DNA from: a virus
Virus record (IMG/VR): IMGVR_UViG_3300005253_000535
Span: 1-45,756 of that record
Reading direction: 5' to 3' (one strand)
Length of the DNA stretch: 45,756 nucleotides
The number at the start of each line of letters is the position of its first letter. Position 1 is the stretch's first letter. Below are positions 1 through 45,756 of the stretch, piece by piece. Under the pieces are notes generated by a model. The model was not told where the DNA came from, made no database searches, and worked only from the letters and a program-made list of their open reading frames with translations. The translations under genes were made by a program, and so were the position numbers.

Positions 1-121
1 ATATGTGGCCGACGTTTGCCCGTGGCGGGGAGGCGTTCAGCGAGAACCTCAAGACCCACGTTGGCCCCCTGTTGAGGGCGCTCAAGCTGTTCCGAAAGAC
101 AATCATCCTCGTCCACCACGA
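1..121. repeat. Direct terminal repeat, left copy (circle closure)
   Basis: Bases 1-121 are identical to 45636-45756. The repeat lies inside one continuous reading frame (the replicative ATPase gene), so joining the two ends restores an intact gene. An exact overlap of 121 bases is what a de Bruijn assembler leaves when it closes a circle at that k-mer size, so I read it as evidence of a circular or circularly permuted genome and not as a biological terminal repeat. Confidence 0.95.
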
Positions 122-317
122 CCCGAAGGCGAGCCAGGGGGTGAGGAATAGGGCGTCGGGCTCATCCGCTCTCCTCAACGCACCCGATACGCGCATCTTC
201 CTGGATCGGAATGACCCTCTTGTCTCGGTCAGCGTGAGGAGCCGGCTCCAGTCTCCCATCGGCCAGTTCGACATGCAGTTTCGTAGCCGACGGCTGCGAT
301 TTTCGACCTTCGACTAA
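1..317 (+). CDS. RecA-fold replicative ATPase/helicase, C-terminal part (gene continues from the window end)
   Basis: This is the 3' part of the gene that starts at 45152; across the circle junction it encodes one protein of 266 residues. This part holds the end of the core: the LVHHDP motif (around residues 199-204 of the whole protein) matches the sensor or H-motif histidines of RepA-like/AAA_25 hexameric helicases, and a following SGSSALLNAPD stretch fits the usual loop region. The stop is at 315-317, followed directly by the promoter of the ParB-like gene. See the entry at 45152 for the Walker motifs. Confidence 0.85.
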   Translation, partial: MWPTFARGGEAFSENLKTHVGPLLRALKLFRKTIILVHHDPKASQGVRNRASGSSALLNAPDTRIFLDRNDPLVSVSVRSRLQSPIGQFDMQFRSRRLRFSTFD

Positions 318-335
318 AATCCCCGCGTAAACCCC

Positions 336-371
336 TTGACACACGCGTATGGCTGTGAGAGTATACGCGTA
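336..371 (+). promoter_or_regulatory. Operator-controlled promoter of the ParB-like gene
   Basis: A -35 box TTGACA (336-341) is 17 bp from a -10-like GAGTAT (359-364). Two operator copies are present: CACGCGTA at 342-349, directly after the -35, and TACGCGTA at 364-371, over the expected transcription start. Their starts are 22 bp apart, two helical turns. The next gene starts at 420, giving a leader of about 50 nt with a GGGAGGA ribosome-binding site. Confidence 0.7.
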
Positions 372-419
372 TGAACGGACAGGGGGTTTGGTTCACTCCC
401 TTGAAGGGAGGACGGCGGG

Positions 420-1298
420 ATGAAGATTAAGCTAGCCGACTTGAAGGTCGACCCGACGGTCAACATCCGCGACAGGCTAGATGGGGACACGGTAGAGAAG
501 TACGAGTCGATCTTCGAGATACTTCCGCCCATCCTGGTCTTCCGCATCAACGGCAACTACCTCTTGGCCGACGGATTTCACCGCTATCAGGCTGCCGATA
601 ACCTCGGCAAGCTAGAGATTGAGGCAGAGGTACGCGAGGGCACGCTAGAGGACGCCCAAGAGGCCAATATCCGAGAGAATGCCGCCCATCATGGCCTGAG
701 TCTCAAGGTGGCCGAGCAGGCGCGGGCTATTGACTGGTTCGTCGAACACCGTAGCGACTGGACCGATCAGCAGATAGCGGAGGCGGTAGGGGCACCCAAG
801 TCAACGGTACACAATCATCGGCGTGCTCTGCTTTCCGGAAAGCAAGCCTCCGTAAACCTCCCGCAGCGCTATGCGCGGCAGCTCCACGACGTGCCGGCGC
901 CGGAAGCCCAGAAGCTAGCCAACTTGCAGCAAGAGAAGAAATGGACGCCAGAGGAGACACGCATGGCGGCCAGGGCTGTGAAAAACCCAAAGACGGATCC
1001 ACTCTACCGCTCTGCCCTTCTGGCGGGTGCAGCGCCCCCCGTAAAAGTTCAGGAGGACGGGACGCACTCGGTTCTCGTTGGGCCAGTTCAGAAGGAGATC
1101 GCTGCCCGGAAGAAAGGCGACGTTCTCTATCAATTGCTAACCGCCCTAAGCGCGGTCGCCCGTTTCCAAGCTGCCTTCACAGTAAAGGACATCAAGCGGG
1201 ATGTCTCGACGAAGCAGGCAGCGGACATCATGTTAACGCTGCCGAGCCAAGTGGCTTTCTTGGCGGCCATTGAGAAGGCGCTGCGCGATGATCGATGA
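420..1298 (+). CDS. ParB/KorB-like DNA-binding protein (candidate global repressor)
   Basis: A 292-residue protein with a ParB/Spo0J N-terminal domain: the conserved box DGFHRYQAA at residues 51-59, then a helix-turn-helix around 112-136 (TDQQIAEAVGAPKSTVHNH). Members of this family bind palindromic sites, either as centromere proteins or, like KorB of plasmid RK2, as repressors of many promoters. No ParA partner is seen nearby, so partition is less likely. The gene is first behind a promoter that carries two TACGCGTA-type operators, so I infer autoregulation and a genome-wide repressor role; this is inference. A ParB-type nuclease or a replication accessory role is the alternative. The ATG at 420 has GGGAGGA about 8 nt upstream. 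Confidence 0.75.
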   Translation: MKIKLADLKVDPTVNIRDRLDGDTVEKYESIFEILPPILVFRINGNYLLADGFHRYQAADNLGKLEIEAEVREGTLEDAQEANIRENAAHHGLSLKVAEQARAIDWFVEHRSDWTDQQIAEAVGAPKSTVHNHRRALLSGKQASVNLPQRYARQLHDVPAPEAQKLANLQQEKKWTPEETRMAARAVKNPKTDPLYRSALLAGAAPPVKVQEDGTHSVLVGPVQKEIAARKKGDVLYQLLTALSAVARFQAAFTVKDIKRDVSTKQAADIMLTLPSQVAFLAAIEKALRDDR

Positions 1299-1743
1299 GG
1301 CCCTAGAACTGGCGATTAGCCATGCAGTGAATGGCCCCGATGAGCGGGGATGCACGACGGCTGCTGCCGCGAAGGTTGTCCTGGTGAATGACTATCCAGA
1401 AGTTCTTGCCGCCTGTAACGTGCACCCTTTCCTGCGGGTGGCCGTGTTCAAGCTCTTTCAGAAGTTCGTTTATGAGTGGCTGACAGACCCCAAGAAAAGC
1501 CGACTCCTTGGGTGTGTTGACGGCAAGAAACGTTGGCTACCAGCCTTTGCGTATTACCGCGAGGACGGGACCTGTTACTGGCGGCGAGCGGCCGCCCTAG
1601 AAAAGCGACATCTCCAGGCTATCGACCTGGAAGGGGACAAGGACATCAGGAGCCGAATGATCACCGGTGACGTGCGGAAGGAACTGATCGCGGTGATGCC
1701 CGATGATCACACGACGCTTGGAGAAGTGGTCAGCTTCTCCTAG
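1288..1743 (+). CDS. Hypothetical protein, 151 aa
   Basis: The start ATG at 1288 overlaps the 3' end of the ParB-like gene by 11 nt, with GAGAAGG upstream, so the two are probably translationally coupled. The product is a soluble mixed-charge protein with an aromatic centre (FKLFQKFVYEWL) and many Arg/Lys residues in the middle. I do not recognise a family. Its position suggests a partner of the DNA-binding protein or an early takeover protein. Confidence 0.7.
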   Translation: MIDEALELAISHAVNGPDERGCTTAAAAKVVLVNDYPEVLAACNVHPFLRVAVFKLFQKFVYEWLTDPKKSRLLGCVDGKKRWLPAFAYYREDGTCYWRRAAALEKRHLQAIDLEGDKDIRSRMITGDVRKELIAVMPDDHTTLGEVVSFS

Positions 1744-1755
1744 CTGAAGGGCAAC

Positions 1756-1965
1756 ATGAAAGGGCTTCTCTACTTTGCCCCGCAACTGGCCTTCGCGCTG
1801 GGGTTTAGCCTGCACTTTGCGCCCTGGCGGGGGCACGTCCACCTCGACCTGCATCTCCCCCTCGGCATCCTCATCATCGGGACCTGGGAGCACACGGAGG
1901 ACGACCTCGTTCCCATCGAGCATGTGTCGAGGCGGTCGAGCCGCCGCACAGGTATTAGGAGGTAG
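1756..1965 (+). CDS. Small putative membrane protein, 69 aa
   Basis: The ATG at 1756 follows GAAGGG. The first 25 residues and residues 35-43 (GILIIGTW) are hydrophobic, so one or two membrane segments are possible; the C-terminus is basic (SRRSSRRTGIRR). The gene fits exactly between its neighbours, ending 2 nt before the next start. No family is recognised. Overlapping frames are open too, so this one is less certain than its neighbours. Confidence 0.5.
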   Translation: MKGLLYFAPQLAFALGFSLHFAPWRGHVHLDLHLPLGILIIGTWEHTEDDLVPIEHVSRRSSRRTGIRR

Positions 1966-1967
1966 GC

Positions 1968-2540
1968 ATGAGCGACCACCAAGCAGAACAGCACGATGCC
2001 TTTGCTGAGCACCGCAAGAACTCCCTTTACTGGCTGCGTAACTATCAGGAGGAGCTTGCGACCCTCGCCCTACTGGAGGGTATTCTGCCCTCTTTCGTGC
2101 GCCGCCGCTACCGCATTGCAAGCCTTCATCGCATTGCCGATGTAGGGAGGGGTTACCTTTCCCTAGAGCCTGCGGGACCTATCACGGACGACCTAGCGAC
2201 AGCGAACGCCCTTCATGCTGATGTGGACAAGCTGTTCGGTTTCCTGCTAGGCAAGTGCCAAGGCGCTGACGGTGCCCCAGAGCGTCCGACCCGCGAGGTG
2301 ACGGCGTCCACCGGCCACGTTCGCTACGAGTTTACCCTATCCGGCCTTCCGGGCTTCGAGGACGCTCTTGATGTAACCATTGGCCGCTTACCCGCTGGCT
2401 CGGCCTGTCACATCACCAAGAAGGTCAAGGGCACCCGCGTCGTCGAAGACGTGGAGTACGAGATGGTCTGCGACGATGACGCGCCGGGCATATCACCGGA
2501 GGAGCGGGCCGAAGAGGCCGAGCGGGAGGCCGTGCAATGA
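1968..2540 (+). CDS. Hypothetical protein, 190 aa
   Basis: The start has a strong Shine-Dalgarno (TAGGAGGTAGGC before ATG). The N-terminal half is helical (WLRNYQEELATLALLEGIL), the C-terminal half is beta-like and ends in an acidic tail (SPEERAEEAEREAVQ). No known motif. Its stop overlaps the next ATG (ATGA), so it belongs to the same early operon. Confidence 0.75.
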   Translation: MSDHQAEQHDAFAEHRKNSLYWLRNYQEELATLALLEGILPSFVRRRYRIASLHRIADVGRGYLSLEPAGPITDDLATANALHADVDKLFGFLLGKCQGADGAPERPTREVTASTGHVRYEFTLSGLPGFEDALDVTIGRLPAGSACHITKKVKGTRVVEDVEYEMVCDDDAPGISPEERAEEAEREAVQ

Positions 2541-2725
2541 AGGCCCCTTGCGGGCTAGAGGGCTGTGACTGCGGCCACACGATTGAGTTGCTGCGGGAGG
2601 CGCTGATGAAATACGGCAATCACCATTCGTCCTGCATCCTTGAGCACCATGCTCCTGGCCTCCGTGATTGCGGATGCGGTTACATCGGGGCTCTCCGCGA
2701 AGCCATCAAAGAGGCGAAGCCATGA
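2537..2725 (+). CDS. Cys-rich small protein, 62 aa
   Basis: The ATG overlaps the previous stop (ATGA). Six cysteines occur as CGLEGCDCG near the N-terminus and C...DCGCG later, with a HH pair between, which suggests zinc binding. No family is recognised. It is one of about a dozen Cys-pair microproteins in this genome. Confidence 0.65.
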   Translation: MKAPCGLEGCDCGHTIELLREALMKYGNHHSSCILEHHAPGLRDCGCGYIGALREAIKEAKP

Positions 2726-2961
2726 GCACCCCAGAGGAAATCCGCTACGAGGGGCAGCAGCAGGACCGCGAGGATAAGCGGCGCGAGATGCTAGAGCAGA
2801 GGGCCAGGATGGGCGGGCCAGACGCGCCGGAACCGTGCGAGGACTGCGATGGCAACGGCCGGGTTGTTATAGACGCGTGCCTATGTCCGGCCCTGGTGCG
2901 AGATGAGGACTGCTACCGCGAGTGCCCTGGCCGCTGCCTAGGAACAGGAGTGCAGCCGTGA
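2722..2961 (+). CDS. Small protein with DnaJ-type CxxCxGxG motif, 79 aa
   Basis: The ATG at 2722 overlaps the previous stop. The N-terminal half is a charged helix (QQQDREDKRREMLEQRARM). The second half carries CEDCDGNG, the zinc-ribbon half-motif of DnaJ-like proteins, followed by more cysteines (CLCP, CYRECPGRC), enough for one or two zinc sites. Function unknown. Confidence 0.7.
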   Translation: MSTPEEIRYEGQQQDREDKRREMLEQRARMGGPDAPEPCEDCDGNGRVVIDACLCPALVRDEDCYRECPGRCLGTGVQP

Positions 2962-3299
2962 GTAGGGGCGACGAGGCAGAGAAGGGGTTTCCCTCCCCCT
3001 CTAGTGTGGAAGCTGTTTCGCCGTCCCTACCCACAGCTTTACTCATGGACGAAAGGGAGCCCGCGGTGAACATACTGCGAATGGTTAAGGAGCACACGAA
3101 GAGGCATGGCTGGCCGACGGAAGCGGCCCGGCTGGGCCCGGCCACCTGTGGGCAGCCCCGGTTCAGTAACAAGGGCGCCTGCCGGACGGCCCACGCCTAT
3201 GCCGAAGCGGTCAAGGAGGTCTCCATGTTCGACGAGACGTTCTACACGTTCGTCTATGCCCGACCTTGTAACGCGCATGAGGAGAGTGGGTCTCCATGA
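2958..3299 (+). CDS. Hypothetical protein, 113 aa
   Basis: The GTG start overlaps the previous stop (GTGA), the usual coupling in this operon. The N-terminal 30 residues are Ser/Pro-rich and may be poorly ordered; a later ATG at 3096 would keep only the better-looking C-terminal half. Two cysteines (CGQPRFSNKGAC) are present. No family is recognised. Confidence 0.6.
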   Translation: MSRGDEAEKGFPSPSSVEAVSPSLPTALLMDEREPAVNILRMVKEHTKRHGWPTEAARLGPATCGQPRFSNKGACRTAHAYAEAVKEVSMFDETFYTFVYARPCNAHEESGSP

Positions 3300-3721
3300 G
3301 TGAGCCTGATCTCGGACCAACAACTTTCGAGGAGGCGCTGCGCCGCATCTATGCCGAGAAGCTGGCCATCATGCAGAAGCGCCAGCGGAAGTACGGGCCG
3401 GGGAACATCGACGGAACCGGCCTCCTCGGCTGCGCCACCCGCATCAGGGACAAGTGGGAACGGTTCTGGCGGTTCGCTCTGGCTATCGACACTACCGACT
3501 ACGACGACGAGGGCATCGAGGACACGCTCATCGACATGAGCAACCACTCGGACATCGCCCTGATGCTGAGGCGGGGATGGTGGGGGCTACCAATGGAGGA
3601 AGTCCCCGTCATCATGGACGGCCCTTACGACACGCGAGAGCCGGAGCGCAAGTGCTGTTCCAACCCGAAGACAACCGACCCGAGCTGCTGTGGGGATGTG
3701 CGGGAGCGAGACCTGCGATGA
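3296..3721 (+). CDS. Nucleotide modification-associated protein, Nmad1/DUF1599 type
   Basis: The 141-residue product carries the DUF1599 pattern: an N-terminal helix KRQRKYGPGN, then TGLLGCATRIRDKWERFWR, then a second helical half with DTLIDMSNHSDIALMLRRGW. This fold occurs in phage genes linked to modified nucleotides; the exact reaction is not established. The C-terminal 40 residues are Cys-containing (KCCSNP, SCCGD) and extend beyond the usual domain. The gene is coupled to both neighbours by overlapping stop and start, and lies two genes upstream of the cytosine methyltransferase, so a shared role in DNA modification is plausible. Confidence 0.75.
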   Translation: MSEPDLGPTTFEEALRRIYAEKLAIMQKRQRKYGPGNIDGTGLLGCATRIRDKWERFWRFALAIDTTDYDDEGIEDTLIDMSNHSDIALMLRRGWWGLPMEEVPVIMDGPYDTREPERKCCSNPKTTDPSCCGDVRERDLR

Positions 3722-4032
3722 CCTACCTCATCTGGTCCGCCCTCGCCTCCACTGCTGTCATCTCCCTAGAGTTCCTGTTCCGGCGGGGGCTCGTGTGGCA
3801 GGACAATCTCATCTGGCTGATACCTGCGGCAGTGGTAGCGAACTACCTCATCTACCGGCTGGTGACGACGGCGCCGACCTACGTGCTGGCCTTTGCCGCC
3901 TTCCAGCTAACGAATCTGACACTAAGGACGGGCCTCTCCCACTTTGTCCTGGACGAGCCCATCAAGAAGGGGAGTCTGGTGGCCGTGGTCGCTCTGGCTG
4001 CGGCGATAGGGATTGGAAATGCGTGGAAATGA
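3718..4032 (+). CDS. Membrane protein, 104 aa, 3-4 transmembrane segments
   Basis: The ATG at 3718 overlaps the previous stop (ATGA). Hydrophobic segments lie at about residues 3-20, 28-43, 50-68 and 85-101. The size and topology would fit a small inner-membrane protein such as an exclusion protein or a holin, but the early-operon position argues against a lysis role. No family is recognised. Confidence 0.65.
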   Translation: MTYLIWSALASTAVISLEFLFRRGLVWQDNLIWLIPAAVVANYLIYRLVTTAPTYVLAFAAFQLTNLTLRTGLSHFVLDEPIKKGSLVAVVALAAAIGIGNAWK

Positions 4033-4771
4033 GCCCGCCGTTGGCTCCCTGTTCTCCGGTATCGGTGGCCTCGACCTCGGCCTTGAACGAGCGGGGTGGG
4101 AAGTCAAGTGGCAGGTAGAGATAGACGAATGGTGCCGGCGGGTACTCACGAAACACTGGCCCGATGTTCCGAAGTACGGGGACGTGCGGGAGCTGTCGGG
4201 GGCCGACCTTGAGCCCGTCGACCTCATCGCGGGTGGATTCCCCTGCCAACCTGTTTCGCTTGCGGGTAGACGGAAAGCTCAGGCCGATTCGCGTTGGCTC
4301 TGGCCGGAGTTCCTACGCATCGTGTCTGAAGTACGACCCCGCCTCGTCCTCGTGGAGAACGTACCCGGGCTCCTCCATCGGGGCATGGCCGAGGTCCTCG
4401 GTGGTCTTTCCTCGTGCGGGTACGATGCTGAATGGGGTTGCTTATCGGCGGCCGATGTCGGTGCGCCGCACCTCCGGCAACGGGTCTTTGTCGTGGCCCA
4501 CGCCCAAGGGCTCACCGGACAAGATGGGAAGACCGAGACCCAACGACAGGGGGGACTTGCAGGCAGCGGTGGCACCTACCCCGACAGCGAACCGTTGGTC
4601 GGGACTCCAGTCCCACGGGAAGAACGCCATCCTTGGACAACTGAACCCGACGTGGGTCGAGTGGCTTATGGGGTTCCCCAGCGGGTGGACAGACTTAGAG
4701 GACTCGGAAACGCCGTCGTCCCCCAAGTCGCGGAGTGGATAGGGGAAAGGCTCATTGAAACGTGGAAGTAG
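4019..4771 (+). CDS. dcm: DNA (cytosine-5) methyltransferase
   Basis: Transfers a methyl group from S-adenosylmethionine to cytosine C5 in DNA. Motif I FSGIGGLDLG (residues 12-21), catalytic motif IV GGFPCQ (Cys76), motif VI ENV (113-115), motif VIII RQRVFVVAH (153-161) and motif X GLGNAVVPQ (228-236) are all present. At 250 residues it is short: only about 65 residues lie between motifs VIII and X, so the target-recognition domain is minimal. An upstream in-frame TTG at 4013 is an alternative start. The +1-shifted frame over 4164-4742 is also protein-like (separate entry). The likely role is to protect phage DNA from host restriction. Confidence 0.9.
   Translation: MRGNEPAVGSLFSGIGGLDLGLERAGWEVKWQVEIDEWCRRVLTKHWPDVPKYGDVRELSGADLEPVDLIAGGFPCQPVSLAGRRKAQADSRWLWPEFLRIVSEVRPRLVLVENVPGLLHRGMAEVLGGLSSCGYDAEWGCLSAADVGAPHLRQRVFVVAHAQGLTGQDGKTETQRQGGLAGSGGTYPDSEPLVGTPVPREERHPWTTEPDVGRVAYGVPQRVDRLRGLGNAVVPQVAEWIGERLIETWK
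4164..4742 (+). CDS. Overprinted ORF inside dcm, matching the variable C-terminal region seen with phage cytosine methyltransferases
   Basis: This frame lies wholly inside dcm, shifted +1, and reads 192 residues. From about residue 48 it shows a pattern I recognise from phage methyltransferase-associated proteins: ASCLKYDPASSSWRT, WPRSSVVFPRAGTMLNG, SWPTPKGS, PTPTANRWSGLQSHG and LNPTWVEWLMGFPSGWTDL. The last block uses the same bases that encode the PDVGRVAYGVPQRVDRL block of the methyltransferase. Whether it is expressed by internal initiation, by a +1 frameshift, or is only a conserved shadow cannot be decided here; the start is unknown and the first 47 residues look non-native. Confidence 0.4.
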   Translation: MFRSTGTCGSCRGPTLSPSTSSRVDSPANLFRLRVDGKLRPIRVGSGRSSYASCLKYDPASSSWRTYPGSSIGAWPRSSVVFPRAGTMLNGVAYRRPMSVRRTSGNGSLSWPTPKGSPDKMGRPRPNDRGDLQAAVAPTPTANRWSGLQSHGKNAILGQLNPTWVEWLMGFPSGWTDLEDSETPSSPKSRSG

Positions 4772-5001
4772 TAAGCACGAACCCAGCCCGCGAACTGCGG
4801 GGGATCGAGTACACCGGCCTCTCCTATCGACAGGGCCGCTCCCTCCCCTACGCCGTCTGGCTGCGGGGGAGAATCGTCCGCTGGACGGTGGACGTCGACG
4901 AAGCAATGAAGCTGTTGAAGAAACTGATTAAGGACGCGGAGGTGATGCGTAAACCGCCACTGATGGACGCATTGAGAAAACAGATAATTCTTCGTAGCTA
5001 G
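4762..5001 (+). CDS. Hypothetical protein, 79 aa
   Basis: The GTG at 4762 overlaps the dcm stop. The product has a short beta-rich N-terminus (YRQGRSLPYAVWLRGRIVRWTV) followed by a basic amphipathic helix (EAMKLLKKLIKDAEVMRK). No family is recognised. Confidence 0.6.
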   Translation: MEVVSTNPARELRGIEYTGLSYRQGRSLPYAVWLRGRIVRWTVDVDEAMKLLKKLIKDAEVMRKPPLMDALRKQIILRS

Positions 5002-5012
5002 GAGGAAGGAAG

Positions 5013-5798
5013 ATGCCAGAACAACGCTACCAGCCAACGGACGCGCCCGCAGATGCCGAAGCCATCACGCGGGACAACCTCAGCAGTGGGACCTTCAAGT
5101 ACCCCGCCAGGCTGGCCGAGGTCAAGAAGGTGATGAGCGAGCCGCAGGACAAGGCCCGGAAGCCCGTCCAGCAGCTCTATCAGGTCTTCGAGCGGTGCGA
5201 CCAGCAGTGGAGCGACGGGAACCCCGTACTCCGCCGCAACCGCCTGAACCTCCAGTTCCAGAGCAAGGAGACGGGCGAGATCGAGACCATCTGGGAGGGC
5301 AGCGACGCCGATCAGGTCGGGCAGGCCTTCGAGGACCTGTGCGGCTGCGACATGTTCCCCGATAACCCGGACACGGCCTCGTTCATCGGCCACTTCTTCA
5401 TGGTCGAGGACGTGAAGATACCGAAGACGGAGAAGCTGTACCTGCGTGTGCCCGTCGAGTACCTGGGCGATGACTTCAAGTTCGCCGGCAAGGTGACGAC
5501 GCTGGAGTCCCAGGACGGGGCGCAGGCAGCGGAGGCGGTGCCCGCAGACAACGCCGAAGACGCGGCCCGCGTCGCCGATGTTCTCGTCGGGATGACTGAG
5601 GAGGACGTGCGCAGTGGGGCGGCCTTGCTCGCCGTCCAGAAGGTGGACGAGCTGAAGGACGTCCGAACCGTCCTTGGCATCTCCCTCCGCGGCGGGCTCG
5701 TTCAGCCCAAGGCGATCCTCCTCGACAAGCTGATCGCCGGCGGCTTCCTCATCGTCGAGGAGGGCACCATCATGCTCGGGGCGGGGGCGGAGAGCTAG
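5013..5798 (+). CDS. Hypothetical protein, 261 aa, in the recombination cluster
   Basis: Strong ribosome-binding site (AGGAGGAAGG) before the ATG at 5013. The first 150 residues are beta-rich with aromatic residues. The next 25 are Ala/Asp-rich and likely a linker. Residues about 180-255 look like a small helical or winged-helix domain (EDVRSGAALLAVQKVDELKDVRTVLG). The neighbours are a sigma-like gene, a Cas4-like nuclease and a Rad52-like annealing protein, so a single-stranded-DNA-binding or replication accessory role is possible; no motif proves it. Confidence 0.75.
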   Translation: MPEQRYQPTDAPADAEAITRDNLSSGTFKYPARLAEVKKVMSEPQDKARKPVQQLYQVFERCDQQWSDGNPVLRRNRLNLQFQSKETGEIETIWEGSDADQVGQAFEDLCGCDMFPDNPDTASFIGHFFMVEDVKIPKTEKLYLRVPVEYLGDDFKFAGKVTTLESQDGAQAAEAVPADNAEDAARVADVLVGMTEEDVRSGAALLAVQKVDELKDVRTVLGISLRGGLVQPKAILLDKLIAGGFLIVEEGTIMLGAGAES

Positions 5799-5804
5799 TC
5801 TCCA

Positions 5805-6203
5805 ATGTTCGCCACCATCATCAGCCGCGCCCTGTTCTACTACGCCTTCCATGCCGGCGCCGCCGACCCGGAGGACGTAGCCCAGGACGTCATCGTCAAC
5901 CTGCTCAAGCGCCCGCACTGGGTCAGGAGCAACATGACTAGCTATCTGCGGGTGGCGGCTCGTAATCAGATATACGGCCAGCAGCGAACCGAGAGCGCGC
6001 CTTCGTCCCTCAACGTCGACTGGTTGCCAGCGCCAGACCCGCCGGATGATGACGCGGTCGACGCTGTCAGCCGCCTGACGGGAGAGTACCCCGATTTGGT
6101 GGCTTGGCTTATCGACTACTCAGAGAGGGCCAGCTACGGGGTGACGGATCGGGTGCGGGCTAGTCGAAGCCGGCGGAAGTTACGGGAGGTATTAGCGACA
6201 TGA
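5805..6203 (+). CDS. Sigma-70 region-2-like protein, 132 aa
   Basis: Residues 18-60 match sigma region 2: DPEDVAQDVIVNLLKR followed by TSYLRVAARNQIYGQQR, the helix pair that binds core RNA polymerase and the -10 element. The rest is short, with a Pro/Asp linker and a basic C-terminal helix (SRSRRKLREVLAT) in place of a full region 4. It could be a phage sigma factor that redirects host polymerase, or a DNA-binding protein that reuses the fold. Its stop overlaps the nuclease start. It lies outside the late operon, as expected for a regulator made early. Confidence 0.6.
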   Translation: MFATIISRALFYYAFHAGAADPEDVAQDVIVNLLKRPHWVRSNMTSYLRVAARNQIYGQQRTESAPSSLNVDWLPAPDPPDDDAVDAVSRLTGEYPDLVAWLIDYSERASYGVTDRVRASRSRRKLREVLAT

Positions 6204-6964
6204 CTCTATCAGATCAATTCCTTGCAACAGCCCGGAAGCTGGCTGACGAGCGGCCAGACCGGAAGGTTCCCTCGCCCTCATCGGGGCAGCGGTGTACCCG
6301 CGAAAACTGGTTCAAGGCCCACGGCTTCCCGAAGACGCACCAGCCCGACAACGGGGAGAGTGCGATCTCGGCCGAGACGGGGCGTGCGTCCGAGCCTTTC
6401 CTCACGGACATCCTCCTCGCTATGGATCCGCCCCTCGTCGTGGGGGTCCTGTTCGAGGCAAAGGATGAGGATGCGAGGGAACTGAGCGAGGACGAGTTGG
6501 CCAAGGTCTCGATGGCCGGCGGCCAGGTGGACAACATCGGCATAACAGCCGAGGGCGAGCACGTCCTCATCGAGTACAAGAGGAAGGGGACGTTCGGCTA
6601 CCTCGACCTGCTACGCAAGGGCCTCCGTGAGGGCGCCGAGGACGACTACATGCAGATGCAGGCCCTCATGGCGGGGAAGGAGCTGAAGCGCGGGCTATAC
6701 ATTGCCGCCAACTTCGACCGCTCCGCACTCACGGCCAACACGCGGAAGTGGGACGAGCGGCCCAACGGTGTCCACATCGAGTGGGTCGACTTCAGCCCGG
6801 CGGCCGCCAAGGCCGCCAAGCAGAGGGCGGAGATGCAGCAGGGCTACATCGACGGGGAAGCGGATCCCGCCAAGGTGCCGAGGGACTACGACCCGTTCGG
6901 CAAGGACGCAAGATTTCCTTGCGGGTGGTGCGTTTTCTTCCCGACGTGCAAGGAGGCCAGGTAA
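6200..6964 (+). CDS. Cas4/AddB-like PD-(D/E)XK exonuclease with Fe-S cluster cysteines
   Basis: A 254-residue nuclease. The active site is visible as GGQVDN (Asp111) and IEYKRKG (Glu125, Lys127). Cys32 near the N-terminus and Cys241, Cys244 and Cys250 (CGWC, FPTC) at the C-terminus give the four-cysteine arrangement that holds a 4Fe-4S cluster in Cas4 and AddB. Known relatives resect DNA ends to leave single strands. The Rad52-like annealing protein two genes downstream is the natural partner, giving a Red-like exonuclease/annealase pair. The start overlaps the sigma-like gene by 4 nt. Confidence 0.85.
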   Translation: MTLSDQFLATARKLADERPDRKVPSPSSGQRCTRENWFKAHGFPKTHQPDNGESAISAETGRASEPFLTDILLAMDPPLVVGVLFEAKDEDARELSEDELAKVSMAGGQVDNIGITAEGEHVLIEYKRKGTFGYLDLLRKGLREGAEDDYMQMQALMAGKELKRGLYIAANFDRSALTANTRKWDERPNGVHIEWVDFSPAAAKAAKQRAEMQQGYIDGEADPAKVPRDYDPFGKDARFPCGWCVFFPTCKEAR

Positions 6965-7168
6965 ATGAAGAGAATGACCGAGAGCAAGGCGTTCGCCATA
7001 CAGACCCAGCTCCAACTCGCCTTGGGAGCCCTGCTTCAGGACTCTGGCAACAAGCGAGTCGACCGTGAAACGGCCAAGTTCGATGACGGTTCCTGGTTCG
7101 AGGTGGTTGCCTACCGTGTCGGAGGACGCCAGTTGCGCGCAGATGTAAATGAGAGGGGACCAGCGTGA
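6965..7168 (+). CDS. Hypothetical protein, 67 aa
   Basis: The ATG at 6965 directly follows the nuclease stop, and its own stop overlaps the GTG of the annealing-protein gene, so it lies inside a tight recombination operon. The sequence is soluble with an N-terminal helix and a beta-like second half. No family is recognised; a small accessory of the nuclease or annealase is possible. Confidence 0.65.
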   Translation: MKRMTESKAFAIQTQLQLALGALLQDSGNKRVDRETAKFDDGSWFEVVAYRVGGRQLRADVNERGPA

Positions 7169-7962
7169 CGACCAAGACTGACGACGAACCGACCGCACTC
7201 ACCCCCGCTGACGACCAGGGCCTCCTCGTGCCCGCCCTAGCCACCGACCACCCAGCGGCCGCGAAGATGATGAGGGCGCTGCGTCGGAAGACGCCCAAGG
7301 CCCTCATCAAGACGAGGCCAGGGCCGGGGGGAATGCGGTTCTCCTATGTCCACTGGTCCTGGATCGTGCAACGGCTGAACGAGGTCTTCGGCCCGACCTG
7401 GGGGAGGGAAGTAACGAGTATCGACCGCATCGACCTGCCCGACCTGCCCCCGCGCCACGACCGGGACTGCGGGGGGAAGCGGGGGAACTGCAAGGTGGGC
7501 CACAGGCCACGGAAGCGCATCGAAGTCATCACCCGTGTCCGCATCACGACGCAGTGGGGGAACAAGGATGCGACGGGCGGCCACACCTACTTCCCCGACA
7601 ACGCCGAGCAGGGGTACGCCGACGCCGAGCAGGCTGCCATTTCCAAGGGCATGAAGCGGGCAGCCTCCCTGCTGGGAATTGCCCTCGACCTCTACACCGA
7701 CCTGCCCGACGACACCGCTGTCGAGGCGGACTTTGCCCTACAGGATGCTCAGGCTGCCTGGCGATCGGAGCTGGGCGCCGCCGGCCTCACGGAGAAGGCG
7801 TCCGTCTCCCTGCTGTCCGAGAAGATGGCGGGTGATGCGGGTGCCCTGACAGCCATCAACGAGCTGCTGGATGCCACAGGGGAGGAAGGGGCGGCGGCCT
7901 ACCGGAAGCTGATCGAGACGCTCAGGGAAACTGTCGAGGAGGTGGGCAGTGCCAAAGCGTAA
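7165..7962 (+). CDS. Rad52-like single-strand DNA annealing protein
   Basis: 265 residues. The N-terminal half shows the Rad52/Rad22 pattern: YVHWSWIVQRLNEVFG (around 55-70), a beta-hairpin region with a Cys/His insert (CGGKRGNCKVGH), then TGGHTYFPDNAEQGYADAEQ and ISKGMKRAASLLGIALDLY (about 145-175), the helix pair that forms the oligomeric ring in this superfamily. The C-terminal 80 residues are helical and less conserved. It anneals complementary strands during recombination-dependent replication and probably acts with the Cas4-like nuclease. GTG start coupled to the previous stop (GTGA). Confidence 0.85.
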   Translation: MTTKTDDEPTALTPADDQGLLVPALATDHPAAAKMMRALRRKTPKALIKTRPGPGGMRFSYVHWSWIVQRLNEVFGPTWGREVTSIDRIDLPDLPPRHDRDCGGKRGNCKVGHRPRKRIEVITRVRITTQWGNKDATGGHTYFPDNAEQGYADAEQAAISKGMKRAASLLGIALDLYTDLPDDTAVEADFALQDAQAAWRSELGAAGLTEKASVSLLSEKMAGDAGALTAINELLDATGEEGAAAYRKLIETLRETVEEVGSAKA

Positions 7963-8119
7963 GCAAAAGGAACCACTAGCCTTCGATGTCAGAGTTCTCC
8001 TCCTGCTTGAGGCGATCCGCCTTGAGGTGCGGGCGTCCGCAGAGGAGACACCCGCGTTTCGGGCTGCCCTCCGCTACGAGTCCGATGCCATCTCGGCAAG
8101 GGTCCTCGGCAATGGCTGA
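7949..8119 (+). CDS. Small helical protein, 56 aa
   Basis: The GTG at 7949 lies inside the end of the Rad52-like gene with a good ribosome-binding site (GAGGAGGTG). It encodes a basic N-terminus (PKRKQKEP) followed by a long helix (VRVLLLLEAIRLEVRASAEE). No family is recognised. Start and stop overlap both neighbours, as is usual in this operon. Confidence 0.6.
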   Translation: MPKRKQKEPLAFDVRVLLLLEAIRLEVRASAEETPAFRAALRYESDAISARVLGNG

Positions 8120-8321
8120 CTTCTGCGGGGAAGAAATGCCAGCGACCCACCGCTGCGGGGACTGCGGGGATGAGCCCGTGTATGGCATTGCTGACCTAGA
8201 GGCTCTGCACGTGCAGTTCACAGCCTCCGACTGGCCCGGCAAGGAGGATACGCAGACGTTCTTCGACTGGGTCAGGAGCATCCAAAGGCTTCTAGCCACA
8301 GAGGGCGCCCCCCATGCTTGA
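8112..8321 (+). CDS. Zinc-ribbon-like small protein, 69 aa
   Basis: The ATG at 8112 overlaps the previous gene by 8 nt. The N-terminus has C and H residues (DFCGEE, THRCGDCGDEPVYG), a likely zinc knuckle; the C-terminal part is a helix (TFFDWVRSIQRLLATE). Function unknown. Confidence 0.65.
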   Translation: MADFCGEEMPATHRCGDCGDEPVYGIADLEALHVQFTASDWPGKEDTQTFFDWVRSIQRLLATEGAPHA

Positions 8322-8703
8322 CCTACCCGCGATAAAGAAGCTGTGCGGGGCGGTACCGTGCCTGAATCCGCGCTTTGAGCCAGCGGAGTACGTTACTCAC
8401 GATATGGCTATAGATGCCGGTGAGCCGACAAGGGAAGGTACTCTGTTGTGCGGTGCGCTTTACGAGCCATGCCAGGATTGCAATGGATGCCGTCTTCGTA
8501 CCCTTGTCCCCCAGCTTGTCACGGCGCTAGAGGAGGTGCAGGGGAAGCTGGACGCGGTGGAGGAAGCCTGGGAGTTTGTTCATCTAGCGATACTTGATTC
8601 AGATACGCACCCACGGCATGGGTACGGCGATTGTGATTCATGTGATGCAATTTGGGACATGCTGATAGTGATGGAGCATTGCATCCTAAAGGGGGAGAAG
8701 TGA
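8314..8703 (+). CDS. Cys-rich hypothetical protein, 129 aa
   Basis: The start overlaps the previous stop by 8 nt. There are about ten cysteines in three groups (CGAVPC; CGALYEPCQDCNGC; CDSCD), and a central helix (QLVTALEEVQGKLDAVEEAWEFVHLAI). Zinc binding is likely. No family is recognised. Confidence 0.65.
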   Translation: MLDLPAIKKLCGAVPCLNPRFEPAEYVTHDMAIDAGEPTREGTLLCGALYEPCQDCNGCRLRTLVPQLVTALEEVQGKLDAVEEAWEFVHLAILDSDTHPRHGYGDCDSCDAIWDMLIVMEHCILKGEK

Positions 8704-9395
8704 TGGCTGAGAACCTACAGCAATTCATTGACACCCTCAAGGCCCAACTAGCGAAAGCACGTGCCGAGAACGCCCGCCTACAAGGTCAGGCTTGTCTCAT
8801 CTGTGGCCGTGACGAACCCTGCGAGTTGGATACGAACAAGAACAACGACCCCAACTGGCCTGGTTCACCTTGCACCTTCGACCCGTCCCCTATAGACGCG
8901 GCGAGGCGATTCATGGATGAGCGGGACGCCCTACAGACCAGAGTGGAGGAGGCTAACGGAGTAATGGGGCTGGCTACTGCGGCACTCCGCGAGAGGATAC
9001 GAGAGGTTGGCCTGTTAAAGGATGAGCGCGACGACTACAAGGCGCTGGCAGAGGAGGCCAAGCAGCAGCTACGCGACCAGGTGGCCAGCGACCTCGGCGA
9101 CTACTTGGAGGTTGTCGGGCGCGGCGTCCAGGTGTGGAATTACATGGACATGATGCTGCTTCCACGGATGGAGGGGTTGGCGGAATCGTTGCAGGCTAGC
9201 TATGAACACACGGCGAAACTGGAGGCGCTGGCAGAGCGGCGGAAGAAGGCGCTGGTAAGGCTGGAACGCGGTTACGACAACCACCCAGGGTTTATGACGA
9301 TGGGCAAGAGCGGAGAAGAGTGCTTACACTGTGGCTGCTTAGGTGGGCATGGTGATGTTTGCCCCTTTGCCGCCATCGAAGAGGAGGAGAAGTGA
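8703..9395 (+). CDS. Coiled-coil protein with terminal Cys motifs, 230 aa
   Basis: The ATG shares a base with the previous stop (TGATG). Residues 1-30 and about 75-130 predict coiled coil (FIDTLKAQLAKARAENARLQ; DERDALQTRVEEA). Cysteine groups at about 32-42 (CLICGRDEPC) and near the C-terminus (CLHCGCLGGHGDVC) look like zinc sites that bracket the coil. No family is recognised. Confidence 0.65.
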   Translation: MAENLQQFIDTLKAQLAKARAENARLQGQACLICGRDEPCELDTNKNNDPNWPGSPCTFDPSPIDAARRFMDERDALQTRVEEANGVMGLATAALRERIREVGLLKDERDDYKALAEEAKQQLRDQVASDLGDYLEVVGRGVQVWNYMDMMLLPRMEGLAESLQASYEHTAKLEALAERRKKALVRLERGYDNHPGFMTMGKSGEECLHCGCLGGHGDVCPFAAIEEEEK

Positions 9396-9589
9396 TGGGC
9401 GACGTACCACCTGGATATTTCTGCATTACATACTCTTCGCTTCTGGATAATGCGCTGGCACAGTGGCTTTGGCGGCGCTTCTTTTGCGAGGGGGGCTGGC
9501 ACCTATATGACGAGGTGCTGTCACCGACTGCTCACTATCTGTCCTGCGATGCTTGTGGCTCCCACGTGCGTCTCGGAGGTGACCGATGA
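9395..9589 (+). CDS. Hypothetical protein, 64 aa
   Basis: The TGATG overlap couples it to the gene before. Aromatic-rich N-terminal half (YFCITYSSLLDNALAQWLWRRFFC) and a C-terminal CDACG pair. Possibly membrane-associated. No family is recognised. Confidence 0.55.
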   Translation: MGDVPPGYFCITYSSLLDNALAQWLWRRFFCEGGWHLYDEVLSPTAHYLSCDACGSHVRLGGDR

Positions 9590-9630
9590 GCGAGGCACGG
9601 GGGCTGCTAAGGCGAGAGCCCATCACGTGA
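9586..9630 (+). CDS. Possible 14-aa terminal peptide of the early operon
   Basis: An ATG overlapping the previous stop (ATGA) opens a 14-codon frame that ends 8 nt before the convergent integrase stop. It may be a gene truncated when the integration module was acquired. Coding is uncertain; the coupling geometry is the only support. Confidence 0.25.
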   Translation: MSEARGLLRREPIT

Positions 9631-9638
9631 CTAGGCCA

Positions 9639-10505
9639 CTAGCCGAATGCTTGCCGTTGCGCTTCGCGCAGGTCCTCGATGTCGGGATGAGCATACGTTC
9701 GGAGCATCTCAAAAAGAGTCTTCGGGCTCCAGCCGGCCAGGTATCCGATGGAGGCCGGGTTGGTCCGGCTCCTGACGTGCGCGGTAGCCCAGGTGTGCCG
9801 GAAGCGGTGAGCGCCCAGCGGGAAGCCCACTTGGAGCCCGCGCCTCCGCAGCATTTGGCGCAGGGAGTCACGCGTGAGGGGCATCCCGTCCACCGAGAGG
9901 AAGACGTGATCGGAATAGCCGTGGAGGAGGGCGGGACGTCCCCGGCCAACGTAGACTGCGAGAGTCTGCGGACAGGGGGCGACCAGCGGAACCTTTCGCC
10001 GAGCGTACCGACTCTTCCCTCCGCGGACGTAGACGGCATCCTCCCTCTCCAGCAAGTCATCGAGCAAGAGGTTACACGCTTCCGAGGCCCTCAGCCCACA
10101 GTAGCGAAGGAGGGAGACGACGGCGTGATCCCGCAGGCCGGTAGGAGTCCGGTCAGCCCTGAGCAGTTGGAAGAGGGCCTTCATCTGGCCCTCCGTGTAG
10201 ATGACCTTCGGCGCGGTGTCGCCTCGGGGCTTCCGCATAGCGCCCACCAGTTCCTCCCGCTCGATCCCGCGCAGGAACACGCGCATGGACGTGTAGATGG
10301 TGCGGCAGGACGCTGGCGAGTGCCCCTTCCCGTACTCGCGGAAGAAGGTGTGGAAGGTGGTCGGAGTCAGCTCTTGGCCGTCCAGCCACAGAAGGAAGAC
10401 GTGGACGTGGTCGCGGTAGGTCGTGAGGGTAGCGGGACGCAGCCCTTCCGACTCGCGGAGGGCAAGCCATTCCTCCACCGCTTGTTGCAGCGCTTCCTTG
10501 TCCAT
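9639..10505 (-). CDS. int: Tyrosine recombinase (phage integrase)
   Basis: 288 residues. N-terminal core-binding domain with the SAM-like helices (residues 5-90), then the catalytic domain with Arg139 (YCGLRASEA), Lys164 (GGKSR), His233 and Arg236 (HRFRHTWAT), Trp259 and the nucleophile Tyr271. It inserts the phage circle into the host chromosome. The ATG at 10505 has GGAGGGA upstream. The start faces a tRNA-Pro 3' half 70 bp away, which I take as attP. It runs convergent to the early operon and divergent from the ERCC4-type gene. No excisionase gene is recognised. Confidence 0.93.
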   Translation of the reverse strand: MDKEALQQAVEEWLALRESEGLRPATLTTYRDHVHVFLLWLDGQELTPTTFHTFFREYGKGHSPASCRTIYTSMRVFLRGIEREELVGAMRKPRGDTAPKVIYTEGQMKALFQLLRADRTPTGLRDHAVVSLLRYCGLRASEACNLLLDDLLEREDAVYVRGGKSRYARRKVPLVAPCPQTLAVYVGRGRPALLHGYSDHVFLSVDGMPLTRDSLRQMLRRRGLQVGFPLGAHRFRHTWATAHVRSRTNPASIGYLAGWSPKTLFEMLRTYAHPDIEDLREAQRQAFG

Positions 10506-10541
10506 CGCGTTCCCTCCCCGCCATGTGTGCGGTCGCCCCTA

Positions 10542-10572
10542 TTGACGCAGATACGCACAACAGCGTTACAAT
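10542..10572 (+). promoter_or_regulatory. Possible plus-strand promoter next to attP
   Basis: TTGACG (10542-10547) and TACAAT (10567-10572) are separated by 19 bp, longer than usual. The spacer holds a degenerate operator half (ATACGC). It would read through attP toward the ERCC4-type gene in the circle and into the host chromosome in the prophage. Weak support because of the spacing. Confidence 0.3.
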
Positions 10573-10574
10573 GG

Positions 10575-10619
10575 CTGGGGGTCAAGAGGTCGCCGGTTCG
10601 AATCCGGCCGCCCCGACCA
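10575..10619 (+). other. Putative attP core: 3' half of a tRNA-Pro gene, anticodon loop to CCA
   Basis: From 10575 the bases read as an anticodon loop CTGGGGG, the 3' strand of the anticodon stem TCAAG, a variable loop AGGTC, a complete T-arm (GCCGG stem, TTCGAAT loop, CCGGC stem, 10592-10608), the acceptor 3' strand CGCCCCG, discriminator A and CCA. The 5' half of a tRNA is absent. GGG in the loop and the C1-type acceptor point to tRNA-Pro(GGG). It is 70 bp from the integrase start. Tyrosine integrases commonly use tRNA 3' ends, so insertion here would rebuild an intact host tRNA. Confidence 0.85.
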
Positions 10620-10667
10620 CTACCCCTTCCCCTATCTGAGTCATTCCTATCTCGTACTCGGCCCATT

Positions 10668-10687
10668 ACCGGAAGGATAATTCCGGT
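10668..10687. repeat. Inverted repeat near attP
   Basis: Perfect 7-bp arms ACCGGAA and TTCCGGT flank a 6-bp spacer GGATAA. No T-run follows on either strand, so a terminator is unlikely. Position 50 bp from the attP core suggests an arm-type integrase or excision-factor site, or an operator for the gene at 10790. Confidence 0.5.
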
Positions 10688-10789
10688 TTCGCGGCTAATA
10701 AGCGGTTGCAGCGGCGAACAAGTGGGCTGCGCCGTCGTCATCTTAGGGGTGGGGGATGGCTGTGTCAATGGGGGGCCACCGTGCTGACG

Positions 10790-11440
10790 ATGACCAGTGA
10801 CGAGGCGCGAAAGCAAGCGGCCGTCCGTCTCGCCTTGGCTACCCTTCTGAAGGATGAGTTCGAGGTGGATAACCTGTTCGTCGGGGACTTCGCTGCCCTG
10901 GACACACCCCTGTCATTGGGAATCGAGCGGAAGAGCTTTCCTAATTTCGTCCAGTCCCTCGCCTCCAACGAACTTGATGAACAGCTCGCCAAGATGGTCG
11001 CCGTCTACGACATCCCCGTCCTCCTGATCGAGGGGTTGCCGGTGCCCGTGGCCGGCAAGGTGCGGGTCTACGGGGCCCAACGGAGCTACACCTACGCCTG
11101 GATCATCGGCTCCATCGTCGGCTGGTATCTCCGCGGGGTGCTACCCGTGTTCGTCAAGGACCTGAAGGCGACACCGCCAACCGTGGCCGCCCTCTATGGC
11201 GTGGCGAAGAAACTCGAACACCGTGACGCCTTCGCCCCGAAGAAGGTGCTGCCCAACCTGCGGCCGATGAGCCTGACGGAGAGGGTCCTGCTTCAGTTCC
11301 CGGGGGTGGGCGAGAAGCGAGCGAAGCAATTCCGTGGCGAGTCCCTGGCTGCCCTGGCTACCCTTCCCGTGGAGGACTGGCAGGAGAAGTTGGGGAAAGT
11401 CACGGGGAGGAAGGTGGCCGAGTCGTGGCAAAGGAAGTGA
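10790..11440 (+). CDS. ERCC4-type nuclease with C-terminal helix-hairpin-helix
   Basis: 216 residues from the ATG at 10790. The XPF/ERCC4 nuclease motif is visible as GIERKSFPNFVQSL (about 46-59) followed by DEQLAKM; the C-terminus holds FPGVGEKRAKQF, a helix-hairpin-helix for structure-specific DNA binding. Relatives cut branched DNA such as flaps and recombination intermediates, which fits the Rad52-like recombination system upstream. A 14-codon frame at 10756-10800 ends just inside this gene and could be a leader peptide. No strong Shine-Dalgarno is visible. Confidence 0.85.
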   Translation: MTSDEARKQAAVRLALATLLKDEFEVDNLFVGDFAALDTPLSLGIERKSFPNFVQSLASNELDEQLAKMVAVYDIPVLLIEGLPVPVAGKVRVYGAQRSYTYAWIIGSIVGWYLRGVLPVFVKDLKATPPTVAALYGVAKKLEHRDAFAPKKVLPNLRPMSLTERVLLQFPGVGEKRAKQFRGESLAALATLPVEDWQEKLGKVTGRKVAESWQRK

Positions 11441-11799
11441 AGGGCTACAAGGTGGTCAGAACGTGGGCGCGGAGCGGGCACGAGCAACTCCTATCGGCTG
11501 CTGTCCACGACCCCGAGTGGGTCGTCGCCTACGTCCCAGGCATCCCGACCTACGGGCGTGGGGAGTCTGCCCTGTTCGGGTTCGATTCCCTAGCTCATGC
11601 GCGTCGGTTCACGCGCCGCCAGCCCCGCAGTAGGCAAATATGGGAAGCCCGTCTTGCACGCCCCAAGCTACGCAAGCGTATCGCCAGATGGACGCACAAG
11701 TATCTGGCGTTCTGGTCGGGATCACGGCGCGACACGTTCCAGGCTCCCGCCGGCACAATGGCCTGCGAGTCCATCACCTTGCTGAAGCAGGTCGAATAG
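11425..11799 (+). CDS. Hypothetical basic protein, 124 aa
   Basis: The GTG at 11425 overlaps the end of the nuclease gene; a second GTG at 11437 is possible. The centre is very basic (ARRFTRRQPRSRQIWEARLARPKLRKRIARW), consistent with nucleic-acid binding. No family is recognised. Confidence 0.6.
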   Translation: MAKEVKGYKVVRTWARSGHEQLLSAAVHDPEWVVAYVPGIPTYGRGESALFGFDSLAHARRFTRRQPRSRQIWEARLARPKLRKRIARWTHKYLAFWSGSRRDTFQAPAGTMACESITLLKQVE

Positions 11800-11801
11800 C
11801 G

Positions 11802-11972
11802 ATGCCCCGCCTCTGGTTGAAAGCCTGTCCCCGCTGCAAGGGCGACATCGCTGAGGAGTGGGGGAAGTACGAGAACTACGTGAACTGTATCCAGTGCGGA
11901 TTCGAGGAGGAGTTGAAGAGATGGAAGGCGAGACTAGAGAGTTCCGCGTCGTCCCCATCGACGGGACGCTAG
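11802..11972 (+). CDS. Zinc-ribbon protein, 56 aa
   Basis: Starts 2 nt after the previous stop. Two CxxC knuckles (CPRCKG and CIQCGF) about 18 residues apart form a classical zinc ribbon. The C-terminal part overlaps the next gene in another frame. Probably nucleic-acid binding; the family is too short to name. Confidence 0.7.
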   Translation: MPRLWLKACPRCKGDIAEEWGKYENYVNCIQCGFEEELKRWKARLESSASSPSTGR

Positions 11973-12325
11973 TGGACATCCGCCGGACGTTCATCGAGCT
12001 GGGCTCGTCCCTGCTCCGGCGTCCTCTGGGGCTGTCGCTGGTGCTTCTAAAGTCCCCGCACACACTGGCCCGCCTCAGCGCGGCGGCTGGCTTGGACGAG
12101 AGGGACACCCAGCGCATTCGCCGCCTCTTCGGAATCATCGAGGACTTCTGGCTGACGGTGCCGGCTATCGAGGGGGCAACGGTTCCCTACCTCCTTCTGG
12201 AACAGCCGCCCATCTTCTACGCGAAACGAGTCAAGACGAGAGGTAAGCCGGTGCTCCTCCAGACCATCCAATGGCTGGAGAGGCACGGATTCTATAGCCC
12301 GATTTGCTGGGTAGAGGAGGAGTAG
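11921..12325 (+). CDS. Hypothetical protein, 134 aa
   Basis: The ATG at 11921 lies inside the zinc-ribbon gene, preceded by GAGGAGG. The product is helical and soluble (RLSAAAGLDERDTQRIRRLFGIIEDFW) with a Pro-rich middle. The stop abuts the ATG of the metallophosphoesterase gene. No family is recognised. Confidence 0.7.
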   Translation: MEGETREFRVVPIDGTLVDIRRTFIELGSSLLRRPLGLSLVLLKSPHTLARLSAAAGLDERDTQRIRRLFGIIEDFWLTVPAIEGATVPYLLLEQPPIFYAKRVKTRGKPVLLQTIQWLERHGFYSPICWVEEE

Positions 12326-13207
12326 ATGGAGATACAAGCATTCCAGCCGAAGGTCGTGGCCTCGTGGTCCCTGCCCATGAACGAGGTGCGAATCCTCCCG
12401 ATAGGCGATGTGCAATACGGCGCCCAGGGCTGCGACATCGACAGGCTGAAGAGGCACATCGACTGGGGGATGGAGCACGACTGCTACTTCATCGGGCTAG
12501 GCGATTACTTAGACGTGGCCAGCCCCTCGAACCGGCGGATGCTCCAGGAGGTAACGCTCTACGACTCCGTCCGCGAGATGATGGACAACAAAATGGAGGA
12601 CGAGCTGAAGGCCCTCCTCCACGTTCTCGGCCCGACGAGGGGCCGCTGGCTCGGGCTCGTCTCGGGCCACCACTACTGGCAGTTTGGTGACGGGACGACC
12701 ACGGATACCCGCCTGGCGCAAGCTCTGGACACGAAATACATGGGCGACGGTGCCGCTGTCTCCATCCTCCAGTTCGTCCACCGCAATCGGGATCGCAAGC
12801 ACAGGCTGACGGGCACAGCGAAAATCTGGTATCACCACGGGCGAGGCGCGGGGCAGACGGCCGGCGCTCCCCTGAACAAGCTGGAGCACATCGCCAAGAC
12901 CTTCAACGCAGACATCTACCTCATGGGCCACCAGCATCGCAAGGTCTCGACCAAGATGCCCTTCATCGACTACGAGGTCGGCCCCAAGGGCGGCATCACC
13001 TTCACCTCGCGCAACCGCATCCTGGCTTGCACGGGCGGCTTCCTGAAGGGCTACGAGATGGGAACGAAGAACCCTCTCGGCCAGCCAGCGGCGGGCTACG
13101 TCGAGCAGGCGATGATGGTGCCGACGGCCCTGGGCGGCGTCCTCATCTTCGTCCGGCCCCGCATCCTGCGCGGCAAGCTCCTTGTAGATATGGACATCTC
13201 GCTGTGA
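12326..13207 (+). CDS. Calcineurin-like metallophosphoesterase
   Basis: 293 residues with the metal-binding blocks in order: GDVQYG (about 27-32), GLGDYLD (58-64), SGHHYW (112-117, in place of GNHD/E) and MGHQH (198-202). The fold hydrolyses phosphodiesters or phosphomonoesters with two metals; in phages it appears as DNA repair nucleases or nucleotide phosphatases. It lacks the capping domain expected of SbcD/Mre11, and the substrate is unknown. Starts directly after the previous stop; GTG of the next gene overlaps its TGA. Confidence 0.85.
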   Translation: MEIQAFQPKVVASWSLPMNEVRILPIGDVQYGAQGCDIDRLKRHIDWGMEHDCYFIGLGDYLDVASPSNRRMLQEVTLYDSVREMMDNKMEDELKALLHVLGPTRGRWLGLVSGHHYWQFGDGTTTDTRLAQALDTKYMGDGAAVSILQFVHRNRDRKHRLTGTAKIWYHHGRGAGQTAGAPLNKLEHIAKTFNADIYLMGHQHRKVSTKMPFIDYEVGPKGGITFTSRNRILACTGGFLKGYEMGTKNPLGQPAAGYVEQAMMVPTALGGVLIFVRPRILRGKLLVDMDISL

Positions 13208-13404
13208 GCACCGTCTGCGCCTATCCCCCCTGCGACACTGTCATAGAGAACCCGAAGCACGGCCAGCGCTTCTGCTCGGATGCCCACAGAGTGGCCGACT
13301 GGCGGGAGAAGCACCAACCCCGCTGCCCGTCATGCCACATACCCATCGAGGTTAGCGTCTCAGCGGCCGAAATGCGCCGTTCTGTACGCCAGGAGGGGGA
13401 CTAG
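13204..13404 (+). CDS. Small zinc-finger protein, 66 aa
   Basis: The GTG overlaps the previous stop. The N-terminus reads CAYPPCDTVIENPK then RFCSDAHRVADWREKHQ, a CxxxxC plus FCSxxHR arrangement like the small treble-clef domains of phage and bacterial proteins, followed by a second CPSCH pair. Zinc and nucleic-acid binding are likely. Confidence 0.7.
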   Translation: MSTVCAYPPCDTVIENPKHGQRFCSDAHRVADWREKHQPRCPSCHIPIEVSVSAAEMRRSVRQEGD

Positions 13405-13408
13405 AGCC

Positions 13409-14161
13409 ATGACCGTGATAGATGCTACTAGGATCTACCCCATCCCCCTCGTCTGGCCCCGCCCAGCGATGGACCTGAAGCGGGTCGACGCTATAGCGAT
13501 TCATCACACCGTTACCTTCTTCCTCCGGCCGGATGCCACGGTGGAGGAGGAGCTGGCCCACATCGACATGATCCACCGCTATCACCTGAGCAAGGGCTGG
13601 GGCGGTTTCGCTTACCACCTCATCAGCTTTCCATCCGGCCGCGTTTACCACGTTGTCCCCCTGACCCAGTGGGGCGCCCATGTCCACGCGGAGAACGATC
13701 ATCTCCATGCGATAGTCGTCGCTGGCGACTTCACGGATCGCGTTCCGGTTCTAGCCCAGCAGGAGGGCGTGGTCGAAGGGATAAGGCTCATCTACGCTAC
13801 CCTCGGCCGACAGGTGTCCATCCGCCCCCACCGATCCTGGAACGTACTCACCTACCCAACAGCCTGCCCTGGAGCTACTTGGCAACAGTGGGTTCCTGGG
13901 CTCACAGCATTAGTAGAGGAGGACGACATGGCAGTACCCCCGCACTACCACACAACGCAGGGCGCAGTTATCCTAGTTGGCCTGCTCCGACACGGGCTGA
14001 ACGAGACGGGCCATGCGGCTGCCCACGCCATCGGCTCGGAGGACATTGTCGGGGACGCTGTACTGGGCCTACAGAAATTCGGCGCCGCGCTGCAAGGAGC
14101 GGTGGGCAGAGCCGAGATGAAGCGGGCAGTAGAGGAACTGCTCAGAGGGGGACTTGGCTAG
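13409..14161 (+). CDS. N-acetylmuramoyl-L-alanine amidase (endolysin)
   Basis: Cleaves the amide bond between MurNAc and L-Ala of peptidoglycan. The PGRP/amidase_2 domain covers residues about 25-160: IHHTVTFF with the first Zn histidine, GWGGFAYHLI, then PHRSW (His141) and TACPG (Cys153), which complete the Zn site as in T7 lysozyme. The C-terminal 80 residues have a hydrophobic, Ala/His-rich stretch and no recognised wall-binding repeat. ATG with AGGAGGGGG upstream. Its stop lies in the 8-bp palindrome GGCTAGCC shared with the convergent tailspike gene. Confidence 0.9.
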   Translation: MTVIDATRIYPIPLVWPRPAMDLKRVDAIAIHHTVTFFLRPDATVEEELAHIDMIHRYHLSKGWGGFAYHLISFPSGRVYHVVPLTQWGAHVHAENDHLHAIVVAGDFTDRVPVLAQQEGVVEGIRLIYATLGRQVSIRPHRSWNVLTYPTACPGATWQQWVPGLTALVEEDDMAVPPHYHTTQGAVILVGLLRHGLNETGHAAAHAIGSEDIVGDAVLGLQKFGAALQGAVGRAEMKRAVEELLRGGLG

Positions 14162-15456
14162 CCGAGGTTGTGGTTGACGTCCTTCGGTGCCACACTTGCG
14201 TCGTTGACGCCGCCCGTGCCGTTGCCCCGCGTATCATTGCCGACGGCGATGCAACCAAAGGCGCCCGGCCGCAGGTTGATCCCGTACCGCTGACTCGCTC
14301 CGCGTGAGCTACACGCACTGATGCGCGTCCCATCGGTAGTACTTGCGCCCCCACCACCGACTAGGATGCCGTCGTAGGTGTTGGTGGTCTCGGTGGAATT
14401 ACTGAGGGCGCGGCAACTGACCACACTGCTGTTTCCAGACGAGATACGGATACCTTCTCGGCCATTGGCAAAGGCGACGACGTCCGAGAGGTGAACGTCC
14501 TCAACGCCCAGGCTGGCGAAGATGGCGGCCGGGACGCTGGCGGATCCGCCACAGTTCATCACGTTCACACTGTTTATGGTGATGAAGCGGCAGGTGTAGC
14601 CGCCTGGGGGGCCGATGTAGATGCCCCCCTCCGCCTGGTCTGCGATCTCCCCGTTGCTGATGTGGACATACTGGATGTTGCCTGGGGCAGGATCCAAGTG
14701 GATTCCACGAAGGCCCCCGGAGATGACAGCGAAGTTGTCAATGCGGATGCCTTCTCCACCATTGCTGGCCGGGTCCCCTAGTATGTAGATGCCGATTTTG
14801 CCCGCAGCCATGGAGGTCATTTCCAAGTCTGTGAGCGTGATTTCATTCCCCCCATTGATGCGGATGTCGTTGCCGTTGGCAACCGTGTTGATGAACTGCA
14901 TACTGCGCGCGTGGACGTCGTTCGTGCTGTTGAGGTAGAGCGCCCAGAACTGGGCGTTGAACCACACGTCGCGTAGGTGGGGGCGGCCCGTGTTCTGCAC
15001 CTCGACAGCGGCCCCAGCCGTGCGCGTAACGCCCGGAGCTACCGTGAAGTAGAGGCCATCCAGCAGAACGTCCAGGTTCGTGATAGTAAGCATGTTGCCC
15101 GTAGCACTACCCGCAAGGAAGCTGGACTGCTCGCCCACGCCGATGAGCGCCACGCCCCTGTCCGAGATTGTTAGACCCGAGTTCAGTCGGTAGTTGCCGG
15201 GGGGAACGAAGACCCCATAGCTCCTGCCACCCCGCCCAGCCGCGGTTATGGCCCGCTGGATGGCGGGGGCGTCGTCATGGCTGCCATCCCCCACGGCGCC
15301 AAAGTGGCGGATGTCGAGGAGCCCCAACGGGTGCAGTTTGCCGCGGGCGATGAGGTCCTGGTAGCCGACGTGGTCGGTCGGCGGGATGCCCCGTGGGCGA
15401 ATCCCCAGATCTGGGACTTGGACGCGGCCGTCTATAGGCGTTGCAGGGTCAACCAT
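14158..15456 (-). CDS. Tailspike, parallel beta-helix (pectate-lyase fold)
   Basis: 432 residues. The N-terminal start of the fold is typical: DIRHFGAVGDGSHDDAPAIQ (about 48-67) followed by VFVPPGNYRL. The remainder is a run of short beta-helix rungs (INGGNEITLTDLEMTS, GIYILGDP, GGIYIGPPGGYTC, GIRISSGNSSVVSCRALSNS). Such proteins bind, and often cut, capsular or O-antigen polysaccharide at the host surface. The catalytic residues cannot be assigned. It is the last gene of the virion operon; its start overlaps the preceding structural gene by 25 nt. Confidence 0.85.
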   Translation of the reverse strand: MVDPATPIDGRVQVPDLGIRPRGIPPTDHVGYQDLIARGKLHPLGLLDIRHFGAVGDGSHDDAPAIQRAITAAGRGGRSYGVFVPPGNYRLNSGLTISDRGVALIGVGEQSSFLAGSATGNMLTITNLDVLLDGLYFTVAPGVTRTAGAAVEVQNTGRPHLRDVWFNAQFWALYLNSTNDVHARSMQFINTVANGNDIRINGGNEITLTDLEMTSMAAGKIGIYILGDPASNGGEGIRIDNFAVISGGLRGIHLDPAPGNIQYVHISNGEIADQAEGGIYIGPPGGYTCRFITINSVNVMNCGGSASVPAAIFASLGVEDVHLSDVVAFANGREGIRISSGNSSVVSCRALSNSTETTNTYDGILVGGGGASTTDGTRISACSSRGASQRYGINLRPGAFGCIAVGNDTRGNGTGGVNDASVAPKDVNHNLG

Positions 15457-17384
15457 GCCACTGCTGCTCCGGCGCCCGGCACGAAGTCGGGCTCGGTGTC
15501 TGCTGCCTGATAGTCAATAGGGATGACGTCCCAGTCCGGCGTCGCGTCCCACCAAGACAGTGTCCATAGCTCGGGGGAAGCGCAGATGTCCGCCAGGGTG
15601 TCCAGGATGTCTGCCCGTGTCCTCTTCTGGAGGGAACCTGCCCTCGTCAACTGGTCACGGCCAGCCAGGATGGGGAGGCGGACAATATCCTTCTGGTCGG
15701 GGACGGCGAAGTAGTCGATGCTCCAAGGGAACTCGATGATGACCGACCCGTTAGCGTTGGTCTCGAAGTCAATGGCGATGTCCCGCCCGATGACATTCGT
15801 GGGGAGAGCCTGGGAGAAGGGGCCGGCGCTGTTGAGGGAGAAGTTGTACGTCTCCGTCCCCGAACCGTCCAAGTAGACCCGCACGACGACGCTGTTGCTG
15901 GCCGGCAGCTTCGTGACGTACCCGCGCAGCACCTCCATCTGCCCTGTCGTGCGGGAAGGCGTCGAGTAGCGGGAGGTGCGGAGGAACTTGGTGCCCGTAT
16001 CGTATGTGTCTGGCAGGCCGCCCCGGTCTATCTCCATCGTGTAGACTTTGACGTCCGACTGGGACGCGTTGGACGCGTTCTCCTGGGCGATAAGCATTTG
16101 GAGCTGTGCGGGCGGCGCGACGGTAAAGGTGCCCAGCTTCGGGTAGGGCGCTAGCCGCATCGCCATGACGTGGGCATTTGTGAGGAACGACAGGGACTCG
16201 GGCGTAAGGACACTGTGGAAGGATATCCCTCCCTCCGACATCACGCCCTTCACCACGGCGCTGCCACGCACAGTCGTCCCATCCCGCTTTGTGAAGTTCC
16301 CGTACATGGGGAAGAAAATCTCCTCCCCCATAGCCGCCCCGTAGAAGCCCACAGCCGGCCCCTGCCCCTGAGATTCGCCCCCTATGAAGGCTGCCTCAGC
16401 CCTGACACGGGGCAGACCGCCCATGTTCACCACCCGATGCGATGCCACGTCAAGCAACCAGTAGGCCCGCTTGCCCCCCTGCGGTATCAGCAGCCGGCCG
16501 CCCAGGTAGGGAATGAATTGGCCAAGCATGGGAAGTTCGTCCATGATCTGGGTGAAGAGGCCAGACGTGTCCACAGCGACCAGCATTCCGCTAGCCCTTG
16601 CTTGGTCAGTAACAGCAACGACGGCGTGGGGGCCAAGCACAGCTATGTCTCGGGCCATAAGGCGCCCCGTTTTGATCTCAAACGGCGCCGAGAAAACGGG
16701 CGTCGCGTTGTCTGCATCGTCTGTCCATGACATTGCCAGATCGAGATTGAGCCCCCCGTCGGCACGCCACATCTTGTCGCCTGCCGAGACCAGGCAGGAA
16801 GCGTTGAATCCGGCATCGTTCGTAATAGTGTTCGCCACAGTGGCGTATCTAGCAGCCGGTCTCGCTGTCTCTGACGAGGTCGTAACGGCCCCGAAGAAGA
16901 CATTTAGGCCAAGACGGGCGTGCGAGCCAGTGAAGACGGCACCAGAAATGGTGGCCACGCGCTGCGTCGCTACGCCATTGGAGTGGATGTCATGAATGGC
17001 TGTCGGCACGACTACCATCGCCTCGTCGGGGGATTCCAGGAGTTTAGTCCCTAGGATTCCTCCCCGCCGATAGTGCGCGAAGGCCAGCGCTGTCCCCACT
17101 GTCGCGTGCTCCCGCACCTCGCCGCAGTTCTGGAGAATGCCCGGCTCATCCGCGAACATCCCGTCCGCGAACTCGTACATCATCGGGTCGCGGGAGACGT
17201 GTTGGCCGCTCCCGTGGTGGAGGGACTGAATCACGATCGTCCCCCGCTGGCCCGCCTTGGCCGCTTCCTTCTCGCGGGAGCCCAGGCGGACGCGAGGCTC
17301 GTCCTCGTCGCCCCTAGCCAGGAGGAGCGTATGCTTGACGCTAGTGTTGCTAGCCTTGATCAGCTTGACGTCGAAGGTGGGCAT
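15432..17384 (-). CDS. Large tail structural protein, 650 aa (candidate nozzle/tail tubular protein)
   Basis: Long beta-rich protein without cysteine clusters or catalytic motifs. The middle has repeating strand patterns (GRLLIPQGGKRAYWLLDVASHRVVNMGG; VGFYGAAMGEEIFFPMYGN) that would fit a beta-propeller such as the podovirus tail nozzle; the C-terminal 200 residues look like a jelly-roll plus a short helical end. Its place between the adaptor-like gene and the tailspike supports a tail role. The family is not identified from sequence alone. Confidence 0.65.
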   Translation of the reverse strand: MPTFDVKLIKASNTSVKHTLLLARGDEDEPRVRLGSREKEAAKAGQRGTIVIQSLHHGSGQHVSRDPMMYEFADGMFADEPGILQNCGEVREHATVGTALAFAHYRRGGILGTKLLESPDEAMVVVPTAIHDIHSNGVATQRVATISGAVFTGSHARLGLNVFFGAVTTSSETARPAARYATVANTITNDAGFNASCLVSAGDKMWRADGGLNLDLAMSWTDDADNATPVFSAPFEIKTGRLMARDIAVLGPHAVVAVTDQARASGMLVAVDTSGLFTQIMDELPMLGQFIPYLGGRLLIPQGGKRAYWLLDVASHRVVNMGGLPRVRAEAAFIGGESQGQGPAVGFYGAAMGEEIFFPMYGNFTKRDGTTVRGSAVVKGVMSEGGISFHSVLTPESLSFLTNAHVMAMRLAPYPKLGTFTVAPPAQLQMLIAQENASNASQSDVKVYTMEIDRGGLPDTYDTGTKFLRTSRYSTPSRTTGQMEVLRGYVTKLPASNSVVVRVYLDGSGTETYNFSLNSAGPFSQALPTNVIGRDIAIDFETNANGSVIIEFPWSIDYFAVPDQKDIVRLPILAGRDQLTRAGSLQKRTRADILDTLADICASPELWTLSWWDATPDWDVIPIDYQAADTEPDFVPGAGAAVAWLTLQRL

Positions 17385-17389
17385 CTACG

Positions 17390-18253
17390 TCACCACGCCC
17401 AGTCGAATGCGCCCTCGGGATCCCCCCCAAGCGGCTCGTCCTCGCTGGACCAGTCACGGTGCGCGTCAGTGTCGAGCCAGCGGGCCTCCTGGCTTTGCAG
17501 CTCCCTCTCGGTCAGTATCATCTGCTGGCCAAAGTGGCGCTTGGCCTGTGGCCCCATCTTCTGGAAGATGAGCTTCAGGGCCTCGTGCTTGATGGCGATT
17601 TCGGCCAGCCGGTCGGGGAGCGTCACGGTCGCGTTGTCCGCGGTTAGCTTCGGGAAGTAGTGCCGGGCCTCGATGATGAGGGAGACGTTGTTGCTCGTTG
17701 GCTGGCTGGGGACGATGACCTTGATACCGTGGTCGACATCTACGACGTAAGCCACGCTCACCTCGTCCTCGATGGGCTTTGTGGCCCCGCTGCTCTCATC
17801 CCTCCACCGCATCCGTATGATCTGGCCCTTGGTCTGGAGCCACGTCGCGTTCGGTGTGTACTCCTTCTGGCCGGCCACGAGGGGGATGGTGATGCGATCC
17901 TTGTAGAACTTGTCGCGGAGGCCCTCGTCGATGGCCGTGTCCCAGTCGTCCAGCGAGAGAATCCCATAGACGCCGAAGGTCACGTTGTTGACGTTGTTGT
18001 CGGACCATGCCCGCGTCACCGTGACGACGGCATTGGGGACGTCCGTGGACTCGATCAGCCGCCACTCGCCCTCCTTCCGCCAGATGAAGGAGTCTTGGAA
18101 GCGCTCGTTGTCGATGGCCTTGTCCGCAAGGTCGGGGGCTGTGAACTTCGTGTTGCTGTTCGTGGCGTTCGCGTTTGCCGTCACCTCGACGTACACGCCG
18201 AGGGACTTCGCAGAGTCCCGTCGCAGGGTCTCCTTGTCGGTGGGGACGGCCAT
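17390..18253 (-). CDS. Virion protein, 287 aa (candidate head-tail adaptor)
   Basis: The start overlaps the previous stop (TAATG). The N-terminal half is beta-rich with Asn-rich loops; residues about 215-255 form long helices (LPDRLAEIAIKHEALKLIFQKMGPQAKRHFGQQMILTERELQSQ) as in gp4/gp11-type podovirus adaptors. The position after the capsid genes and before the 650-residue tail protein supports the call, but no diagnostic motif is seen. Confidence 0.6.
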   Translation of the reverse strand: MAVPTDKETLRRDSAKSLGVYVEVTANANATNSNTKFTAPDLADKAIDNERFQDSFIWRKEGEWRLIESTDVPNAVVTVTRAWSDNNVNNVTFGVYGILSLDDWDTAIDEGLRDKFYKDRITIPLVAGQKEYTPNATWLQTKGQIIRMRWRDESSGATKPIEDEVSVAYVVDVDHGIKVIVPSQPTSNNVSLIIEARHYFPKLTADNATVTLPDRLAEIAIKHEALKLIFQKMGPQAKRHFGQQMILTERELQSQEARWLDTDAHRDWSSEDEPLGGDPEGAFDWAW

Positions 18254-19704
18254 TACGCGATCTTCTCGTACATGAACTGCTTGTCCTTGACGGGGCGCAG
18301 ACCGGCGTCTAGCAACTCCTTCTCCCAGTCCATCTCCGTCTCATGGTGCATGGGGTGAAGGGCATCAGCCTTGAAGGTCGAGTGGGTGAACATCTGTCCG
18401 CCGGGCTTCAGCGCGGCCGCTAGCTGGATGAGCTTCGAACGCGGGTCCGGCAAGTGTTCGAAGACGTCGACGGCGATGACCATGTCGTAGGTCTTGATGG
18501 GCAGGGTGTTCCCACTGATGAAGCGCATTGCCTTCTTCCCGTTCAGGTGCTTTCCCATCCGGTACTCGGTGAACTTCCGCAGCTCCTTGTTGATCTCGAC
18601 GCAGTCCACCTGATTCCCCTGCATGGCGAGCATGAGGGCGGCTGTGCCGATGCCGGAGCCGAAGTCGAGAACGCGCTGGCCCTCGACATCCCCCAGGTTG
18701 GCGGCGAGAATTGGCGCTAGCTGGGTGGAATGCCAGTAGGCAAGGTCCAGGACGTAGTGCTTGCCCACGTCTTCCCTCTTGTACCAAGCTGTCTCGCCTT
18801 CTGGGTCGGAAGAACCGTGCTTGTGCCAGAGAGTGGCGAGGCCCCGGGTTCCCGCCGTCATGGCCATGTGTAGCCCGTCAGGGGGAATCTCTGTGTAGGC
18901 GGCCACGTCTCGCAGCAGCCACTTGATAGCGGGCGCTTCGATTTCTGGAGCAATGGAGAACGTGACGCCCTGGTCGGGCGCCGGAGTTAGCTGGCTGTCC
19001 ACGAGGCGGTAGGCCCACTCGCCGACATGGACGAGGTTGGGCTTGAGGGCCGCGTGGATGGACGCGCCTAGTTCCCGGGCGCGGGCGCAGAACGCCCAGT
19101 CCTCGCTCAGGTACTCGACAGCGTCAGCGTCGACGGGGTGAGTGGCTAGCAAGGGCAGGAAGAAGGGCCAGAAGTTGCCGATGGTCTTGGGCAGTGTCTC
19201 GGACATCTTCTCCAGGACGCTCCGGTGGATGCCGAGGAATCCCGTGCTCACGAACTGGGCCTCGGCCAGGACATCCTCGCCAGCCGTATACTTGCCGGGC
19301 GCACTGAAGCGGACGGCCGTGCCCCCGCCGAACTCCCGCTTCGAGTAGATGCCAGCCACAATGCCCTTCGTCTCCAGTGTCTTCTCGGCTAGATAGACCA
19401 GATCGCCCTCGTCCCACTTTATGTCATGGTCGACCATCAGCAGGACGTCCCCCGTCATCTCCCGATTGCTCTGGAGGAAGTCGGAGGCGGCCCGCGAACG
19501 GGACCGCGAAATGAGGGCATCGTTGGAGATCCGGTAGTACACAATGTTCGGCCAGAGGCGTAGGTCACGGAGCAGGCAGTCCACCGTGTCGGGGAGGACA
19601 CCCGAGTAAGCGAAGAGGGCCAAAGTGGCAGCGGGGGTATCGAGCACATCGCTGCGCTCTTCTACTCCCGGCACCACCAGGCCACTCTTACGTTTACGGG
19701 CCAT
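18253..19704 (-). CDS. Glycosyltransferase-methyltransferase fusion
   Basis: 483 residues, two enzymes in one chain. Residues about 20-235 are GT-A-like: LLMVDHDIKW with the DxD metal site (92-94), YLSEDWAFCARARELG (the catalytic ED motif) and LVHVGEW as the third metal ligand. Residues about 310-480 are a class I SAM methyltransferase: VLDFGSGIGTA (345-355), VDCVEINKE and DMVIAVDVFEHLPDP. It sits between capsid and tail genes, so I infer modification of virion proteins or of host surface glycan. A GTG at 19722 is an alternative start; the ATG at 19704 has GGTGGGA upstream. Confidence 0.85.
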   Translation of the reverse strand: MARKRKSGLVVPGVEERSDVLDTPAATLALFAYSGVLPDTVDCLLRDLRLWPNIVYYRISNDALISRSRSRAASDFLQSNREMTGDVLLMVDHDIKWDEGDLVYLAEKTLETKGIVAGIYSKREFGGGTAVRFSAPGKYTAGEDVLAEAQFVSTGFLGIHRSVLEKMSETLPKTIGNFWPFFLPLLATHPVDADAVEYLSEDWAFCARARELGASIHAALKPNLVHVGEWAYRLVDSQLTPAPDQGVTFSIAPEIEAPAIKWLLRDVAAYTEIPPDGLHMAMTAGTRGLATLWHKHGSSDPEGETAWYKREDVGKHYVLDLAYWHSTQLAPILAANLGDVEGQRVLDFGSGIGTAALMLAMQGNQVDCVEINKELRKFTEYRMGKHLNGKKAMRFISGNTLPIKTYDMVIAVDVFEHLPDPRSKLIQLAAALKPGGQMFTHSTFKADALHPMHHETEMDWEKELLDAGLRPVKDKQFMYEKIA

Positions 19705-19779
19705 GTTTATCCCACCCGACACCTAGCCGAAGCCAGGCCGCTTAATCCCTTCACAGAGACCAGCACCCACCACTTCAGA

Positions 19780-20247
19780 TTACGTTGCGAGCGTGTCAGC
19801 GCCAGTCTTGCGACCGTACAACTGCTTCTCACCCGAGCCGAGGTACGCGTAGAGCTTGGCCGCCGTAGCGTTGTTGGCGACCGCGTTGCCGGTCGGGATG
19901 ATGTTCACACGCACGTCGATGCTGGCCGCCGCGTACTCCTGCGGGTTGAAGTCCTTGGAGACGTCTATGACCTGCTGGCCGTCGAAGCCGGACGAGCCAT
20001 CCAGCATGAAGACGTGCTCTGCGACTACCCTCCGCGTGGTGTTGTCGTCCAGGGTTAGCTGGAGCTGGACTTGGATCGTGCCGGTGTCAGTGCCGGGGAG
20101 GGCGCCGGTATCCAGACCGACGATGAACTGGGTGCCCGCAGGCAACCCGCCCTTCCCGAGGTTGACCCAGCTACCGACGACGGCCAAGCCGTTGGCCTGC
20201 TCGTCGAAGGCTGTGTTGTAGAGTTCCAGGTTTGCGTCTAGTACCAC
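19780..20247 (-). CDS. Bbp16-like capsid (cement) protein, 155 aa
   Basis: GTG start with GAGGAGG upstream. The N-terminus (VLDANLELYNTAF) and the following VGSWVNLGKGG..GT pattern resemble Bbp16 of Bordetella phage BPP-1 and related podoviruses, a small beta-rich protein that follows the major capsid gene. It probably decorates or stabilises the shell. It carries one in-frame copy of TACGCGTA (19844-19851), which I treat as chance. Confidence 0.7.
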   Translation of the reverse strand: MVLDANLELYNTAFDEQANGLAVVGSWVNLGKGGLPAGTQFIVGLDTGALPGTDTGTIQVQLQLTLDDNTTRRVVAEHVFMLDGSSGFDGQQVIDVSKDFNPQEYAAASIDVRVNIIPTGNAVANNATAAKLYAYLGSGEKQLYGRKTGADTLAT

Positions 20248-20261
20248 TTCACTCCTCCTCT

Positions 20262-21245
20262 CTACGTTATGTCGAGGCCCTGTACCGAGGACAGAGCGAA
20301 CTTCTGCGGGATGAGGAAGCCGATAGGCCAGGTGACGTCGACGATGAACTGGCCCGGGTCGGCCGGGTTGAGGCCCACACGCGTCACTCTCAGCGGGTGA
20401 AGCTGGAGGAGCCTGACACCCTCGCTAGCCTCTAGGGACAGGAAGTACATCGGGGTCGAGGAGGCGTTACCGAAGATGTCGGTCTGCGCGTCGTCGCCGA
20501 TGACTTGCCCAGCCGCACTGGAGTCGAGGATGTTGGCTGGCTTCTGTCCCGCGTTGAGGAACTTGACACCGCCGTACTGCATGATGACCCGGTCGAACTG
20601 ATCGCGGGTCGTGTCAAGCGTCTTCAGGGTTCGCTGGGCTGCTCGGAACGCCCGCCAGGTTTGGCGGTTGACGATGCAGATGTCGGGCTTGCCGCCACCG
20701 CAAAGCTCAATGGCCTCGTCGATGTAGTTCAGCCACGACAGCCGGTTGGCGTCGTTGGCATCGACATCCAGCGCACCAGCATTGACGCCCTGATCCAAGA
20801 AGAGGGCATCGCTCGCTAGGCGCTGGAAGAGGCCAGCAGGCTGGGTGGGGTCGGAACCGGGATCCCCGTTGATGAGGAGATCGTTGACCGTGTTCCGCAC
20901 GACGGCGGAGTAGGTCTTGATCTGGAGGGTTAGGGGATCCTGGATGTACGTTTTGACATCGAGCAAGACCTTGTCGATCTGGATCTTGTTCTCGATGATC
21001 TTCAGCGTCTCGGTGCCGGTTGTGAACTTGGCGTTGTAAGCAGCGACCGCTTCGTTGATGTTCCTGGTACTCGGGGCTCCGGCGTCGGAGAGGCGCGAGA
21101 CTTGCTGGCTCAACGCGTTGGCGTTGCCCAACGGCAGGAAGTCCATCGGTGACGGGAGAACACCCTTGAACATGGCCATGATGATGGCCTTCTTCAGGGG
21201 TTTCTGCTCAATGGCTGCCACGTCCAGCATATTTAGTGCGGCCAT
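20262..21245 (-). CDS. Major capsid protein (HK97 fold)
   Basis: 327 residues with the layout of small podovirus-like HK97 capsid proteins: a helical N-arm, a spine helix region around 95-130 (LLDVKTYIQDPLTLQIKTYSAVV), the P-domain with NDLLINGDPGSDP and DICIVNRQTWRAFRAAQR, and an A-domain-like C-terminus (YFLSLEASEGVRLLQLHPL). The scaffold gene is directly upstream and a Bbp16-like gene directly downstream, the expected order. ATG with AAGGAG upstream. Confidence 0.9.
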   Translation of the reverse strand: MAALNMLDVAAIEQKPLKKAIIMAMFKGVLPSPMDFLPLGNANALSQQVSRLSDAGAPSTRNINEAVAAYNAKFTTGTETLKIIENKIQIDKVLLDVKTYIQDPLTLQIKTYSAVVRNTVNDLLINGDPGSDPTQPAGLFQRLASDALFLDQGVNAGALDVDANDANRLSWLNYIDEAIELCGGGKPDICIVNRQTWRAFRAAQRTLKTLDTTRDQFDRVIMQYGGVKFLNAGQKPANILDSSAAGQVIGDDAQTDIFGNASSTPMYFLSLEASEGVRLLQLHPLRVTRVGLNPADPGQFIVDVTWPIGFLIPQKFALSSVQGLDIT

Positions 21246-21262
21246 GGGCTATCTCCTTGGGG

Positions 21263-22066
21263 TTATTCTTCGATGTCTAGGGCGCCCTCTATGCCTTTCC
21301 GCAGGAGGGCTCCTATGTCGTCACCTTCCGCGCCTTCCTCAGCGGTTCCCCCGGGAAGAACTCCCACCTTGTCGCCCTTGGCAGAATTGCCAGTGGCAGC
21401 GTTACGAGCCGCCTGCTCTGCCGCGCTCACGGCTGCGTCAGACTCCGCTTTGGGGCCAGCAGCCTTGAGGTCGGCGAGCTTCTGGATCGCGTCCACAAGG
21501 GGTATGTCGTCTAGGGCCTTCACCTCTTCGGGCTTCATGGCCTTCAACGTGTCTCCGTACACCGCCTGTATGACGCCGGCCATTCGAGCGTTGACGCCCT
21601 CTTCGGCAGCGGCATCTACGGCCTGCTGTCGTTCGGCGCCCTCAATAGCTCGGGCAGCCAACGCTGCGAGCGGTGCCGGGTCCCCATCATCCCGGAAGGC
21701 TTTCAGCGCCTCTTCCCGGGTGGCGAGATCCTTCTTGGTGGTCTCTTCGCTTTCTCTCTTCTGGTCGGCATCGGCGACGGCTCCCTTGAGGAGCTCGTCG
21801 AGGGCCGATGGTGCCGGGCCTTCCTTGCCCTTCCGCGCTTCTACGATCCGCGGGTCGTCGGCGAGAGCAGCGATCTGCTCGTCGGACAGTTCCGGGACCT
21901 CTACGGTCTCCTCGGACTTCTCCTCATCGCCCTTGTCCTCCCCCTTCTCCTCGTCCTTCTTCTCGGAGGTAGCTTCCTCCTCGTCGACCTTGAGGGTCGA
22001 ACTCAGGTTCTCCTCGTCTACGTCAGCCGTTTTCTTCTCGTCATTGTCCGTCTTAACGTCGGGCAT
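21263..22066 (-). CDS. Capsid scaffolding protein
   Basis: 267 residues. Residues 1-60 are an extremely acidic, low-complexity stretch (EEATSEKKDEEKGEDKGDEE), the rest is helical and Ala-rich, without cysteine. That composition and the position immediately upstream of the major capsid gene are typical of scaffolds. ATG at 22066 with AAGGAGG 6 nt upstream. It is the first gene behind the operator-controlled minus promoter at 22.1 kb, so capsid genes can be expressed independently of the long upstream transcript. Confidence 0.85.
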   Translation of the reverse strand: MPDVKTDNDEKKTADVDEENLSSTLKVDEEEATSEKKDEEKGEDKGDEEKSEETVEVPELSDEQIAALADDPRIVEARKGKEGPAPSALDELLKGAVADADQKRESEETTKKDLATREEALKAFRDDGDPAPLAALAARAIEGAERQQAVDAAAEEGVNARMAGVIQAVYGDTLKAMKPEEVKALDDIPLVDAIQKLADLKAAGPKAESDAAVSAAEQAARNAATGNSAKGDKVGVLPGGTAEEGAEGDDIGALLRKGIEGALDIEE

Positions 22067-22091
22067 TAGTACCTCCTTCAGGGTCAGTATT

Positions 22092-22120
22092 AGCGTAAGG
22101 CTTACGCGTATAGTTGTCAA
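22092..22120 (-). promoter_or_regulatory. Operator-controlled promoter of the capsid genes
   Basis: On the minus strand TTGACA (22115-22120) is 17 bp from TACGCT (22092-22097). Operator TACGCGTA lies in the spacer at 22103-22110, 4 bp from the -35, and a second exact copy at 22124-22131 lies just upstream, 21 bp away. It drives the scaffold and capsid genes. Confidence 0.75.
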
Positions 22121-22136
22121 GCATACGCGTAGGGGG

Positions 22137-22165
22137 TTGACAGAGGGGGGCAGCAGGACTAGGCT
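22137..22165 (+). promoter_or_regulatory. Promoter of the plus-strand membrane gene at 22172 (leaderless)
   Basis: TTGACA (22137-22142), 17 bp, TAGGCT (22160-22165). Exactly 6 nt separate the -10 from the ATG, so transcription probably starts at or next to the initiation codon. The operator copy at 22124-22131 lies between this promoter and the divergent capsid promoter and could control both. Confidence 0.7.
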
Positions 22166-22171
22166 GGGGCC

Positions 22172-22360
22172 ATGATTGGGCCAGCAGAGATAGTCCTGTT
22201 CGTGCTGTGGGCAGCCGTCGTGTGGCTCACGGTTCGGACAGCAATTCGCCGCGGGCGTCGGCCGCTCCTCTGGGGTATGCTGGGCGCTGTGCTGGGTGTC
22301 TTCGCCCTCGTAGCGGTAGCTGTCCTACCCCGTCAGCGACGCGACGCGTTCCTGCACTGA
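22172..22360 (+). CDS. Two-helix membrane protein, 62 aa, alone on the plus strand within the virion operon
   Basis: Two hydrophobic segments (about 5-22 and 33-52) joined by a basic loop (RTAIRRGRRP), with a charged C-terminus. It has its own sigma70-type promoter, no leader and no Shine-Dalgarno. The 3' end overlaps the convergent 1398-residue gene by 36 nt. A separately expressed gene against the direction of the late operon looks like a moron, for example a superinfection-exclusion protein made in the lysogen; a holin is the alternative. Function is not shown by sequence. Confidence 0.65.
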   Translation: MIGPAEIVLFVLWAAVVWLTVRTAIRRGRRPLLWGMLGAVLGVFALVAVAVLPRQRRDAFLH

Positions 22361-25300
22361 GGCGCCGAGGGGTGTGGGAGCCAGCCCGAGGAGGGCAATC
22401 TCCCGATCGCGGAGACCGGCATCGCCGAAGGCGCTCGGATACCACTCTGTCAGCTCCCTGTTCTCCATCAGGAAGCGGGCACGCTCCGAGCTAAGCAACT
22501 TACGGCGAGTCCTCGGCTTCAAGTCGAGGAAGACAGCGATCTTCAACCACTTCATCTGCTCGGGGGTAAGCTGGGCCGACCGCATATCCTCCAACACCAT
22601 GCGCCAGGCGACCTTCGCGGGAATGCGGACCTTGTTCGGGTCGATCCCTTTCTCGGCTAGTGCAAACTTGATCTCCCGCACCTTCCTGTCCGCCAGGCTG
22701 ATAGCTGAGTCGATGAAGTTGCCAGCCTCGGCCGACAGCCCTCGGTACTTCGGAATCTCCAGGAGCGCTTGGTAGGTCTGGTTCATCCGTATCTTAGTCT
22801 GGTGGAGGTCAGCCATCTCCTGGCTCGCCCAATTCCTCGTGGGATACTCGGTCTCAATGTACGAGCGGAACTGCTGGGCCTCGGGGAACTGGGCCCAGAA
22901 GGAAGTGCGCCCCTCTCGCCACAACTCCCACTCCTCGGGCGAGATGACGCCGTCGGGGAAGTCGCCGGGGAACGCCTTGCCGTCGAAGGATTCCGGCTGG
23001 ACGGTGTGGAACATACGCGCGTAGAAGTCCTGGAGGGTCTCGTTGTTCCGCCGCTTGAGGCTGTCGTCGAAGCCATCCATGAGCTGGTTCGACAGGGCAC
23101 CGTGTTTAGCCATTAGATCGCTGAACGCCTGGCGGAACTCGACGATGTCGCGGTTGCCCGCTTGGACGCCCTGCCAGATGGCCAACAGGGATTCCTCTGT
23201 GGCCTTGCGACTCTTCTCGACCTCGCCAAACACGAAGTCCTCGCGGTCCTGCTTTTGCGGGAAGCGTTCGAAGAACTTGTCTCTCGTCTCTTCCGCAGCG
23301 CGTAGTTCAGGGCTCTTACGCATGATCTCGGCCCGCGTGGCCTTCGGCGTCTCCTCCCAGGTGCGGAAGCCGTTTTGCTGGGCGGCGGCGTCGGCAGTCT
23401 CCAGGAAGAGTTCTGGCGGAGAGACGGGGAAGGCGCGACCGCCAAGGAACGTGCCGAAGAAGCCAGTAACGCCTTCGCCCGAGGTGGCGCTTTGGGCAGC
23501 GAAGGGGAGAGTGGATTCGGCCATGCCCACGAGACCTTCCGGCGTCAGGGTGAGGGGCCGCTGCGTGTAGCTTTGCACCCCTTCGTTGGCGACAATGTCG
23601 TAGACGAGGCCACCGATGAGCGGGGCACCGGCCCGCCAGAACTGGCGTATGGGGTTCCTGCCCTCACGGATGTCCAAAAGCTGCCTCCGAGCCTCCGCCC
23701 GCTCCTCCGGCGTCTCCGCCGTTGCTGCCGTCTCAACCAGCTTGGCCGCCTTGCCTATCGTCCGGGCTACTTGCACCATGACGCCGCCGGGACCGACTCG
23801 CATCCCCTTGACGCGGACGGTCATAAACTCTCCCGTCTTGGTGACGTCCAGCTTGGGCGTCTGCCCCATCATCAGGGCGGATATGCTGTAGAGGCCGACC
23901 ATCACGCCGATGGTATTTGCCAGAGCCAGCCGCGCCACGTTCGCCTCTACCCGCATACTCGGGTGGGCAGCCGCAGCTATCCACTGGAGGTTGGCACGGA
24001 GCCATGACGGGGCGAAGCGGAGACCGATACGTTCCAGCGAGCGCTGAACCTGGCCGACACCCGCCCTCGTCCAGTTGAAGTCGCCCGTGATCGTGTTCGC
24101 TACCCGCATGATCTGGCGGTACTCGTCGGGAGTGAGGGCGCGGCCGCGCAGGGCTTCCCAGATGCGGACTCCATACTTCGCCGACTGCATCCGGGCGAGG
24201 TTAATCCCCCGCGTGAACATCCGGTTCAGAGGCCAGTTGGTGACAGCCCGCGAGACCTTGCCCGTGATCGTCCCGGGTTGGATCGCCATGACGTCGGGCA
24301 TCAGGGGCTCGGAGACCAGGCGGAGATCGTGCGCTATCATCTGCTGGAGCATGGGCTTGCCGTCACGGAACGCTTCCCGCTGGAGGCGCTGGATAGCTCC
24401 AAGGTAAGCCTTGTTCCTAGTCGCCCGCATGAACATGGCCGGGAAGGCGAGCGGGTTCTGGGCGAAGGCCGGGAACATCTGGAGGGCGATGAAGCCAATG
24501 TCGAAGGAGCCGGCCTGGACGCCGACGCCGATGCCGACCCAGTTGTTCGTGGCCGCAAGGAACCGCGGCACACTGCGGGGATCGAGGCGGGAGAACGCGG
24601 CCTCGATAGCCTCGGCCTGCGTCCTCTCGAAGACCTCGGTGATGCCCGGGAACCGACTCTCGGGAAGGCGGGCGTAGCCCACGCGGGCTAGCCTCTCGGC
24701 CACTTTCAGTTGGCGTTGGGCCTCAGTCAGCTCGGCGGCGTTCCCCGCGCTGACAGCCTTGAGCTCCTGGCGCATGAGGGACGACTGCTCGCGGAGGGCG
24801 GAAGCGCCGGCCCTGCCCTCCTCCGACGCTATAGCCGCCTCGGCAGCCTTCGCTAGGCGAGCCTTCGGCTTGGAAGGCTCAAAGGCGCGGGCAGCCTCAC
24901 CAGCGGCCACGCGGCCACGTCGGGCTAGGTCTCGGGGGGTTGGAGTACCGATAATCTCGCCGGTCTCCAGCCGGCGGATGATAGCCTTCCACTCCTCGGG
25001 GACGTCTGCGGACACCAGCTTGGCGACGCGGGCCTGTATCTCCTTGCCGGACAGCCCCTTCGACTTGCCCAGGAGAGCGTCGGCCCGTCGTAGCCAGTCG
25101 CGGCGCCCGTGCAGGCCCTCGACGGCAGCCTTGAAGGCGGTCGGTGTGAGCGTCTTCGGGTCGATAGCGAGGCGCTTGAGCAGCGGCTTGATGACCGTCT
25201 CCTGCTGAACCTTGTAGAAGACCTGTTGAGCGTAGCGGGAGAGGACACCGCCCACGTCGCCGCTGTGCCGGACCTGTCCGCCGGGCAACTCTGCGGTACG

Positions 25301-26521
25301 GGGGAGCTGCAAGTTGGGAGCTTTCCTGCCGACGTTGAAGAAGTTTGATCGGGCGAGGGCAACTTCCTCCTCACCGATGGACGCCGCCATCCGCGGCCAG
25401 TAGCTCTGCCCCACCTCCAGGGGCGTCTCACGGATAATCTCGGCCGCTGCCTTCGCAGCCTCCGCAGGCTTCATCCCTTGGTCGAGGAAGTGGTTTTCGA
25501 GCGCTGTCTCCCCCCAGTCGTGGACGGACTTGCGGACGGCCTTCGCGTTCTCTACGGCCGCCCTCTCCGCGGGGGTCAGCTTGAGTCCACCCGTCTTCTC
25601 CATGAGGTTCCGCATCGTAACCTTGACACCACTGTTTAGCGTGACGAGTTCGTCATCGAACTGGGCTACGAGGCCCAGCGCGCGGAACTGGTCATCGGTA
25701 AGGACGGCGGCTAGGTCGGCGCCGGTTCCAAACTGCTCGAACTTGGCGGCCTCCAGGGGAACGACGGCGTCCAGACTCTCAGCCTTGGCCGTGTTGGCCG
25801 AGCCGAAGAAGCGGTTGGTGAGGAAGCGGAAGGGGCGGAAGGGGCGAGAGGCAAGGACAGCGCTCTCCCGTGCCTGCTCGGACATGATCGTCGCAGCCAT
25901 CTCCCCGAGGTCGGGAATACCCTCGTTCAGGGAGGCGCCCGCGCCCGACAGCGGGGCCTCGGGATTCGTCGGGGCCTGGCGTAGGGCGTCGTCTAGGGAC
26001 GCGGTGAGGTCGGTGACGGCGGCCTTTCCTCCAGGCAGGAGGCCCTTAACCCCCCTCACGGCGGCCCTCGCTCCCTTGTATGCTGGAACGACCGTCCCCT
26101 GCTTGATAACGAAGACGTTGAACGGGTCAACGGCGGTCTTGGCCAGAATCTCGCCCGCGAGACCGACCTCGTCCAGGGTCGCCCGCGCCTTCGCCTGCTC
26201 GCGGCGACGGGACGCCCCCTTGCCGAAGGCGATGTCAAGGTAGTCGATGTCCCGCGGCGTCACTTCCTTGCCGAAGTACGTCCGGTTGCCACGCTCAAAC
26301 GGCTGCTGGCCCCTGAGTAGGCGCTCGATGTCAAAGGTGAACGTCTGCTCGTTGACCTTCGTCCCCTCTTGGATGAGGATAGCCGCCAGCGGGTCGAGGA
26401 CACGCTCGTCGTACTCCCTCAGACCGCGGTAGGCGCCCTTGCCCGCAGGCTTGAGCGCCTTGGAGAATATGCCGGTGCCGACATCCTCAGCGACGTCCGC
26501 TAGCTTGTCGAAGAGGCCCAA
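22325..26521 (-). CDS. Giant internal virion protein, 1398 aa
   Basis: The longest gene in the genome. Helix-rich with Ala/Arg/Glu; a few hydrophobic stretches near residues 680-720 and 880-915 (VARLALANTIGVMVGLYSISALMMG) could be membrane-active. A block around 790-850 (NRMFTRGINLARMQSAKYGVRIWEALRG; TPDEYRQIMRVANTITGDFNWTRAG) recalls the large phage proteins that carry polyvalent or ejection domains. In podoviruses such proteins sit inside the head and are ejected with DNA. Starts with TTG behind GGGAGGT. No lysozyme motif is recognised. It sits between portal and scaffold, an unusual place. Confidence 0.7.
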   Translation of the reverse strand: MGLFDKLADVAEDVGTGIFSKALKPAGKGAYRGLREYDERVLDPLAAILIQEGTKVNEQTFTFDIERLLRGQQPFERGNRTYFGKEVTPRDIDYLDIAFGKGASRRREQAKARATLDEVGLAGEILAKTAVDPFNVFVIKQGTVVPAYKGARAAVRGVKGLLPGGKAAVTDLTASLDDALRQAPTNPEAPLSGAGASLNEGIPDLGEMAATIMSEQARESAVLASRPFRPFRFLTNRFFGSANTAKAESLDAVVPLEAAKFEQFGTGADLAAVLTDDQFRALGLVAQFDDELVTLNSGVKVTMRNLMEKTGGLKLTPAERAAVENAKAVRKSVHDWGETALENHFLDQGMKPAEAAKAAAEIIRETPLEVGQSYWPRMAASIGEEEVALARSNFFNVGRKAPNLQLPRTAELPGGQVRHSGDVGGVLSRYAQQVFYKVQQETVIKPLLKRLAIDPKTLTPTAFKAAVEGLHGRRDWLRRADALLGKSKGLSGKEIQARVAKLVSADVPEEWKAIIRRLETGEIIGTPTPRDLARRGRVAAGEAARAFEPSKPKARLAKAAEAAIASEEGRAGASALREQSSLMRQELKAVSAGNAAELTEAQRQLKVAERLARVGYARLPESRFPGITEVFERTQAEAIEAAFSRLDPRSVPRFLAATNNWVGIGVGVQAGSFDIGFIALQMFPAFAQNPLAFPAMFMRATRNKAYLGAIQRLQREAFRDGKPMLQQMIAHDLRLVSEPLMPDVMAIQPGTITGKVSRAVTNWPLNRMFTRGINLARMQSAKYGVRIWEALRGRALTPDEYRQIMRVANTITGDFNWTRAGVGQVQRSLERIGLRFAPSWLRANLQWIAAAAHPSMRVEANVARLALANTIGVMVGLYSISALMMGQTPKLDVTKTGEFMTVRVKGMRVGPGGVMVQVARTIGKAAKLVETAATAETPEERAEARRQLLDIREGRNPIRQFWRAGAPLIGGLVYDIVANEGVQSYTQRPLTLTPEGLVGMAESTLPFAAQSATSGEGVTGFFGTFLGGRAFPVSPPELFLETADAAAQQNGFRTWEETPKATRAEIMRKSPELRAAEETRDKFFERFPQKQDREDFVFGEVEKSRKATEESLLAIWQGVQAGNRDIVEFRQAFSDLMAKHGALSNQLMDGFDDSLKRRNNETLQDFYARMFHTVQPESFDGKAFPGDFPDGVISPEEWELWREGRTSFWAQFPEAQQFRSYIETEYPTRNWASQEMADLHQTKIRMNQTYQALLEIPKYRGLSAEAGNFIDSAISLADRKVREIKFALAEKGIDPNKVRIPAKVAWRMVLEDMRSAQLTPEQMKWLKIAVFLDLKPRTRRKLLSSERARFLMENRELTEWYPSAFGDAGLRDREIALLGLAPTPLGASVQERVASLTG

Positions 26522-26522
26522 T

Positions 26523-27719
26523 TTACCTCCCGAGAATGCCCGAGAACCTTGCCCGCGTGCCCGTCTTCACGGGGTTGAAGCCCGCGAACTGGCGGCGGAG
26601 GGACTCAAGGAAGTCCTCCGGCTCGGCACGGTTGGCGGACAGCGTAGAGAACGTGGCCTTCCGCTGGGTCGGGCTCATCTTGGCGAACTCCCGCAGGTTC
26701 AGCCCCCGCAGGAAATCGGCCTGCCCACCCGTGAACGTCGAGCCGCCGAGGGGGTCGAACAGGGACGTGCCGCCCGTTGCCCCTTTGGTCGCGCCGAGGA
26801 CTGACTCCGTTGTCTGCCCTCGGAGTCGCTCCATCTCGTCAATGACATCCTGGGGCAGACCATAGACGTCCAGGCCGGCCTGTGCCTTCTTCAGGCGGGT
26901 CGGCTTCTTCCCGCTGGCGATGAGGGCAAAGAGACCACGTTGCTTCTCGGTCAGGGGCTCCCCACGGACTTCCCCGTGCTCCAGCATCTCGTGAGCCTTC
27001 TCGGGGGATACCGTCCCGCCCTTTGCCATCTGTTCGGCAATACGGACCTTGGCCGTCTCGACGTCGCTGTCGTCCCCCGCCTTCTTCGGCGCTACGACGG
27101 AGCCGGGAGCAAGGAGGGCAAACTCATCGTCATCCTTGCCAACGAGGGCGAGGACTGGTCCCGCTACCGACTTGCCCTTGACAGAGGCACCGTGGGAGAA
27201 GCCGGGCAGGTTGACCTTCTCCTGGAGGGACTTGGCCAGCTCAGGCAGCTTGAGACGGGCCTGGCCGTAGATCGCCTCGAAGATGCGCCGGGGGTTGGCC
27301 GCCCGCTCGGCCTGCGCGAGACCAATCTCAGCGAACGTCTTGCGCCGTGCCAACTCCTGAGCCTGTGGGATGTTCTTAGCCTGTGCCCCGAACAGCTTGG
27401 ACTGGGCGAGCAGGTTGGCTGCCTCCTCCGCCGTCTGTGGGCGATAGCCCCCGCCACCGCCACCACTGCCCTGTTGCGCCTCCCACCACTCCTCGAACGA
27501 GAACGGGTCGGCACCCGAGTCCGTCGGCGCGGGGGCGCCCGTAGTCCCCTGTTCGACGCCCGGTATCTCGACTCCGAAGTGGCGCAACAGGCGGGCAGCC
27601 TGCGTTCCACCAGTCCCCCCCAGCTTCGCGTGGGACTTCAGCGACTTTATGGTGTCCTCGGCGGACAGGACGCCTGCCTTGTAGGCGTCCCAGACGATTT
27701 GCGGTCCAGTACGTGCCAC
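26523..27719 (-). CDS. Virion-associated hypothetical protein, 398 aa
   Basis: GTG start with GAGGAGG upstream; the next gene begins 1 nt after its stop. A Gly-rich linker (SGGGGGGY, about residues 84-92) separates an N-terminal helical part from an Ala/Gln-rich helical middle. The C-terminus is basic. It is probably an internal or head-completion protein partnered with the 1398-residue product. No family is recognised. Confidence 0.65.
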   Translation of the reverse strand: MARTGPQIVWDAYKAGVLSAEDTIKSLKSHAKLGGTGGTQAARLLRHFGVEIPGVEQGTTGAPAPTDSGADPFSFEEWWEAQQGSGGGGGGYRPQTAEEAANLLAQSKLFGAQAKNIPQAQELARRKTFAEIGLAQAERAANPRRIFEAIYGQARLKLPELAKSLQEKVNLPGFSHGASVKGKSVAGPVLALVGKDDDEFALLAPGSVVAPKKAGDDSDVETAKVRIAEQMAKGGTVSPEKAHEMLEHGEVRGEPLTEKQRGLFALIASGKKPTRLKKAQAGLDVYGLPQDVIDEMERLRGQTTESVLGATKGATGGTSLFDPLGGSTFTGGQADFLRGLNLREFAKMSPTQRKATFSTLSANRAEPEDFLESLRRQFAGFNPVKTGTRARFSGILGR

Positions 27720-27991
27720 TACAATTCCTCCTCCTCGGGGGCTCCAAGATAGGGTATGATGTCCTGCGCTGCCCTCTCCCCGTAGGTGTCGACGAGGAAC
27801 TGTGCCAAGGTCGCCCGTCCACTCGGGTCGAGCGCTTGCGGATTACTCATTGCCTGCTCCATCAGTACCTTCGTGTTCGGCCGCCGGCCAACGGGGCGCG
27901 AGATGACCCCACTCATGGACGCCTTCATCCTCACCTTAGCCTCTTCGGCCATTTCCACCACACGGTCCACCCAGTGCTCCCGCCTAGCCAC
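27719..27991 (-). CDS. Hypothetical protein, 90 aa
   Basis: GTG start overlapping the previous gene. Helical and basic in the first half, acidic at the C-terminus (APEEEEL). No family is recognised; likely a virion or assembly protein from its place. Confidence 0.6.
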   Translation of the reverse strand: MARREHWVDRVVEMAEEAKVRMKASMSGVISRPVGRRPNTKVLMEQAMSNPQALDPSGRATLAQFLVDTYGERAAQDIIPYLGAPEEEEL

Positions 27992-28148
27992 GGCGCATGT
28001 ACTCCTTCAGGTCGTCGATGGCGTCGGCCAGCTTCTCGACTGCGCTCGCCAGTGCATTCATGTGGTTGGTAGCCAGGCGATAGATGAAGTACATGCCCGC
28101 AACGCCGATGGGAATAGCCGACAGCTCACGGATGATGTCGATGTCCAT
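27984..28148 (-). CDS. Small membrane-anchored helical protein, 54 aa (holin-like)
   Basis: The ATG at 28148 overlaps the portal stop (TAATG). An N-terminal hydrophobic segment (IPIGVAGMYFIYRLAT, residues 10-25) is followed by an amphipathic helix (MNALASAVEKLADAIDDLKEYMRR). That one-helix plus coil design is seen in BhlA/UviB-type holin-like peptides and in some virion proteins. The endolysin is far away at 13.4 kb, so a lysis role is only possible. Confidence 0.55.
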   Translation of the reverse strand: MDIDIIRELSAIPIGVAGMYFIYRLATNHMNALASAVEKLADAIDDLKEYMRRG

Positions 28149-30001
28149 TACGTCCTCCCGCGGGTCTTTCCGGTTCCCTGGCGATTGCCCCTCGGCCTCT
28201 GCGTAGCGCCCCCCCGCTTACCCCCGCCACGGCCAGCGGGCACTCCCTTGCGGTTGCGCCCAGGGCCAGGCGGCTCTCCCCCTTCTCCTCCGCCCTCGCC
28301 TCCGCCCTCAGCTTCAGCCCGTGCCTCCACCAGAGCCCTCATCTCGGGGTCGGCCATGATGAGGCTCTCCGCGATGAGCGGTGCCATCATGCGGCGGGCA
28401 TCGTCGGCGTCGACGCGATCCTTCATGTCCTCTGGGTTCTCAACGCCGGAGAAGCGCATCGCCTTTTCGGCGTCCCAGAGCCGCGCATTCTGCATGAACT
28501 GGGCGTGCGTCCCCTTGGCGATTAGATCCTGCGTGGAGTCGATGGCCAAGGACACAACGATCTGGCGGCCCTTCCGAGCCTCGGCGGGCCTGATGGTTGC
28601 CCACGCCCGCTTCTTCCGCGCCATGTCGCCCGCGACGTAGTCCCAGCCATTCGTCTTGACGGGCGTATCGTAGCGGCCGATGATCTTGAACGCCTTGTGG
28701 AGGGTGCCGGCGATGACGGTCTCGATCGCCTGAGTGCCTGACCGCAGCCTGTCGGTTCCAGCCTCATAGGTGTTCTGGAAGGTCAGGGCGGGAAGTCGTG
28801 TGCCCACACCCCCACCACTGACGAGAGCGGGCAGTCCCCCGCCCTCAGCGCTTCCGGTGAGGAAGTTGAGGAAGTTGAGGACAGGAGCGCCGACGTCGGG
28901 CGGGCTCAGGATGCCGGGCTTCCGCCCCGTTGCAAAGTGGTACATCTTGCCGAGCTGGAAGTTCTCGATCTTGGTCTCCTGTGTGGGCCGGACGCCGGGG
29001 CCGAAGTCCTGCGTCGTGTAGGGGGTCGGCGCCGCCAACTGGCCCCAGGCCAGCATGATGCCGACCATCGTGTCGATCCACGGCGCGATGTAGTAGAGGG
29101 GGTAGGCCACGGACATGCCCACGTTGGCCGGATCCTCGACGCCTGTGGGATCGGCGAAGCCCCAGTTGTAGGGGTGCTCGCCCGTGGGGTTCTCGAATAC
29201 CCAAGTCTCCTCGCTGCCGTGGATGCTGACGGCGACCTCACCCTCGCTCCAGACCTCGTCGACTCTGATGCTAGTCGGGAAGCCAGCCGGCAGTTCGTCG
29301 GCAGGGTATGGCTTGCCCTCGGGAACCTGCTGGAGTTTGAGTCCGTCACCGGAGGGGCAGATGTTCAGGGAACGCAGAACCTCCGGCGTAGAGCGATACG
29401 CGGATTCGAGGACGACCCCCTCCCCGTACTCGTTCAACGGCGGGTAGAAGGTGAGCGGGTCCACGATGCGGCACTGGAAGGGGAGGGGTCTCTCTGCTAG
29501 GAAGCGGGCAACCCTCTCGTTATACACGGCCGGGTCCTCGTCCTCGCCGAGGAGCGGGAAGCCGGACCAGGCGCCGGGCTGAGTCTTGGTCACGCCCAGC
29601 CCATCGCCGAACAGCGTGTAGTAGAGGCCGTAGAGGAACGGTCGTCCGGCCCTCCTCTCGATGGCCTGGAGAAGGAGGGGAGCTGCCCGCGTCATCTCGG
29701 CGGCTGCCTTCCTGTCTCCGATGGAGAGCGGCTCGACGTAGATCATCGGAAACCGCTTGGCGATGGCAGAGACTGCCGTCTGCACGAGACGGTACATCGT
29801 GGGCAGCTTGACGCCGTTGCCACCACCAAACCTCCGCTGGTAGGACTTGGGCATGTAGGTCTTCTGCCTCATCAGTCGGTAGCGGCGGATGTTGTGCATG
29901 ACCACATCCCGCTCCTGGTAGAGGGAGCGGCGCTGCTCGACTTCCTTGAAGATCGCGTCTCGGAGAGGCTGGGCAGCCTTCCTAACGTTTATCGTTGGCA
30001 T
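28148..30001 (-). CDS. Portal protein
   Basis: 617 residues from the ATG at 30001. N-terminal helices (IFKEVEQRRSLYQERDVVMHNIRRYRLM) lead into the portal core with TMYRLVQTAVSAIAKRFPMIYVEP; a long central beta-rich region follows, with YPLYYIAPWIDTMVGIMLAW in the stem-like helix area. The C-terminal 60 residues are a Gly/Glu then basic Gly/Arg-rich tail, which may contact DNA or internal proteins. Directly after the terminase gene, as expected. It forms the dodecameric DNA channel. Confidence 0.85.
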   Translation of the reverse strand: MPTINVRKAAQPLRDAIFKEVEQRRSLYQERDVVMHNIRRYRLMRQKTYMPKSYQRRFGGGNGVKLPTMYRLVQTAVSAIAKRFPMIYVEPLSIGDRKAAAEMTRAAPLLLQAIERRAGRPFLYGLYYTLFGDGLGVTKTQPGAWSGFPLLGEDEDPAVYNERVARFLAERPLPFQCRIVDPLTFYPPLNEYGEGVVLESAYRSTPEVLRSLNICPSGDGLKLQQVPEGKPYPADELPAGFPTSIRVDEVWSEGEVAVSIHGSEETWVFENPTGEHPYNWGFADPTGVEDPANVGMSVAYPLYYIAPWIDTMVGIMLAWGQLAAPTPYTTQDFGPGVRPTQETKIENFQLGKMYHFATGRKPGILSPPDVGAPVLNFLNFLTGSAEGGGLPALVSGGGVGTRLPALTFQNTYEAGTDRLRSGTQAIETVIAGTLHKAFKIIGRYDTPVKTNGWDYVAGDMARKKRAWATIRPAEARKGRQIVVSLAIDSTQDLIAKGTHAQFMQNARLWDAEKAMRFSGVENPEDMKDRVDADDARRMMAPLIAESLIMADPEMRALVEARAEAEGGGEGGGEGGEPPGPGRNRKGVPAGRGGGKRGGATQRPRGNRQGTGKTRGRT

Positions 30002-30043
30002 TTTGACGCAGTCCACATATGTATGGTACGCAGGGTCTCTCTT

Positions 30044-30073
30044 AGCATAGCCTCATTCCTTTGCATCCGTCAA
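30044..30073 (-). promoter_or_regulatory. Internal promoter upstream of portal, without operator
   Basis: On the minus strand TTGACG (30068-30073) and TATGCT (30044-30049) are 18 bp apart, at the end of the terminase gene. No TACGCGTA-type site is nearby, so this promoter may act when the operator-bearing ones are shut. Confidence 0.55.
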
Positions 30074-31470
30074 ACCATCTCGAAGTCGCCAACCACGACG
30101 TTGTCCTCCTCGTCGTGGGCGCCGAGGGCGCGCTCTTGGCCGAAGTGGTCAACGAGCCAATAGCCGGTAGCCTTCAGGGCGTCGCAGTTCTTCTTGGACG
30201 GGTTCATCCCTTCCTTCCGCCAACGGGCCGCCTCGTGGATGAAGCGAGCGCAGCGGTCGGAGACCGACATGCGCGGGCCGCGCTCGCCATCAGCCAGCGC
30301 CTCCTTGAGAGCCTGTACCGTTGTGTGAACCCGTGGCCGGTAGTCGAGACGGAGTCTCACCGGCTCCCAGTAGTAGACCGGCATGATGGATCCGTAGGGG
30401 TGGTTCTCGCCAGCATAGGGGTCGATGGTTCCAGCCATGACATACCGCCACCAGGGGCGGGCCTCGCACAGATTCCTCATCAAGTCGTGGGTCAGCCCTC
30501 TCTCGGCAACCTCGTCGACCATCCATATCTTGGGGCTGTTGTAGTCCCACTGGATGGCCGAAACGACGTAGTGACTGTCGTAGCCAGGGTCAATGGCGAT
30601 CTCGATGGGCTTGGACTTGTCGAACTCTATGGAAGAGTCAACGTTGATCTCGTGCTTCCAGTACCCGCGCAGGATGAGGTTGCTGGGTGCGGCCGGGACG
30701 CCCCCGTAGTGGGCCATGAGAGCGTCGTGCCCGTACTTCGCCTCGTAGGTCTTGAACTCGCGCTCCTCCCGGCCCTTGGGGAAGCGGTAAGCGTTATCCC
30801 AGGTGGCAATGGAGAAGGACTTGCCCCCCTCGGGACTCTCGTGGTTCCAGCCCTCCCATATCTGATACCACTCCTCAGACGATTCATCCGAGGTGCCGGC
30901 GAGGATGATGCAGCCCCTCTTCTCCGACACGCGGCCCCACAGCAGCTCCATGACCTGCATGAGGTTGTCGATGAGGCCGGGCTCGCAGACGATGATGAGG
31001 TCGGGGGGTTTCGCGGTCAGGGCCTTGCGGAAGTCAGAAAGCGTCCGAGTCTCGACAATGCACCCGTTGATGGCGCGGAGGGTGCAGGGCTGATAGCGGT
31101 TCGTCGGGATATGCACACTCTGGGAGAGGGCCAGACCCGTCGAGATGGCCCCTTCGGCCAAGTAAGTAAACTCCTGCCGCGTCGTGTCGTAGTCGACAGC
31201 GATGAGCCAGATGAGCTGGGCGTAGGGGATCCAAGCCAACCCCTCCATGCCGGAGTAGAGGCTCTTGCCTCCACGCCAGCCCCCAGACAGGGCGACGCCG
31301 CGGGCATCGGCCCGGTGGGCCTCCCGTGCGCCAGCTAGCGGAATGTAGCCGTTACGAATCCCCGCCGTCGGGCTCTGGACCCTGTTCCATATCAGGGTCC
31401 TCGCCTCGTTCGACGGGGTCTTCAGGCCCGCTTCCGCCCTCTGACGGCTCAGTGGCAGCGGTTCGTCCAA
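30070..31470 (-). CDS. terL: Terminase large subunit
   Basis: 466 residues. Packaging ATPase with Walker A GGWRGGKS (63-70), Walker B DLIIVCE (157-163) and a coupling-type SDESSEEW region; the C-terminal nuclease starts with AIDPGYDSHYV (about 290), the first metal-binding aspartate of the RNase H-like fold. The start is a TTG behind GGAAGAGG; the first 39 codons overlap the preceding gene. The C-terminal acidic end (HDEEDNVVVGDFEMV) supplies a late metal ligand. Confidence 0.93.
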   Translation of the reverse strand: MDEPLPLSRQRAEAGLKTPSNEARTLIWNRVQSPTAGIRNGYIPLAGAREAHRADARGVALSGGWRGGKSLYSGMEGLAWIPYAQLIWLIAVDYDTTRQEFTYLAEGAISTGLALSQSVHIPTNRYQPCTLRAINGCIVETRTLSDFRKALTAKPPDLIIVCEPGLIDNLMQVMELLWGRVSEKRGCIILAGTSDESSEEWYQIWEGWNHESPEGGKSFSIATWDNAYRFPKGREEREFKTYEAKYGHDALMAHYGGVPAAPSNLILRGYWKHEINVDSSIEFDKSKPIEIAIDPGYDSHYVVSAIQWDYNSPKIWMVDEVAERGLTHDLMRNLCEARPWWRYVMAGTIDPYAGENHPYGSIMPVYYWEPVRLRLDYRPRVHTTVQALKEALADGERGPRMSVSDRCARFIHEAARWRKEGMNPSKKNCDALKATGYWLVDHFGQERALGAHDEEDNVVVGDFEMV

Positions 31471-31744
31471 CCTCTTCCAACCTCCTTAGCAATTGCTCCC
31501 CCGCTGCCGATGCTCCCGCGTCCCCAATGAACTTCGTCACAAAGTCGACCCCCGTCTTCGCTGCGGACACCCGCGAGCGAGGGTCGATGACTGGCCCGCC
31601 CTTCTTGGGGGGCGAGCCCAGCACGCCCAGCGTTTCCAGCCAGCCGGGCAGATAGCCGGCCGCCTCTTCCAAGACGATCCGCGCAATCCGTGTCTTCAGG
31701 TCGTCATCGACCTTACGGCGAGCCACTCTAGCCTGGCCCCCCAT
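31352..31744 (-). CDS. Candidate terminase small subunit, 130 aa
   Basis: Lies just upstream of the large subunit and overlaps it by about 119 nt. The N-terminal half is basic and helical (RVARRKVDDDLKTRIARIVLEEAAGYL), the middle is helical (AGEQLLRRLEEVGRT) and the C-terminal 25 residues are Gly/Glu/Asp-rich and disordered. Size and position fit a small terminase; the usual HTH is not clear. The long overlap means that either the terL start or this C-terminus could be misjudged. Confidence 0.55.
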   Translation of the reverse strand: MGGQARVARRKVDDDLKTRIARIVLEEAAGYLPGWLETLGVLGSPPKKGGPVIDPRSRVSAAKTGVDFVTKFIGDAGASAAGEQLLRRLEEVGRTAATEPSEGGSGPEDPVERGEDPDMEQGPEPDGGDS

Positions 31745-31955
31745 GTCCAATCCGGATGAAGCAGTGGGGGCAGCACTGTGAAGTAGGTTGTGCCACCTGC
31801 TCCTCTGCCCGCGCAACCCGCGCCTCACGCGCCCGCGCCCGCTCGTGGATGGGCAGGGCGTATGTGTCAAACTCCTCGTCACTCATCTCCCGTAGCTGGG
31901 CTAGCAGTTGGGCTAGCAGCATCTCGGGCTCCTTTCGATCCTTACGGCGTCCCAT
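31728..31955 (-). CDS. Hypothetical protein, 75 aa, CxxC
   Basis: ATG with AGGAGG upstream. A charged coil-like N-terminus and middle (LLAQLREMSDEEFDTYALPIHERARAREARVARAEEQVA) and a C-terminal CCPHC. Its end overlaps the start of the candidate small terminase. No family is recognised. Confidence 0.6.
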   Translation of the reverse strand: MGRRKDRKEPEMLLAQLLAQLREMSDEEFDTYALPIHERARAREARVARAEEQVAQPTSQCCPHCFIRIGHGGPG

Positions 31956-32214
31956 ATTCCTCCTTCACGGCCCGGGCCAAGTCTGCCTTCGCCTCGCGCC
32001 GATCGTTGGCCATCTTCCTGTCCTCGTCGGCCATCACCTGATCGGTCTCTTCCAGGGCCTCACGATAGCCGGGGACGCTGTGGTAGCAGGGGACGGAAAG
32101 CAGCCGTCTCCAGCCCTCACGCTTCATCCGCTCGATGAGAGCGGGTAGCCCGCGCATGGGACACCGGACGAGCCGCTTCCGCCCGCGCTTGTCCTCGAAC
32201 TCGTAGAATGCGAT
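31942..32214 (-). CDS. Hypothetical protein, about 90 aa, possibly with an AUC start
   Basis: The first in-frame ATG is at 32157 (71 residues), but it has no Shine-Dalgarno. The frame stays protein-like upstream (AFYEFEDKRGRKRLVRCP) to the stop of the previous gene. An ATC at 32214 lies 6 nt after AGGAGG, so initiation on AUC would add 19 residues. The alternative is readthrough of the TAG at 32218-32220, since both genes share the frame. The C-terminal half is a charged helix (ADEDRKMANDRREAKADLARA). Confidence 0.5.
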   Translation of the reverse strand: MAFYEFEDKRGRKRLVRCPMRGLPALIERMKREGWRRLLSVPCYHSVPGYREALEETDQVMADEDRKMANDRREAKADLARAVKEEYGTP

Positions 32215-32217
32215 CTC

Positions 32218-33465
32218 CTACCTCCTCCCCCGCCGACGGAAGCGGGTAGAAACCAGGCTGACGGGGTAGTAGGCCAGACGTCGGACAGCGCCCGTGACGC
32301 CCTCGATGACAAGGGTCGCCTTGGGAGCTAGGGCTGTGGCGGTTGCTAGGGCCCCCGCGATGGTCACTCCGGGATTGATGGCTGCCGCCCAGCTTCTCGC
32401 CGTTGCGGTAGACAGTGCCCCCGCAACGAGGGCGGCGCCGGATACAGTGGCGTCCCATGACCTCGCTGTCGCTGTGGCGACGGCACCCGCAATGACGGCC
32501 GCACCCGATACGGTGGCAGCCAGACTCGCTGCGGTTGCCGTGGACACGGCGGCAGGGATGGTGTTGACATGCTTTGCCGCGTAGGACAGGGCCGACGCTG
32601 TGGCGAGGGCGGCCGAGACAGTAATTGAGCCCGCCGTTATGATGGAAGCCGCGAAGCTCTTTGCGGTTGCTGTGGCGAGGTTGGCGGCGATTAGGGCTGC
32701 ACCGCTGACAGCAGATGCAGGGGACACGGCCACGGCCGTAGCAACCTTAGCCGAGATCGTGTTCACATTCTTGGCGGCGTAGACCAGGGCAGTTGCCGTC
32801 GCTAGGGAGGCCGCGACGAGAAGGCCGGTCATGATAGTGGCCGCAGGACTCAGCGCAGTAGCCGTCGCCAGGGCCGCCAGGACAGTCACGCCGCCCGCAG
32901 CCGCCGTGTAGTCGATGTCGAGCTTAGGGGCGTTCGCCGACTCGCCTTCATATGACTGGGCATCTCGTCGAGTGCCGTCCGTCGCTGTGGACTCCGCATC
33001 TCTATCTCCGATGAGAATAATCATAGCGTTTCCAGACGACCAACCCCCTCGGTTGACAAGTCCCTGTATGACGCTCTTAAAGTCGGGTGTCGTAAAATCG
33101 TTGCCTGCCACGAAAGATGGCATTGTCCAGGAAACGTCGGCTGTCGTGTCAGTCAGGGCATCCCAACCAGCATCATTTGTTGGGGCAGCAGGGTTGTCAG
33201 CGTCATCAGCGCGAATGTGAACAACAACATCGGCGTTGGAGTTGGTGTTTCTAGCGCGGTACACCGTGGTAGCGGCGTCTATCGTGTCGCCGTTGCCAAT
33301 AGTAACAGAGGTATAACGCATACCAGACTGCCCCCGCTTGGCTGTGGAGGCTGCGTAGCCGTGGAACAGATTGATGCCCGCCGCATCGAATGTGTGGGTG
33401 CCATTATCTTGGAAGTGGATGAAGTCATCACCACCAGCCCCCACCTGTAGGTTTAGAGTGGTCAA
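32218..33465 (-). CDS. Repeat-containing virion surface protein, 415 aa
   Basis: Residues 1-185 form a beta-rich globular domain that ends APKLDIDYT, as in DNRLRE or carbohydrate-binding-like domains. Residues about 188-382 are nine repeats of roughly 17-24 residues, each with a core like AGALATATALS followed by an aromatic or Ala pair. The final 30 residues are basic (RRLAYYPVSLVSTRFRRRGRR). It may be a head fibre or adhesin-like decoration protein. It is encoded upstream of the terminase genes, not with the tail genes. Confidence 0.65.
   Translation of the reverse strand: MTTLNLQVGAGGDDFIHFQDNGTHTFDAAGINLFHGYAASTAKRGQSGMRYTSVTIGNGDTIDAATTVYRARNTNSNADVVVHIRADDADNPAAPTNDAGWDALTDTTADVSWTMPSFVAGNDFTTPDFKSVIQGLVNRGGWSSGNAMIILIGDRDAESTATDGTRRDAQSYEGESANAPKLDIDYTAAAGGVTVLAALATATALSPAATIMTGLLVAASLATATALVYAAKNVNTISAKVATAVAVSPASAVSGAALIAANLATATAKSFAASIITAGSITVSAALATASALSYAAKHVNTIPAAVSTATAASLAATVSGAAVIAGAVATATARSWDATVSGAALVAGALSTATARSWAAAINPGVTIAGALATATALAPKATLVIEGVTGAVRRLAYYPVSLVSTRFRRRGRR
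32320..32904 (-). repeat. Nine tandem coding repeats, unit about 66 bp
   Basis: Within the 415-residue protein the core (I/V)AGALATATA(R/L)S recurs nine times with an average spacing of 22 residues. Two neighbouring copies (residues about 318-361) are nearly identical, which suggests recent duplication; the others have drifted. Repeats of this kind can change number by slippage or recombination. Confidence 0.75.
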
Positions 33466-33908
33466 GCTCTGTCCACCTCTTTGCCCCTGAGCGCCACCAC
33501 GTCGGGTCGCGCCAGGACGCCATGCGGGTCGCTGTTGTCTCGCCGGATGCTGGCGTTCGCGTGGTCGGGAGGGTAGCCCTTCGCCTCGGCCCGTTCCCAG
33601 TACGCCTCGATGTTGGCCTTAATCTCGGCAGGCAGGTCACGGTCGAAGGTCTCCCGCTCCCACTCCGGCTCAGGCTTTTCAGGGCCTAACGTGGCGAGGT
33701 CAACGAACACCCCGTCCTTGCGCTTGAGCCAGCCCTGGGCGTTGGTGACGACACGCTCCCCCGTAGGTCGCAACTGCATCAGGAAGTCGTTGATGCGGTC
33801 GGGGGGCTTTCCCGCCTTTTGGTCGGCCTTGCGTCGCCAGAAGTGAACGAGGACGTAAGTGTGCCCCGATGCCTTGTCGGTGCTGACCTCGACTATCTTG
33901 TAGAACAA
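33462..33908 (-). CDS. Hypothetical protein, 148 aa
   Basis: Begins with TTG directly after the previous TGA (TGAGTTG). A beta-rich start (TYVLVHFWRRKADQ), a central section with GERVVTNAQGWLKRKDGVFVD, and a helical C-terminal half. Its stop overlaps the start of the repeat protein. Similar small proteins occur next to structural genes in tailed phages; no family named. Confidence 0.6.
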   Translation of the reverse strand: MFYKIVEVSTDKASGHTYVLVHFWRRKADQKAGKPPDRINDFLMQLRPTGERVVTNAQGWLKRKDGVFVDLATLGPEKPEPEWERETFDRDLPAEIKANIEAYWERAEAKGYPPDHANASIRRDNSDPHGVLARPDVVALRGKEVDRA

Positions 33909-33909
33909 C

Positions 33910-34269
33910 TCAGCGCCCGAACAGGCGCGTCAGCAGGCCCTTCCTGGGCGTGGGAACCTCGGCCATCGAGCCTGCCCCACCGGCCTCCAGCAGACGCGCG
34001 AGCAGTGCTTCGGGCTGTCCCATGCACCAGTCGCCCTCGGCGCTGTGCGCCCGGACCTGGCCCTTGTGGTTGGGGCCTTCGAGCCGGACGACGTCATGGA
34101 TGATGAAGTGGCGCGGGTCGGCGAGCTTGAACAGCCCCTCGTCGTGGCCGACGGAACCCGTTGGTGCGCCCGTGCACGCCTCCGACACGCACTCGGCCGT
34201 GATGATTCGCAGGGAGCCGGGCTTCTTGAGCAGTTCTTGGAGAGTCCAGATGGCTTGCTTCCTATCCAT
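33910..34269 (-). CDS. Hypothetical protein, 119 aa
   Basis: The ATG at 34269 overlaps the stop of the gene before. The centre contains ECVSEAC and FIIHDVVRLEGPNHKGQVRAH; the C-terminal part is helical (PEALLARLLEAGG). No family is recognised. Confidence 0.6.
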   Translation of the reverse strand: MDRKQAIWTLQELLKKPGSLRIITAECVSEACTGAPTGSVGHDEGLFKLADPRHFIIHDVVRLEGPNHKGQVRAHSAEGDWCMGQPEALLARLLEAGGAGSMAEVPTPRKGLLTRLFGR

Positions 34270-34712
34270 TAGGCTGCCACTCCTACTGTAATCTCGACGA
34301 TACCAGAGGCGTTCCACTGAATCGTGAAGTCGCCGCCGGACGAACTCTGGTCGGTCTGGAAGTCCTGGTAGCAGATGAGGGGGCGGGTCGCGTCTGTGGC
34401 CGGCGACGAGTCGTAGATGACGGCGATGCGGGCCGTGATCGTGGACGCGGACCAGGTCGTGTCGGCCGCATCCAGGACGTGCTTGTTGGTGCCAGCCGTG
34501 TAGGTGACAGTCTTGGAGGCTAGGGTGTCGCCCGTGGCCACGTAGCCTGTGCCTACAACCTCGTTGGTGACGTCGTCTTTGTAGTCGTGCGTGTCTTGGG
34601 CGGGCACGTAGGTCGAGGTCGTGAGCATGACCTTGATGACGTCGGCGTCGTATTCGATCTCCTTGTTCCACAGGGAGGTGAACAGGAGGCCGTATAGTGC
34701 TGCGAGTACCAT
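34269..34712 (-). CDS. Virion structural protein, 147 aa
   Basis: Starts with TAATG coupling. The pattern LWNKEIEYDADVIKVMLTTSTYVPAQDTHDYKDDVTNEV is one I associate with small beta-rich phage structural proteins in head or tail modules. Beta-rich throughout, no cysteine cluster. The role may be decoration or tail related. Confidence 0.65.
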   Translation of the reverse strand: MVLAALYGLLFTSLWNKEIEYDADVIKVMLTTSTYVPAQDTHDYKDDVTNEVVGTGYVATGDTLASKTVTYTAGTNKHVLDAADTTWSASTITARIAVIYDSSPATDATRPLICYQDFQTDQSSSGGDFTIQWNASGIVEITVGVAA

Positions 34713-35179
34713 TACAACATTGCTCCTGCGTTGCGCTCGTCTACGATGAGGCGGAGTTCCATGTCGTCGGTGGCGTCTCGGTTGTCGACGTCGTATACCT
34801 TGACGGTGTAGCCTGCGGGCAGGACGTGGGCCTCCAACTGCATCCGAATCCGGCCGTCGGAGTCGAATGCATTGTCGTCCGGCAAGTCACTCGCGGCGTA
34901 GTAGTTACGCGTCAAGCCCCCAGCTTGGGTCGCGCCAAAGTTCTTGGGCCACAGCAGGTTCGTGCCGTCTCCGATTTCGATTGCCAGTTGGCGAGCACTT
35001 CCACCAGCCTCGCTGATGTACTTGATGGTGAGAAATTGGAGTACCCAAGTCTTCCCCGAGGGCACCGTCTGAACCTTGCTATTCTCGTTGATTACCACGT
35101 CCGACTTCTGCGTGAAGTTCTCCCCCTCGACGTAGACCTCGTCGCCGGTCGCCTTGTTTACCTTGATGTTTTCGGCCAC
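34712..35179 (-). CDS. Putative beta-sandwich structural protein, 155 aa
   Basis: GTG start at 35179 with GAGGAGG about 9 nt upstream. A regular alternation of strands (SDVVINENSKVQTV; TWVLQFLTIKYISEAGGSARQLAIEIGDG) suggests a beta-sandwich such as a fibre or decoration domain. It is the first gene downstream of the internal operator-controlled promoter at 35.2 kb. Confidence 0.6.
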   Translation of the reverse strand: MAENIKVNKATGDEVYVEGENFTQKSDVVINENSKVQTVPSGKTWVLQFLTIKYISEAGGSARQLAIEIGDGTNLLWPKNFGATQAGGLTRNYYAASDLPDDNAFDSDGRIRMQLEAHVLPAGYTVKVYDVDNRDATDDMELRLIVDERNAGAML

Positions 35180-35180
35180 G

Positions 35181-35474
35181 CTACAGTGCCTCCTCGATAC
35201 TTTTCCGCCATCTTGAAGGTAGCATATTACGCGTAAGGAGGTCAAGGATTACGCGTTGGGTCGCCGTAGGGTCGAGAGCTGTCTCCTCGCTGAGGGCAAA
35301 TGCCTGCGCTCTCAGCATCCGCTGGAGATCGCCGTGGGAGAACGAAGCTACGGATACCCGGCCGCCGAACGCGGCAAGGACGACGAAAATGCGGTCGCCC
35401 CCGGGATCCGACCAGAAGCGGAGGGCGTGGGTTTGGAGCCCGCCGAGAGCCTTGGCGTAGTCCGGCGGAGGCAG
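35181..35474 (-). CDS. Hypothetical protein with no standard start codon, 97+ aa
   Basis: A clear protein frame (LPPPDYAKALGGLQTHALRF, then GDRIFVVLAAFGG, then LSEETALDPT) ends at 35181. Upstream it stays open to a TAG within the previous gene, but contains no ATG, GTG or TTG before residue about 60. Coordinates here use a CTG at 35474. Alternatives are GTA at about 35493, or a -1 frameshift from the 63-residue gene upstream near its final AGGAAGGAAG. The TACGCGTA operators and the 35.2-kb promoter lie inside its 3' part. Confidence 0.5.
   Translation of the reverse strand: MPPPDYAKALGGLQTHALRFWSDPGGDRIFVVLAAFGGRVSVASFSHGDLQRMLRAQAFALSEETALDPTATQRVILDLLTRNMLPSRWRKSIEEAL
35216..35257 (-). promoter_or_regulatory. 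Operator-controlled internal promoter, 35.2 kb
   Basis: On the minus strand TTGACC (35240-35245) and TACCTT (35216-35221) are 18 bp apart. TACGCGTA lies in the spacer (35228-35235), 4 bp from the -35, and TACGCGTT at 35250-35257 just upstream, 22 bp away. It is embedded in a coding region and would drive the structural gene starting at 35179. Confidence 0.6.
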
Positions 35475-35500
35475 GGGGGCACCCGTGCGATAGGCGCTAG

Positions 35501-35692
35501 CTACTTCCTTCCTGTTCGGCGTGGCTTTTCCTCCCTAGCGACTACGTGCTGGCACGGGCCAGGCTTGTCGTCCCCGTACTCCACGACGGTCCAGGCGGGG
35601 CAGTTGGTGCAGCGGGCCGGCGCGTGTCCGGCCTTCCAGCGCATACCCTTCGCCCCGACCAGTTTCCAGTAGTGCTTACACTTCTTCCCCAT
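35501..35692 (-). CDS. Small zinc-binding-like protein, 63 aa
   Basis: First gene of the long minus-strand virion transcript. Basic with CKHYW, CTNCPAW and CQH, which could bind zinc. ATG at 35692 without a strong Shine-Dalgarno. The end may feed a -1 frameshift into the following frame (see 35181-35474). No family is recognised. Confidence 0.6.
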   Translation of the reverse strand: MGKKCKHYWKLVGAKGMRWKAGHAPARCTNCPAWTVVEYGDDKPGPCQHVVAREEKPRRTGRK

Positions 35693-35713
35693 CCGTATCT
35701 CACATAATTACGA

Positions 35714-35738
35714 GCCTCGCCCCCACGGCGGGCTCGGC
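35714..35738 (-). promoter_or_regulatory. Conserved start-region hairpin of the virion transcript
   Basis: On the minus strand GCC-GA-GCCC pairs with GGGC-GA-GGC around a 7-nt loop, leaving a symmetric GA/GA internal loop that can form two sheared G-A pairs. It begins 5 bp after the -10 box. The same hairpin with the same GA/GA loop follows the 41.05-kb promoter. If transcription begins at G35735 the RNA would start inside the 5' strand. Confidence 0.5.
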
Positions 35739-35742
35739 TAAT

Positions 35743-35781
35743 ATTGTACCGAGAACGCGTAAGGTTGTCAAGTTACGCGTA
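35743..35781 (-). promoter_or_regulatory. Operator-controlled late promoter of the virion operon
   Basis: On the minus strand TTGACA (35766-35771), 17 bp, TACAAT (35743-35748). Operators: AACGCGTA at 35754-35761 in the spacer and TACGCGTA at 35774-35781 just upstream, 20 bp apart. A third degenerate half (TGCGTA) is at 35787. The -35, operator, -10 and following hairpin all closely match those at 41.05 kb. Confidence 0.85.
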
Positions 35782-35843
35782 TGAAATGCGTAATTGTGTG
35801 CGCCAGGCTGAAGGATATTCAGCTTCCTGCACACAGAAAGGGC

Positions 35844-35868
35844 AAAAGGCCCCCTGGGGAGGGGGCCT
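35844..35868 (-). terminator. Rho-independent terminator of the small RNA
   Basis: A 9-bp perfect stem AGGCCCCCT / AGGGGGCCT with a CCCC loop (minus strand) runs straight into TTTTGCCCTTT. It closes the small RNA and also insulates the late promoter 70 bp downstream from upstream transcription. Confidence 0.85.
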
Positions 35869-35929
35869 CTGACGGACGGGGAGCGACTCGGGGGAGAGTC
35901 GCGTGTCGGGAGCGCGTAGGGCTCCGACT
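35844..35929 (-). ncRNA. Three-hairpin small RNA, about 86 nt
   Basis: Own promoter, three consecutive hairpins and a terminator, with no ORF. Hairpin 1: GTCGGAGC pairs with GCTCCCGAC with one bulged base (35904-35928). Hairpin 2: GCGACTC / GAGTCGC with a 6-nt loop (35882-35901). Hairpin 3 is the terminator. The unpaired links are short. It lies between the operon ending at 35986 and the late promoter. A regulatory antisense or protein-binding RNA is the natural guess; no known family is recognised. Confidence 0.7.
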
Positions 35930-35935
35930 GGTTCG

Positions 35936-35964
35936 ATGTTAGCAGATACTTATAGGGCTGTCAA
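35936..35964 (-). promoter_or_regulatory. Promoter of the small RNA, without operator
   Basis: On the minus strand TTGACA (35959-35964), 17 bp, TAACAT (35936-35941). The predicted start at about 35929 is right at the first hairpin. No TACGCGTA-like site is present, so it should be active in lysogeny as well as in lytic growth. Confidence 0.8.
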
Positions 35965-35985
35965 GGGGGGCGCTAATCGGGGGCA

Positions 35986-36180
35986 TTAGCCTGTGACCGC
36001 TTCGGCGTCTAAGCATTCCCTCGCCTCGTCGTCGGCACCCAGGTCCACGGCATCGCAGTAGGTCGAGTAGATCGCCCGGTCCAGCAGACGGATGCCGACC
36101 TCGTTCAGCTCGTCCCCCTTCTCACGGCGAGTTCTAATGAGGCGGTGGAGCCTGGCCAGGGCGTACTCGCTCGGAGTCAC
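35986..36180 (-). CDS. Small helical protein, 64 aa
   Basis: GTG start right after the previous TGA. Fully helical, charged (YALARLHRLIRTRREKGDELNEVGIRLLDRAIYS) with two cysteines. Second gene behind the tmRNA-like RNA. Could be a small DNA-binding or regulatory protein; no family is recognised. Confidence 0.65.
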   Translation of the reverse strand: MTPSEYALARLHRLIRTRREKGDELNEVGIRLLDRAIYSTYCDAVDLGADDEARECLDAEAVTG

Positions 36181-36183
36181 AGC

Positions 36184-36381
36184 TCATCCCCTGGGGTGCC
36201 TCAGATCGTGCGTCTCGTGGTAGTCGCACCCCTCTGCGGGACAGACGACGGAGACGCGCCCCTCATACTGGTCGCGGTCTACCCAGCCAGCCGACCCACA
36301 AGACGGGCAGCGGATATAGGCGTGCCGCTCGTCGCCCTTCAGTGGCCCGTAAACCACCTCTGGGGCTATTCCTGTAGTCAC
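36184..36381 (-). CDS. Zinc-ribbon protein, 65 aa
   Basis: GTG at 36381 with AAAGGAGG 6 nt upstream; this ribosome-binding site begins at the last base of the tmRNA-like RNA's CCA end. Cysteine pairs CPSC and CPAEGC, 21 residues apart, form a zinc ribbon of the transcription-factor type. It is probably transcribed from the tmRNA-like promoter, so the two may share regulation. Confidence 0.7.
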   Translation of the reverse strand: MTTGIAPEVVYGPLKGDERHAYIRCPSCGSAGWVDRDQYEGRVSVVCPAEGCDYHETHDLRHPRG

Positions 36382-36394
36382 TGCTTTCCTCCTT

Positions 36395-36481
36395 TGGTGG
36401 AGGCGGTCGGAGTTGAACCGACGTCTGCCAGAGCTGCGGGAGATGCCGCTTCTACTTCTCCGGCACGAACCCGTCGCCCCC
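36395..36481 (-). ncRNA. tmRNA-like / tRNA-like RNA, 87 nt, with G3-U70 acceptor pair
   Basis: On the minus strand the 5' end GGGGGCG pairs with CGCCTCC at the 3' end in all seven positions, with a G-U pair at position 3, then discriminator A and CCA. G3-U70 plus A73 is the alanine identity set shared by tRNA-Ala and tmRNA. The T-arm is GTCGG, TTCAACT, CCGAC. After the acceptor comes GACGGG, as near the 5' end of tmRNAs, then a hairpin GTGCCG/CGGCAT with a 12-nt loop. No anticodon arm with a U33 loop can be drawn, and no mRNA-like domain fits. A promoter lies directly upstream. Confidence 0.6.
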
Positions 36482-36489
36482 ACGCTCCC

Positions 36490-36519
36490 ATTATACGCGC
36501 GCCCCCCGCACATAGCCAA
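36490..36519 (-). promoter_or_regulatory. Promoter of the tmRNA-like RNA
   Basis: On the minus strand TTGGCT (36514-36519), 18 bp, a perfect TATAAT (36490-36495). The predicted start, 6-8 nt downstream, coincides with the first bases of the acceptor stem. No operator copy is present. Confidence 0.7.
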
Positions 36520-36880
36520 TGGGCCCCCGGGAACGCTCTCCTGGCCACAGGGGGAATTAGGAAGAGAGGGTGGCCAACCACACACTCCGCGACGGCTTCG
36601 AGCCCGCGTCCTCCTGGGGCTTTTCGCTCATCCGTGCTAGCCCGGCGACCGCCTGACAGCTAGACAAGCGGCCGGCCCCTAGATAGGGAACAGCGCGGGA
36701 TGGGCCCGGGCCAGGTACGAAGCGCGCCAAAGCTGGACGTCAAGCGGATCCCTTCCTTTTCTGAAGTGAGTCATAGTCTCAATAAGGGGAGCGCAGTGGG
36801 ATCACGCTCCGCTAGCTCTGTGACCTCGCTCCGGGGCGCTCCCGCCGGCTCCCGTGGCCGGGCTGCTCCTAGCCCACCAT
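36520..36880. other. Non-coding stretch without a convincing gene
   Basis: About 360 bp with no credible gene on either strand; the only open frame (plus, 36700-36882) is Ser/Arg-rich and lacks a ribosome-binding site. The stretch is GC-rich with several inverted repeats, for example GGAGCG/CGCTCC at 36788-36810. It may hold the replication origin, an upstream regulatory region, or another RNA; nothing identifies it further. Confidence 0.5.
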
Positions 36881-36883
36881 AGA

Positions 36884-36994
36884 TACGCGTTATACGTGGG
36901 GAGCAAACGCGTTGCCCATTCTATCGCCAAACGGCCTACGCGGGGTTGACACGTCATACGCGTGGGCCTAACATAGACTTGACGGTTACGCGTA
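36884..36994 (+). promoter_or_regulatory. Operator cluster and rightward early promoter
   Basis: TTGACA (36946-36951), 17 bp, TAACAT (36969-36974). Five operator-like sites: TACGCGTT 36884-36891, AACGCGTT 36906-36913, TACGCG 36937-36942, TACGCGTG 36957-36964 (in the spacer, 5 bp from the -35) and TACGCGTA 36987-36994 (downstream of the start). Spacings are 22, 31, 20 and 30 bp. This is the densest cluster in the genome and faces the long early operon. Confidence 0.8.
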
Positions 36995-37010
36995 GTAGGA
37001 GGGAACAGCG

Positions 37011-37259
37011 ATGGTCACAGAACTAGAGTGCAATGTGGACGGGTGCCGCTACCACGACGCCGACTCCATATTCTATGTCACGGTCGTTGACGGGGCGCGG
37101 GTCGGATTCCTGCTAGGTCCCTACGGCGACCATCAGACGGCGATAAACAACGTTGACCGTGGGCGTGGTCTAGCCAACCAGGCCGACCCCCGCGCCGCTT
37201 TCTATTCCTTCGGCACGTCATCCATCAAACGAGAACGTCAAACGGTGTTCGGTAGCTAG
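37011..37259 (+). CDS. Hypothetical early protein, 82 aa
   Basis: First gene behind the operator cluster; TAGGAGGGA before the ATG. The N-terminus has CNVDGCRYHD; the rest is beta-rich and soluble. Probably a host-takeover protein by position. No family is recognised. Confidence 0.7.
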   Translation: MVTELECNVDGCRYHDADSIFYVTVVDGARVGFLLGPYGDHQTAINNVDRGRGLANQADPRAAFYSFGTSSIKRERQTVFGS

Positions 37260-37271
37260 GAGGGATTGACC

Positions 37272-37403
37272 ATGACGGACAAGCCAGAGACAGCGAAGCC
37301 GGCCAAGCGGCCAGCGAGCCGTTACGCAGCCAAGGGTCGGCAGGCCATCGAAGACACGCATCCGCACCGACCGCCGGTTGCGTGGTGCTCCAAGTGCCAG
37401 TAG
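37272..37403 (+). CDS. Small basic protein, 43 aa, C-terminal CxxC
   Basis: ATG with TAGGAGGGA upstream. Lys/Pro/Ala-rich basic N-terminal half (KPETAKPAKRPASRYAAKGR) and a C-terminal WCSKCQ. It could bind nucleic acid. Ends 17 nt before the next gene. Confidence 0.6.
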   Translation: MTDKPETAKPAKRPASRYAAKGRQAIEDTHPHRPPVAWCSKCQ

Positions 37404-37420
37404 CCAGGAGGGAAGACACA

Positions 37421-37753
37421 ATGGGAACACGCTGCTTGACAGTGTTCAAGGAAGAGGACGGTACGGAGATCGCTGTGATGTACCGTCAGATGGACGGATA
37501 CCCCAGCGGCCACGGCCAAGAGCTAGCCGACTTCCTAGCTGGTAAGGCGCTCGTAAACGGCATCGGGGCCGATGATTCGAAGGACACGGCTTTCAACGGT
37601 ATGCATTGTCTAGCCGCGTCCGTGGTCGCCCACTTCAAGAAGGACCTCGGTTCAGTTTACCTCTACCCCGCAGGCACCCGTGACGTAGGCGAAGAGTACA
37701 CCTACACAGTTACGGGCAGAATGGGCGAGAAACCCACCATTAAGACGAAGTAA
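37421..37753 (+). CDS. Conserved hypothetical protein, 110 aa
   Basis: The N-terminus GTRCLTVFKEEDGTEIAVMY followed by RQMDGYPSGHGQELADFL is a pattern I have seen in uncharacterised phage and bacterial proteins of this size. Mixed alpha/beta, soluble. ATG with AGGAGGGA. Function unknown. Confidence 0.75.
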   Translation: MGTRCLTVFKEEDGTEIAVMYRQMDGYPSGHGQELADFLAGKALVNGIGADDSKDTAFNGMHCLAASVVAHFKKDLGSVYLYPAGTRDVGEEYTYTVTGRMGEKPTIKTK

Positions 37754-37841
37754 TCCTAGTCCCTCCAGCGTTGGCCCTAACGTCTTGCACCCCCTTGGCG
37801 TTGGGGCCGGCCCCGGACGGATTAGCAGGAGGGAAGACAGC

Positions 37842-38066
37842 ATGAAGGTTCAACGGATCGCACAGGTGACAGACGCCTACGTGCGCCACTATTCCGACAA
37901 CGGACAGACAACGGCCTACGTGGAGTGGTACGACCAGGACGGCGACGGCGGGCGCACGGAAGGCAACCTGTTCCCTTGTGAGCATGTTGTCTTAGGCGCC
38001 CACATGGCGGCGCTGTTCGCCCGCGCCAACCGCGAGGGCATCGCTATCAGAGGGGAGACGTGGTAG
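37842..38066 (+). CDS. Hypothetical protein, 74 aa
   Basis: AGGAGGGA before the ATG. Beta-rich N-terminal part (TTAYVEWYDQDGDGG) and a C-terminal helix (LGAHMAALFARANREG). The 88-bp gap before it contains the palindrome GGGGCCGGCCCC (37803-37814) without a T-run. No family is recognised. Confidence 0.65.
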   Translation: MKVQRIAQVTDAYVRHYSDNGQTTAYVEWYDQDGDGGRTEGNLFPCEHVVLGAHMAALFARANREGIAIRGETW

Positions 38067-38068
38067 CC

Positions 38069-38173
38069 ATGACAGCCGGCGAAGCATGGTTCGTAACCAT
38101 CGTCCTTACCCTGGCCCTGGTGCTGGGCATGGGAGCGGTGGAAGTGCTGAGTAACGCCCTGACGGGCGGATAG
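38069..38173 (+). CDS. Single-span membrane peptide, 34 aa
   Basis: Starts 2 nt after the previous stop. One transmembrane helix (WFVTIVLTLALVLGMGAVEVL) with short polar ends. A good ribosome-binding site (GGAGGGG) for the following gene overlaps its end. Function unknown. Confidence 0.5.
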   Translation: MTAGEAWFVTIVLTLALVLGMGAVEVLSNALTGG

Positions 38174-38187
38174 GAGGGGACAGAGAC

Positions 38188-38370
38188 ATGGAACGCAAAG
38201 CTAACGAGCCAGTAAGGGCCGACAGTTCCGACGACGACATTCGGGATCGCGCCCGTGAACTGTTTGGAATCGAGGGCGAGACTGAGATAGACACCGACGC
38301 CGAAGTCAGTCGCGGGGATGACGACGGGACCTACGTCCAGGCGTGGGTGTGGGTCGAGTTTGGAGCCTAG
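38188..38370 (+). CDS. Acidic hypothetical protein, 60 aa
   Basis: TAGGAGGGG before the ATG. Strongly acidic (SSDDDIRDRARELFGIEGETEIDTDAEVSRGDDD), aromatic C-terminus (AWVWVEF). Charge mimicry of DNA is conceivable for such early proteins, but nothing proves it. Confidence 0.6.
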   Translation: MERKANEPVRADSSDDDIRDRARELFGIEGETEIDTDAEVSRGDDDGTYVQAWVWVEFGA

Positions 38371-38374
38371 CACC

Positions 38375-38662
38375 ATGACTACCAGATACCAGAAGAGTCA
38401 GATCGAGGACACAGCCCGAATCCTGAAAACCATGTGGGAGTGCCATTGCAACAGCCCCCACGATCCAAATGGGCCGGAGTGTGCAGGTTGTCAGACGCGG
38501 GACGGCATGGTCAGTGCCTTCGCCGACCTCTTCGCCGCCGACAACCCTAAGCGATGCACTTTCCACGGCGATCATAACACCGGGTACAGCGTGGACTGTG
38601 AAATCACGGGCTTCGACCGTGAGCAATTCCTAGCAGCCTGCGGGCTGGAAAGCGAGGGATAG
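38375..38662 (+). CDS. Hypothetical protein, 95 aa, Cys/His-containing
   Basis: ATG 5 nt after the previous stop. Helical N-terminus, then CHCNSPHDPNGPECAGC, a likely zinc site, and a C-terminal CTFHGDHN. No family is recognised. Ends 8 nt before dnaN. Confidence 0.65.
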   Translation: MTTRYQKSQIEDTARILKTMWECHCNSPHDPNGPECAGCQTRDGMVSAFADLFAADNPKRCTFHGDHNTGYSVDCEITGFDREQFLAACGLESEG

Positions 38663-38669
38663 ATACCCC

Positions 38670-39809
38670 ATGAAGATTCGAATACTGTCCGAGAACCTGA
38701 CTGCCGCTGTCACCGAGGCAGCGCGGGCAACGGCCAAGCGGGGACACGTGCCCCAAGCCGAGAACGTCCTGCTAGAAACCGTAGAGGGTAGGTTACGTGT
38801 CACCGGCACCGACCTAGAGACGGCGATCGCTGTCTACTCCGGCGCCCAAGTCGAGGAAGAGGGGCGGGCGCTAGTCAAGCCGGGGATGCTGGCCCGTATG
38901 CTCGGCACGTTCGACGGGGCCGCTATCGACATCGAGCCTGACGGCGAGCATGGGCTGGCGCTGTCCTCAGACGGGCGCGCCTTCAAGCTGGACGGCATGG
39001 ACCCGGAGGACTACCCGCCTGTACCCGAGACGCCCGAACACCTAGCGGACATTGACCCGCTGATCCTGCGCCGGGCACTGGTCCGGGTGCTTGATTGTGT
39101 GGCTACGGATGGGCTAAGGCCTGTCCTGGGCGCTGTCAATTTCGCCGTGGCTGACACGTTGACGCTGGCTGCGGCTGATGGCTTCCGGCTGGGCGTGGTG
39201 GATACAGGCTGGAACGTTAGCCCGGACTTCCCTGAGATGAACGTGCCGGCGCGGACGTGCCGGGAACTGCTGCGCCTACTCCCGAAGAAGGCGAAGGATG
39301 CCGACGCCAGCGATCCCGTTCAGCTCCACGTCAAGAGGCGTGACGATGGCGTGCCTATCCAACTGCGCTTCGCTCTCAAACGCCAGGACGTGACGACGAT
39401 GCTGGTGCAAGGGACGTTCCCGAACTACACCCAGCTTATCCCAGCCACGCATGAGGCATCCGTCACCGTAGACACGCGGGCGCTACGCCGGGAACTACAG
39501 GCGGCGTCTGTCCTAGCTGCACAGTCTAGCGGGATCGTGCGGTTCAACTTCTCCCCGCCGGGCCGGTTCGAGATACACGCCCGCGCAGAGGAAGAGGGCA
39601 CATTCGAGGCCATGATACCGGCGAAGGTGGAGGGCGAGGGCAAGATCGCTCTCAACTGGGCCCACGTCGATACCTTCCTGAAGACTGTCGGCACCGACGC
39701 CGTAGAGCTTCGCATCACCGACCCAGCCCGACCGGGCCTGTTCCTGCCTGTGGGCGAAGAGGGCTACCAATTCGTCTGCATGCCGATGTTCGTCAGGTGG
39801 GACGACTAA
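38670..39809 (+). CDS. dnaN: DNA polymerase sliding clamp (beta subunit)
   Basis: 379 residues, full length for DnaN. All three clamp domains are visible: GTDLETAIAVYSG (50-60 region), FKLDGMDPEDYPPVPE ending domain 1, RPVLGAVNF and TLAAADGFRLG in domain 2, QGTFPNYTQLIP opening domain 3, and the C-terminal hydrophobic-pocket tail MPMFVRW. It encircles DNA and tethers the polymerase; phage-encoded bacterial-type clamps are uncommon. The partner is presumably the family A polymerase at 42648. The GAQVEEEG stretch and the tail remind me of Chloroflexota clamps, from memory only. Confidence 0.93.
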   Translation: MKIRILSENLTAAVTEAARATAKRGHVPQAENVLLETVEGRLRVTGTDLETAIAVYSGAQVEEEGRALVKPGMLARMLGTFDGAAIDIEPDGEHGLALSSDGRAFKLDGMDPEDYPPVPETPEHLADIDPLILRRALVRVLDCVATDGLRPVLGAVNFAVADTLTLAAADGFRLGVVDTGWNVSPDFPEMNVPARTCRELLRLLPKKAKDADASDPVQLHVKRRDDGVPIQLRFALKRQDVTTMLVQGTFPNYTQLIPATHEASVTVDTRALRRELQAASVLAAQSSGIVRFNFSPPGRFEIHARAEEEGTFEAMIPAKVEGEGKIALNWAHVDTFLKTVGTDAVELRITDPARPGLFLPVGEEGYQFVCMPMFVRWDD

Positions 39810-40039
39810 TGCCCTGGATACCCACGCCCAACGGTGGCCCCGGCTACACCTGTACTCACCCCGATTGCGGGTATGTCACGGACGGGGATCCGGCGGACAT
39901 CGGCCGGCACCGGCTGGAACACTTGGCGCAGGTGTTGGAACAGGGCGTCCCGCTCACCCCGCCCGTTGCCATCGAACAGGCGGAAGCGATACTGCGCGAG
40001 GACTTGGAGCGGGCGCGGAAGCTATGGTATCCGTCGTGA
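39809..40039 (+). CDS. Zinc-finger-like protein, 76 aa
   Basis: TAATG coupling to dnaN. The N-terminus reads YTCTHPDCGYVTDGDPADIGRHRLEHL, a CxxxxC...HxxxxH arrangement like a C2H2 finger; a helical C-terminus follows. Its coupling to the clamp gene suggests a replication accessory role. Confidence 0.7.
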   Translation: MPWIPTPNGGPGYTCTHPDCGYVTDGDPADIGRHRLEHLAQVLEQGVPLTPPVAIEQAEAILREDLERARKLWYPS

Positions 40040-40230
40040 GCTTCCACCTGCCCGACGATGCCATAACGACCTGCGACGGCTGCGGCGCCCACCGCCTGAG
40101 CCGCCGCTACCGGGGCCTGTGGCTCTGCCTGGCCGGGGCGTGGAAGTGCTGGCGACACCGCAAGGCCATCTACGCCAACCATCGGGACGACGAACGGCGC
40201 TCTCAGATCGACGAGAAGGCCCCTGTTTAG
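40024..40230 (+). CDS. Small Cys-containing protein, 68 aa
   Basis: The ATG at 40024 lies inside the end of the previous gene; a GTG at 40036 overlapping the stop is the alternative. CDGCGAHR and later C residues (LWLCLAG, WKCW) suggest a zinc site; basic overall. Confidence 0.55.
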   Translation: MVSVVSFHLPDDAITTCDGCGAHRLSRRYRGLWLCLAGAWKCWRHRKAIYANHRDDERRSQIDEKAPV

Positions 40231-40269
40231 GTTCACGCCGACCCCTCGCACCTTGAAAGGAGAGAGAGC

Positions 40270-40473
40270 ATGAGAGACATAGAGGAACGTGGTCTAGCCG
40301 TGTATGCCCGTGGCAGCAAGGTGAAGGGCACGACAACAGGTGGTGGGCATGTCTGCCCTATCGAAAGCTGTGGGGAGTGGTGCATTGGTGTCCGCTGGCC
40401 GGACGGAGAACTGACCTACCCATGCACGGGCGGGATGGTCATGCGCTCGGACGGCGCAAGGCAGATTGCCTAG
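40270..40473 (+). CDS. Hypothetical protein, 67 aa
   Basis: AGGAGAGAG before the ATG. Beta-rich with CPIESCGEWC and a later C; likely a small zinc-binding or disulfide-free beta protein. No family is recognised. Confidence 0.6.
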   Translation: MRDIEERGLAVYARGSKVKGTTTGGGHVCPIESCGEWCIGVRWPDGELTYPCTGGMVMRSDGARQIA

Positions 40474-40477
40474 GTTG

Positions 40478-40618
40478 ATGTCCGCTACTCTGATGCTGGC
40501 CTACGCCTTGACCATCGCTGCGCTGGCCGGCTCGACGGGGATAGACTGGGCCATCGTCCTCGCCCTCCCCCATCTCCTAGCCTACTTCTACCTAAAGGGG
40601 GGGCTAGATGCCCGCTGA
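40478..40618 (+). CDS. Two-helix membrane peptide, 46 aa
   Basis: ATG 4 nt after the previous stop. Two hydrophobic helices (MLAYALTIAALAG and WAIVLALPHLLAYFYL) separated by STGID. Overlaps the next ATG by 11 nt. A holin-like or host-membrane peptide; function unknown. Confidence 0.5.
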   Translation: MSATLMLAYALTIAALAGSTGIDWAIVLALPHLLAYFYLKGGLDAR

Positions 40619-41027
40619 CTCCTCCCCCTCAGCCCTCGCCCAGCTCGTCGTAAAGCAAGGGAAGACTGCTCACCCCGCATTGACGCCCACGCGGGGGCTG
40701 CTGGCGTTCAGGCGCTTGGAGAACTGGAGTCTCAACTACCTTGCCGACTCCTTCACGGGCATGCCCGAGAACTACAAGAGGGCGCCGAGCCTACCCTCCC
40801 GGATGAAGGCTAGCCTCCGTCGCATCGCTGCCCTAGCGCGGGCCAACCCCCGCGGTCGAGGAGAGGCGGGCCTCCCCCGCCTCGACGGGGTGCTGGTCCC
40901 GGCCGGCGACTGGAAGGCCGTGCTGGGCGGAATTGTAGTGCATACCCTCAAGGGACGGGACGGCTACGTCCTCGTGCTCGTCGAGGGAGAGCTAGACACC
41001 CGACGACCTCTGAGTATACGCGTGTGA
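40608..41027 (+). CDS. Hypothetical protein, 139 aa
   Basis: Last gene of this early operon. Basic in the middle (PSRMKASLRRIAALARANPRGRG) and beta-rich at the end (GYVLVLVEGELDTRRPLSIRV). Its last codons overlap an operator copy (41017-41024), so the next promoter is embedded in its 3' end. No family is recognised. Confidence 0.65.
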   Translation: MPADSSPSALAQLVVKQGKTAHPALTPTRGLLAFRRLENWSLNYLADSFTGMPENYKRAPSLPSRMKASLRRIAALARANPRGRGEAGLPRLDGVLVPAGDWKAVLGGIVVHTLKGRDGYVLVLVEGELDTRRPLSIRV

Positions 41028-41066
41028 TACGCGTCCCTTGACAACGTTCACGCGTAGGGTTACAAT
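41017..41066 (+). promoter_or_regulatory. Operator-controlled promoter, 41.05 kb
   Basis: TTGACA (41038-41043), 17 bp, TACAAT (41061-41066). Operators TACGCGTG (41017-41024), TACGCGTC (41028-41035) and CACGCGTA (41049-41056, in the spacer) have starts 11 and 21 bp apart. The -35 through the hairpin downstream is nearly identical to the late promoter at 35.75 kb. Confidence 0.85.
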
Positions 41067-41069
41067 ATT

Positions 41070-41093
41070 GCCCGAGCCCCCTTGGGCGAGGGC
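41070..41093 (+). promoter_or_regulatory. Conserved start-region hairpin of the 41.05-kb transcript
   Basis: GCCC-GA-GCCC pairs with GGGC-GA-GGGC around a CCTT loop, with the same GA/GA internal loop as at 35.72 kb. TATAATTATG follows the hairpin here and GTAATTATG in the other copy, so the similarity extends beyond the stem. Confidence 0.5.
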
Positions 41094-41100
41094 TATAATT

Positions 41101-41184
41101 ATGACGGATAGGGGAATGGAGCATCAAATCTGTAACGGCGGCGCACCGTCACGCGTCATTGTACGGGCCATCTCGGGAGACTGA
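41101..41184 (+). CDS. Possible 27-aa leader peptide
   Basis: ATG at 41101 right after the conserved hairpin, no Shine-Dalgarno, 28 codons, ending 3 nt before the next ATG. The frame contains an ACGCGT (41151-41156). It may be a leader peptide or only untranslated leader. Confidence 0.3.
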   Translation: MTDRGMEHQICNGGAPSRVIVRAISGD

Positions 41185-41187
41185 CTG

Positions 41188-41391
41188 ATGTGGTTCCCGT
41201 GTGCTTACTGTCCGGCACGACTCCGTCGGGGGGATCGGGGGAACCTAGAGCATGCCGCCCAGCACTTCGGCCTAGATGCCGTCGCGGTCTACGTCCACCG
41301 GGAGCTTGAGCGCAAGGGCATGAGCGAGCTAGACGCCCACCTTACCGTGCAGGCTTTTCTTTCGCCTCGAACGGGCCGCCCGGTCTCCTGA
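41188..41391 (+). CDS. Small zinc-knuckle protein, 67 aa
   Basis: Begins WFPCAYCPARLRRGDRGNLEHAAQHF, a CxxC...HxxxxH arrangement like a C2H2 finger, followed by a helix (AVAVYVHRELERKGMSELDAH). The 3' end overlaps the convergent minus gene by 50 nt. A DNA-binding regulator is possible. Confidence 0.65.
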   Translation: MWFPCAYCPARLRRGDRGNLEHAAQHFGLDAVAVYVHRELERKGMSELDAHLTVQAFLSPRTGRPVS

Positions 41392-41737
41392 GATGGTCGA
41401 TGGAATGAGGCTTACCATCAGCCCCCACGTACTTCCAGACCGGCCACATCGTCGTGTGGTAGCCCAGCACGATGTCACACATCCCGTTGCTGGACGGGGA
41501 CGGCCAGCGCTTCCCTTCTACCTCGATAGACTTGTCCTCGAAGAGGGCGCCCTCGACCTTGCGCCCCAGCTTCTTCGACATGAAGTAGACGGGCAATGGG
41601 AAGACTACGTTCCCGAGTGGCGCTGTCTTCCCGCTGAGCAGGTCGTCGAGGATGACCTGGAGGATGCGATCCTTGTCCCTCGCCATCGGCGCCTGTTGCG
41701 CCGCGCGTATCATGGTGAGTATGTATTCGTCCGCCAT
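41342..41737 (-). CDS. Hypothetical protein, 131 aa, lone minus-strand gene
   Basis: ATG at 41737 with AGGGAG 9 nt upstream; an earlier in-frame ATG at 41746 has the same AGGGAG directly abutting it and so is less likely. Mixed alpha/beta, no clear motif (ILQVILDDLLSGKTAPLGNVVFPLPVYF). It runs against the early operon, with its own promoter, so it may be expressed in another phase such as lysogeny. Confidence 0.65.
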   Translation of the reverse strand: MADEYILTMIRAAQQAPMARDKDRILQVILDDLLSGKTAPLGNVVFPLPVYFMSKKLGRKVEGALFEDKSIEVEGKRWPSPSSNGMCDIVLGYHTTMWPVWKYVGADGKPHSIDHLRRPGGPFEAKEKPAR

Positions 41738-41772
41738 TTCCCTCATCTCCCTCTAGTAACGGTTCCGCCCCT

Positions 41773-41832
41773 ATTCTCCCCCCGTATGGCGCATGTGTCA
41801 ACACCTATAACGCGTAAAGAACACGTTAATAT
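41773..41832. promoter_or_regulatory. Divergent promoter region with one operator
   Basis: Minus strand: TTGACA (41796-41801), 17 bp, GAGAAT (41773-41778), for the gene at 41737. Plus strand: a -10 TAATAT (41827-41832) exactly 6 nt before the ATG at 41839; its -35 is poor (CCTATA at 41804-41809). Operator AACGCGTA (41809-41816) lies between them. Confidence 0.6.
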
Positions 41833-41838
41833 CTTCTT

Positions 41839-42402
41839 ATGTTAACCTTCGTTCCGCCTTGGATACCGGACAATCCGCTTCTCGCCGTCGTTGGGCAGAG
41901 CCCGGGGCCTGTGGAGGCCCGACGCAGTCGCCCCTTCGTGGGGCCGGCGGGGGAACAGCAGCGGGCGTGGCTACGCGCGGTTAAACTGGATCCTGATGAG
42001 GACGTGATGTGGACGAATGTTCATGCGTATTTCCATAGCGATGCGCCCAACTACAAGCCGACGGCGAAGGAGGCACGAGAGGGCTACGACCGCGTGAGGG
42101 GGGAGATTGGAACCGCGCCCTCCGTCGCCTGCGTCCTGCTTGTCGGGGGGCCAGCGTCGCACATGGTCTTCCGTGGGAACATGGGCCAGATGCACGGGAG
42201 GCAAGCGGAGGTCGCGGGTGTGCCCGTGTTCAGCATGTACCATCCTTCGTTCTACATCCGCCAACACTCGTTCAAGAAGAGGGCGGAGATTGAGGGCCAG
42301 GTGATGGACGTGCTCGCCCGCGTCGTCGAGGTCATCAAGGGGAAGGCACCCGAGTTGGAGTTGCCCGAGCCGGAGTATGTCGAAAGCGTGACGATATGCT
42401 AG
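41839..42402 (+). CDS. Uracil-DNA glycosylase-like protein (family 4/5 type)
   Basis: 187 residues. The N-terminal motif GQSPGPVEARRSRPFVGPAG (about 19-38) matches the GExPGxxEDxxGxPFVGxAG signature, TNVHAYFHSDAPNYKPT matches the substrate-loop region, and MYHPSFYI gives the HPS motif. The four cysteines that hold the Fe-S cluster in family 4 are missing. Relatives remove uracil from DNA, or act in phages as replication or host-defence factors. Probably leaderless (see promoter). Confidence 0.85.
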   Translation: MLTFVPPWIPDNPLLAVVGQSPGPVEARRSRPFVGPAGEQQRAWLRAVKLDPDEDVMWTNVHAYFHSDAPNYKPTAKEAREGYDRVRGEIGTAPSVACVLLVGGPASHMVFRGNMGQMHGRQAEVAGVPVFSMYHPSFYIRQHSFKKRAEIEGQVMDVLARVVEVIKGKAPELELPEPEYVESVTIC

Positions 42403-42473
42403 CTGCCCTCCTCGACCTCCTCTGGCATTTCCTACTCGCCATCGGGCAGGTGATTAGGGAGGTAGTAACATGA
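42396..42473 (+). CDS. Single-span membrane peptide, 25 aa
   Basis: ATG overlapping the glycosylase end; one hydrophobic helix (LAALLDLLWHFLLAIGQVI). TGA overlaps the next ATG (ATGA). Very short; support is the tight coupling and the hydrophobic profile. Confidence 0.35.
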   Translation: MLAALLDLLWHFLLAIGQVIREVVT

Positions 42474-42682
42474 TCCACTACTTCAGGATCGGGAGCGGCT
42501 CGTTCTGGCGGGGCATCCTGCTCTACCTGCGTTGGCAAGTTCTCCGCTGGCTGTGGCAATGCCAAGAGCCAGACTGTGAACACTACTTCACCTATAGCTC
42601 ACGCACCTCGGCCCGCGAGTGGCACAAGATGGTCCACGAGTATCTGAGTGGCTTACACACTCGACAGTCCTTGCGCCCTTGA
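42470..42682 (+). CDS. Hypothetical protein, 70 aa
   Basis: Coupled by ATGA to the previous peptide, with AGGGAGG upstream. Aromatic and basic N-terminal half (YFRIGSGSFWRGILLYLRWQVLRWLWQ), then CQEPDCEHYF with H residues, a possible zinc finger. Overlaps the polymerase start by 35 nt. Confidence 0.55.
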   Translation: MIHYFRIGSGSFWRGILLYLRWQVLRWLWQCQEPDCEHYFTYSSRTSAREWHKMVHEYLSGLHTRQSLRP

Positions 42683-45002
42683 CGTAGAGACCACGGGCGT
42701 CAAGCGGGAGGACACCGCCGACCCACGCCGAGCCTCTTTCGTGTGCGCTGCTGTGGCTCCTCACGGCATCGTCACTTTCAACCCCCCTGACGTAAGGCCG
42801 GGGGCTAGCGTGACGGTCCATAACATGCCCTACGACGCCGTAGTCCTCGATCGCTGGGATGCCAACTGGGATGACACGAAGATTCTCGCCCACATCGGGG
42901 GACACCCGGATACCACGCTGAAGGGGCTGCAAACGAGGCTGCTGGGCCGGCCCGCTCTCCACCACGACGAGGCTGAGGAGAGGGGGCAGGTCCCCGAGTA
43001 CAACCTGTACGACGCCATCAACACCTGGGATCTCCGCCCCGTCCTCTACGATGGGCTGAGGCCCGAGACACGCAGGCTCTACGACACCCTTGAGAGGCCG
43101 CTGCTACCCCTGTGGGCCAAGATGACGATGGAGGGGTGCCTTGCTCTGGGAACCAAAATACTCAAGGCTAACCTCTCTTGGCAGGAGATTCAAGATGTCG
43201 AGGTCGGCGACGAGGTAGTCGGGTTCGATGAGTTCCAGCAGAAGGGCGAACGCTATCGTAAACTGCGCCGCTCTCGTGTGCTTGCTGTAACACCAAGCAT
43301 TGCGGAGTGCTTCGAGGTCGTCACCGATAGGGGAACCGTTACGTGTACCAGCAACCACCGCTGGCTGATTACCGACAGTCACCCGGCGGACCGCCTTTGG
43401 CGGCGCACCGACCAACTGAAGCTAGGACACTACTTGCGCTGGTTGTCCCCGCCGACAGCGCCCCGCACGGACTGGACTGCTGGATACCTTGCCGGGGCTT
43501 TCGACGGAGAAGGCTGTGCTGCACCGTCCATTATCGTGTTTACACAACGCATCAATCCAATGCTAGACCTCGTCCTGGCGGCGCTGCACGAGGAGAACTT
43601 CCGTGTTCGCGCTGTTCAACGCCTGCGTAAGCGCGACGACACCGTGGGGGTATGGGTTAAGGGCGGACTGCCCGAGCAAATCCGGTTCTTTGCCCGCTTC
43701 CGTCCCCAACGCCTGCGTATACCGTGGGAGGGCATGGCTGGTGGTCGGACAGGTACTCGTGCCCGAGTTATCGCAATACGGCCACTGGGCCGACTGCCTG
43801 TGTGGGACCTGACTACGACAACTGCGACATTCATAGCTGCGGGGTTCTATTCCCATAACAGCTTCAACCTCGACAAGCCCGCACTCCAAGCCTACAGGAC
43901 GGCACTGGCTGAGGATACGGAGGGGGTGCTGACTAAGGCTGAGGCCCTGCTACCGCGGGGCCGAGTCGTCTCCCGCTGTAAGAAGTGCGAGCTGCTACGT
44001 GAGCGGATGGAGACGGGGCAGAGGTGCGAGGACGGGAAGAACCACTCGTGGGATACCAAGTTCGAGGCCGACCTGGCCCTCAACCTTAACTCGCCCGAGC
44101 AGCTCCTTGCGGCGTTCACCGACATGGGCCTGGGCGTCAAGGATACGGGGGTCGACACGATAAGGCTCGTCGCCCACCGGCACCCGGGAGTCCGCGCCCT
44201 TCTCGACTATCGCACCCTGCACAAGGAACTGTCCACCTACGTCGAGCCGTTCCTCCGCATTGCTGAGAGTGGGCGGAGGCTCGGCGCCGTCTGGCGGCCG
44301 ACCGGGGCCTGGACGGGGCGTGTCTCATCCGCATACCCCAACCTCCAGAACATCCCCGCAGACCTGTGGCGGTTCTTCCTGCCTCCCTTCGTCGTCGCCG
44401 ACAACGCCCAGCTAGAGATCCGCGTCGCTGCTCACATCAGCCAGGATCCCCAGTTGATGGCTGCCTGCCAGGGCGACATCCATGCTGAGATGCAGATACT
44501 CTATGGCCTGCCGGCGGGCAGTGAGGGTCGGCGCGCCACCAAGGTCGGGACGTTCGGCACCATGTACCTCGGTGGGCCAGCAGTCATGCTCCAGAAGGCG
44601 CAAGAGTATGGCGTGCCGATGACCTGGAAGGATGCAGAGCGTCTGCAAGGGGTCGTCATGGCTAGGATGCCCGACTACTTCCGCTGGGCCTGGAGTATCG
44701 CTGACGAGCGGGTCGTCGACGGCCTGTTCGGCCGCGTGCATCACATCCCCCTCGGCATGGACGAGGGGCACATGGGTCGGGAGGCTGTCAACGCCCCCAT
44801 CCAGGGGGGTGCCGCGGACATCTGCAAGTTCCAGATGTTGGCCCTGCATCGGGCTGGCTACAAGGTCGTCGCCCAAGTGCATGACTCCGTCGTCGTGGAG
44901 GTGGGGGAGAGCGACCTGGCGGATGCACGGGTGGAGGTGCCACGTATAATGGAGGGGGCTGCGCCAGAGTTGGACGTGCCTATCAAGGTGGAGGCGAAAT
45001 GA
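42648..45002 (+). CDS. polA: Family A DNA polymerase with an in-frame intein
   Basis: 784-residue precursor; 543 residues after splicing. Residues 10-135 are a short 3'-5' exonuclease domain with LDVETTG (Exo I) and VHNMPYDAVVLDRW (Exo II). The polymerase part has GAWTGRVSSAYPNLQNIP, motif A ADNAQLEIR, motif B GRRATKVGTFGTMYLG (the residue aligned with E. coli Phe762 is Phe) and motif C QVHDSVVVEV. It likely replicates the genome with the phage clamp and the RecA-fold helicase. GTG start. The intein is listed separately. Confidence 0.93.
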   Translation: MAYTLDSPCALDVETTGVKREDTADPRRASFVCAAVAPHGIVTFNPPDVRPGASVTVHNMPYDAVVLDRWDANWDDTKILAHIGGHPDTTLKGLQTRLLGRPALHHDEAEERGQVPEYNLYDAINTWDLRPVLYDGLRPETRRLYDTLERPLLPLWAKMTMEGCLALGTKILKANLSWQEIQDVEVGDEVVGFDEFQQKGERYRKLRRSRVLAVTPSIAECFEVVTDRGTVTCTSNHRWLITDSHPADRLWRRTDQLKLGHYLRWLSPPTAPRTDWTAGYLAGAFDGEGCAAPSIIVFTQRINPMLDLVLAALHEENFRVRAVQRLRKRDDTVGVWVKGGLPEQIRFFARFRPQRLRIPWEGMAGGRTGTRARVIAIRPLGRLPVWDLTTTTATFIAAGFYSHNSFNLDKPALQAYRTALAEDTEGVLTKAEALLPRGRVVSRCKKCELLRERMETGQRCEDGKNHSWDTKFEADLALNLNSPEQLLAAFTDMGLGVKDTGVDTIRLVAHRHPGVRALLDYRTLHKELSTYVEPFLRIAESGRRLGAVWRPTGAWTGRVSSAYPNLQNIPADLWRFFLPPFVVADNAQLEIRVAAHISQDPQLMAACQGDIHAEMQILYGLPAGSEGRRATKVGTFGTMYLGGPAVMLQKAQEYGVPMTWKDAERLQGVVMARMPDYFRWAWSIADERVVDGLFGRVHHIPLGMDEGHMGREAVNAPIQGGAADICKFQMLALHRAGYKVVAQVHDSVVVEVGESDLADARVEVPRIMEGAAPELDVPIKVEAK
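43137..43859 (+). mobile_element. Intein with LAGLIDADG-type motif in the polymerase
   Basis: 241 residues (164-404 of the precursor). Block A starts CLALGTKIL; block B is DRGTVTCTSNHRWL; the C-terminal blocks are VWDLTTTTATFIAAGFYSHN, and the next residue is Ser (+1 nucleophile). One LAGLIDADG motif, YLAGAFDGEGC, is visible, so the endonuclease is a single-motif type or is decaying. The insertion sits in the MTMEG | SFNLD sequence between exonuclease and polymerase domains, not at an active-site motif. Confidence 0.93.
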
Positions 45003-45142
45003 TGGAGAAGAGGACAGCGGGATGGCACAACCGTCAATGGCGCTGTCCTCACTGTGGAGACACGAACTTCATCGCGGCGTCGAACTGTAAGCGTTGCAAC
45101 ACCCGCCGCCCAACCTTGACGCGTAACCCACGCGTAGGGTAG
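44999..45142 (+). CDS. RanBP2-type zinc-finger microprotein, 47 aa
   Basis: ATG overlapping the polymerase stop (ATGATG). Almost the whole protein is one RanBP2-type finger: WRCPHCGDTNFIAASNCKRC, that is W-x-C-x2-C-x3-N-x6-C-x2-C. Such fingers bind single-stranded RNA or proteins. Its 3' end contains the next promoter and two operators. Confidence 0.75.
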   Translation: MMEKRTAGWHNRQWRCPHCGDTNFIAASNCKRCNTRRPTLTRNPRVG

Positions 45143-45145
45143 CGT
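45116..45145 (+). promoter_or_regulatory. Operator-controlled promoter of the replicative ATPase (leaderless)
   Basis: TTGACG (45116-45121), 18 bp, TAGCGT (45140-45145), then exactly 6 nt to the GTG at 45152. Operators GACGCGTA (45118-45125) and CACGCGTA (45129-45136) are 11 bp apart, one helical turn, and overlap the -35 and spacer. Confidence 0.7.
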
Positions 45146-45151
45146 AGGGGT

Positions 45152-45756
45152 GTGGCGGACGAAGAGGGACGCGCAGAGGGGACGACGTGGGAAGCAGTCG
45201 ATCAGTGGCTCAAGGGCGGAGCACCTGACGACCGGCCCCCGCCAGCACTAGAGTTCCTCCCCGCCGACTACCTCCGCGAGCACCCACGTACTCCCCGGCC
45301 CACGGCCATCGTCGGGATCCTGCGCGTCGGGGACCTCGCCATCATCAGCGGGTCCTTCGACACCTTCAAGAGTACGTTTGCCCTAGAGATGGTGCATAGC
45401 CTGACGTCGGGCGACCCTTTCCTTGGCCGCTTCCGTGTCAACCAGCGGTTGCGTATGGGCCTCCTCCAGTCCGAGATCGACCCGGGCTCCTACGACGAGA
45501 GGCTGGAGACTGTCGGCGCTGGCTCCGACCTCGTTGTGTGCAGCGACATGACGTTCACCTTCGACAAGTTGGCGGGCCTAGCCCGGGCAGTGGACGATTA
45601 CCAGCTCGACGGGTTTGTGCTGGACCCGATAGGTGATATGTGGCCGACGTTTGCCCGTGGCGGGGAGGCGTTCAGCGAGAACCTCAAGACCCACGTTGGC
45701 CCCCTGTTGAGGGCGCTCAAGCTGTTCCGAAAGACAATCATCCTCGTCCACCACGA
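45152..45756 (+). CDS. RecA-fold replicative ATPase/helicase, N-terminal part (continues at 1)
   Basis: The 266-residue protein starts at GTG 45152 and runs across the circle junction to 317. Walker A is GSFDTFKST (67-75), the catalytic glutamate region is LLQSEID (105-111), Walker B is GFVLDPIGD (Asp158) and the histidine motif LVHHDP follows. This layout is that of AAA_25/RepA-like hexameric helicases. It lacks a DnaB N-terminal domain. It likely unwinds DNA for the phage polymerase. Probably translated from a leaderless message. Confidence 0.88.
   Translation, partial: MADEEGRAEGTTWEAVDQWLKGGAPDDRPPPALEFLPADYLREHPRTPRPTAIVGILRVGDLAIISGSFDTFKSTFALEMVHSLTSGDPFLGRFRVNQRLRMGLLQSEIDPGSYDERLETVGAGSDLVVCSDMTFTFDKLAGLARAVDDYQLDGFVLDPIGDMWPTFARGGEAFSENLKTHVGPLLRALKLFRKTIILVHH
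45636..45756. repeat. Direct terminal repeat, right copy (circle closure)
   Basis: Identical to bases 1-121. Removing one copy leaves a 45,635-bp circle in which the ATPase gene is intact. Confidence 0.95.

Follow-up and report, generated by a model that had tools for sequence, protein, structure and literature searches.

Paired palindromic octamers at the promoters of a temperate Chloroflexota phage: a candidate genome-wide operator regulon

Introduction

A short DNA word that recurs at one promoter after another raises the question of whether a single regulator reads it and, if so, which protein that would be. The window analysed here, the whole 45,756 nucleotides of the IMG/VR virus record IMGVR_UViG_3300005253_000535, poses this question: a sequence-only reading had proposed a genome-wide operator regulon built on the palindrome TACGCGTA, and had likened it to mycobacteriophage stoperators and to the KorB regulon. 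Gene control in Chloroflexota phages seems to have received little study.

The record is a complete phage genome with a terminal repeat of 121 bp. We judge the phage to be temperate because it carries an intact tyrosine integrase (4.5e-22), with R, HxxRH and Y all kept, and an attP identical over 43 bp to tRNA-Pro(GGG) of five Chloroflexi MAGs, with no other match in the collections searched. Its predicted hosts are Chloroflexota bacteria. The genome is GC-rich and encodes a C5-cytosine methylase (4019-4771).

Results

One DNA element recurs at many promoters of this phage far above chance. Exact copies of TACGCGTA number seven (364, 19844, 22103, 22124, 35228, 35774 and 36987), as had been listed, against 0.22 expected, and none of 100 shuffles reached seven; with one mismatch allowed, 24 copies are found for 9.1 expected. 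The informative core is ACGCGT, present 28 times in the genome (13.5 expected). In an unbiased comparison of all 6-mers between intergenic and coding DNA, CGCGTA ranks first (1.5e-17) and ACGCGT second (5.6e-13), and the top 8-mers are ACGCGTAT, ACGCGTAA and TACGCGTA. About 2.7 kb of intergenic DNA holds 19 ACGCGT cores, where 2000 rounds of shuffling each stretch separately gave 0.77 on average and never more than 5. The nine coding copies stand at chance level (12.3 expected) and are therefore background, the one at 19844 included. The expected enrichment was thus borne out within the genome. Searches of IMG/VR and the phage records gave no relative of this phage that carries these operators.

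The information in the site is limited to approximately 8-10 bp around the core, with little beyond. Summed, it amounts to ~13 bits, below the ~15.5 bits needed for uniqueness in 45.6 kb, and pairing of sites would therefore be needed for specificity. Literature searches returned no known regulator for the site sequence.

The sites are tightly placed with respect to promoters of plain sigma70 type with near-consensus hexamers. Nearly all intergenic sites fall in promoter clusters, a single one (41151) being the exception, and 12 of the 19 lie within -9 to +15 of TTGAC[ACG], for 2.7 expected (p ~5e-5). At five promoters a site follows the -35 hexamer by 4-5 bp, its centre at +13.5 or +14.5 when counted from the T that opens TTGAC, exactly the distance noted earlier; most of these five have a second site just upstream, so that the pair brackets the -35. 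The nine close spacings between sites measure 11, 20-22 or 30 bp, all of them near a whole number of helical turns (one, two or three).

At the left end, the ParB-operon promoter (TTGACA-17-GAGTAT, 336..364, plus strand), ahead of a ParB-family protein with a ParB N-domain and an HTH (420..1298, plus), carries three sites, two of them exact and the third degenerate. Predicted operators ACGCGT lie in its spacer (343..348) and in the start-site region (365..370, 22 bp from 343), and a weak site with one core mismatch (CCGCGT, 323..328, 20 bp upstream of 343) would form the upstream bracket. The scaffold/major capsid operon (capsid, phrog_212) has a minus-strand promoter TTGACA-17-TACGCT (22092..22120) with a predicted operator in the spacer (22104..22109, centre +13.5); a second one (22125..22130) stands upstream of both this -35 (-7.5) and that of a divergent plus-strand promoter (-9.5; TTGACA-17-TAGGCT, 22137..22165), which serves a 62-aa protein with an apparently leaderless start at 22172. 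On the minus strand, the leftward structural-gene promoter (TTGACC-18-TACCTT, 35216..35245) has predicted operators in the spacer (35229..35234, centre +13.5) and upstream of the -35 (35251..35256, centre -8.5), as does the promoter TTGACA-17-TACAAT at 35743..35771 (spacer, 35755..35760, centre +13.5; upstream, 35775..35780, centre -6.5).

Further right, the promoter of the rightward early operon (37011 onward; TTGACA-17-TAACAT, 36946..36974, plus) has predicted operators in the spacer (36958..36963, centre +14.5) and in the start-site region (36988..36993, 30 bp from 36958). Three surround the -35 of the plus-strand promoter TTGACA-17-TACAAT (41038..41066), at 41018..41023 (centre -17.5), at 41029..41034, 11 bp further on and upstream of the -35 (centre -6.5), and in the spacer at 41050..41055 (centre +14.5). 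An orphan 134-aa protein (41342..41746, minus), the lone leftward gene in this rightward region, has a predicted operator upstream of its -35; this site (41810..41815) lies between divergent promoters, a minus-strand one with TTGACA at 41801 and a plus-strand one (41804-41832) with an apparently leaderless ATG at 41839, and a weak degenerate site (ACACGT, 41821..41826) stands 11 bp from it. Finally, the AAA_25 helicase-like gene (AAA_25, 6.8e-14; apparently leaderless GTG at 45152) has a plus-strand promoter TTGACG-18-TAGCGT (45116..45145), with one predicted operator overlapping the -35 (45119..45124) and another in the spacer (45130..45135), 11 bp from it.

Nearly every transcription unit is covered in this way. 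The exceptions are the promoters on the integrase side and, as had been observed, those of the small RNA (35964, minus) and the portal (30073, minus), neither of which carries a site. For the tmRNA-like RNA the reported absence is uncertain: predicted operators at 36885..36890 and 36907..36912, 22 bp apart, bracket a weak minus-strand TTGCTC-16-TATGGT, an inferred promoter upstream of this RNA. This pair, the sites at 41018 and 41029 and the pair 45119/45130, all clear tandems, together with the degenerate partners at 323 and 41821, extend the list first drawn up.

Discussion

Position, density and helical phasing all support the genome-wide operator regulon first proposed for TACGCGTA. We consider it probable, at roughly 0.75, that in this temperate Chloroflexota phage a master transcription regulator of the phage's own uses the sites as operators for cooperative repression. 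Judged from its anatomy, the pair bracketing the -35 is a repressor-operator layout, and it is from this anatomy that we infer cooperative repression. The regulator, probably a symmetric dimer, would bind the palindrome through its ACGCGT core; neighbouring dimers, one, two or three helical turns apart, would sit on the same face of the DNA and bind cooperatively, and a dimer just upstream of the -35 together with one in the spacer would shut out sigma70-type RNA polymerase. The units silenced would be the early, replication, ParB/recombination and capsid/structural ones, that is nearly every phage transcription unit. The most likely purpose would be a silent prophage and superinfection immunity, and timing control is possible. 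A strict all-off switch would not predict a portal promoter free of sites.

Other readings of the same sites appear less probable. ACGCGT is the MluI word, and one may think of a methylation/restriction or compositional artefact in a GC-rich genome whose phage has a C5-cytosine methylase; we regard this as refuted by the helical phasing and the intergenic restriction, coding copies being at chance and the excess confined to promoters. It is improbable that an activator or timing regulator uses the sites in place of a repressor: the plus promoter at 22137 and the minus promoter at 41801 have sites only upstream of the -35, within reach of RNA polymerase, whereas at most promoters a site falls between the -35 and the -10 or in the start region, and near-consensus hexamers such as theirs need no activator. 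Only slightly less improbable would be a host regulator borrowed by the phage, an idea favoured by plain host sigma70-type promoters and by a regulator not pinned down among the phage proteins. Against it, a scan for the bracketed pattern, as opposed to single sites, found it in none of 400 Chloroflexota genomes and in none of the five attB genomes; because hosts lack the bracketed operator, the system appears to be phage-specific and no host regulon.

If the master regulator is encoded by the phage, the ParB-family HTH protein (420-1298) is the best single candidate, as an autoregulated, KorB-like reader, and we hold this tentatively, at well under even odds. It is the only clear HTH regulator among the scanned phage proteins, it matches phrog_1033 (3.6e-15) and TIGR00180 (8.7e-11), and it resembles ParB/Noc/KorB entries of the PDB both by sequence and by fold. 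The assignment is only a lead, because in 80 viral contigs its relatives are without such sites: no ACGCGT clusters occur there, nor, upstream of parB, any analogous phased palindrome pair of the type looked for, barring one chance-level AGCGCT pair. Relatives in Chloroflexota likewise lack the sites, the pair 916/927 of contig L029 lying inside a ParA-like coding region, and a Manatee Spring podovirus with a lone ParB-like gene has no convincing repeated palindrome. ParB-family proteins usually read longer sites, of 13-16 bp. A little more doubtful still is the fuller proposal that this ParB-family (CTPase-fold) protein, with no ParA identified, controls immunity in an integrating phage as its master repressor, regulates its own gene and recognises an 8-bp palindrome set in helically phased pairs around the -35. 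If true, the phage would hold a counterpart of KorB, with a lysogeny switch possibly tied to CTP, and there would be a role for one of the ParB-like proteins, which occur in many phage contigs.

The same regulon could instead be run by the orphan 134-aa protein (41342-41746, minus) or by some other small protein that escaped recognition, for instance the zinc-finger-like (Cys/His) product of 41188-41391; we find this possible and about as doubtful as that fuller proposal. In the lysogen, the 134-aa protein would be made from a promoter left open by the operator, like PRM of lambda. Its gene, the only leftward one within the rightward early region, holds a lysogeny-gene position; its -35 has sites upstream (centre -11.5 and about -22.5), where the divergent rightward promoter has them in the spacer, and no canonical CI/HTH repressor was found elsewhere in the phage. 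On the other hand, the protein matches no family, and neither Chloroflexota genomes nor viral contigs gave a relative; no HTH or RHH is seen in its single-sequence model, whose low confidence (pLDDT 49) makes it unfit for a fold search.

Among known systems, the regulon looks like the SPbeta kind, with a paired-octamer layout. In SPbeta, a 15-bp element, SPBRE, first found by sequence alone, is repeated at many promoters of the temperate phage and read by one phage master repressor, MrpR, which has a tyrosine-recombinase fold with catalysis lost (PMC10516654). Here too a single element is repeated at many promoters of a temperate phage and a single phage reader is proposed, whereas the element is a palindrome of 8-10 bp, arranged in phased pairs. 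A repressor of the MrpR type was rejected, as R, HxxRH and Y are all present in the only tyrosine recombinase found.

The likeness to stoperators does not hold. Those of L5 type are asymmetric 13-mers bound by a monomer and oriented with transcription, and also lie in short intergenic spaces away from promoters, where they stop elongation (PMC9283540). Common to both are more than 20 sites spread over a temperate phage genome, promoters included; the present sites are palindromic, paired and promoter-bound, and such a system was excluded on the palindromic core, the information of ~8-10 bp and the placement of nearly all sites at promoters. The KorB likeness survives in part. KorB of IncP-1 and IncU plasmids is a ParB-family protein acting as a global transcription regulator (PMC7022226), and a ParB-family gene (N-domain and HTH) behind an operator promoter makes this a plausible way of working; unlike in KorB regulons, the operator TTTAGCSGCTAAA is not enriched here (it and parS give only chance matches in the phage genome) and no ParA partner was identified, to which the 80 viral contigs with relatives but without sites must be added.

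Paired octamer palindromes bracketing the -35 would be another way to build a multi-operator immunity system. From the set one can predict the genes that are silent in the prophage, and its 19-odd operators of strict geometry could serve directly as bait to pull down the repressor.

Searches of phage and viral collections by DNA, capsid, terminase, ParB, 134-aa protein and attP gave no useful relatives, and capsid relatives in Chloroflexota genomes are only ~30% identical, at loci without the operator. One contig (L018) has only 301 bp in common with the phage (88%), at its end and beside unrelated genes, and is possibly mosaic or chimeric. A scan of IMG/VR for the operator pattern returned 17 contigs, mostly chance. 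Among these, L002/L003 were set aside as the CI-type switch of another phage: ACGCGT-cored sites flank TTGACA between divergent phage promoters, in a single divergent switch beside a predicted CI/LexA-like (S24/CI-type) repressor, with no gene in common with the present phage, a convergent use of the same word.

Enrichment and geometry of the operator

When all 6-mers were screened without prior bias for enrichment in intergenic DNA, CGCGTA ranked first and the palindrome ACGCGT second. The intergenic DNA (2.7 kb) contains 19 ACGCGT cores, whereas 2000 region-wise shuffles gave a mean of 0.77 and at most 5; coding sequence stands at chance, with 9 observed and 12.3 expected; the coding copies, including that at 19844, are background. 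The sequence-only reading had proposed a genome-wide operator regulon with seven exact copies of the longer form TACGCGTA. All seven were confirmed, the enrichment over background was found, and together with phasing and promoter position it upholds the proposal: by every sequence test available, the regulon is real.

Adjacent sites less than 35 bp apart are separated by 22, 21, 22, 20, 22, 30, 11, 21 and 11 bp, and none of the nine gaps deviates by more than 1.5 bp from a whole number of helical turns (one, two or three; p about 2e-4 versus uniform spacing); shuffled sequence would yield about 0.01 such pairs. Counted from the first T of TTGAC, the spacer site is centred at +13.5 or +14.5 in five promoters, exactly the 4-5 bp past the hexamer noticed earlier, and in four of them a second site, centred at -6.5 to -8.5, completes a bracket around the -35; for the spacer site at 36958, the sole upstream partner is degenerate. 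The sites at 0.35, 36.95 and 45.1 kb occupy the spacer and start region or extend across the -35. Clear information is limited to 8-10 bp around the core, about 13 bits by our own sum, which is too little to make a single site unique in the genome and thus fits a need for pairs. The start codons at 22172, 41839 and 45152 coincide with predicted transcription starts, which suggests leaderless mRNAs.

Transcription units with and without sites

Operator promoters precede the ParB/recombination operon (0.35 kb), the scaffold/capsid operon together with a small divergent gene (22.1 kb), leftward structural genes (35.2 kb), a small gene (35.75 kb), the rightward early operon (36.95 kb) and a helicase-like gene (45.1 kb); others lie at 41.05 kb and, as a divergent pair, at 41.8 kb. 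The site is absent from the promoter-like sequences of the portal (30073 minus) and small RNA (35964 minus), as had been claimed, and from the ones next to the integrase and attP (10768 minus, 10542 plus). The same claim for the tmRNA-like RNA is in doubt: sites 36885/36907 bracket a weak minus-strand promoter with the usual geometry, so this RNA may not be exempt. The RNA itself (36395-36481, minus) gives an Rfam tmRNA match of 48.2 bits over only 87 bases and has acceptor-like ends with no message part; ARAGORN found nothing there, and it looks like a miniature tmRNA-like RNA.

Genome, lifestyle and host

The record (about 45.6 kb, 62% GC) is probably a complete genome, being a whole IMG/VR virus record with a 121-bp direct terminal repeat, whose junction is spanned by an AAA_25 protein gene. 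No DNA relative was found among 50,697 phage records (24.9 kb of the window compared). Encoded proteins include a major capsid protein (phrog_212), an amidase, a tail spike-like protein, a beta clamp, a Rad52-like protein, a C5-cytosine methylase and UDG. A tyrosine integrase with its catalytic residues (9639-10505, minus) adjoins an attP core (10577-10619), 43 bp that match the 3' part of tRNA-Pro(GGG) exactly. Only five of the genomes searched, all Chloroflexi MAGs, carry this exact stretch, which ends a tRNA-Pro(GGG) gene in all five. The phage is thus very probably temperate and its host, by strong inference, a member of the Chloroflexota. Within 10506-10780, a good promoter-like TTGACA-17-TAAGAT (10768 minus) lies on the other side of attP from the integrase. 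Integration would part the two; the free circular DNA may be the main template for int.

Mechanism and candidate regulators

The promoters are near-consensus, and the position of the sites within their spacers and next to their -35 elements points to repression by exclusion of RNA polymerase, while the helical phasing suggests cooperative dimers on one DNA face. The most likely role is prophage silencing plus superinfection immunity.

Our leading candidate regulator, held tentatively (probability about 0.35), is the ParB-family protein at 420-1298, the only clear HTH regulator found. Its model (mean pLDDT 73.7) is confident in the N-domain and HTH region but poor at the C-terminus; among known structures it matches ParB, Noc and KorB. 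The protein's own promoter carries two exact sites and one degenerate. Neither ACGCGT clusters nor analogous upstream pairs occur among its 80 viral relatives (28-39% identical), which counts only weakly against it: proteins this diverged would be expected to recognise other sequences, and a good many of the parB genes may be internal to operons. A slightly less likely alternative is that a small protein reads the sites, such as the 134-aa orphan at 41342-41746 (minus). It occupies a lysogeny-gene-like position, since sites lie upstream of its own -35 and also inside the promoter that opposes it, but its structure model is too poor to indicate a fold. A host protein is quite improbable, given that the bracketed operator occurs in 0/400 and 0/5 host genomes scanned, which makes a phage-encoded reader most likely; something unrecognised takes the remaining probability.

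Two small proteins (41188-41391 and 39809-40039) show C2H2-like spacing (C-x2/4-C-x13-H-x3-H). A podovirus (MW202898.1) carries a lone ParB-like gene (19986-20816) oriented opposite to its neighbours in a repressor-like position, and also an XerD-like recombinase.

Comparison with known systems

As in the SPbeta MrpR/SPBRE regulon, one element recurs at many promoters, and one master regulator is expected. The suggested likeness to mycobacteriophage stoperators was not borne out: an L5 stoperator system was rejected because the sites here are palindromic and at promoters. The likeness to KorB is plausible, in that a ParB-family protein is encoded behind an operator promoter, and the system may work in that way, but KorB operators and parS are both absent from the window beyond chance matches. 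Our literature search found no paper naming the site a phage operator; the multi-operator regulon type is already known, and the paired, phased layout of palindromic octamers is new.

Other features

A 301-bp contig end (L018:9825-10125) is 88% identical to window 21118-21418 and adjoins a UDG-PolA fusion gene in 51% GC DNA; that contig may be a mosaic phage or a chimeric assembly. PolA (42648-45002) appears intein-interrupted, with a Cys-initiated block at about 43140-43860 and a weak Hint match (0.0046), and a short protein at 5805-6203 weakly matches sigma-70 region 2.

Follow-up and report, generated by a model that had tools for sequence, protein, structure and literature searches.

Introduction

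In canonical C5-cytosine DNA methyltransferases, the interval between motifs VIII and IX is the target-recognition domain (TRD). M.EcoHK31I and M.EaeI are C5 methyltransferases composed of two polypeptides. Traits that define the M.EcoHK31I type include recognition of YGGCCR and a requirement for both polypeptides in methylation. The M.EcoHK31I small subunit, of ~176 residues, was reportedly described by Lee, Kam and Shaw in 1995 as read in a different frame from inside the large-subunit gene. YdiO/YdiP of BsuMI is a split methyltransferase of the M.AquI type. In M.EcoHK31I the large subunit holds motifs I–VIII and X and the small subunit only motif IX, while in M.AquI motifs I–VIII reside in one chain and motifs IX–X in the other (PMC3404938). 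The literature that we searched contained M.EcoHK31I itself, and no description of a nested layout in phages was found there.

Here we analyze a gene in a viral stretch of 45,756 nucleotides (IMG/VR record IMGVR_UViG_3300005253_000535, positions 1 to 45,756; hereafter, the window), which has a G + C content of 62.8%. The data support well the assignment of this gene as a phage member of the M.EcoHK31I kind. We estimate a probability of about 0.88 that this one gene codes a two-subunit C5-cytosine DNA methyltransferase in full, with a large alpha subunit and a beta subunit nested within it. The kind itself is known; what is new is the breadth of the nested layout and an apparent swap of the functional frame along one gene.

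Results

A second reading frame nested in a cytosine methyltransferase gene

The alpha ORF occupies positions 4013–4771 on the plus strand, as do all features of this gene described below, and codes for 252 residues from a TTG at 4013, with an in-frame ATG at 4019. Profile searches with alpha returned phrog_363 (2.9e-76), PF00145 (3.6e-45) and TIGR00675 (1.5e-34), whereby the PF00145 match covers only profile positions 4–167 of 324, corresponding to motifs I–VIII. The catalytic PCQ of motif IV (4241–4249; P77, C78 and Q79) is invariant in two alignments, and E115 and N116 of the motif VI ENV (4355–4363) are also invariant. By ORF analysis, the +1 frame is uninterrupted from a stop at 4122–4124 until the end of beta at 4742. 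The beta ORF, nested in alpha, encodes 192 residues when read from an ATG at 4164 (4164–4742) and 177 residues from an alternative TTG at 4209 (4209–4742).

The initial annotation had described this overprinted ORF, and all four sequence blocks that it quoted are present. These include KYDPASSSWRT (4329–4361), for which the family consensus is AxxDPxxxxWRTxQ and which is homologous to the beta subunit of split-type enzymes (E 7.5e-25), and FPRAGTMLNG (4407–4436), with the family consensus TWPRSGxxRNG. It had also, correctly, attributed the blocks to C-terminal regions of phage methyltransferases. Alongside the alpha match to phrog_363, the beta ORF alone matched phrog_1008 (5.6e-25), and tblastn with beta alone matched 43 phage records, including Synechococcus, Mycobacterium, Streptomyces, Salmonella, Microcystis and Acinetobacter phages.

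The GC3 of the dual-coded gene is 0.66, compared to 0.82–0.91 in three of four nearby ORFs. A lower GC3 is expected where a second frame holds third positions; the non-overlapped part of the gene has a GC3 of 0.67, so the difference is not specific.

Motif IX is carried by the +1 frame

We compared the two frames with canonical enzymes by profile–profile alignment (hhalign), using 74 alphas, eight canonical enzymes and a beta profile built from 103 betas. The alphas aligned to the canonical enzymes over motifs I–VIII (E 1e-58) and over motif X (E 6.6e-5), the latter being LRGLGNAVVPQVAEWIGERLI in the window (4697–4759), where G232 and N233 are invariant. Between motifs VIII and X nothing aligned in the 74 alphas, indicating that motif IX is absent from the alpha frame, and the W-x-M-G form of motif IX was found in frame 0 in none of 159 alpha-selected loci. 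Instead, the C-terminal beta block, LNPTWVEWLMGFPxGWT, aligned to canonical motif IX, RRLTPLECERLMGFPDDHT, with an E-value of 6.8e-4 as the sole credible match. In the window, motif IX is LNPTWVEWLMGFP, carried by the +1 frame; the beta feature LNPTWVEWLMGFPSGWTDL spans 4641–4697, and its P162, W167 and G170 are invariant in 103 sequences. The initial annotation had assigned motifs VIII–X to the main frame, which these alignments correct, and the presence of the methyltransferase's own motif IX in the shadow frame was absent from it. Thus, with motifs I–VIII and X in alpha and motif IX in beta, the full motif set is present across two frames, its members following one another on the DNA as they usually do, and the location of motif IX in the beta frame argues that both frames build one enzyme.

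In the model that we propose, alpha would be the SAM-binding, catalytic large domain, containing motifs I–VIII and a C-terminal motif X helix. Beta would initiate independently within alpha, at TTG 4209 or ATG 4164, be read in the +1 frame to its end at 4742, and contribute motif IX and probably most of the TRD. Alpha and beta would then associate to form the complete enzyme, as in M.EcoHK31I.

This motif division is the same as that in the published description of M.EcoHK31I, and the 177 residues of beta from TTG 4209 compare with the ~176 residues of the M.EcoHK31I small subunit. The sequence collections that we searched yielded no entry recognizable as M.EcoHK31I. The nesting that marks the M.EcoHK31I type is present, as 4164–4742 lies inside 4013–4771 in the +1 frame, and the relation is also +1 in 89 of 89 scored loci. 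Unlike M.EcoHK31I, however, the window gene is phage-borne and has no restriction-enzyme domain among the neighbors tested. Monomeric C5 methyltransferases (M.HhaI, Dcm and our canonical class, L219–L252) show the same order of motifs along the DNA, I–VIII, TRD, IX and X, but carry all of them in one frame with no comparable +1 constraint; their defining trait, a single chain that joins motif IX to motifs I–VIII, is absent from the alpha frame of the window.

Initiation of beta

A start candidate for beta is located between alpha residues 40 and 90 in 95 of 102 related genes, near the 5′ edge of the region depleted of +1 stops (see below). The position that most often has the best Shine-Dalgarno sequence (23 of the 95 relatives) corresponds in the alignment to TTG 4209 of the window, close to the onset of stop depletion at alpha residue ~61–75. 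A GGGGG Shine-Dalgarno-like stretch (4198–4202; −8.6 kcal/mol) lies 6 nt upstream of this TTG and is a possible ribosome-binding site, although for the window alone it is not significant (p 0.2). Across the family, the Shine-Dalgarno energy is −6.5 kcal/mol versus −5.2 kcal/mol in position-matched shuffles, with 7 of 95 genes significant and a large gap only against unmatched shuffles. Hence, the enrichment, modest once position-matched, lends weak support to the start, and we favor TTG 4209 (177 residues) over ATG 4164 (192 residues) with low confidence. In two relatives (L009 and L012), the beta ATG lies four bases past the alpha start and the two share one Shine-Dalgarno sequence, and in a plasmid copy (L260) beta begins with an ATG behind AAGGTGG that adjoins the alpha start.

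These starts bear on the suggestion in the initial annotation that a +1 frameshift links the frames. A programmed +1 ribosomal frameshift would join the N-terminal part of alpha to the beta frame and produce a fusion besides, or in place of, free beta. The frames do stand in a +1 relation, no one start codon is invariant for the beta ORF, TRD-IX-X of actinophage relatives is read +1 to the frame that holds their motifs I–VIII, and PRFect lists methyltransferases among the phage genes reported with frameshifts (PMC10885494). However, a shift into beta would drop motif X, which in the nested class is present only in the frame of alpha. In addition, the betas of L009, L012 and the plasmid copy open with their own ATG adjoining the alpha start, and stop depletion begins at alpha residue ~61–75, a stretch that offers start codons in 95 of 102 relatives. 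On the grounds of independent beta starts and the location of motif X, we reject frameshifting as the main route and consider it improbable overall; the link is neither needed nor supported. We infer from these sequence features that beta would be made as a free polypeptide, the second subunit of the two-chain enzyme.

Beta is found together with alpha

The initial annotation had viewed the locus as a rare case, which does not stand: matches were found in at least 559 IMG/VR stretches and in 348 stretches of bacterial and archaeal genomes, and M.EcoHK31I provides a biochemical precedent. In 10 of 12 tblastn loci inspected, neither frame is interrupted across the shared DNA, the exceptions being one split (L005) and one broken (L013) locus. 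Alpha is encoded at all 80 IMG/VR loci found via beta. A strict check of alpha intactness was passed in 76 of 78 classified IMG/VR beta loci, and the other two also show motif X. A further 89 beta loci, including 80 that came from scanning bacterial and archaeal species genomes, all encode alpha, which without exception is read −1 to the beta frame. Alpha is thus present at 169 of 169 beta-selected loci, and no beta without alpha was found among the loci examined. Among alpha-chosen genes, at most 2 of 102 contain a stop in the beta core.

This co-occurrence weighs against beta being a protein of separate function, such as a regulator or counter-defense factor, overprinted on a complete single-chain methyltransferase. 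Such a role could be read into the serine-rich composition of beta and into its blocks SWRT, SGMxRNG and WPTP, which are unexplained by any non-methyltransferase family. Yet the most conserved block of beta is methyltransferase motif IX, which is missing in alpha, beta is never found without alpha, and it is homologous to the C-terminal half-enzyme (motifs IX and X) of split actinophage methyltransferases. We therefore regard a separate function as very improbable, and a subunit of the methyltransferase as the preferred assignment for beta.

Annotation of the two frames is uneven. Some records list the methyltransferase frame, two (L004 and L010) list the shadow frame as a hypothetical protein, and in Paenibacillus phage Bloom both nested ORFs are annotated as methyltransferases. 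PHROG 1008, which matches the window beta and is labeled "DNA methyltransferase", is apparently a family of beta-frame proteins; the label hides that its members would each pair, as a subunit, with a methyltransferase read in the other frame. Many "DNA methyltransferase" genes of phages and prophages carry an annotation in a single frame, so that databases lack half of the enzyme. Cloned constructs may lack the beta half as well and would then test inactive.

In the broken locus (Mycobacterium phage AlpineSix, 1287–1883), a deletion fuses the first half of beta to the second half of alpha. The product is annotated as "DNA methyltransferase", but is without alpha motifs I–VI and is probably dead. 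Eight other records, among them Ochi17, Llama and Seabastian, share the tblastn query range of this locus.

Both reading frames are under selection

Selection was examined in 102 relatives collected by alpha only, of the LGNAVVPQ type (an alpha-only criterion), from which near-duplicates were removed. Synonymous codons of the main frame were shuffled within each gene and +1 stops were counted by position. Over alpha residues 101–207, 2 stops were observed versus 344 expected, with 0 versus 249 at window alpha residues 101–170 and 2 versus 95 at residues 171–207. Depletion was partial over residues 61–100 (41 versus 122), and there was none before residue 60 (193 versus 172) or beyond residue 225 (212 versus 158). 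The control +2 frame of the same genes was near expectation (1513 stops versus 1462). Canonical methyltransferases, which contain LTPxECERLMGFP in frame, had 416 stops versus 506 expected in +1, and 939 versus 936 in +2. They thus show no comparable depletion, and the +1 depletion is specific to the nested genes. For the window alone, the count of 0 versus 2.4 expected is borderline (p = 0.05), so that the relatives make decisive a stop-codon case that the window by itself only suggests.

Profile scores lead to the same frame. Against a beta HMM built from ten phage shadow frames, with the window left out, the window beta scored 168 bits, while 100 synonymous shuffles gave a mean of 52 and a maximum of 78 bits (z 10.5). 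All 88 of 88 nested genes outscored each of their own 100 synonymous shuffles on the beta profile, with a median z of 8.5. In the alpha-chosen genes, the codon beneath the Met of the beta WLMG is xAT in 94 of 94 xAY cases, versus 38.9 expected. An earlier count of 145 of 145 was set aside as circular, because its loci had been selected via the beta motif. The alpha third-position substitution falls from 0.46 to 0.38 in the overlap, but canonical controls also shift between regions, and over motifs IV–VIII the overlap is not separated from the control.

The +1 frame is thus real and under selection, and both frames are conserved. These data uphold the proposal of the initial annotation that two real families are dual-coded, with purifying selection on both (2 versus 344 stops; window z 10.5). 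The selection detected in the +1 frame speaks against its homologues being mere annotations of a shadow frame. That the frame is an untranslated by-product of main-frame conservation and codon bias has a practically negligible probability, for although shuffles still reach ~52 bits, so that the resemblance partly leaks from the main frame, and many annotations give only one of the two frames, this reading is countered by the 2 versus 344 stops with a near-flat control frame, by the 88 of 88 genes above all shuffles and by the higher conservation of beta than alpha between motifs VIII and IX.

The target-recognition domain

Conservation of the two frames was compared in independent pairs picked by alpha similarity, a choice whose bias opposes higher beta conservation. 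From PCQ to motif VIII, alpha identity is 0.80 versus 0.58 for beta, and alpha is higher in 60 of 61 related pairs. Between motifs VIII and IX, by contrast, beta identity is 0.66 versus 0.52 for alpha, and beta is higher in 46 of 54 (Wilcoxon p 4e-8; 55 related pairs). From this higher beta conservation, we infer that the TRD, which would correspond to window positions 4520–4640, is probably mainly a product of the beta frame. This placement differs from that for M.EcoHK31I, the predicted TRD of which was reported in the large subunit (PMC3404938).

We consider it likely that within this widespread phage and bacterial nested family the functionally dominant frame switches along the gene, from alpha for motifs I–VIII to beta for the TRD and motif IX and again to alpha for motif X; the TRD placement in M.EcoHK31I would then be due for revision. 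If so, few long dual-coding families on one strand would be better supported outside small-genome viruses. The family amounts to dozens of natural experiments in which two proteins share ~500 bases and one of them can vary DNA specificity in the overlap. It is also a source of naturally occurring split methyltransferases, and the split format has already served for targeted methylation (PMC3439449).

Split and single-frame relatives

The actinophage relatives Lilbooboo, ByChance, Firecracker and ArV1 display an M.AquI-type layout, with a beta that shows homology to the nested one (E 7.5e-25). Like M.AquI-type enzymes, the product of the window gene would consist of two polypeptides with motif IX in the small one. 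In the M.AquI type, however, the beta frame also holds motif X and the two frames overlap over a shorter distance, whereas in the window motif X belongs to alpha, and beta lies wholly inside it. The M.AquI trait of a small subunit with motifs IX and X is accordingly absent from the window; it is present in L005, L253, L258 and L259. In the split actinophage class, the overlap showed no significant depletion of stops when genes were taken one by one.

Propionibacterium phage PFR1 (L256, 694–1740) contains a single-frame methyltransferase, the +1 frame of which still holds a 151-residue beta-like ORF scoring 72 bits, and it may descend from a fusion, its shadow frame being in decay. Judged by their sequences, the nested, split and single-frame layouts look like stages of one family, direction of change aside.

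Split-type loci were noted at L005 (1362–2418), L253, L254, L255, L258 and L259. The Lilbooboo beta matches 563 phage records, mostly of actinophages, many of which have a split methyltransferase annotated as two genes. Homology of split-type betas often reaches upstream of the annotated start, as in Lilbooboo gp33, and these starts may be called late.

Genomic neighborhood and role

A Pfam scan of nine neighboring ORFs revealed no nuclease or restriction-enzyme domain. With no restriction-enzyme domain in these neighbors, the gene most likely encodes an orphan phage methyltransferase that would mark the phage DNA, most simply for protection, for example against host restriction.

Several other ORFs of the window gave matches. 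The ORF at 3296–3721 matches phrog_1485, of unknown function (3.6e-6), that at 6200–6964 a Cas4-domain exonuclease (2e-13) and that at 42648–45002 a DNA polymerase (4e-67). A nearby ORF has a weak match to an Erf-like annealing protein, and a small ORF at 5805–6203 matches Sigma-70 region 2 with an E-value of 0.0013, below the gathering score.

Follow-up and report, generated by a model that had tools for sequence, protein, structure and literature searches.

The window analysed here is a virus record of 45,756 bp whose two ends overlap by 121 bp, a pattern shown by phage genomes that are circular or circularly permuted. Its genes code for a family A DNA polymerase, a beta clamp, a UDG-like protein, Cas4-like and Rad52-like proteins, an amidase and a major head protein. 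Two homologous modules of ~100 bp were found on opposite strands (Table 1). Each is built of three TACGCGTA-like operators, a TTGACA-17-TACAAT promoter, an inverted repeat that starts 4 nt behind the -10 element, and TAATTATG. The initial annotation had placed two such modules here, with shared -35, spacer operator, -10, hairpin and TAATTATG, and the sequence was as described.

Table 1. Features of the two modules and the first ORF behind the minus module. Positions refer to the window.
Feature	Position	Strand	Remark
Minus module	35703-35792	-	
Operator-like site	35785-35792	-	degenerate, 2 mismatches
Operator-like site	35774-35781	-	exact TACGCGTA, upstream of -35
Operator-like site	35754-35761	-	in promoter spacer
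Promoter TTGACA-17-TACAAT	35743-35771	-	predicted; 11/12 consensus positions
-35 TTGACA	35771-35766	-	
-10 TACAAT	35748-35743	-	
Inverted repeat AGCC-GA-GCCC-(GCCGTGG)-GGGC-GA-GGCT	35713-35739	-	expected +1 near 35735
Conserved TAATTATG	35703-35710	-	its ATG runs straight into TGA
First ORF behind minus module	35501-35692	-	63 aa; starts at next ATG (35692)
Plus module	41017-41103	+	
Operator-like site	41017-41024	+	one mismatch
Operator-like site	41028-41035	+	one mismatch
Operator-like site	41049-41056	+	one mismatch; in promoter spacer
Promoter TTGACA-17-TACAAT	41038-41066	+	predicted; 11/12 consensus positions
-35 TTGACA	41038-41043	+	
-10 TACAAT	41061-41066	+	
Inverted repeat GCCC-GA-GCCC-(CCTT)-GGGC-GA-GGGC	41070-41093	+	expected +1 near 41074
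Conserved TAATTATG	41096-41103	+	27-codon ORF (41101-41184) possible from its ATG

Within 34.5-42.5 kb, no other sigma-70-type promoter reached 11 of the 12 consensus positions. The parts of the modules behind the -10 aligned with a score of 35, against a mean of 11.7 (sd 2.4, maximum 25) in 2000 shuffles. This bears out the proposal that paired homologous modules head two opposite transcripts; the homology is wider than had been noted, spanning ~100 bp with the upstream operators included. Judged by alignment, the modules are true homologues, diverged copies of one regulatory cassette.

The TACGCGTA palindrome occurs in 7 copies genome-wide, compared with 0.25-0.42 expected. The three operator-like sites of each module, an arrangement absent from the initial annotation, are spaced 20-21 and 11 bp. 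Similar sites recur, mostly paired, at candidate promoters near 0.34, 22.1, 35.2, 37.0 and 45.1 kb, and a single one is present at the candidate promoter at 41.8 kb; at most candidate promoters the spacing is 20-22 or 11 bp. Repeated palindromic operators, placed on promoters with helical spacing, are what a repressor-operated promoter should display, and TACGCGTA is probably a genome-wide operator and the putative target of a repressor. This site sequence is not known from other phages. No recognised repressor was found among the ORFs scanned, which are a subset of all ORFs; a ParB-like HTH protein (420-1298, +) sits behind one operator pair. The inverted repeat was present at only two of the operator-bearing candidate promoters, those of the twin modules.

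A hairpin of the form 4bp-GA-4bp occurs in the window at the two modules only. In the other sequence scanned (1.33 Mb in all, both strands), only two unrelated instances were found, neither behind a promoter. In an ungapped alignment, the two copies of the repeat differ at two positions of the 5' arm and at four contiguous 3' positions, and opposite each 5' change, in the lower stem, stands an exactly compensating 3' change (A-T vs G-C and G-C vs C-G). Despite divergence in the loop and flanks, the copies retain all eight pairs and both GA doublets. The simulated chance of restoring all eight pairs ranged from p 0.002 (scattered changes) to p 0.007 (a run of four), values that depend on the ungapped alignment of one pair of copies, for which a gapped alignment is also possible. 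Tandem GA pairs are favoured in a CGAG/CGAG context. The arms are separated by 4 nt in the plus copy and by 7 nt in the minus copy, and such unequal spacing would be easier for a hairpin to accommodate than for a rigid dimer site. An Rfam search at the module site gave no match.

The best predicted fold of the minus copy uses another register (CGAGCC/GGCTCG with CGCC/GGCG) at -19.9 kcal/mol, 4 kcal/mol better than its GA/GA form (-15.9 kcal/mol). Thus, GA/GA is the predicted minimum in the plus copy only, and the GA/GA stem-loop that had been assigned to both copies is present in both as sequence but only in one as the minimum-energy fold. The claim of selection on structure is likewise upheld in part: the two compensatory changes and the retention of pairs and GA doublets speak for it, whereas the register preferred by the minus copy does not.

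RNA polymerase preferentially starts 7 bp behind the -10, and rarely does so >1 bp upstream or >2 bp downstream of this position (PMC5730371). By this rule, we infer that +1 of each copy lies at or adjoins the G located 8 nt behind the -10. The lower stem has its 5' arm at positions 4-7 behind the -10, so a canonical start would leave this arm upstream and outside the RNA. This agrees with the earlier remark that the hairpin is so near the -10 that part of it may not be transcribed. When folding was read from nt 4, it was strong at only 2 of 11 candidate promoters, namely the twin modules (z -3.2 and -3.1). For the minus leader, a canonical start is predicted to give a 5'-terminal stem (-18.2 kcal/mol, z -3.0) in which the 5' nucleotide is paired, with the hairpin no more than 1 nt from the expected 5' end of the mRNA. 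The plus leader folds weakly from its canonical start (-8.4 kcal/mol), and its 75-nt fold is less stable than every shuffle of it (z +2.0). A complete plus hairpin would require either a start 3-4 nt earlier than usual or read-in from the promoter at 36946; no canonical terminator was found between 36946 and the plus module.

The idea that TAATTATG is a shared gene start did not hold for the minus module, where the reading frame closes at once and the 63-aa ORF opens at a separate ATG. This ORF has Cys/His pairs suggestive of a zinc-binding protein, and no family match. In the plus module, the 27-codon ORF stops 3 nt before a 67-aa ORF. GAGG is found inside the 3' arm of the hairpin, 9 nt ahead of the TAATTATG ATG, and the ATGs nearest the hairpins are without the well-placed AGGAGG-like sites that most other listed genes have. 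Hairpin control of translation is therefore possible, and a putative control of the start, at the level of translation or of the 5' end, may be assigned to the hairpin.

Other features were observed in the window. An 87-nt stretch at 36395-36481 (-) matched the whole Rfam tmRNA model at 48.2 bits, above the gathering score, in one search and at 39.6 bits in another. It has a tRNA-like domain with CCACCA, only ~20 nt where the mRNA-like part belongs, and a TTGGCT-18-TATAAT promoter just upstream; ARAGORN made no call. It is possibly a tagless tmRNA-like decoy. At 35838-35964 (-), a TTGACA-17-TAACAT promoter with TG ahead of the -10 is followed by a short, strongly folded stretch (-45.5 kcal/mol, z -5.9), in which two predicted hairpins precede a GC-rich terminator-like stem with TTTT; this is a candidate phage small RNA. 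A 134-aa ORF (41342-41801, -), convergent with the plus module, has its own operator-flanked promoter (41801-41773) and no PHROGs family match, and is a candidate regulator. At 41813-41841 (+), the start of the UDG-like gene (41839) lacks a Shine-Dalgarno site and has TAATAT 6 nt before the ATG; the transcript is possibly leaderless. The DNA polymerase ORF contains an intein-like insertion (43140-43870, +), whose Hom_end_hint match is weak and falls short of the curated cut-off. A 132-aa ORF at 5805-6203 (+) showed a weak match to Sigma70 region 2 (E 0.0013, below cut-off) and is a possible phage sigma-like protein.

The source is an unclassified, orphan phage. In a polymerase alignment, relatives showed only 27-33% identity. 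Blastn gave no DNA match for 35.7-42.4 kb in the phage collection, none for the plus module in phages and none for the minus module in plasmids, and no relative was found with DnaN and TerL peptides in viral contigs or with portal peptides in genome contigs. Viral contig L270 (9825-10125) shares only ~300 bp around the start of the head protein (88% identity) and is unrelated outside it, which points to recombination or chimeric assembly. Motif scans of viral contigs returned no match for the -10 plus hairpin start or for the hairpin plus TAATTATG. Among the 121 matches listed for the hairpin core alone, none had the module, and the best upstream promoter-like score was 9/12. The operator-promoter pattern had 62 evaluable instances in viral and genome contigs, none with this hairpin. 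No phage relative holding the module was found in these searches.

These findings give good support to the cassette as a real unit: an operator-controlled promoter, present in two copies, whose start site is spanned by a conserved inverted repeat. The role of the repeat, unlike the cassette, is putative. Our best reading, which we hold tentatively at a probability of about 45%, is a repressor-controlled promoter module present in duplicate, in which the repeat most likely serves as a 5'-leader hairpin. The minus module would head a leftward transcript towards the structural genes, and the plus module one that runs rightward to the genes for the uracil-DNA glycosylase-like protein and DNA polymerase. 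The TACGCGTA palindromes in the spacer, and those lying one or two helical turns upstream, would be bound by a phage regulator (probably a repressor dimer) that stops RNA polymerase. Once the regulator is relieved, the near-consensus housekeeping-sigma promoter would fire. The hairpin, if it acts as RNA, would then hide the 5' end and/or control the adjoining weak ribosome-binding region, with the GAGG in its 3' arm. We do not propose an antiterminator role.

The leader hairpin is favoured by the ~100 bp of homology and the restriction of the hairpin to these two sites in the window, by the enrichment and regular spacing of TACGCGTA, by the compensatory changes and unequal arm spacing, and by strong folding from nt 4 at the twin modules only. 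The paired 5' nucleotide of the minus leader also favours it, since 5' stems hinder RppH and RNase E (PMC3997798). Several results weigh against it: the canonical +1 excludes the 5' arm of the lower stem and leaves the plus leader weak, the minus copy favours a different register, the compensation comes from one pair of copies, and the searches found neither relatives nor, among the ORFs scanned, a repressor. If +1 is canonical, the 5' arm falls in the discriminator, and the conservation crosses a start from which the plus RNA folds weakly. Such a position would suit a repeat that acts as DNA, either as a site for a phage or host regulator at about -4 to +20, or simply as a GC-rich stretch (discriminator plus initially transcribed sequence) by which promoter opening and escape are tuned. 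The ESAS repeats of cluster K mycobacteriophages were thought likelier to be protein sites than hairpins (PMC3203893). However, the arm spacing differs by 3 bp, the facing GA doublets make the DNA palindrome imperfect and yet are kept, and strand pairing explains the compensatory changes better; we regard a role as DNA, in either form, as somewhat unlikely. It is distinctly unlikely that the repeat is a passenger of the duplication of a module selected for its operators and promoter only, the copies being not very old. Homology over the whole module and the different predicted folds would be expected of a passenger, and the searches found no relatives that could show long conservation; however, eight pairs and both GA doublets have persisted while the loop and flanks diverged, an outcome improbable by chance.

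Least probable, and extremely so, is the put-like antitermination RNA serving both arms that the initial annotation had suggested. The put RNAs of HK022 are ~70 nt long with two stem-loops and lie within the transcript, putL being transcribed from about +2 (PMC9378689). As with putL/putR, two homologous structured elements lie near the promoters of two opposite transcripts, and the RNA would be well folded if transcription began unusually early. However, in place of an RNA of ~70 nt with two adjacent stem-loops, each module has one inverted repeat of 24-27 nt, part of which is probably untranscribed, and no strong second stem was found in the next 50 nt or in the first 75 nt of the leaders. 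Put RNA acts through the zinc-binding domain of the RNA polymerase beta' subunit and lets terminators be read through. When both strands were scanned for intrinsic terminators of canonical form (stem ≥6, ≥5 T in 8; weaker or Rho-dependent terminators would escape the scan), none was found, and no target for put-like readthrough is therefore visible. The failure to match Rfam also counts against such an RNA. Very unlikely, too, is a new type of RNA element at the start site, in which a short hairpin centred on a conserved tandem GA/GA forms at the extreme 5' end of two main phage transcripts; if real, it would act in cis to modify either RNA polymerase or the ribosome, and would coordinate both arms. 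Under the preferred reading of a leader hairpin, the locus suggests how an orphan phage could run two opposite transcription units via one duplicated operator-promoter-leader cassette. It is also a compact case of an inverted repeat straddling a transcription start, in which DNA- and RNA-level roles are separable by simple mutants.

Multi-operator repressor control of phage early promoters is known from lambda OL/OR and from the L5 repressor and its stoperators. The present sites resemble these in that several palindromes with helical spacing lie around the -35 and in the spacer, at promoters genome-wide; unlike them, they are known from sequence and have no recognised repressor partner among the ORFs scanned. 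mRNAs of the ompA type carry 5'-terminal stabilising stem-loops. The minus copy is like these in the position of its hairpin, whereas the plus copy is weakly folded from the canonical start, and a stabilising effect is putative here.

Cluster K mycobacteriophages contain repeated ESAS modules, in which SigA-like promoters and inverted repeats are tied to start-associated sequences (SAS), and the SAS is a 13-bp GGGATAGGAGCCC located 3-9 bp before the start codon (PMC3203893, PMC11373665). By inspection, neither leader here contains the 13-bp GGGATAGGAGCCC or the 17-bp imperfect inverted repeat of cluster K consensus found upstream of SAS; a partial likeness, GGATAGG, precedes the second ATG of the plus copy, with less in the minus copy. 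The 10-bp arms of the repeat here (GCCCGAGCCC/GGGCGAGGGC) do not resemble 5'-TGTTGA, the half site given for two cluster K subclusters. There are 2 copies, compared with 7 or more in cluster K; the repeat crosses the transcript start and has arms that pair and covary, and the module also carries TACGCGTA operators as separate sites. Both systems, however, consist of phage modules that occur more than once and combine a SigA-like promoter (spacing of 17-18 bp), a variable-spacer inverted repeat and a conserved start-proximal motif. By this comparison, the module is unrelated to cluster K ESAS/SAS in sequence and is organised rather like it.

Follow-up and report, generated by a model that had tools for sequence, protein, structure and literature searches.

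What kind of RNA lies at positions 36395-36481 of this viral genome, and what could it do for a phage? The window (the whole stretch of 45,756 nucleotides analyzed here) had been proposed to encode there an RNA resembling tmRNA that has the alanine identity pair and lacks an mRNA domain. The Rfam match, the fold, and the G3-U70 pair bear this out, and the RNA, for which the original prediction gave no strand, is now assigned to the minus strand. We are close to certain that this locus is a phage tmRNA of which the tRNA-like domain (TLD) and a P2 helix with a hairpin cap remain, and that it is the first unit of a leftward operon, with a promoter of its own. We call this 87-nt TLD-only tmRNA, encoded CCA included, mini-tmRNA. 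Its sequence, on the minus strand from 36481 to 36395, is GGGGGCGACGGGTTCGTGCCGGAGAAGTAGAAGCGGCATCTCCCGCAGCTCTGGCAGACGTCGGTTCAACTCCGACCGCCTCCACCA, and its parts and immediate surroundings are as follows.

36395-36481, minus strand: TLD-only tmRNA (RF00023 match, homologue covariance model, unique pattern match)
36475-36481, minus strand: 5' strand of the acceptor stem, GGGGGCG, with G3 of G3-U70 (7/7 pairs with 36399-36405)
36466-36474, minus strand: D-loop region of tmRNA type, ACGGGTTCG, with the GA..GG.TTCG element (cmscan alignment to tmRNA positions)
36426-36465, minus strand: P2 helix and cap, AAGTAGAA-[GCGG-CATCTC-CCGC]-AG, replacing the pseudoknots and mRNA-like domain (fold; P2 covaries among homologues)
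36406-36422, minus strand: T arm, GTCGG-TTCAACT-CCGAC (5/5 pairs)
36399-36405, minus strand: 3' strand of the acceptor stem, CGCCTCC, with U70 of G3-U70 (pairing with the 5' strand)
36395-36398, minus strand: A73 discriminator and encoded CCA (from the sequence)
36490-36519, minus strand: sigma-70-like promoter TTGGCT-18-TATAAT, predicted start at about G1 (10/12 consensus matches, with an expectation of 0.2 sites this good over the 1.2-kb region)
36184-36381, minus strand: 65-aa ORF starting with GTG after an AGGAGG, the first of the protein genes in the leftward operon that the RNA heads (directly downstream of the RNA)

A tmRNA without its message

A cmscan search of the whole window against Rfam 15 returned a single match, tmRNA (RF00023) at 36395-36481 on the minus strand, with 48.2 bits (E 4e-16), barely higher than the cut-off of 47 bits. 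The match spans model positions 1 to 374, so that both ends of the model are covered and the middle, of about 300 nt, is missing. A covariance model built from seven homologous short RNAs, all from other loci, scored the window RNA at 47.9 bits (E 3.4e-9, filters off), with the runner-up in the window at 15.8 bits. The pattern GGGGNNGAN{1,4}GGNTTCGN{25,50}GGTTCRANTCC matches once in the window and in 0/100 dinucleotide-preserving shuffles; together with the covariance model, this rules out a chance hairpin. Since the folding energy alone is ordinary (z -1.8), it is homology and covariation that carry the case for this RNA. A tRNA or tRNA pseudogene is also ruled out, as ARAGORN found 0 tRNA and 0 tmRNA genes over the window and the Rfam scan gave no match there to tRNA (RF00005) or to the permuted tmRNAs (RF04321, RF01849-51). 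The comparison of tmRNA and tRNA models that had been suggested as a check is thereby settled for the former.

The seven acceptor pairs, G3-U70, A73, and the encoded CCA are all present, 36481 being the 5' G1, 36398 A73, and 36397-36395 the CCA. The predicted tmRNA-type T arm around TTCAACT forms all five stem pairs (GTCGG/CCGAC). The D-loop is also of the tmRNA type (GGGTTCG) and the D stem is absent. Between the D-loop and the T arm there are 40 nt, in which the hairpin expected in place of the mRNA-like part consists of an 8-bp P2 (TGCCGGAG/CTCTGGCA, with one G-U) and a 4-bp inner hairpin (GCGG/CCGC). One detail of the original prediction was mis-registered: the GACGGG that it placed near the 5' end is not the UUCGACGGG of bacterial tmRNA, but a real aligned element exists, the tmRNA-specific 5' element GA..GG.TTCG, in which cmscan aligns the GACGGGTTCG of the window with GAUCUGGAUUCG.

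The 7-bp acceptor stem, the missing D stem, the GG.UUCG D-loop, the T arm, and the alanine identity (G3-U70 and A73), with no mRNA-like domain, pseudoknots, or tag ORF, place the RNA among TLD-only tmRNAs. The covarying stems of a conserved RNA gene are seen at the family level, the window copy being one without close relatives. A canonical ssrA is excluded by the lack of a resume codon, a tag frame with a stop, and pseudoknots, a permuted two-piece tmRNA by the normal order of the two acceptor strands within a single 87-nt unit, and a tRNA by the lack of a cloverleaf D stem and anticodon arm. The window copy is also divergent from its relatives, with UUCGUG instead of UUCGAC, GCAGAC instead of GGAC, and no AAR-CC apical motif.

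Promoter and genomic context

The predicted promoter with a TATAAT hexamer and a start at the acceptor 5' end was recovered as TTGGCT-18-TATAAT, with the -10 hexamer 8 nt upstream of G1. The mini-tmRNA is the leading unit of a leftward operon located in a divergent control region. The 65-aa ORF that follows it has a weak likeness to the zinc finger of the restriction-alleviation protein Lar (Pfam PF14354, E 0.015, below the gathering score). The region is flanked by two more strong promoter-like sites, TTGACA-17-TAACAT in both cases, at 35936-35964 (minus strand) and 36946-36974 (plus strand), with ACGCGT/TACGCG repeats nearby; together they probably mark the phage's divergent control region. 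A tally of promoter positions over many loci of the family gave no shared -10 offset, and many copies are probably transcribed by read-through and then processed.

The virus itself, a 45.8-kb record, encodes DNA polymerase A, a beta-clamp, proteins of the uracil-DNA-glycosylase superfamily and ParB-like type, a Cas4-type exonuclease, a DNA methyltransferase, an amidase/endolysin, a major head protein, and a tail-spike-like protein. No integrase was found among the selection of window ORFs scanned. Half of the genome, used as a megablast query, had no match among 50,697 phage records, and the sliding clamp revealed no relative in viral contigs.

A widespread family in viruses

The search for homologues in other phages, also suggested with the original prediction, uncovered a widespread family. 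The pattern given above retrieved 89 stretches from IMG/VR (set 1), almost all of them short tmRNA TLDs, and a second pattern with no acceptor constraint (set 2) retrieved at least 120. After false positives had been dropped by stem pairing (L011, L047, L050/L088, L067, and L068), both viral patterns and the bacterial loci described below amount to at least about 135 unique mini-tmRNAs. Most relatives are 65 to 85 nt long, with GA before and GAC after a P2 of 6 to 10 bp, and in most of them P2 carries an apical element, AAR-RCC-N4-6-GG-A, while a minority has a plain hairpin. GG.TTCG is common to most relatives (that of phage Riptide lacks it), but this element in both sets, and GGAC in set 2, were built into the search patterns, and their frequencies are not independent evidence. 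ARAGORN overlooks 132 of the 135 relatives among the matches listed, its three overlapping calls being two tmRNAs and one tRNA-Arg. The two tmRNA calls, at L005 and L181, were rejected as hidden full-length genes: they span unrelated upstream DNA with the tag "not identified," and Rfam places only the mini-tmRNA. Partial BLAST matches in Pseudomonas phage SM1 were likewise discarded, being permuted tmRNA genes.

Isolated carriers include the Streptomyces phages BRock, LuckySocke, GiJojo, pSt2308, Shaeky, and Riptide, the Pontimonas phage phiPsal1, and the Stenotrophomonas virus Jojan60; Alone3 is known from a BLAST match alone. In all isolated carriers the mini-tmRNA is unannotated or lies beneath a doubtful ORF. 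The hypothetical proteins SEA_GIJOJO_44 (GiJojo, PP725410.1, 17023-17265) and UPU15879.1 (Jojan60, ON045087.1, 37776-37916) overlap it and may be spurious ORFs. Several phages of the BRock group share the same slot, between tRNA-Val and tRNA-Ser, and in the Streptomyces phages the gene is inside large tRNA arrays with an RNA ligase gene nearby; in phiPsal1 it is upstream of the major capsid gene. No single gene family accompanies the mini-tmRNA, the neighbors differing between locus groups.

Some other RNAs were found in these loci. In three viral loci, L051:12313-12382(-), L181:6093-6154(-), and L063:6730-6794(-), a self-cleaving Pistol ribozyme precedes the mini-tmRNA by about 105 to 230 nt and shares its strand; none was found in 29 other loci scanned. 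Its cleavage could help to free the mini-tmRNA from a long transcript. A related viral contig has a type II hammerhead ribozyme about 1.8 kb upstream, L053:2267-2343(+). Weaker covariance matches of 33 to 43 bits, L082:3458-3529(-), L042:4049-4116(+), G001:C58:4906-4973, and G067:C50:11927-11994, are possibly second mini-tmRNA copies or odd tRNAs. One virus lineage (L003/L070) has a tag-bearing tmRNA together with the mini-tmRNA. The full tmRNA of the lineage with both RNAs, at L250:517-892(-) and L252:566-941(-), has an unusually long predicted tag, ANNIVRFEDFTACGEELALAA.

Mini-tmRNAs in bacterial chromosomes

A strict pattern applied to 84,980 species genomes gave 13 loci, eight of them in Poribacteria. 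In the two of these that we examined (L097 and L099), the mini-tmRNA adjoins the same pyridoxal-dependent decarboxylase gene, and P2 shows compensating changes between Poribacteria genomes. In six of the eight carrier genomes there is also a full tmRNA, whose tag, AD[QE][EQ]LALAA, is ordinary. A wider scan of the phylum, with strict filters, found matches in 11 of 58 genomes. The carrier from the Acidimicrobiales had a match in 1/100 relatives, which suggests that its copy is on a mobile element.

Covariation and conservation of the alanine identity

In an alignment of 80 members, which was fitted to the model structure and hence somewhat inflates the figures, 96.2% of the paired cells can pair (66.9% in shuffles), and double changes occur in 18 of the 23 pairs; the covariation score reaches 0.640, compared with 0.133 after shuffling and at most 0.094 with the partner slid. 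The P1, P2, and T stems all covary strongly across the family, and the acceptor and T stems pair also without the model-fitted alignment. Double changes affect 8/8 pairs of P2; hence, the helix that replaces the message is itself maintained.

The alanine identity is nearly invariant. G3-U70 is found in 61/62 members of set 1, for which the viral pattern left position 70 free (its few bacterial loci came from a pattern that constrained it), and in 60/61 members of set 2, where L146, with a small deletion that shifts the register, is the exception; overall, about 121 of 123 members have it, and A73 is present in 61/61 of set 2 (set 2 and overall counts among the matches listed). Pairs 5 and 6 of set 2 exist in six and four pair types, respectively, among the matches listed. 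G3-C70 would pair equally well, and ancestry alone would hardly preserve a single wobble pair amid neighbors that turn over, which argues that alanylation is selected. Judged from sequence conservation, the family would thus be under selection for alanine chargeability. This selection is seen at the family level, to which the window RNA belongs as a divergent copy with no close relative in the collections searched.

Possible function of the mini-tmRNA

We consider it fairly likely that the window RNA works as an alanylated competitor of the host tmRNA. Host AlaRS would charge it through G3-U70, as selection on this pair suggests, and host SmpB and EF-Tu would bind it by the retained D-loop/T-loop elbow and P2, both conserved. 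The charged RNA would then presumably enter stalled ribosomes, where it could accept the nascent chain. With no resume codon it would encode no tag. The net effect during infection would be that the host tags fewer proteins and degrades fewer proteins and non-stop mRNAs, whether because SmpB is titrated or because stalled ribosomes are blocked or silently discharged, to the putative benefit of the phage. This scheme builds on what we established directly: how the RNA is built, its homology and covariation, the near-invariance of its alanine identity, and the lack of phage genes for the partners tested. The operon-head position in the divergent control region and the tRNA arrays of the Streptomyces phages are suggestive in the same direction. 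No SmpB gene was found in 49/49 carrier virus records, nor any RF-1-domain protein or peptidyl-tRNA hydrolase in 44 of them, many of these records being fragments; therefore, any action in ribosome rescue must use host AlaRS, EF-Tu, and SmpB.

An alanylatable decoy or ribosome-rescue modulator had been anticipated, and by analogy this family of functions appears the best supported, since the TLD-only tmRNA of the type found in mycobacteriophage DS6A is reported, in passages of PMC4131195 and PMC11915505, to inhibit Escherichia coli tmRNA. The published inhibition is reported to be independent of charging, yet the alanine identity is nearly invariant, so that simple SmpB titration fails to explain the conservation. 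Titration alone does not predict a near-invariant G3-U70, and a charged, ribosome-engaging form is favored. What a pure inhibitor model mainly leaves unexplained is that the mini-tmRNA coexists with a tag-bearing tmRNA, as it does in Poribacteria and in one virus lineage. We tentatively put forward, as a possibility short of an expectation, that mini-tmRNAs are a large and mostly unrecognized class of alanylatable "stub" tmRNAs, present in numerous lineages of tailed phages and established as an additional chromosomal gene in a clade of Poribacteria, which would use their alanine to seize the nascent chain on stalled ribosomes for tag-free rescue or as a covalent trap, beyond the sequestering of SmpB.

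This coexistence suggests a separate job and bears on an alternative that we regard as unlikely but worth weighing, in which the RNA is a spare rescue RNA and not an inhibitor. The alanyl-mini-tmRNA, with SmpB and EF-Tu, would take the nascent chain on non-stop ribosomes and add one alanine, with host factors recycling the complex and no proteolytic tag. The near-invariant alanine identity predicts just such an active acceptor role, and tag-free tmRNA occurs with SmpB in jakobid and oomycete mitochondria according to passages of PMC11915505. However, the mini-tmRNA has no stop codon to release the peptide, the phage records tested contain no release-factor-domain protein or peptidyl-tRNA hydrolase, and the published effect of the DS6A type is inhibitory.

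It is improbable that the mini-tmRNA acts as a resistant spare in a tRNA set, that is, as an anticodon-less and message-less TLD that survives the tRNA- or tmRNA-destroying nucleases or toxins of phage exclusion, or as a sponge for such enzymes. The copies in large tRNA arrays near an RNA ligase gene in Streptomyces phages would fit, as would the tRNA gene within 300 bp of 27/135 relatives (among the matches listed), but most relatives, the window RNA included, have no tRNA gene nearby within the stretch examined, and an uncharged sponge would not need G3-U70. Quite improbable, too, is that the RNA donates alanine to a non-ribosomal reaction (an aminoacyl-RNA-dependent ligase) or is a processing or cis-regulatory element in the 5' leader of the next gene. 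The conserved alanine identity agrees with the former and the position of the window RNA directly before the ribosome-binding site of the next ORF with the latter, but no recurrent ligase gene was recognized nearby and the neighboring gene families vary between locus groups.

Phages that integrate at ssrA may carry off pieces of it, and the window copy is divergent with a score just over the Rfam cut-off; however, the remnant of a captured ssrA that was initially considered, or an attachment-site fragment, is already largely refuted and extremely improbable, given that the match extends beyond the ssrA 3' end to both TLD halves (which rules out an attP/ssrA 3' fragment), that these halves are conserved and their stems covary in relatives, and that the RNA has its own promoter with no integrase among the window proteins scanned. 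The mini-tmRNA, which we read preferentially as a competitor, is a widespread gene, and probably a functional one.

Comparison with known tmRNAs

DS6A, the only phage for which our search of the open literature yielded a described TLD-only tmRNA (Mao et al. 2009, as cited in PMC4131195 and PMC11915505), had been a curiosity. With the same architecture now known from more than 100 viral sequences, as well as from bacteria that also retain a normal tmRNA, it has become a class open to testing. Given the near-invariance of the alanine identity, simple SmpB titration is hardly the whole story, and the fate of a nascent chain passed to a message-less tmRNA is a question that can be addressed with the isolated Streptomyces, Pontimonas, and Stenotrophomonas phages. 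The 132/135 examples overlooked by ARAGORN (among the matches listed) also expose a gap in annotation.

The kind of RNA found in the window is thus already known from DS6A, and what is new is the breadth of the family, the selection on its alanine identity, the recurrent apical element, and the coexistence with full tmRNA. We found no description of the breadth, alanine conservation, apical element, or chromosomal version in the open-licence papers searched. DS6A is one published phage case, whose sequence is absent from the collections searched and which is likened to the window RNA by description only; the window phage has no close relative in the phage collection, and the DS6A record is not part of that collection. 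In PMC11915505, a 2025 database paper that processed RefSeq viruses, DS6A is the phage example beside CDS-less mitochondrial and plastid genes. Those organellar tmRNAs (of jakobid and oomycete mitochondria, and the plastid genes of about 65 bp of Mallomonadaceae) have, per the same paper, likewise lost the mRNA-like domain and kept the TLD. However, they are vertically reduced and are the only tmRNA of their organelle, whereas the mini-tmRNA is viral and, in Poribacteria, an extra gene beside the normal tmRNA.

With canonical one-piece tmRNA (ssrA, RF00023), the window RNA shares the acceptor stem with G3-U70, A73, the GG.UUCG D-loop, the T arm, and P2, but it has no pseudoknots, resume codon, or tag ORF and is 87 nt long instead of about 350 to 400 nt. 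Permuted two-piece tmRNAs (RF04321, RF01849-51) are also phage encoded, in phages such as Melnitz and SM1. They keep the coding piece (the SM1 match is of this permuted kind), while the mini-tmRNA has both acceptor strands in one uninterrupted RNA in the normal order.
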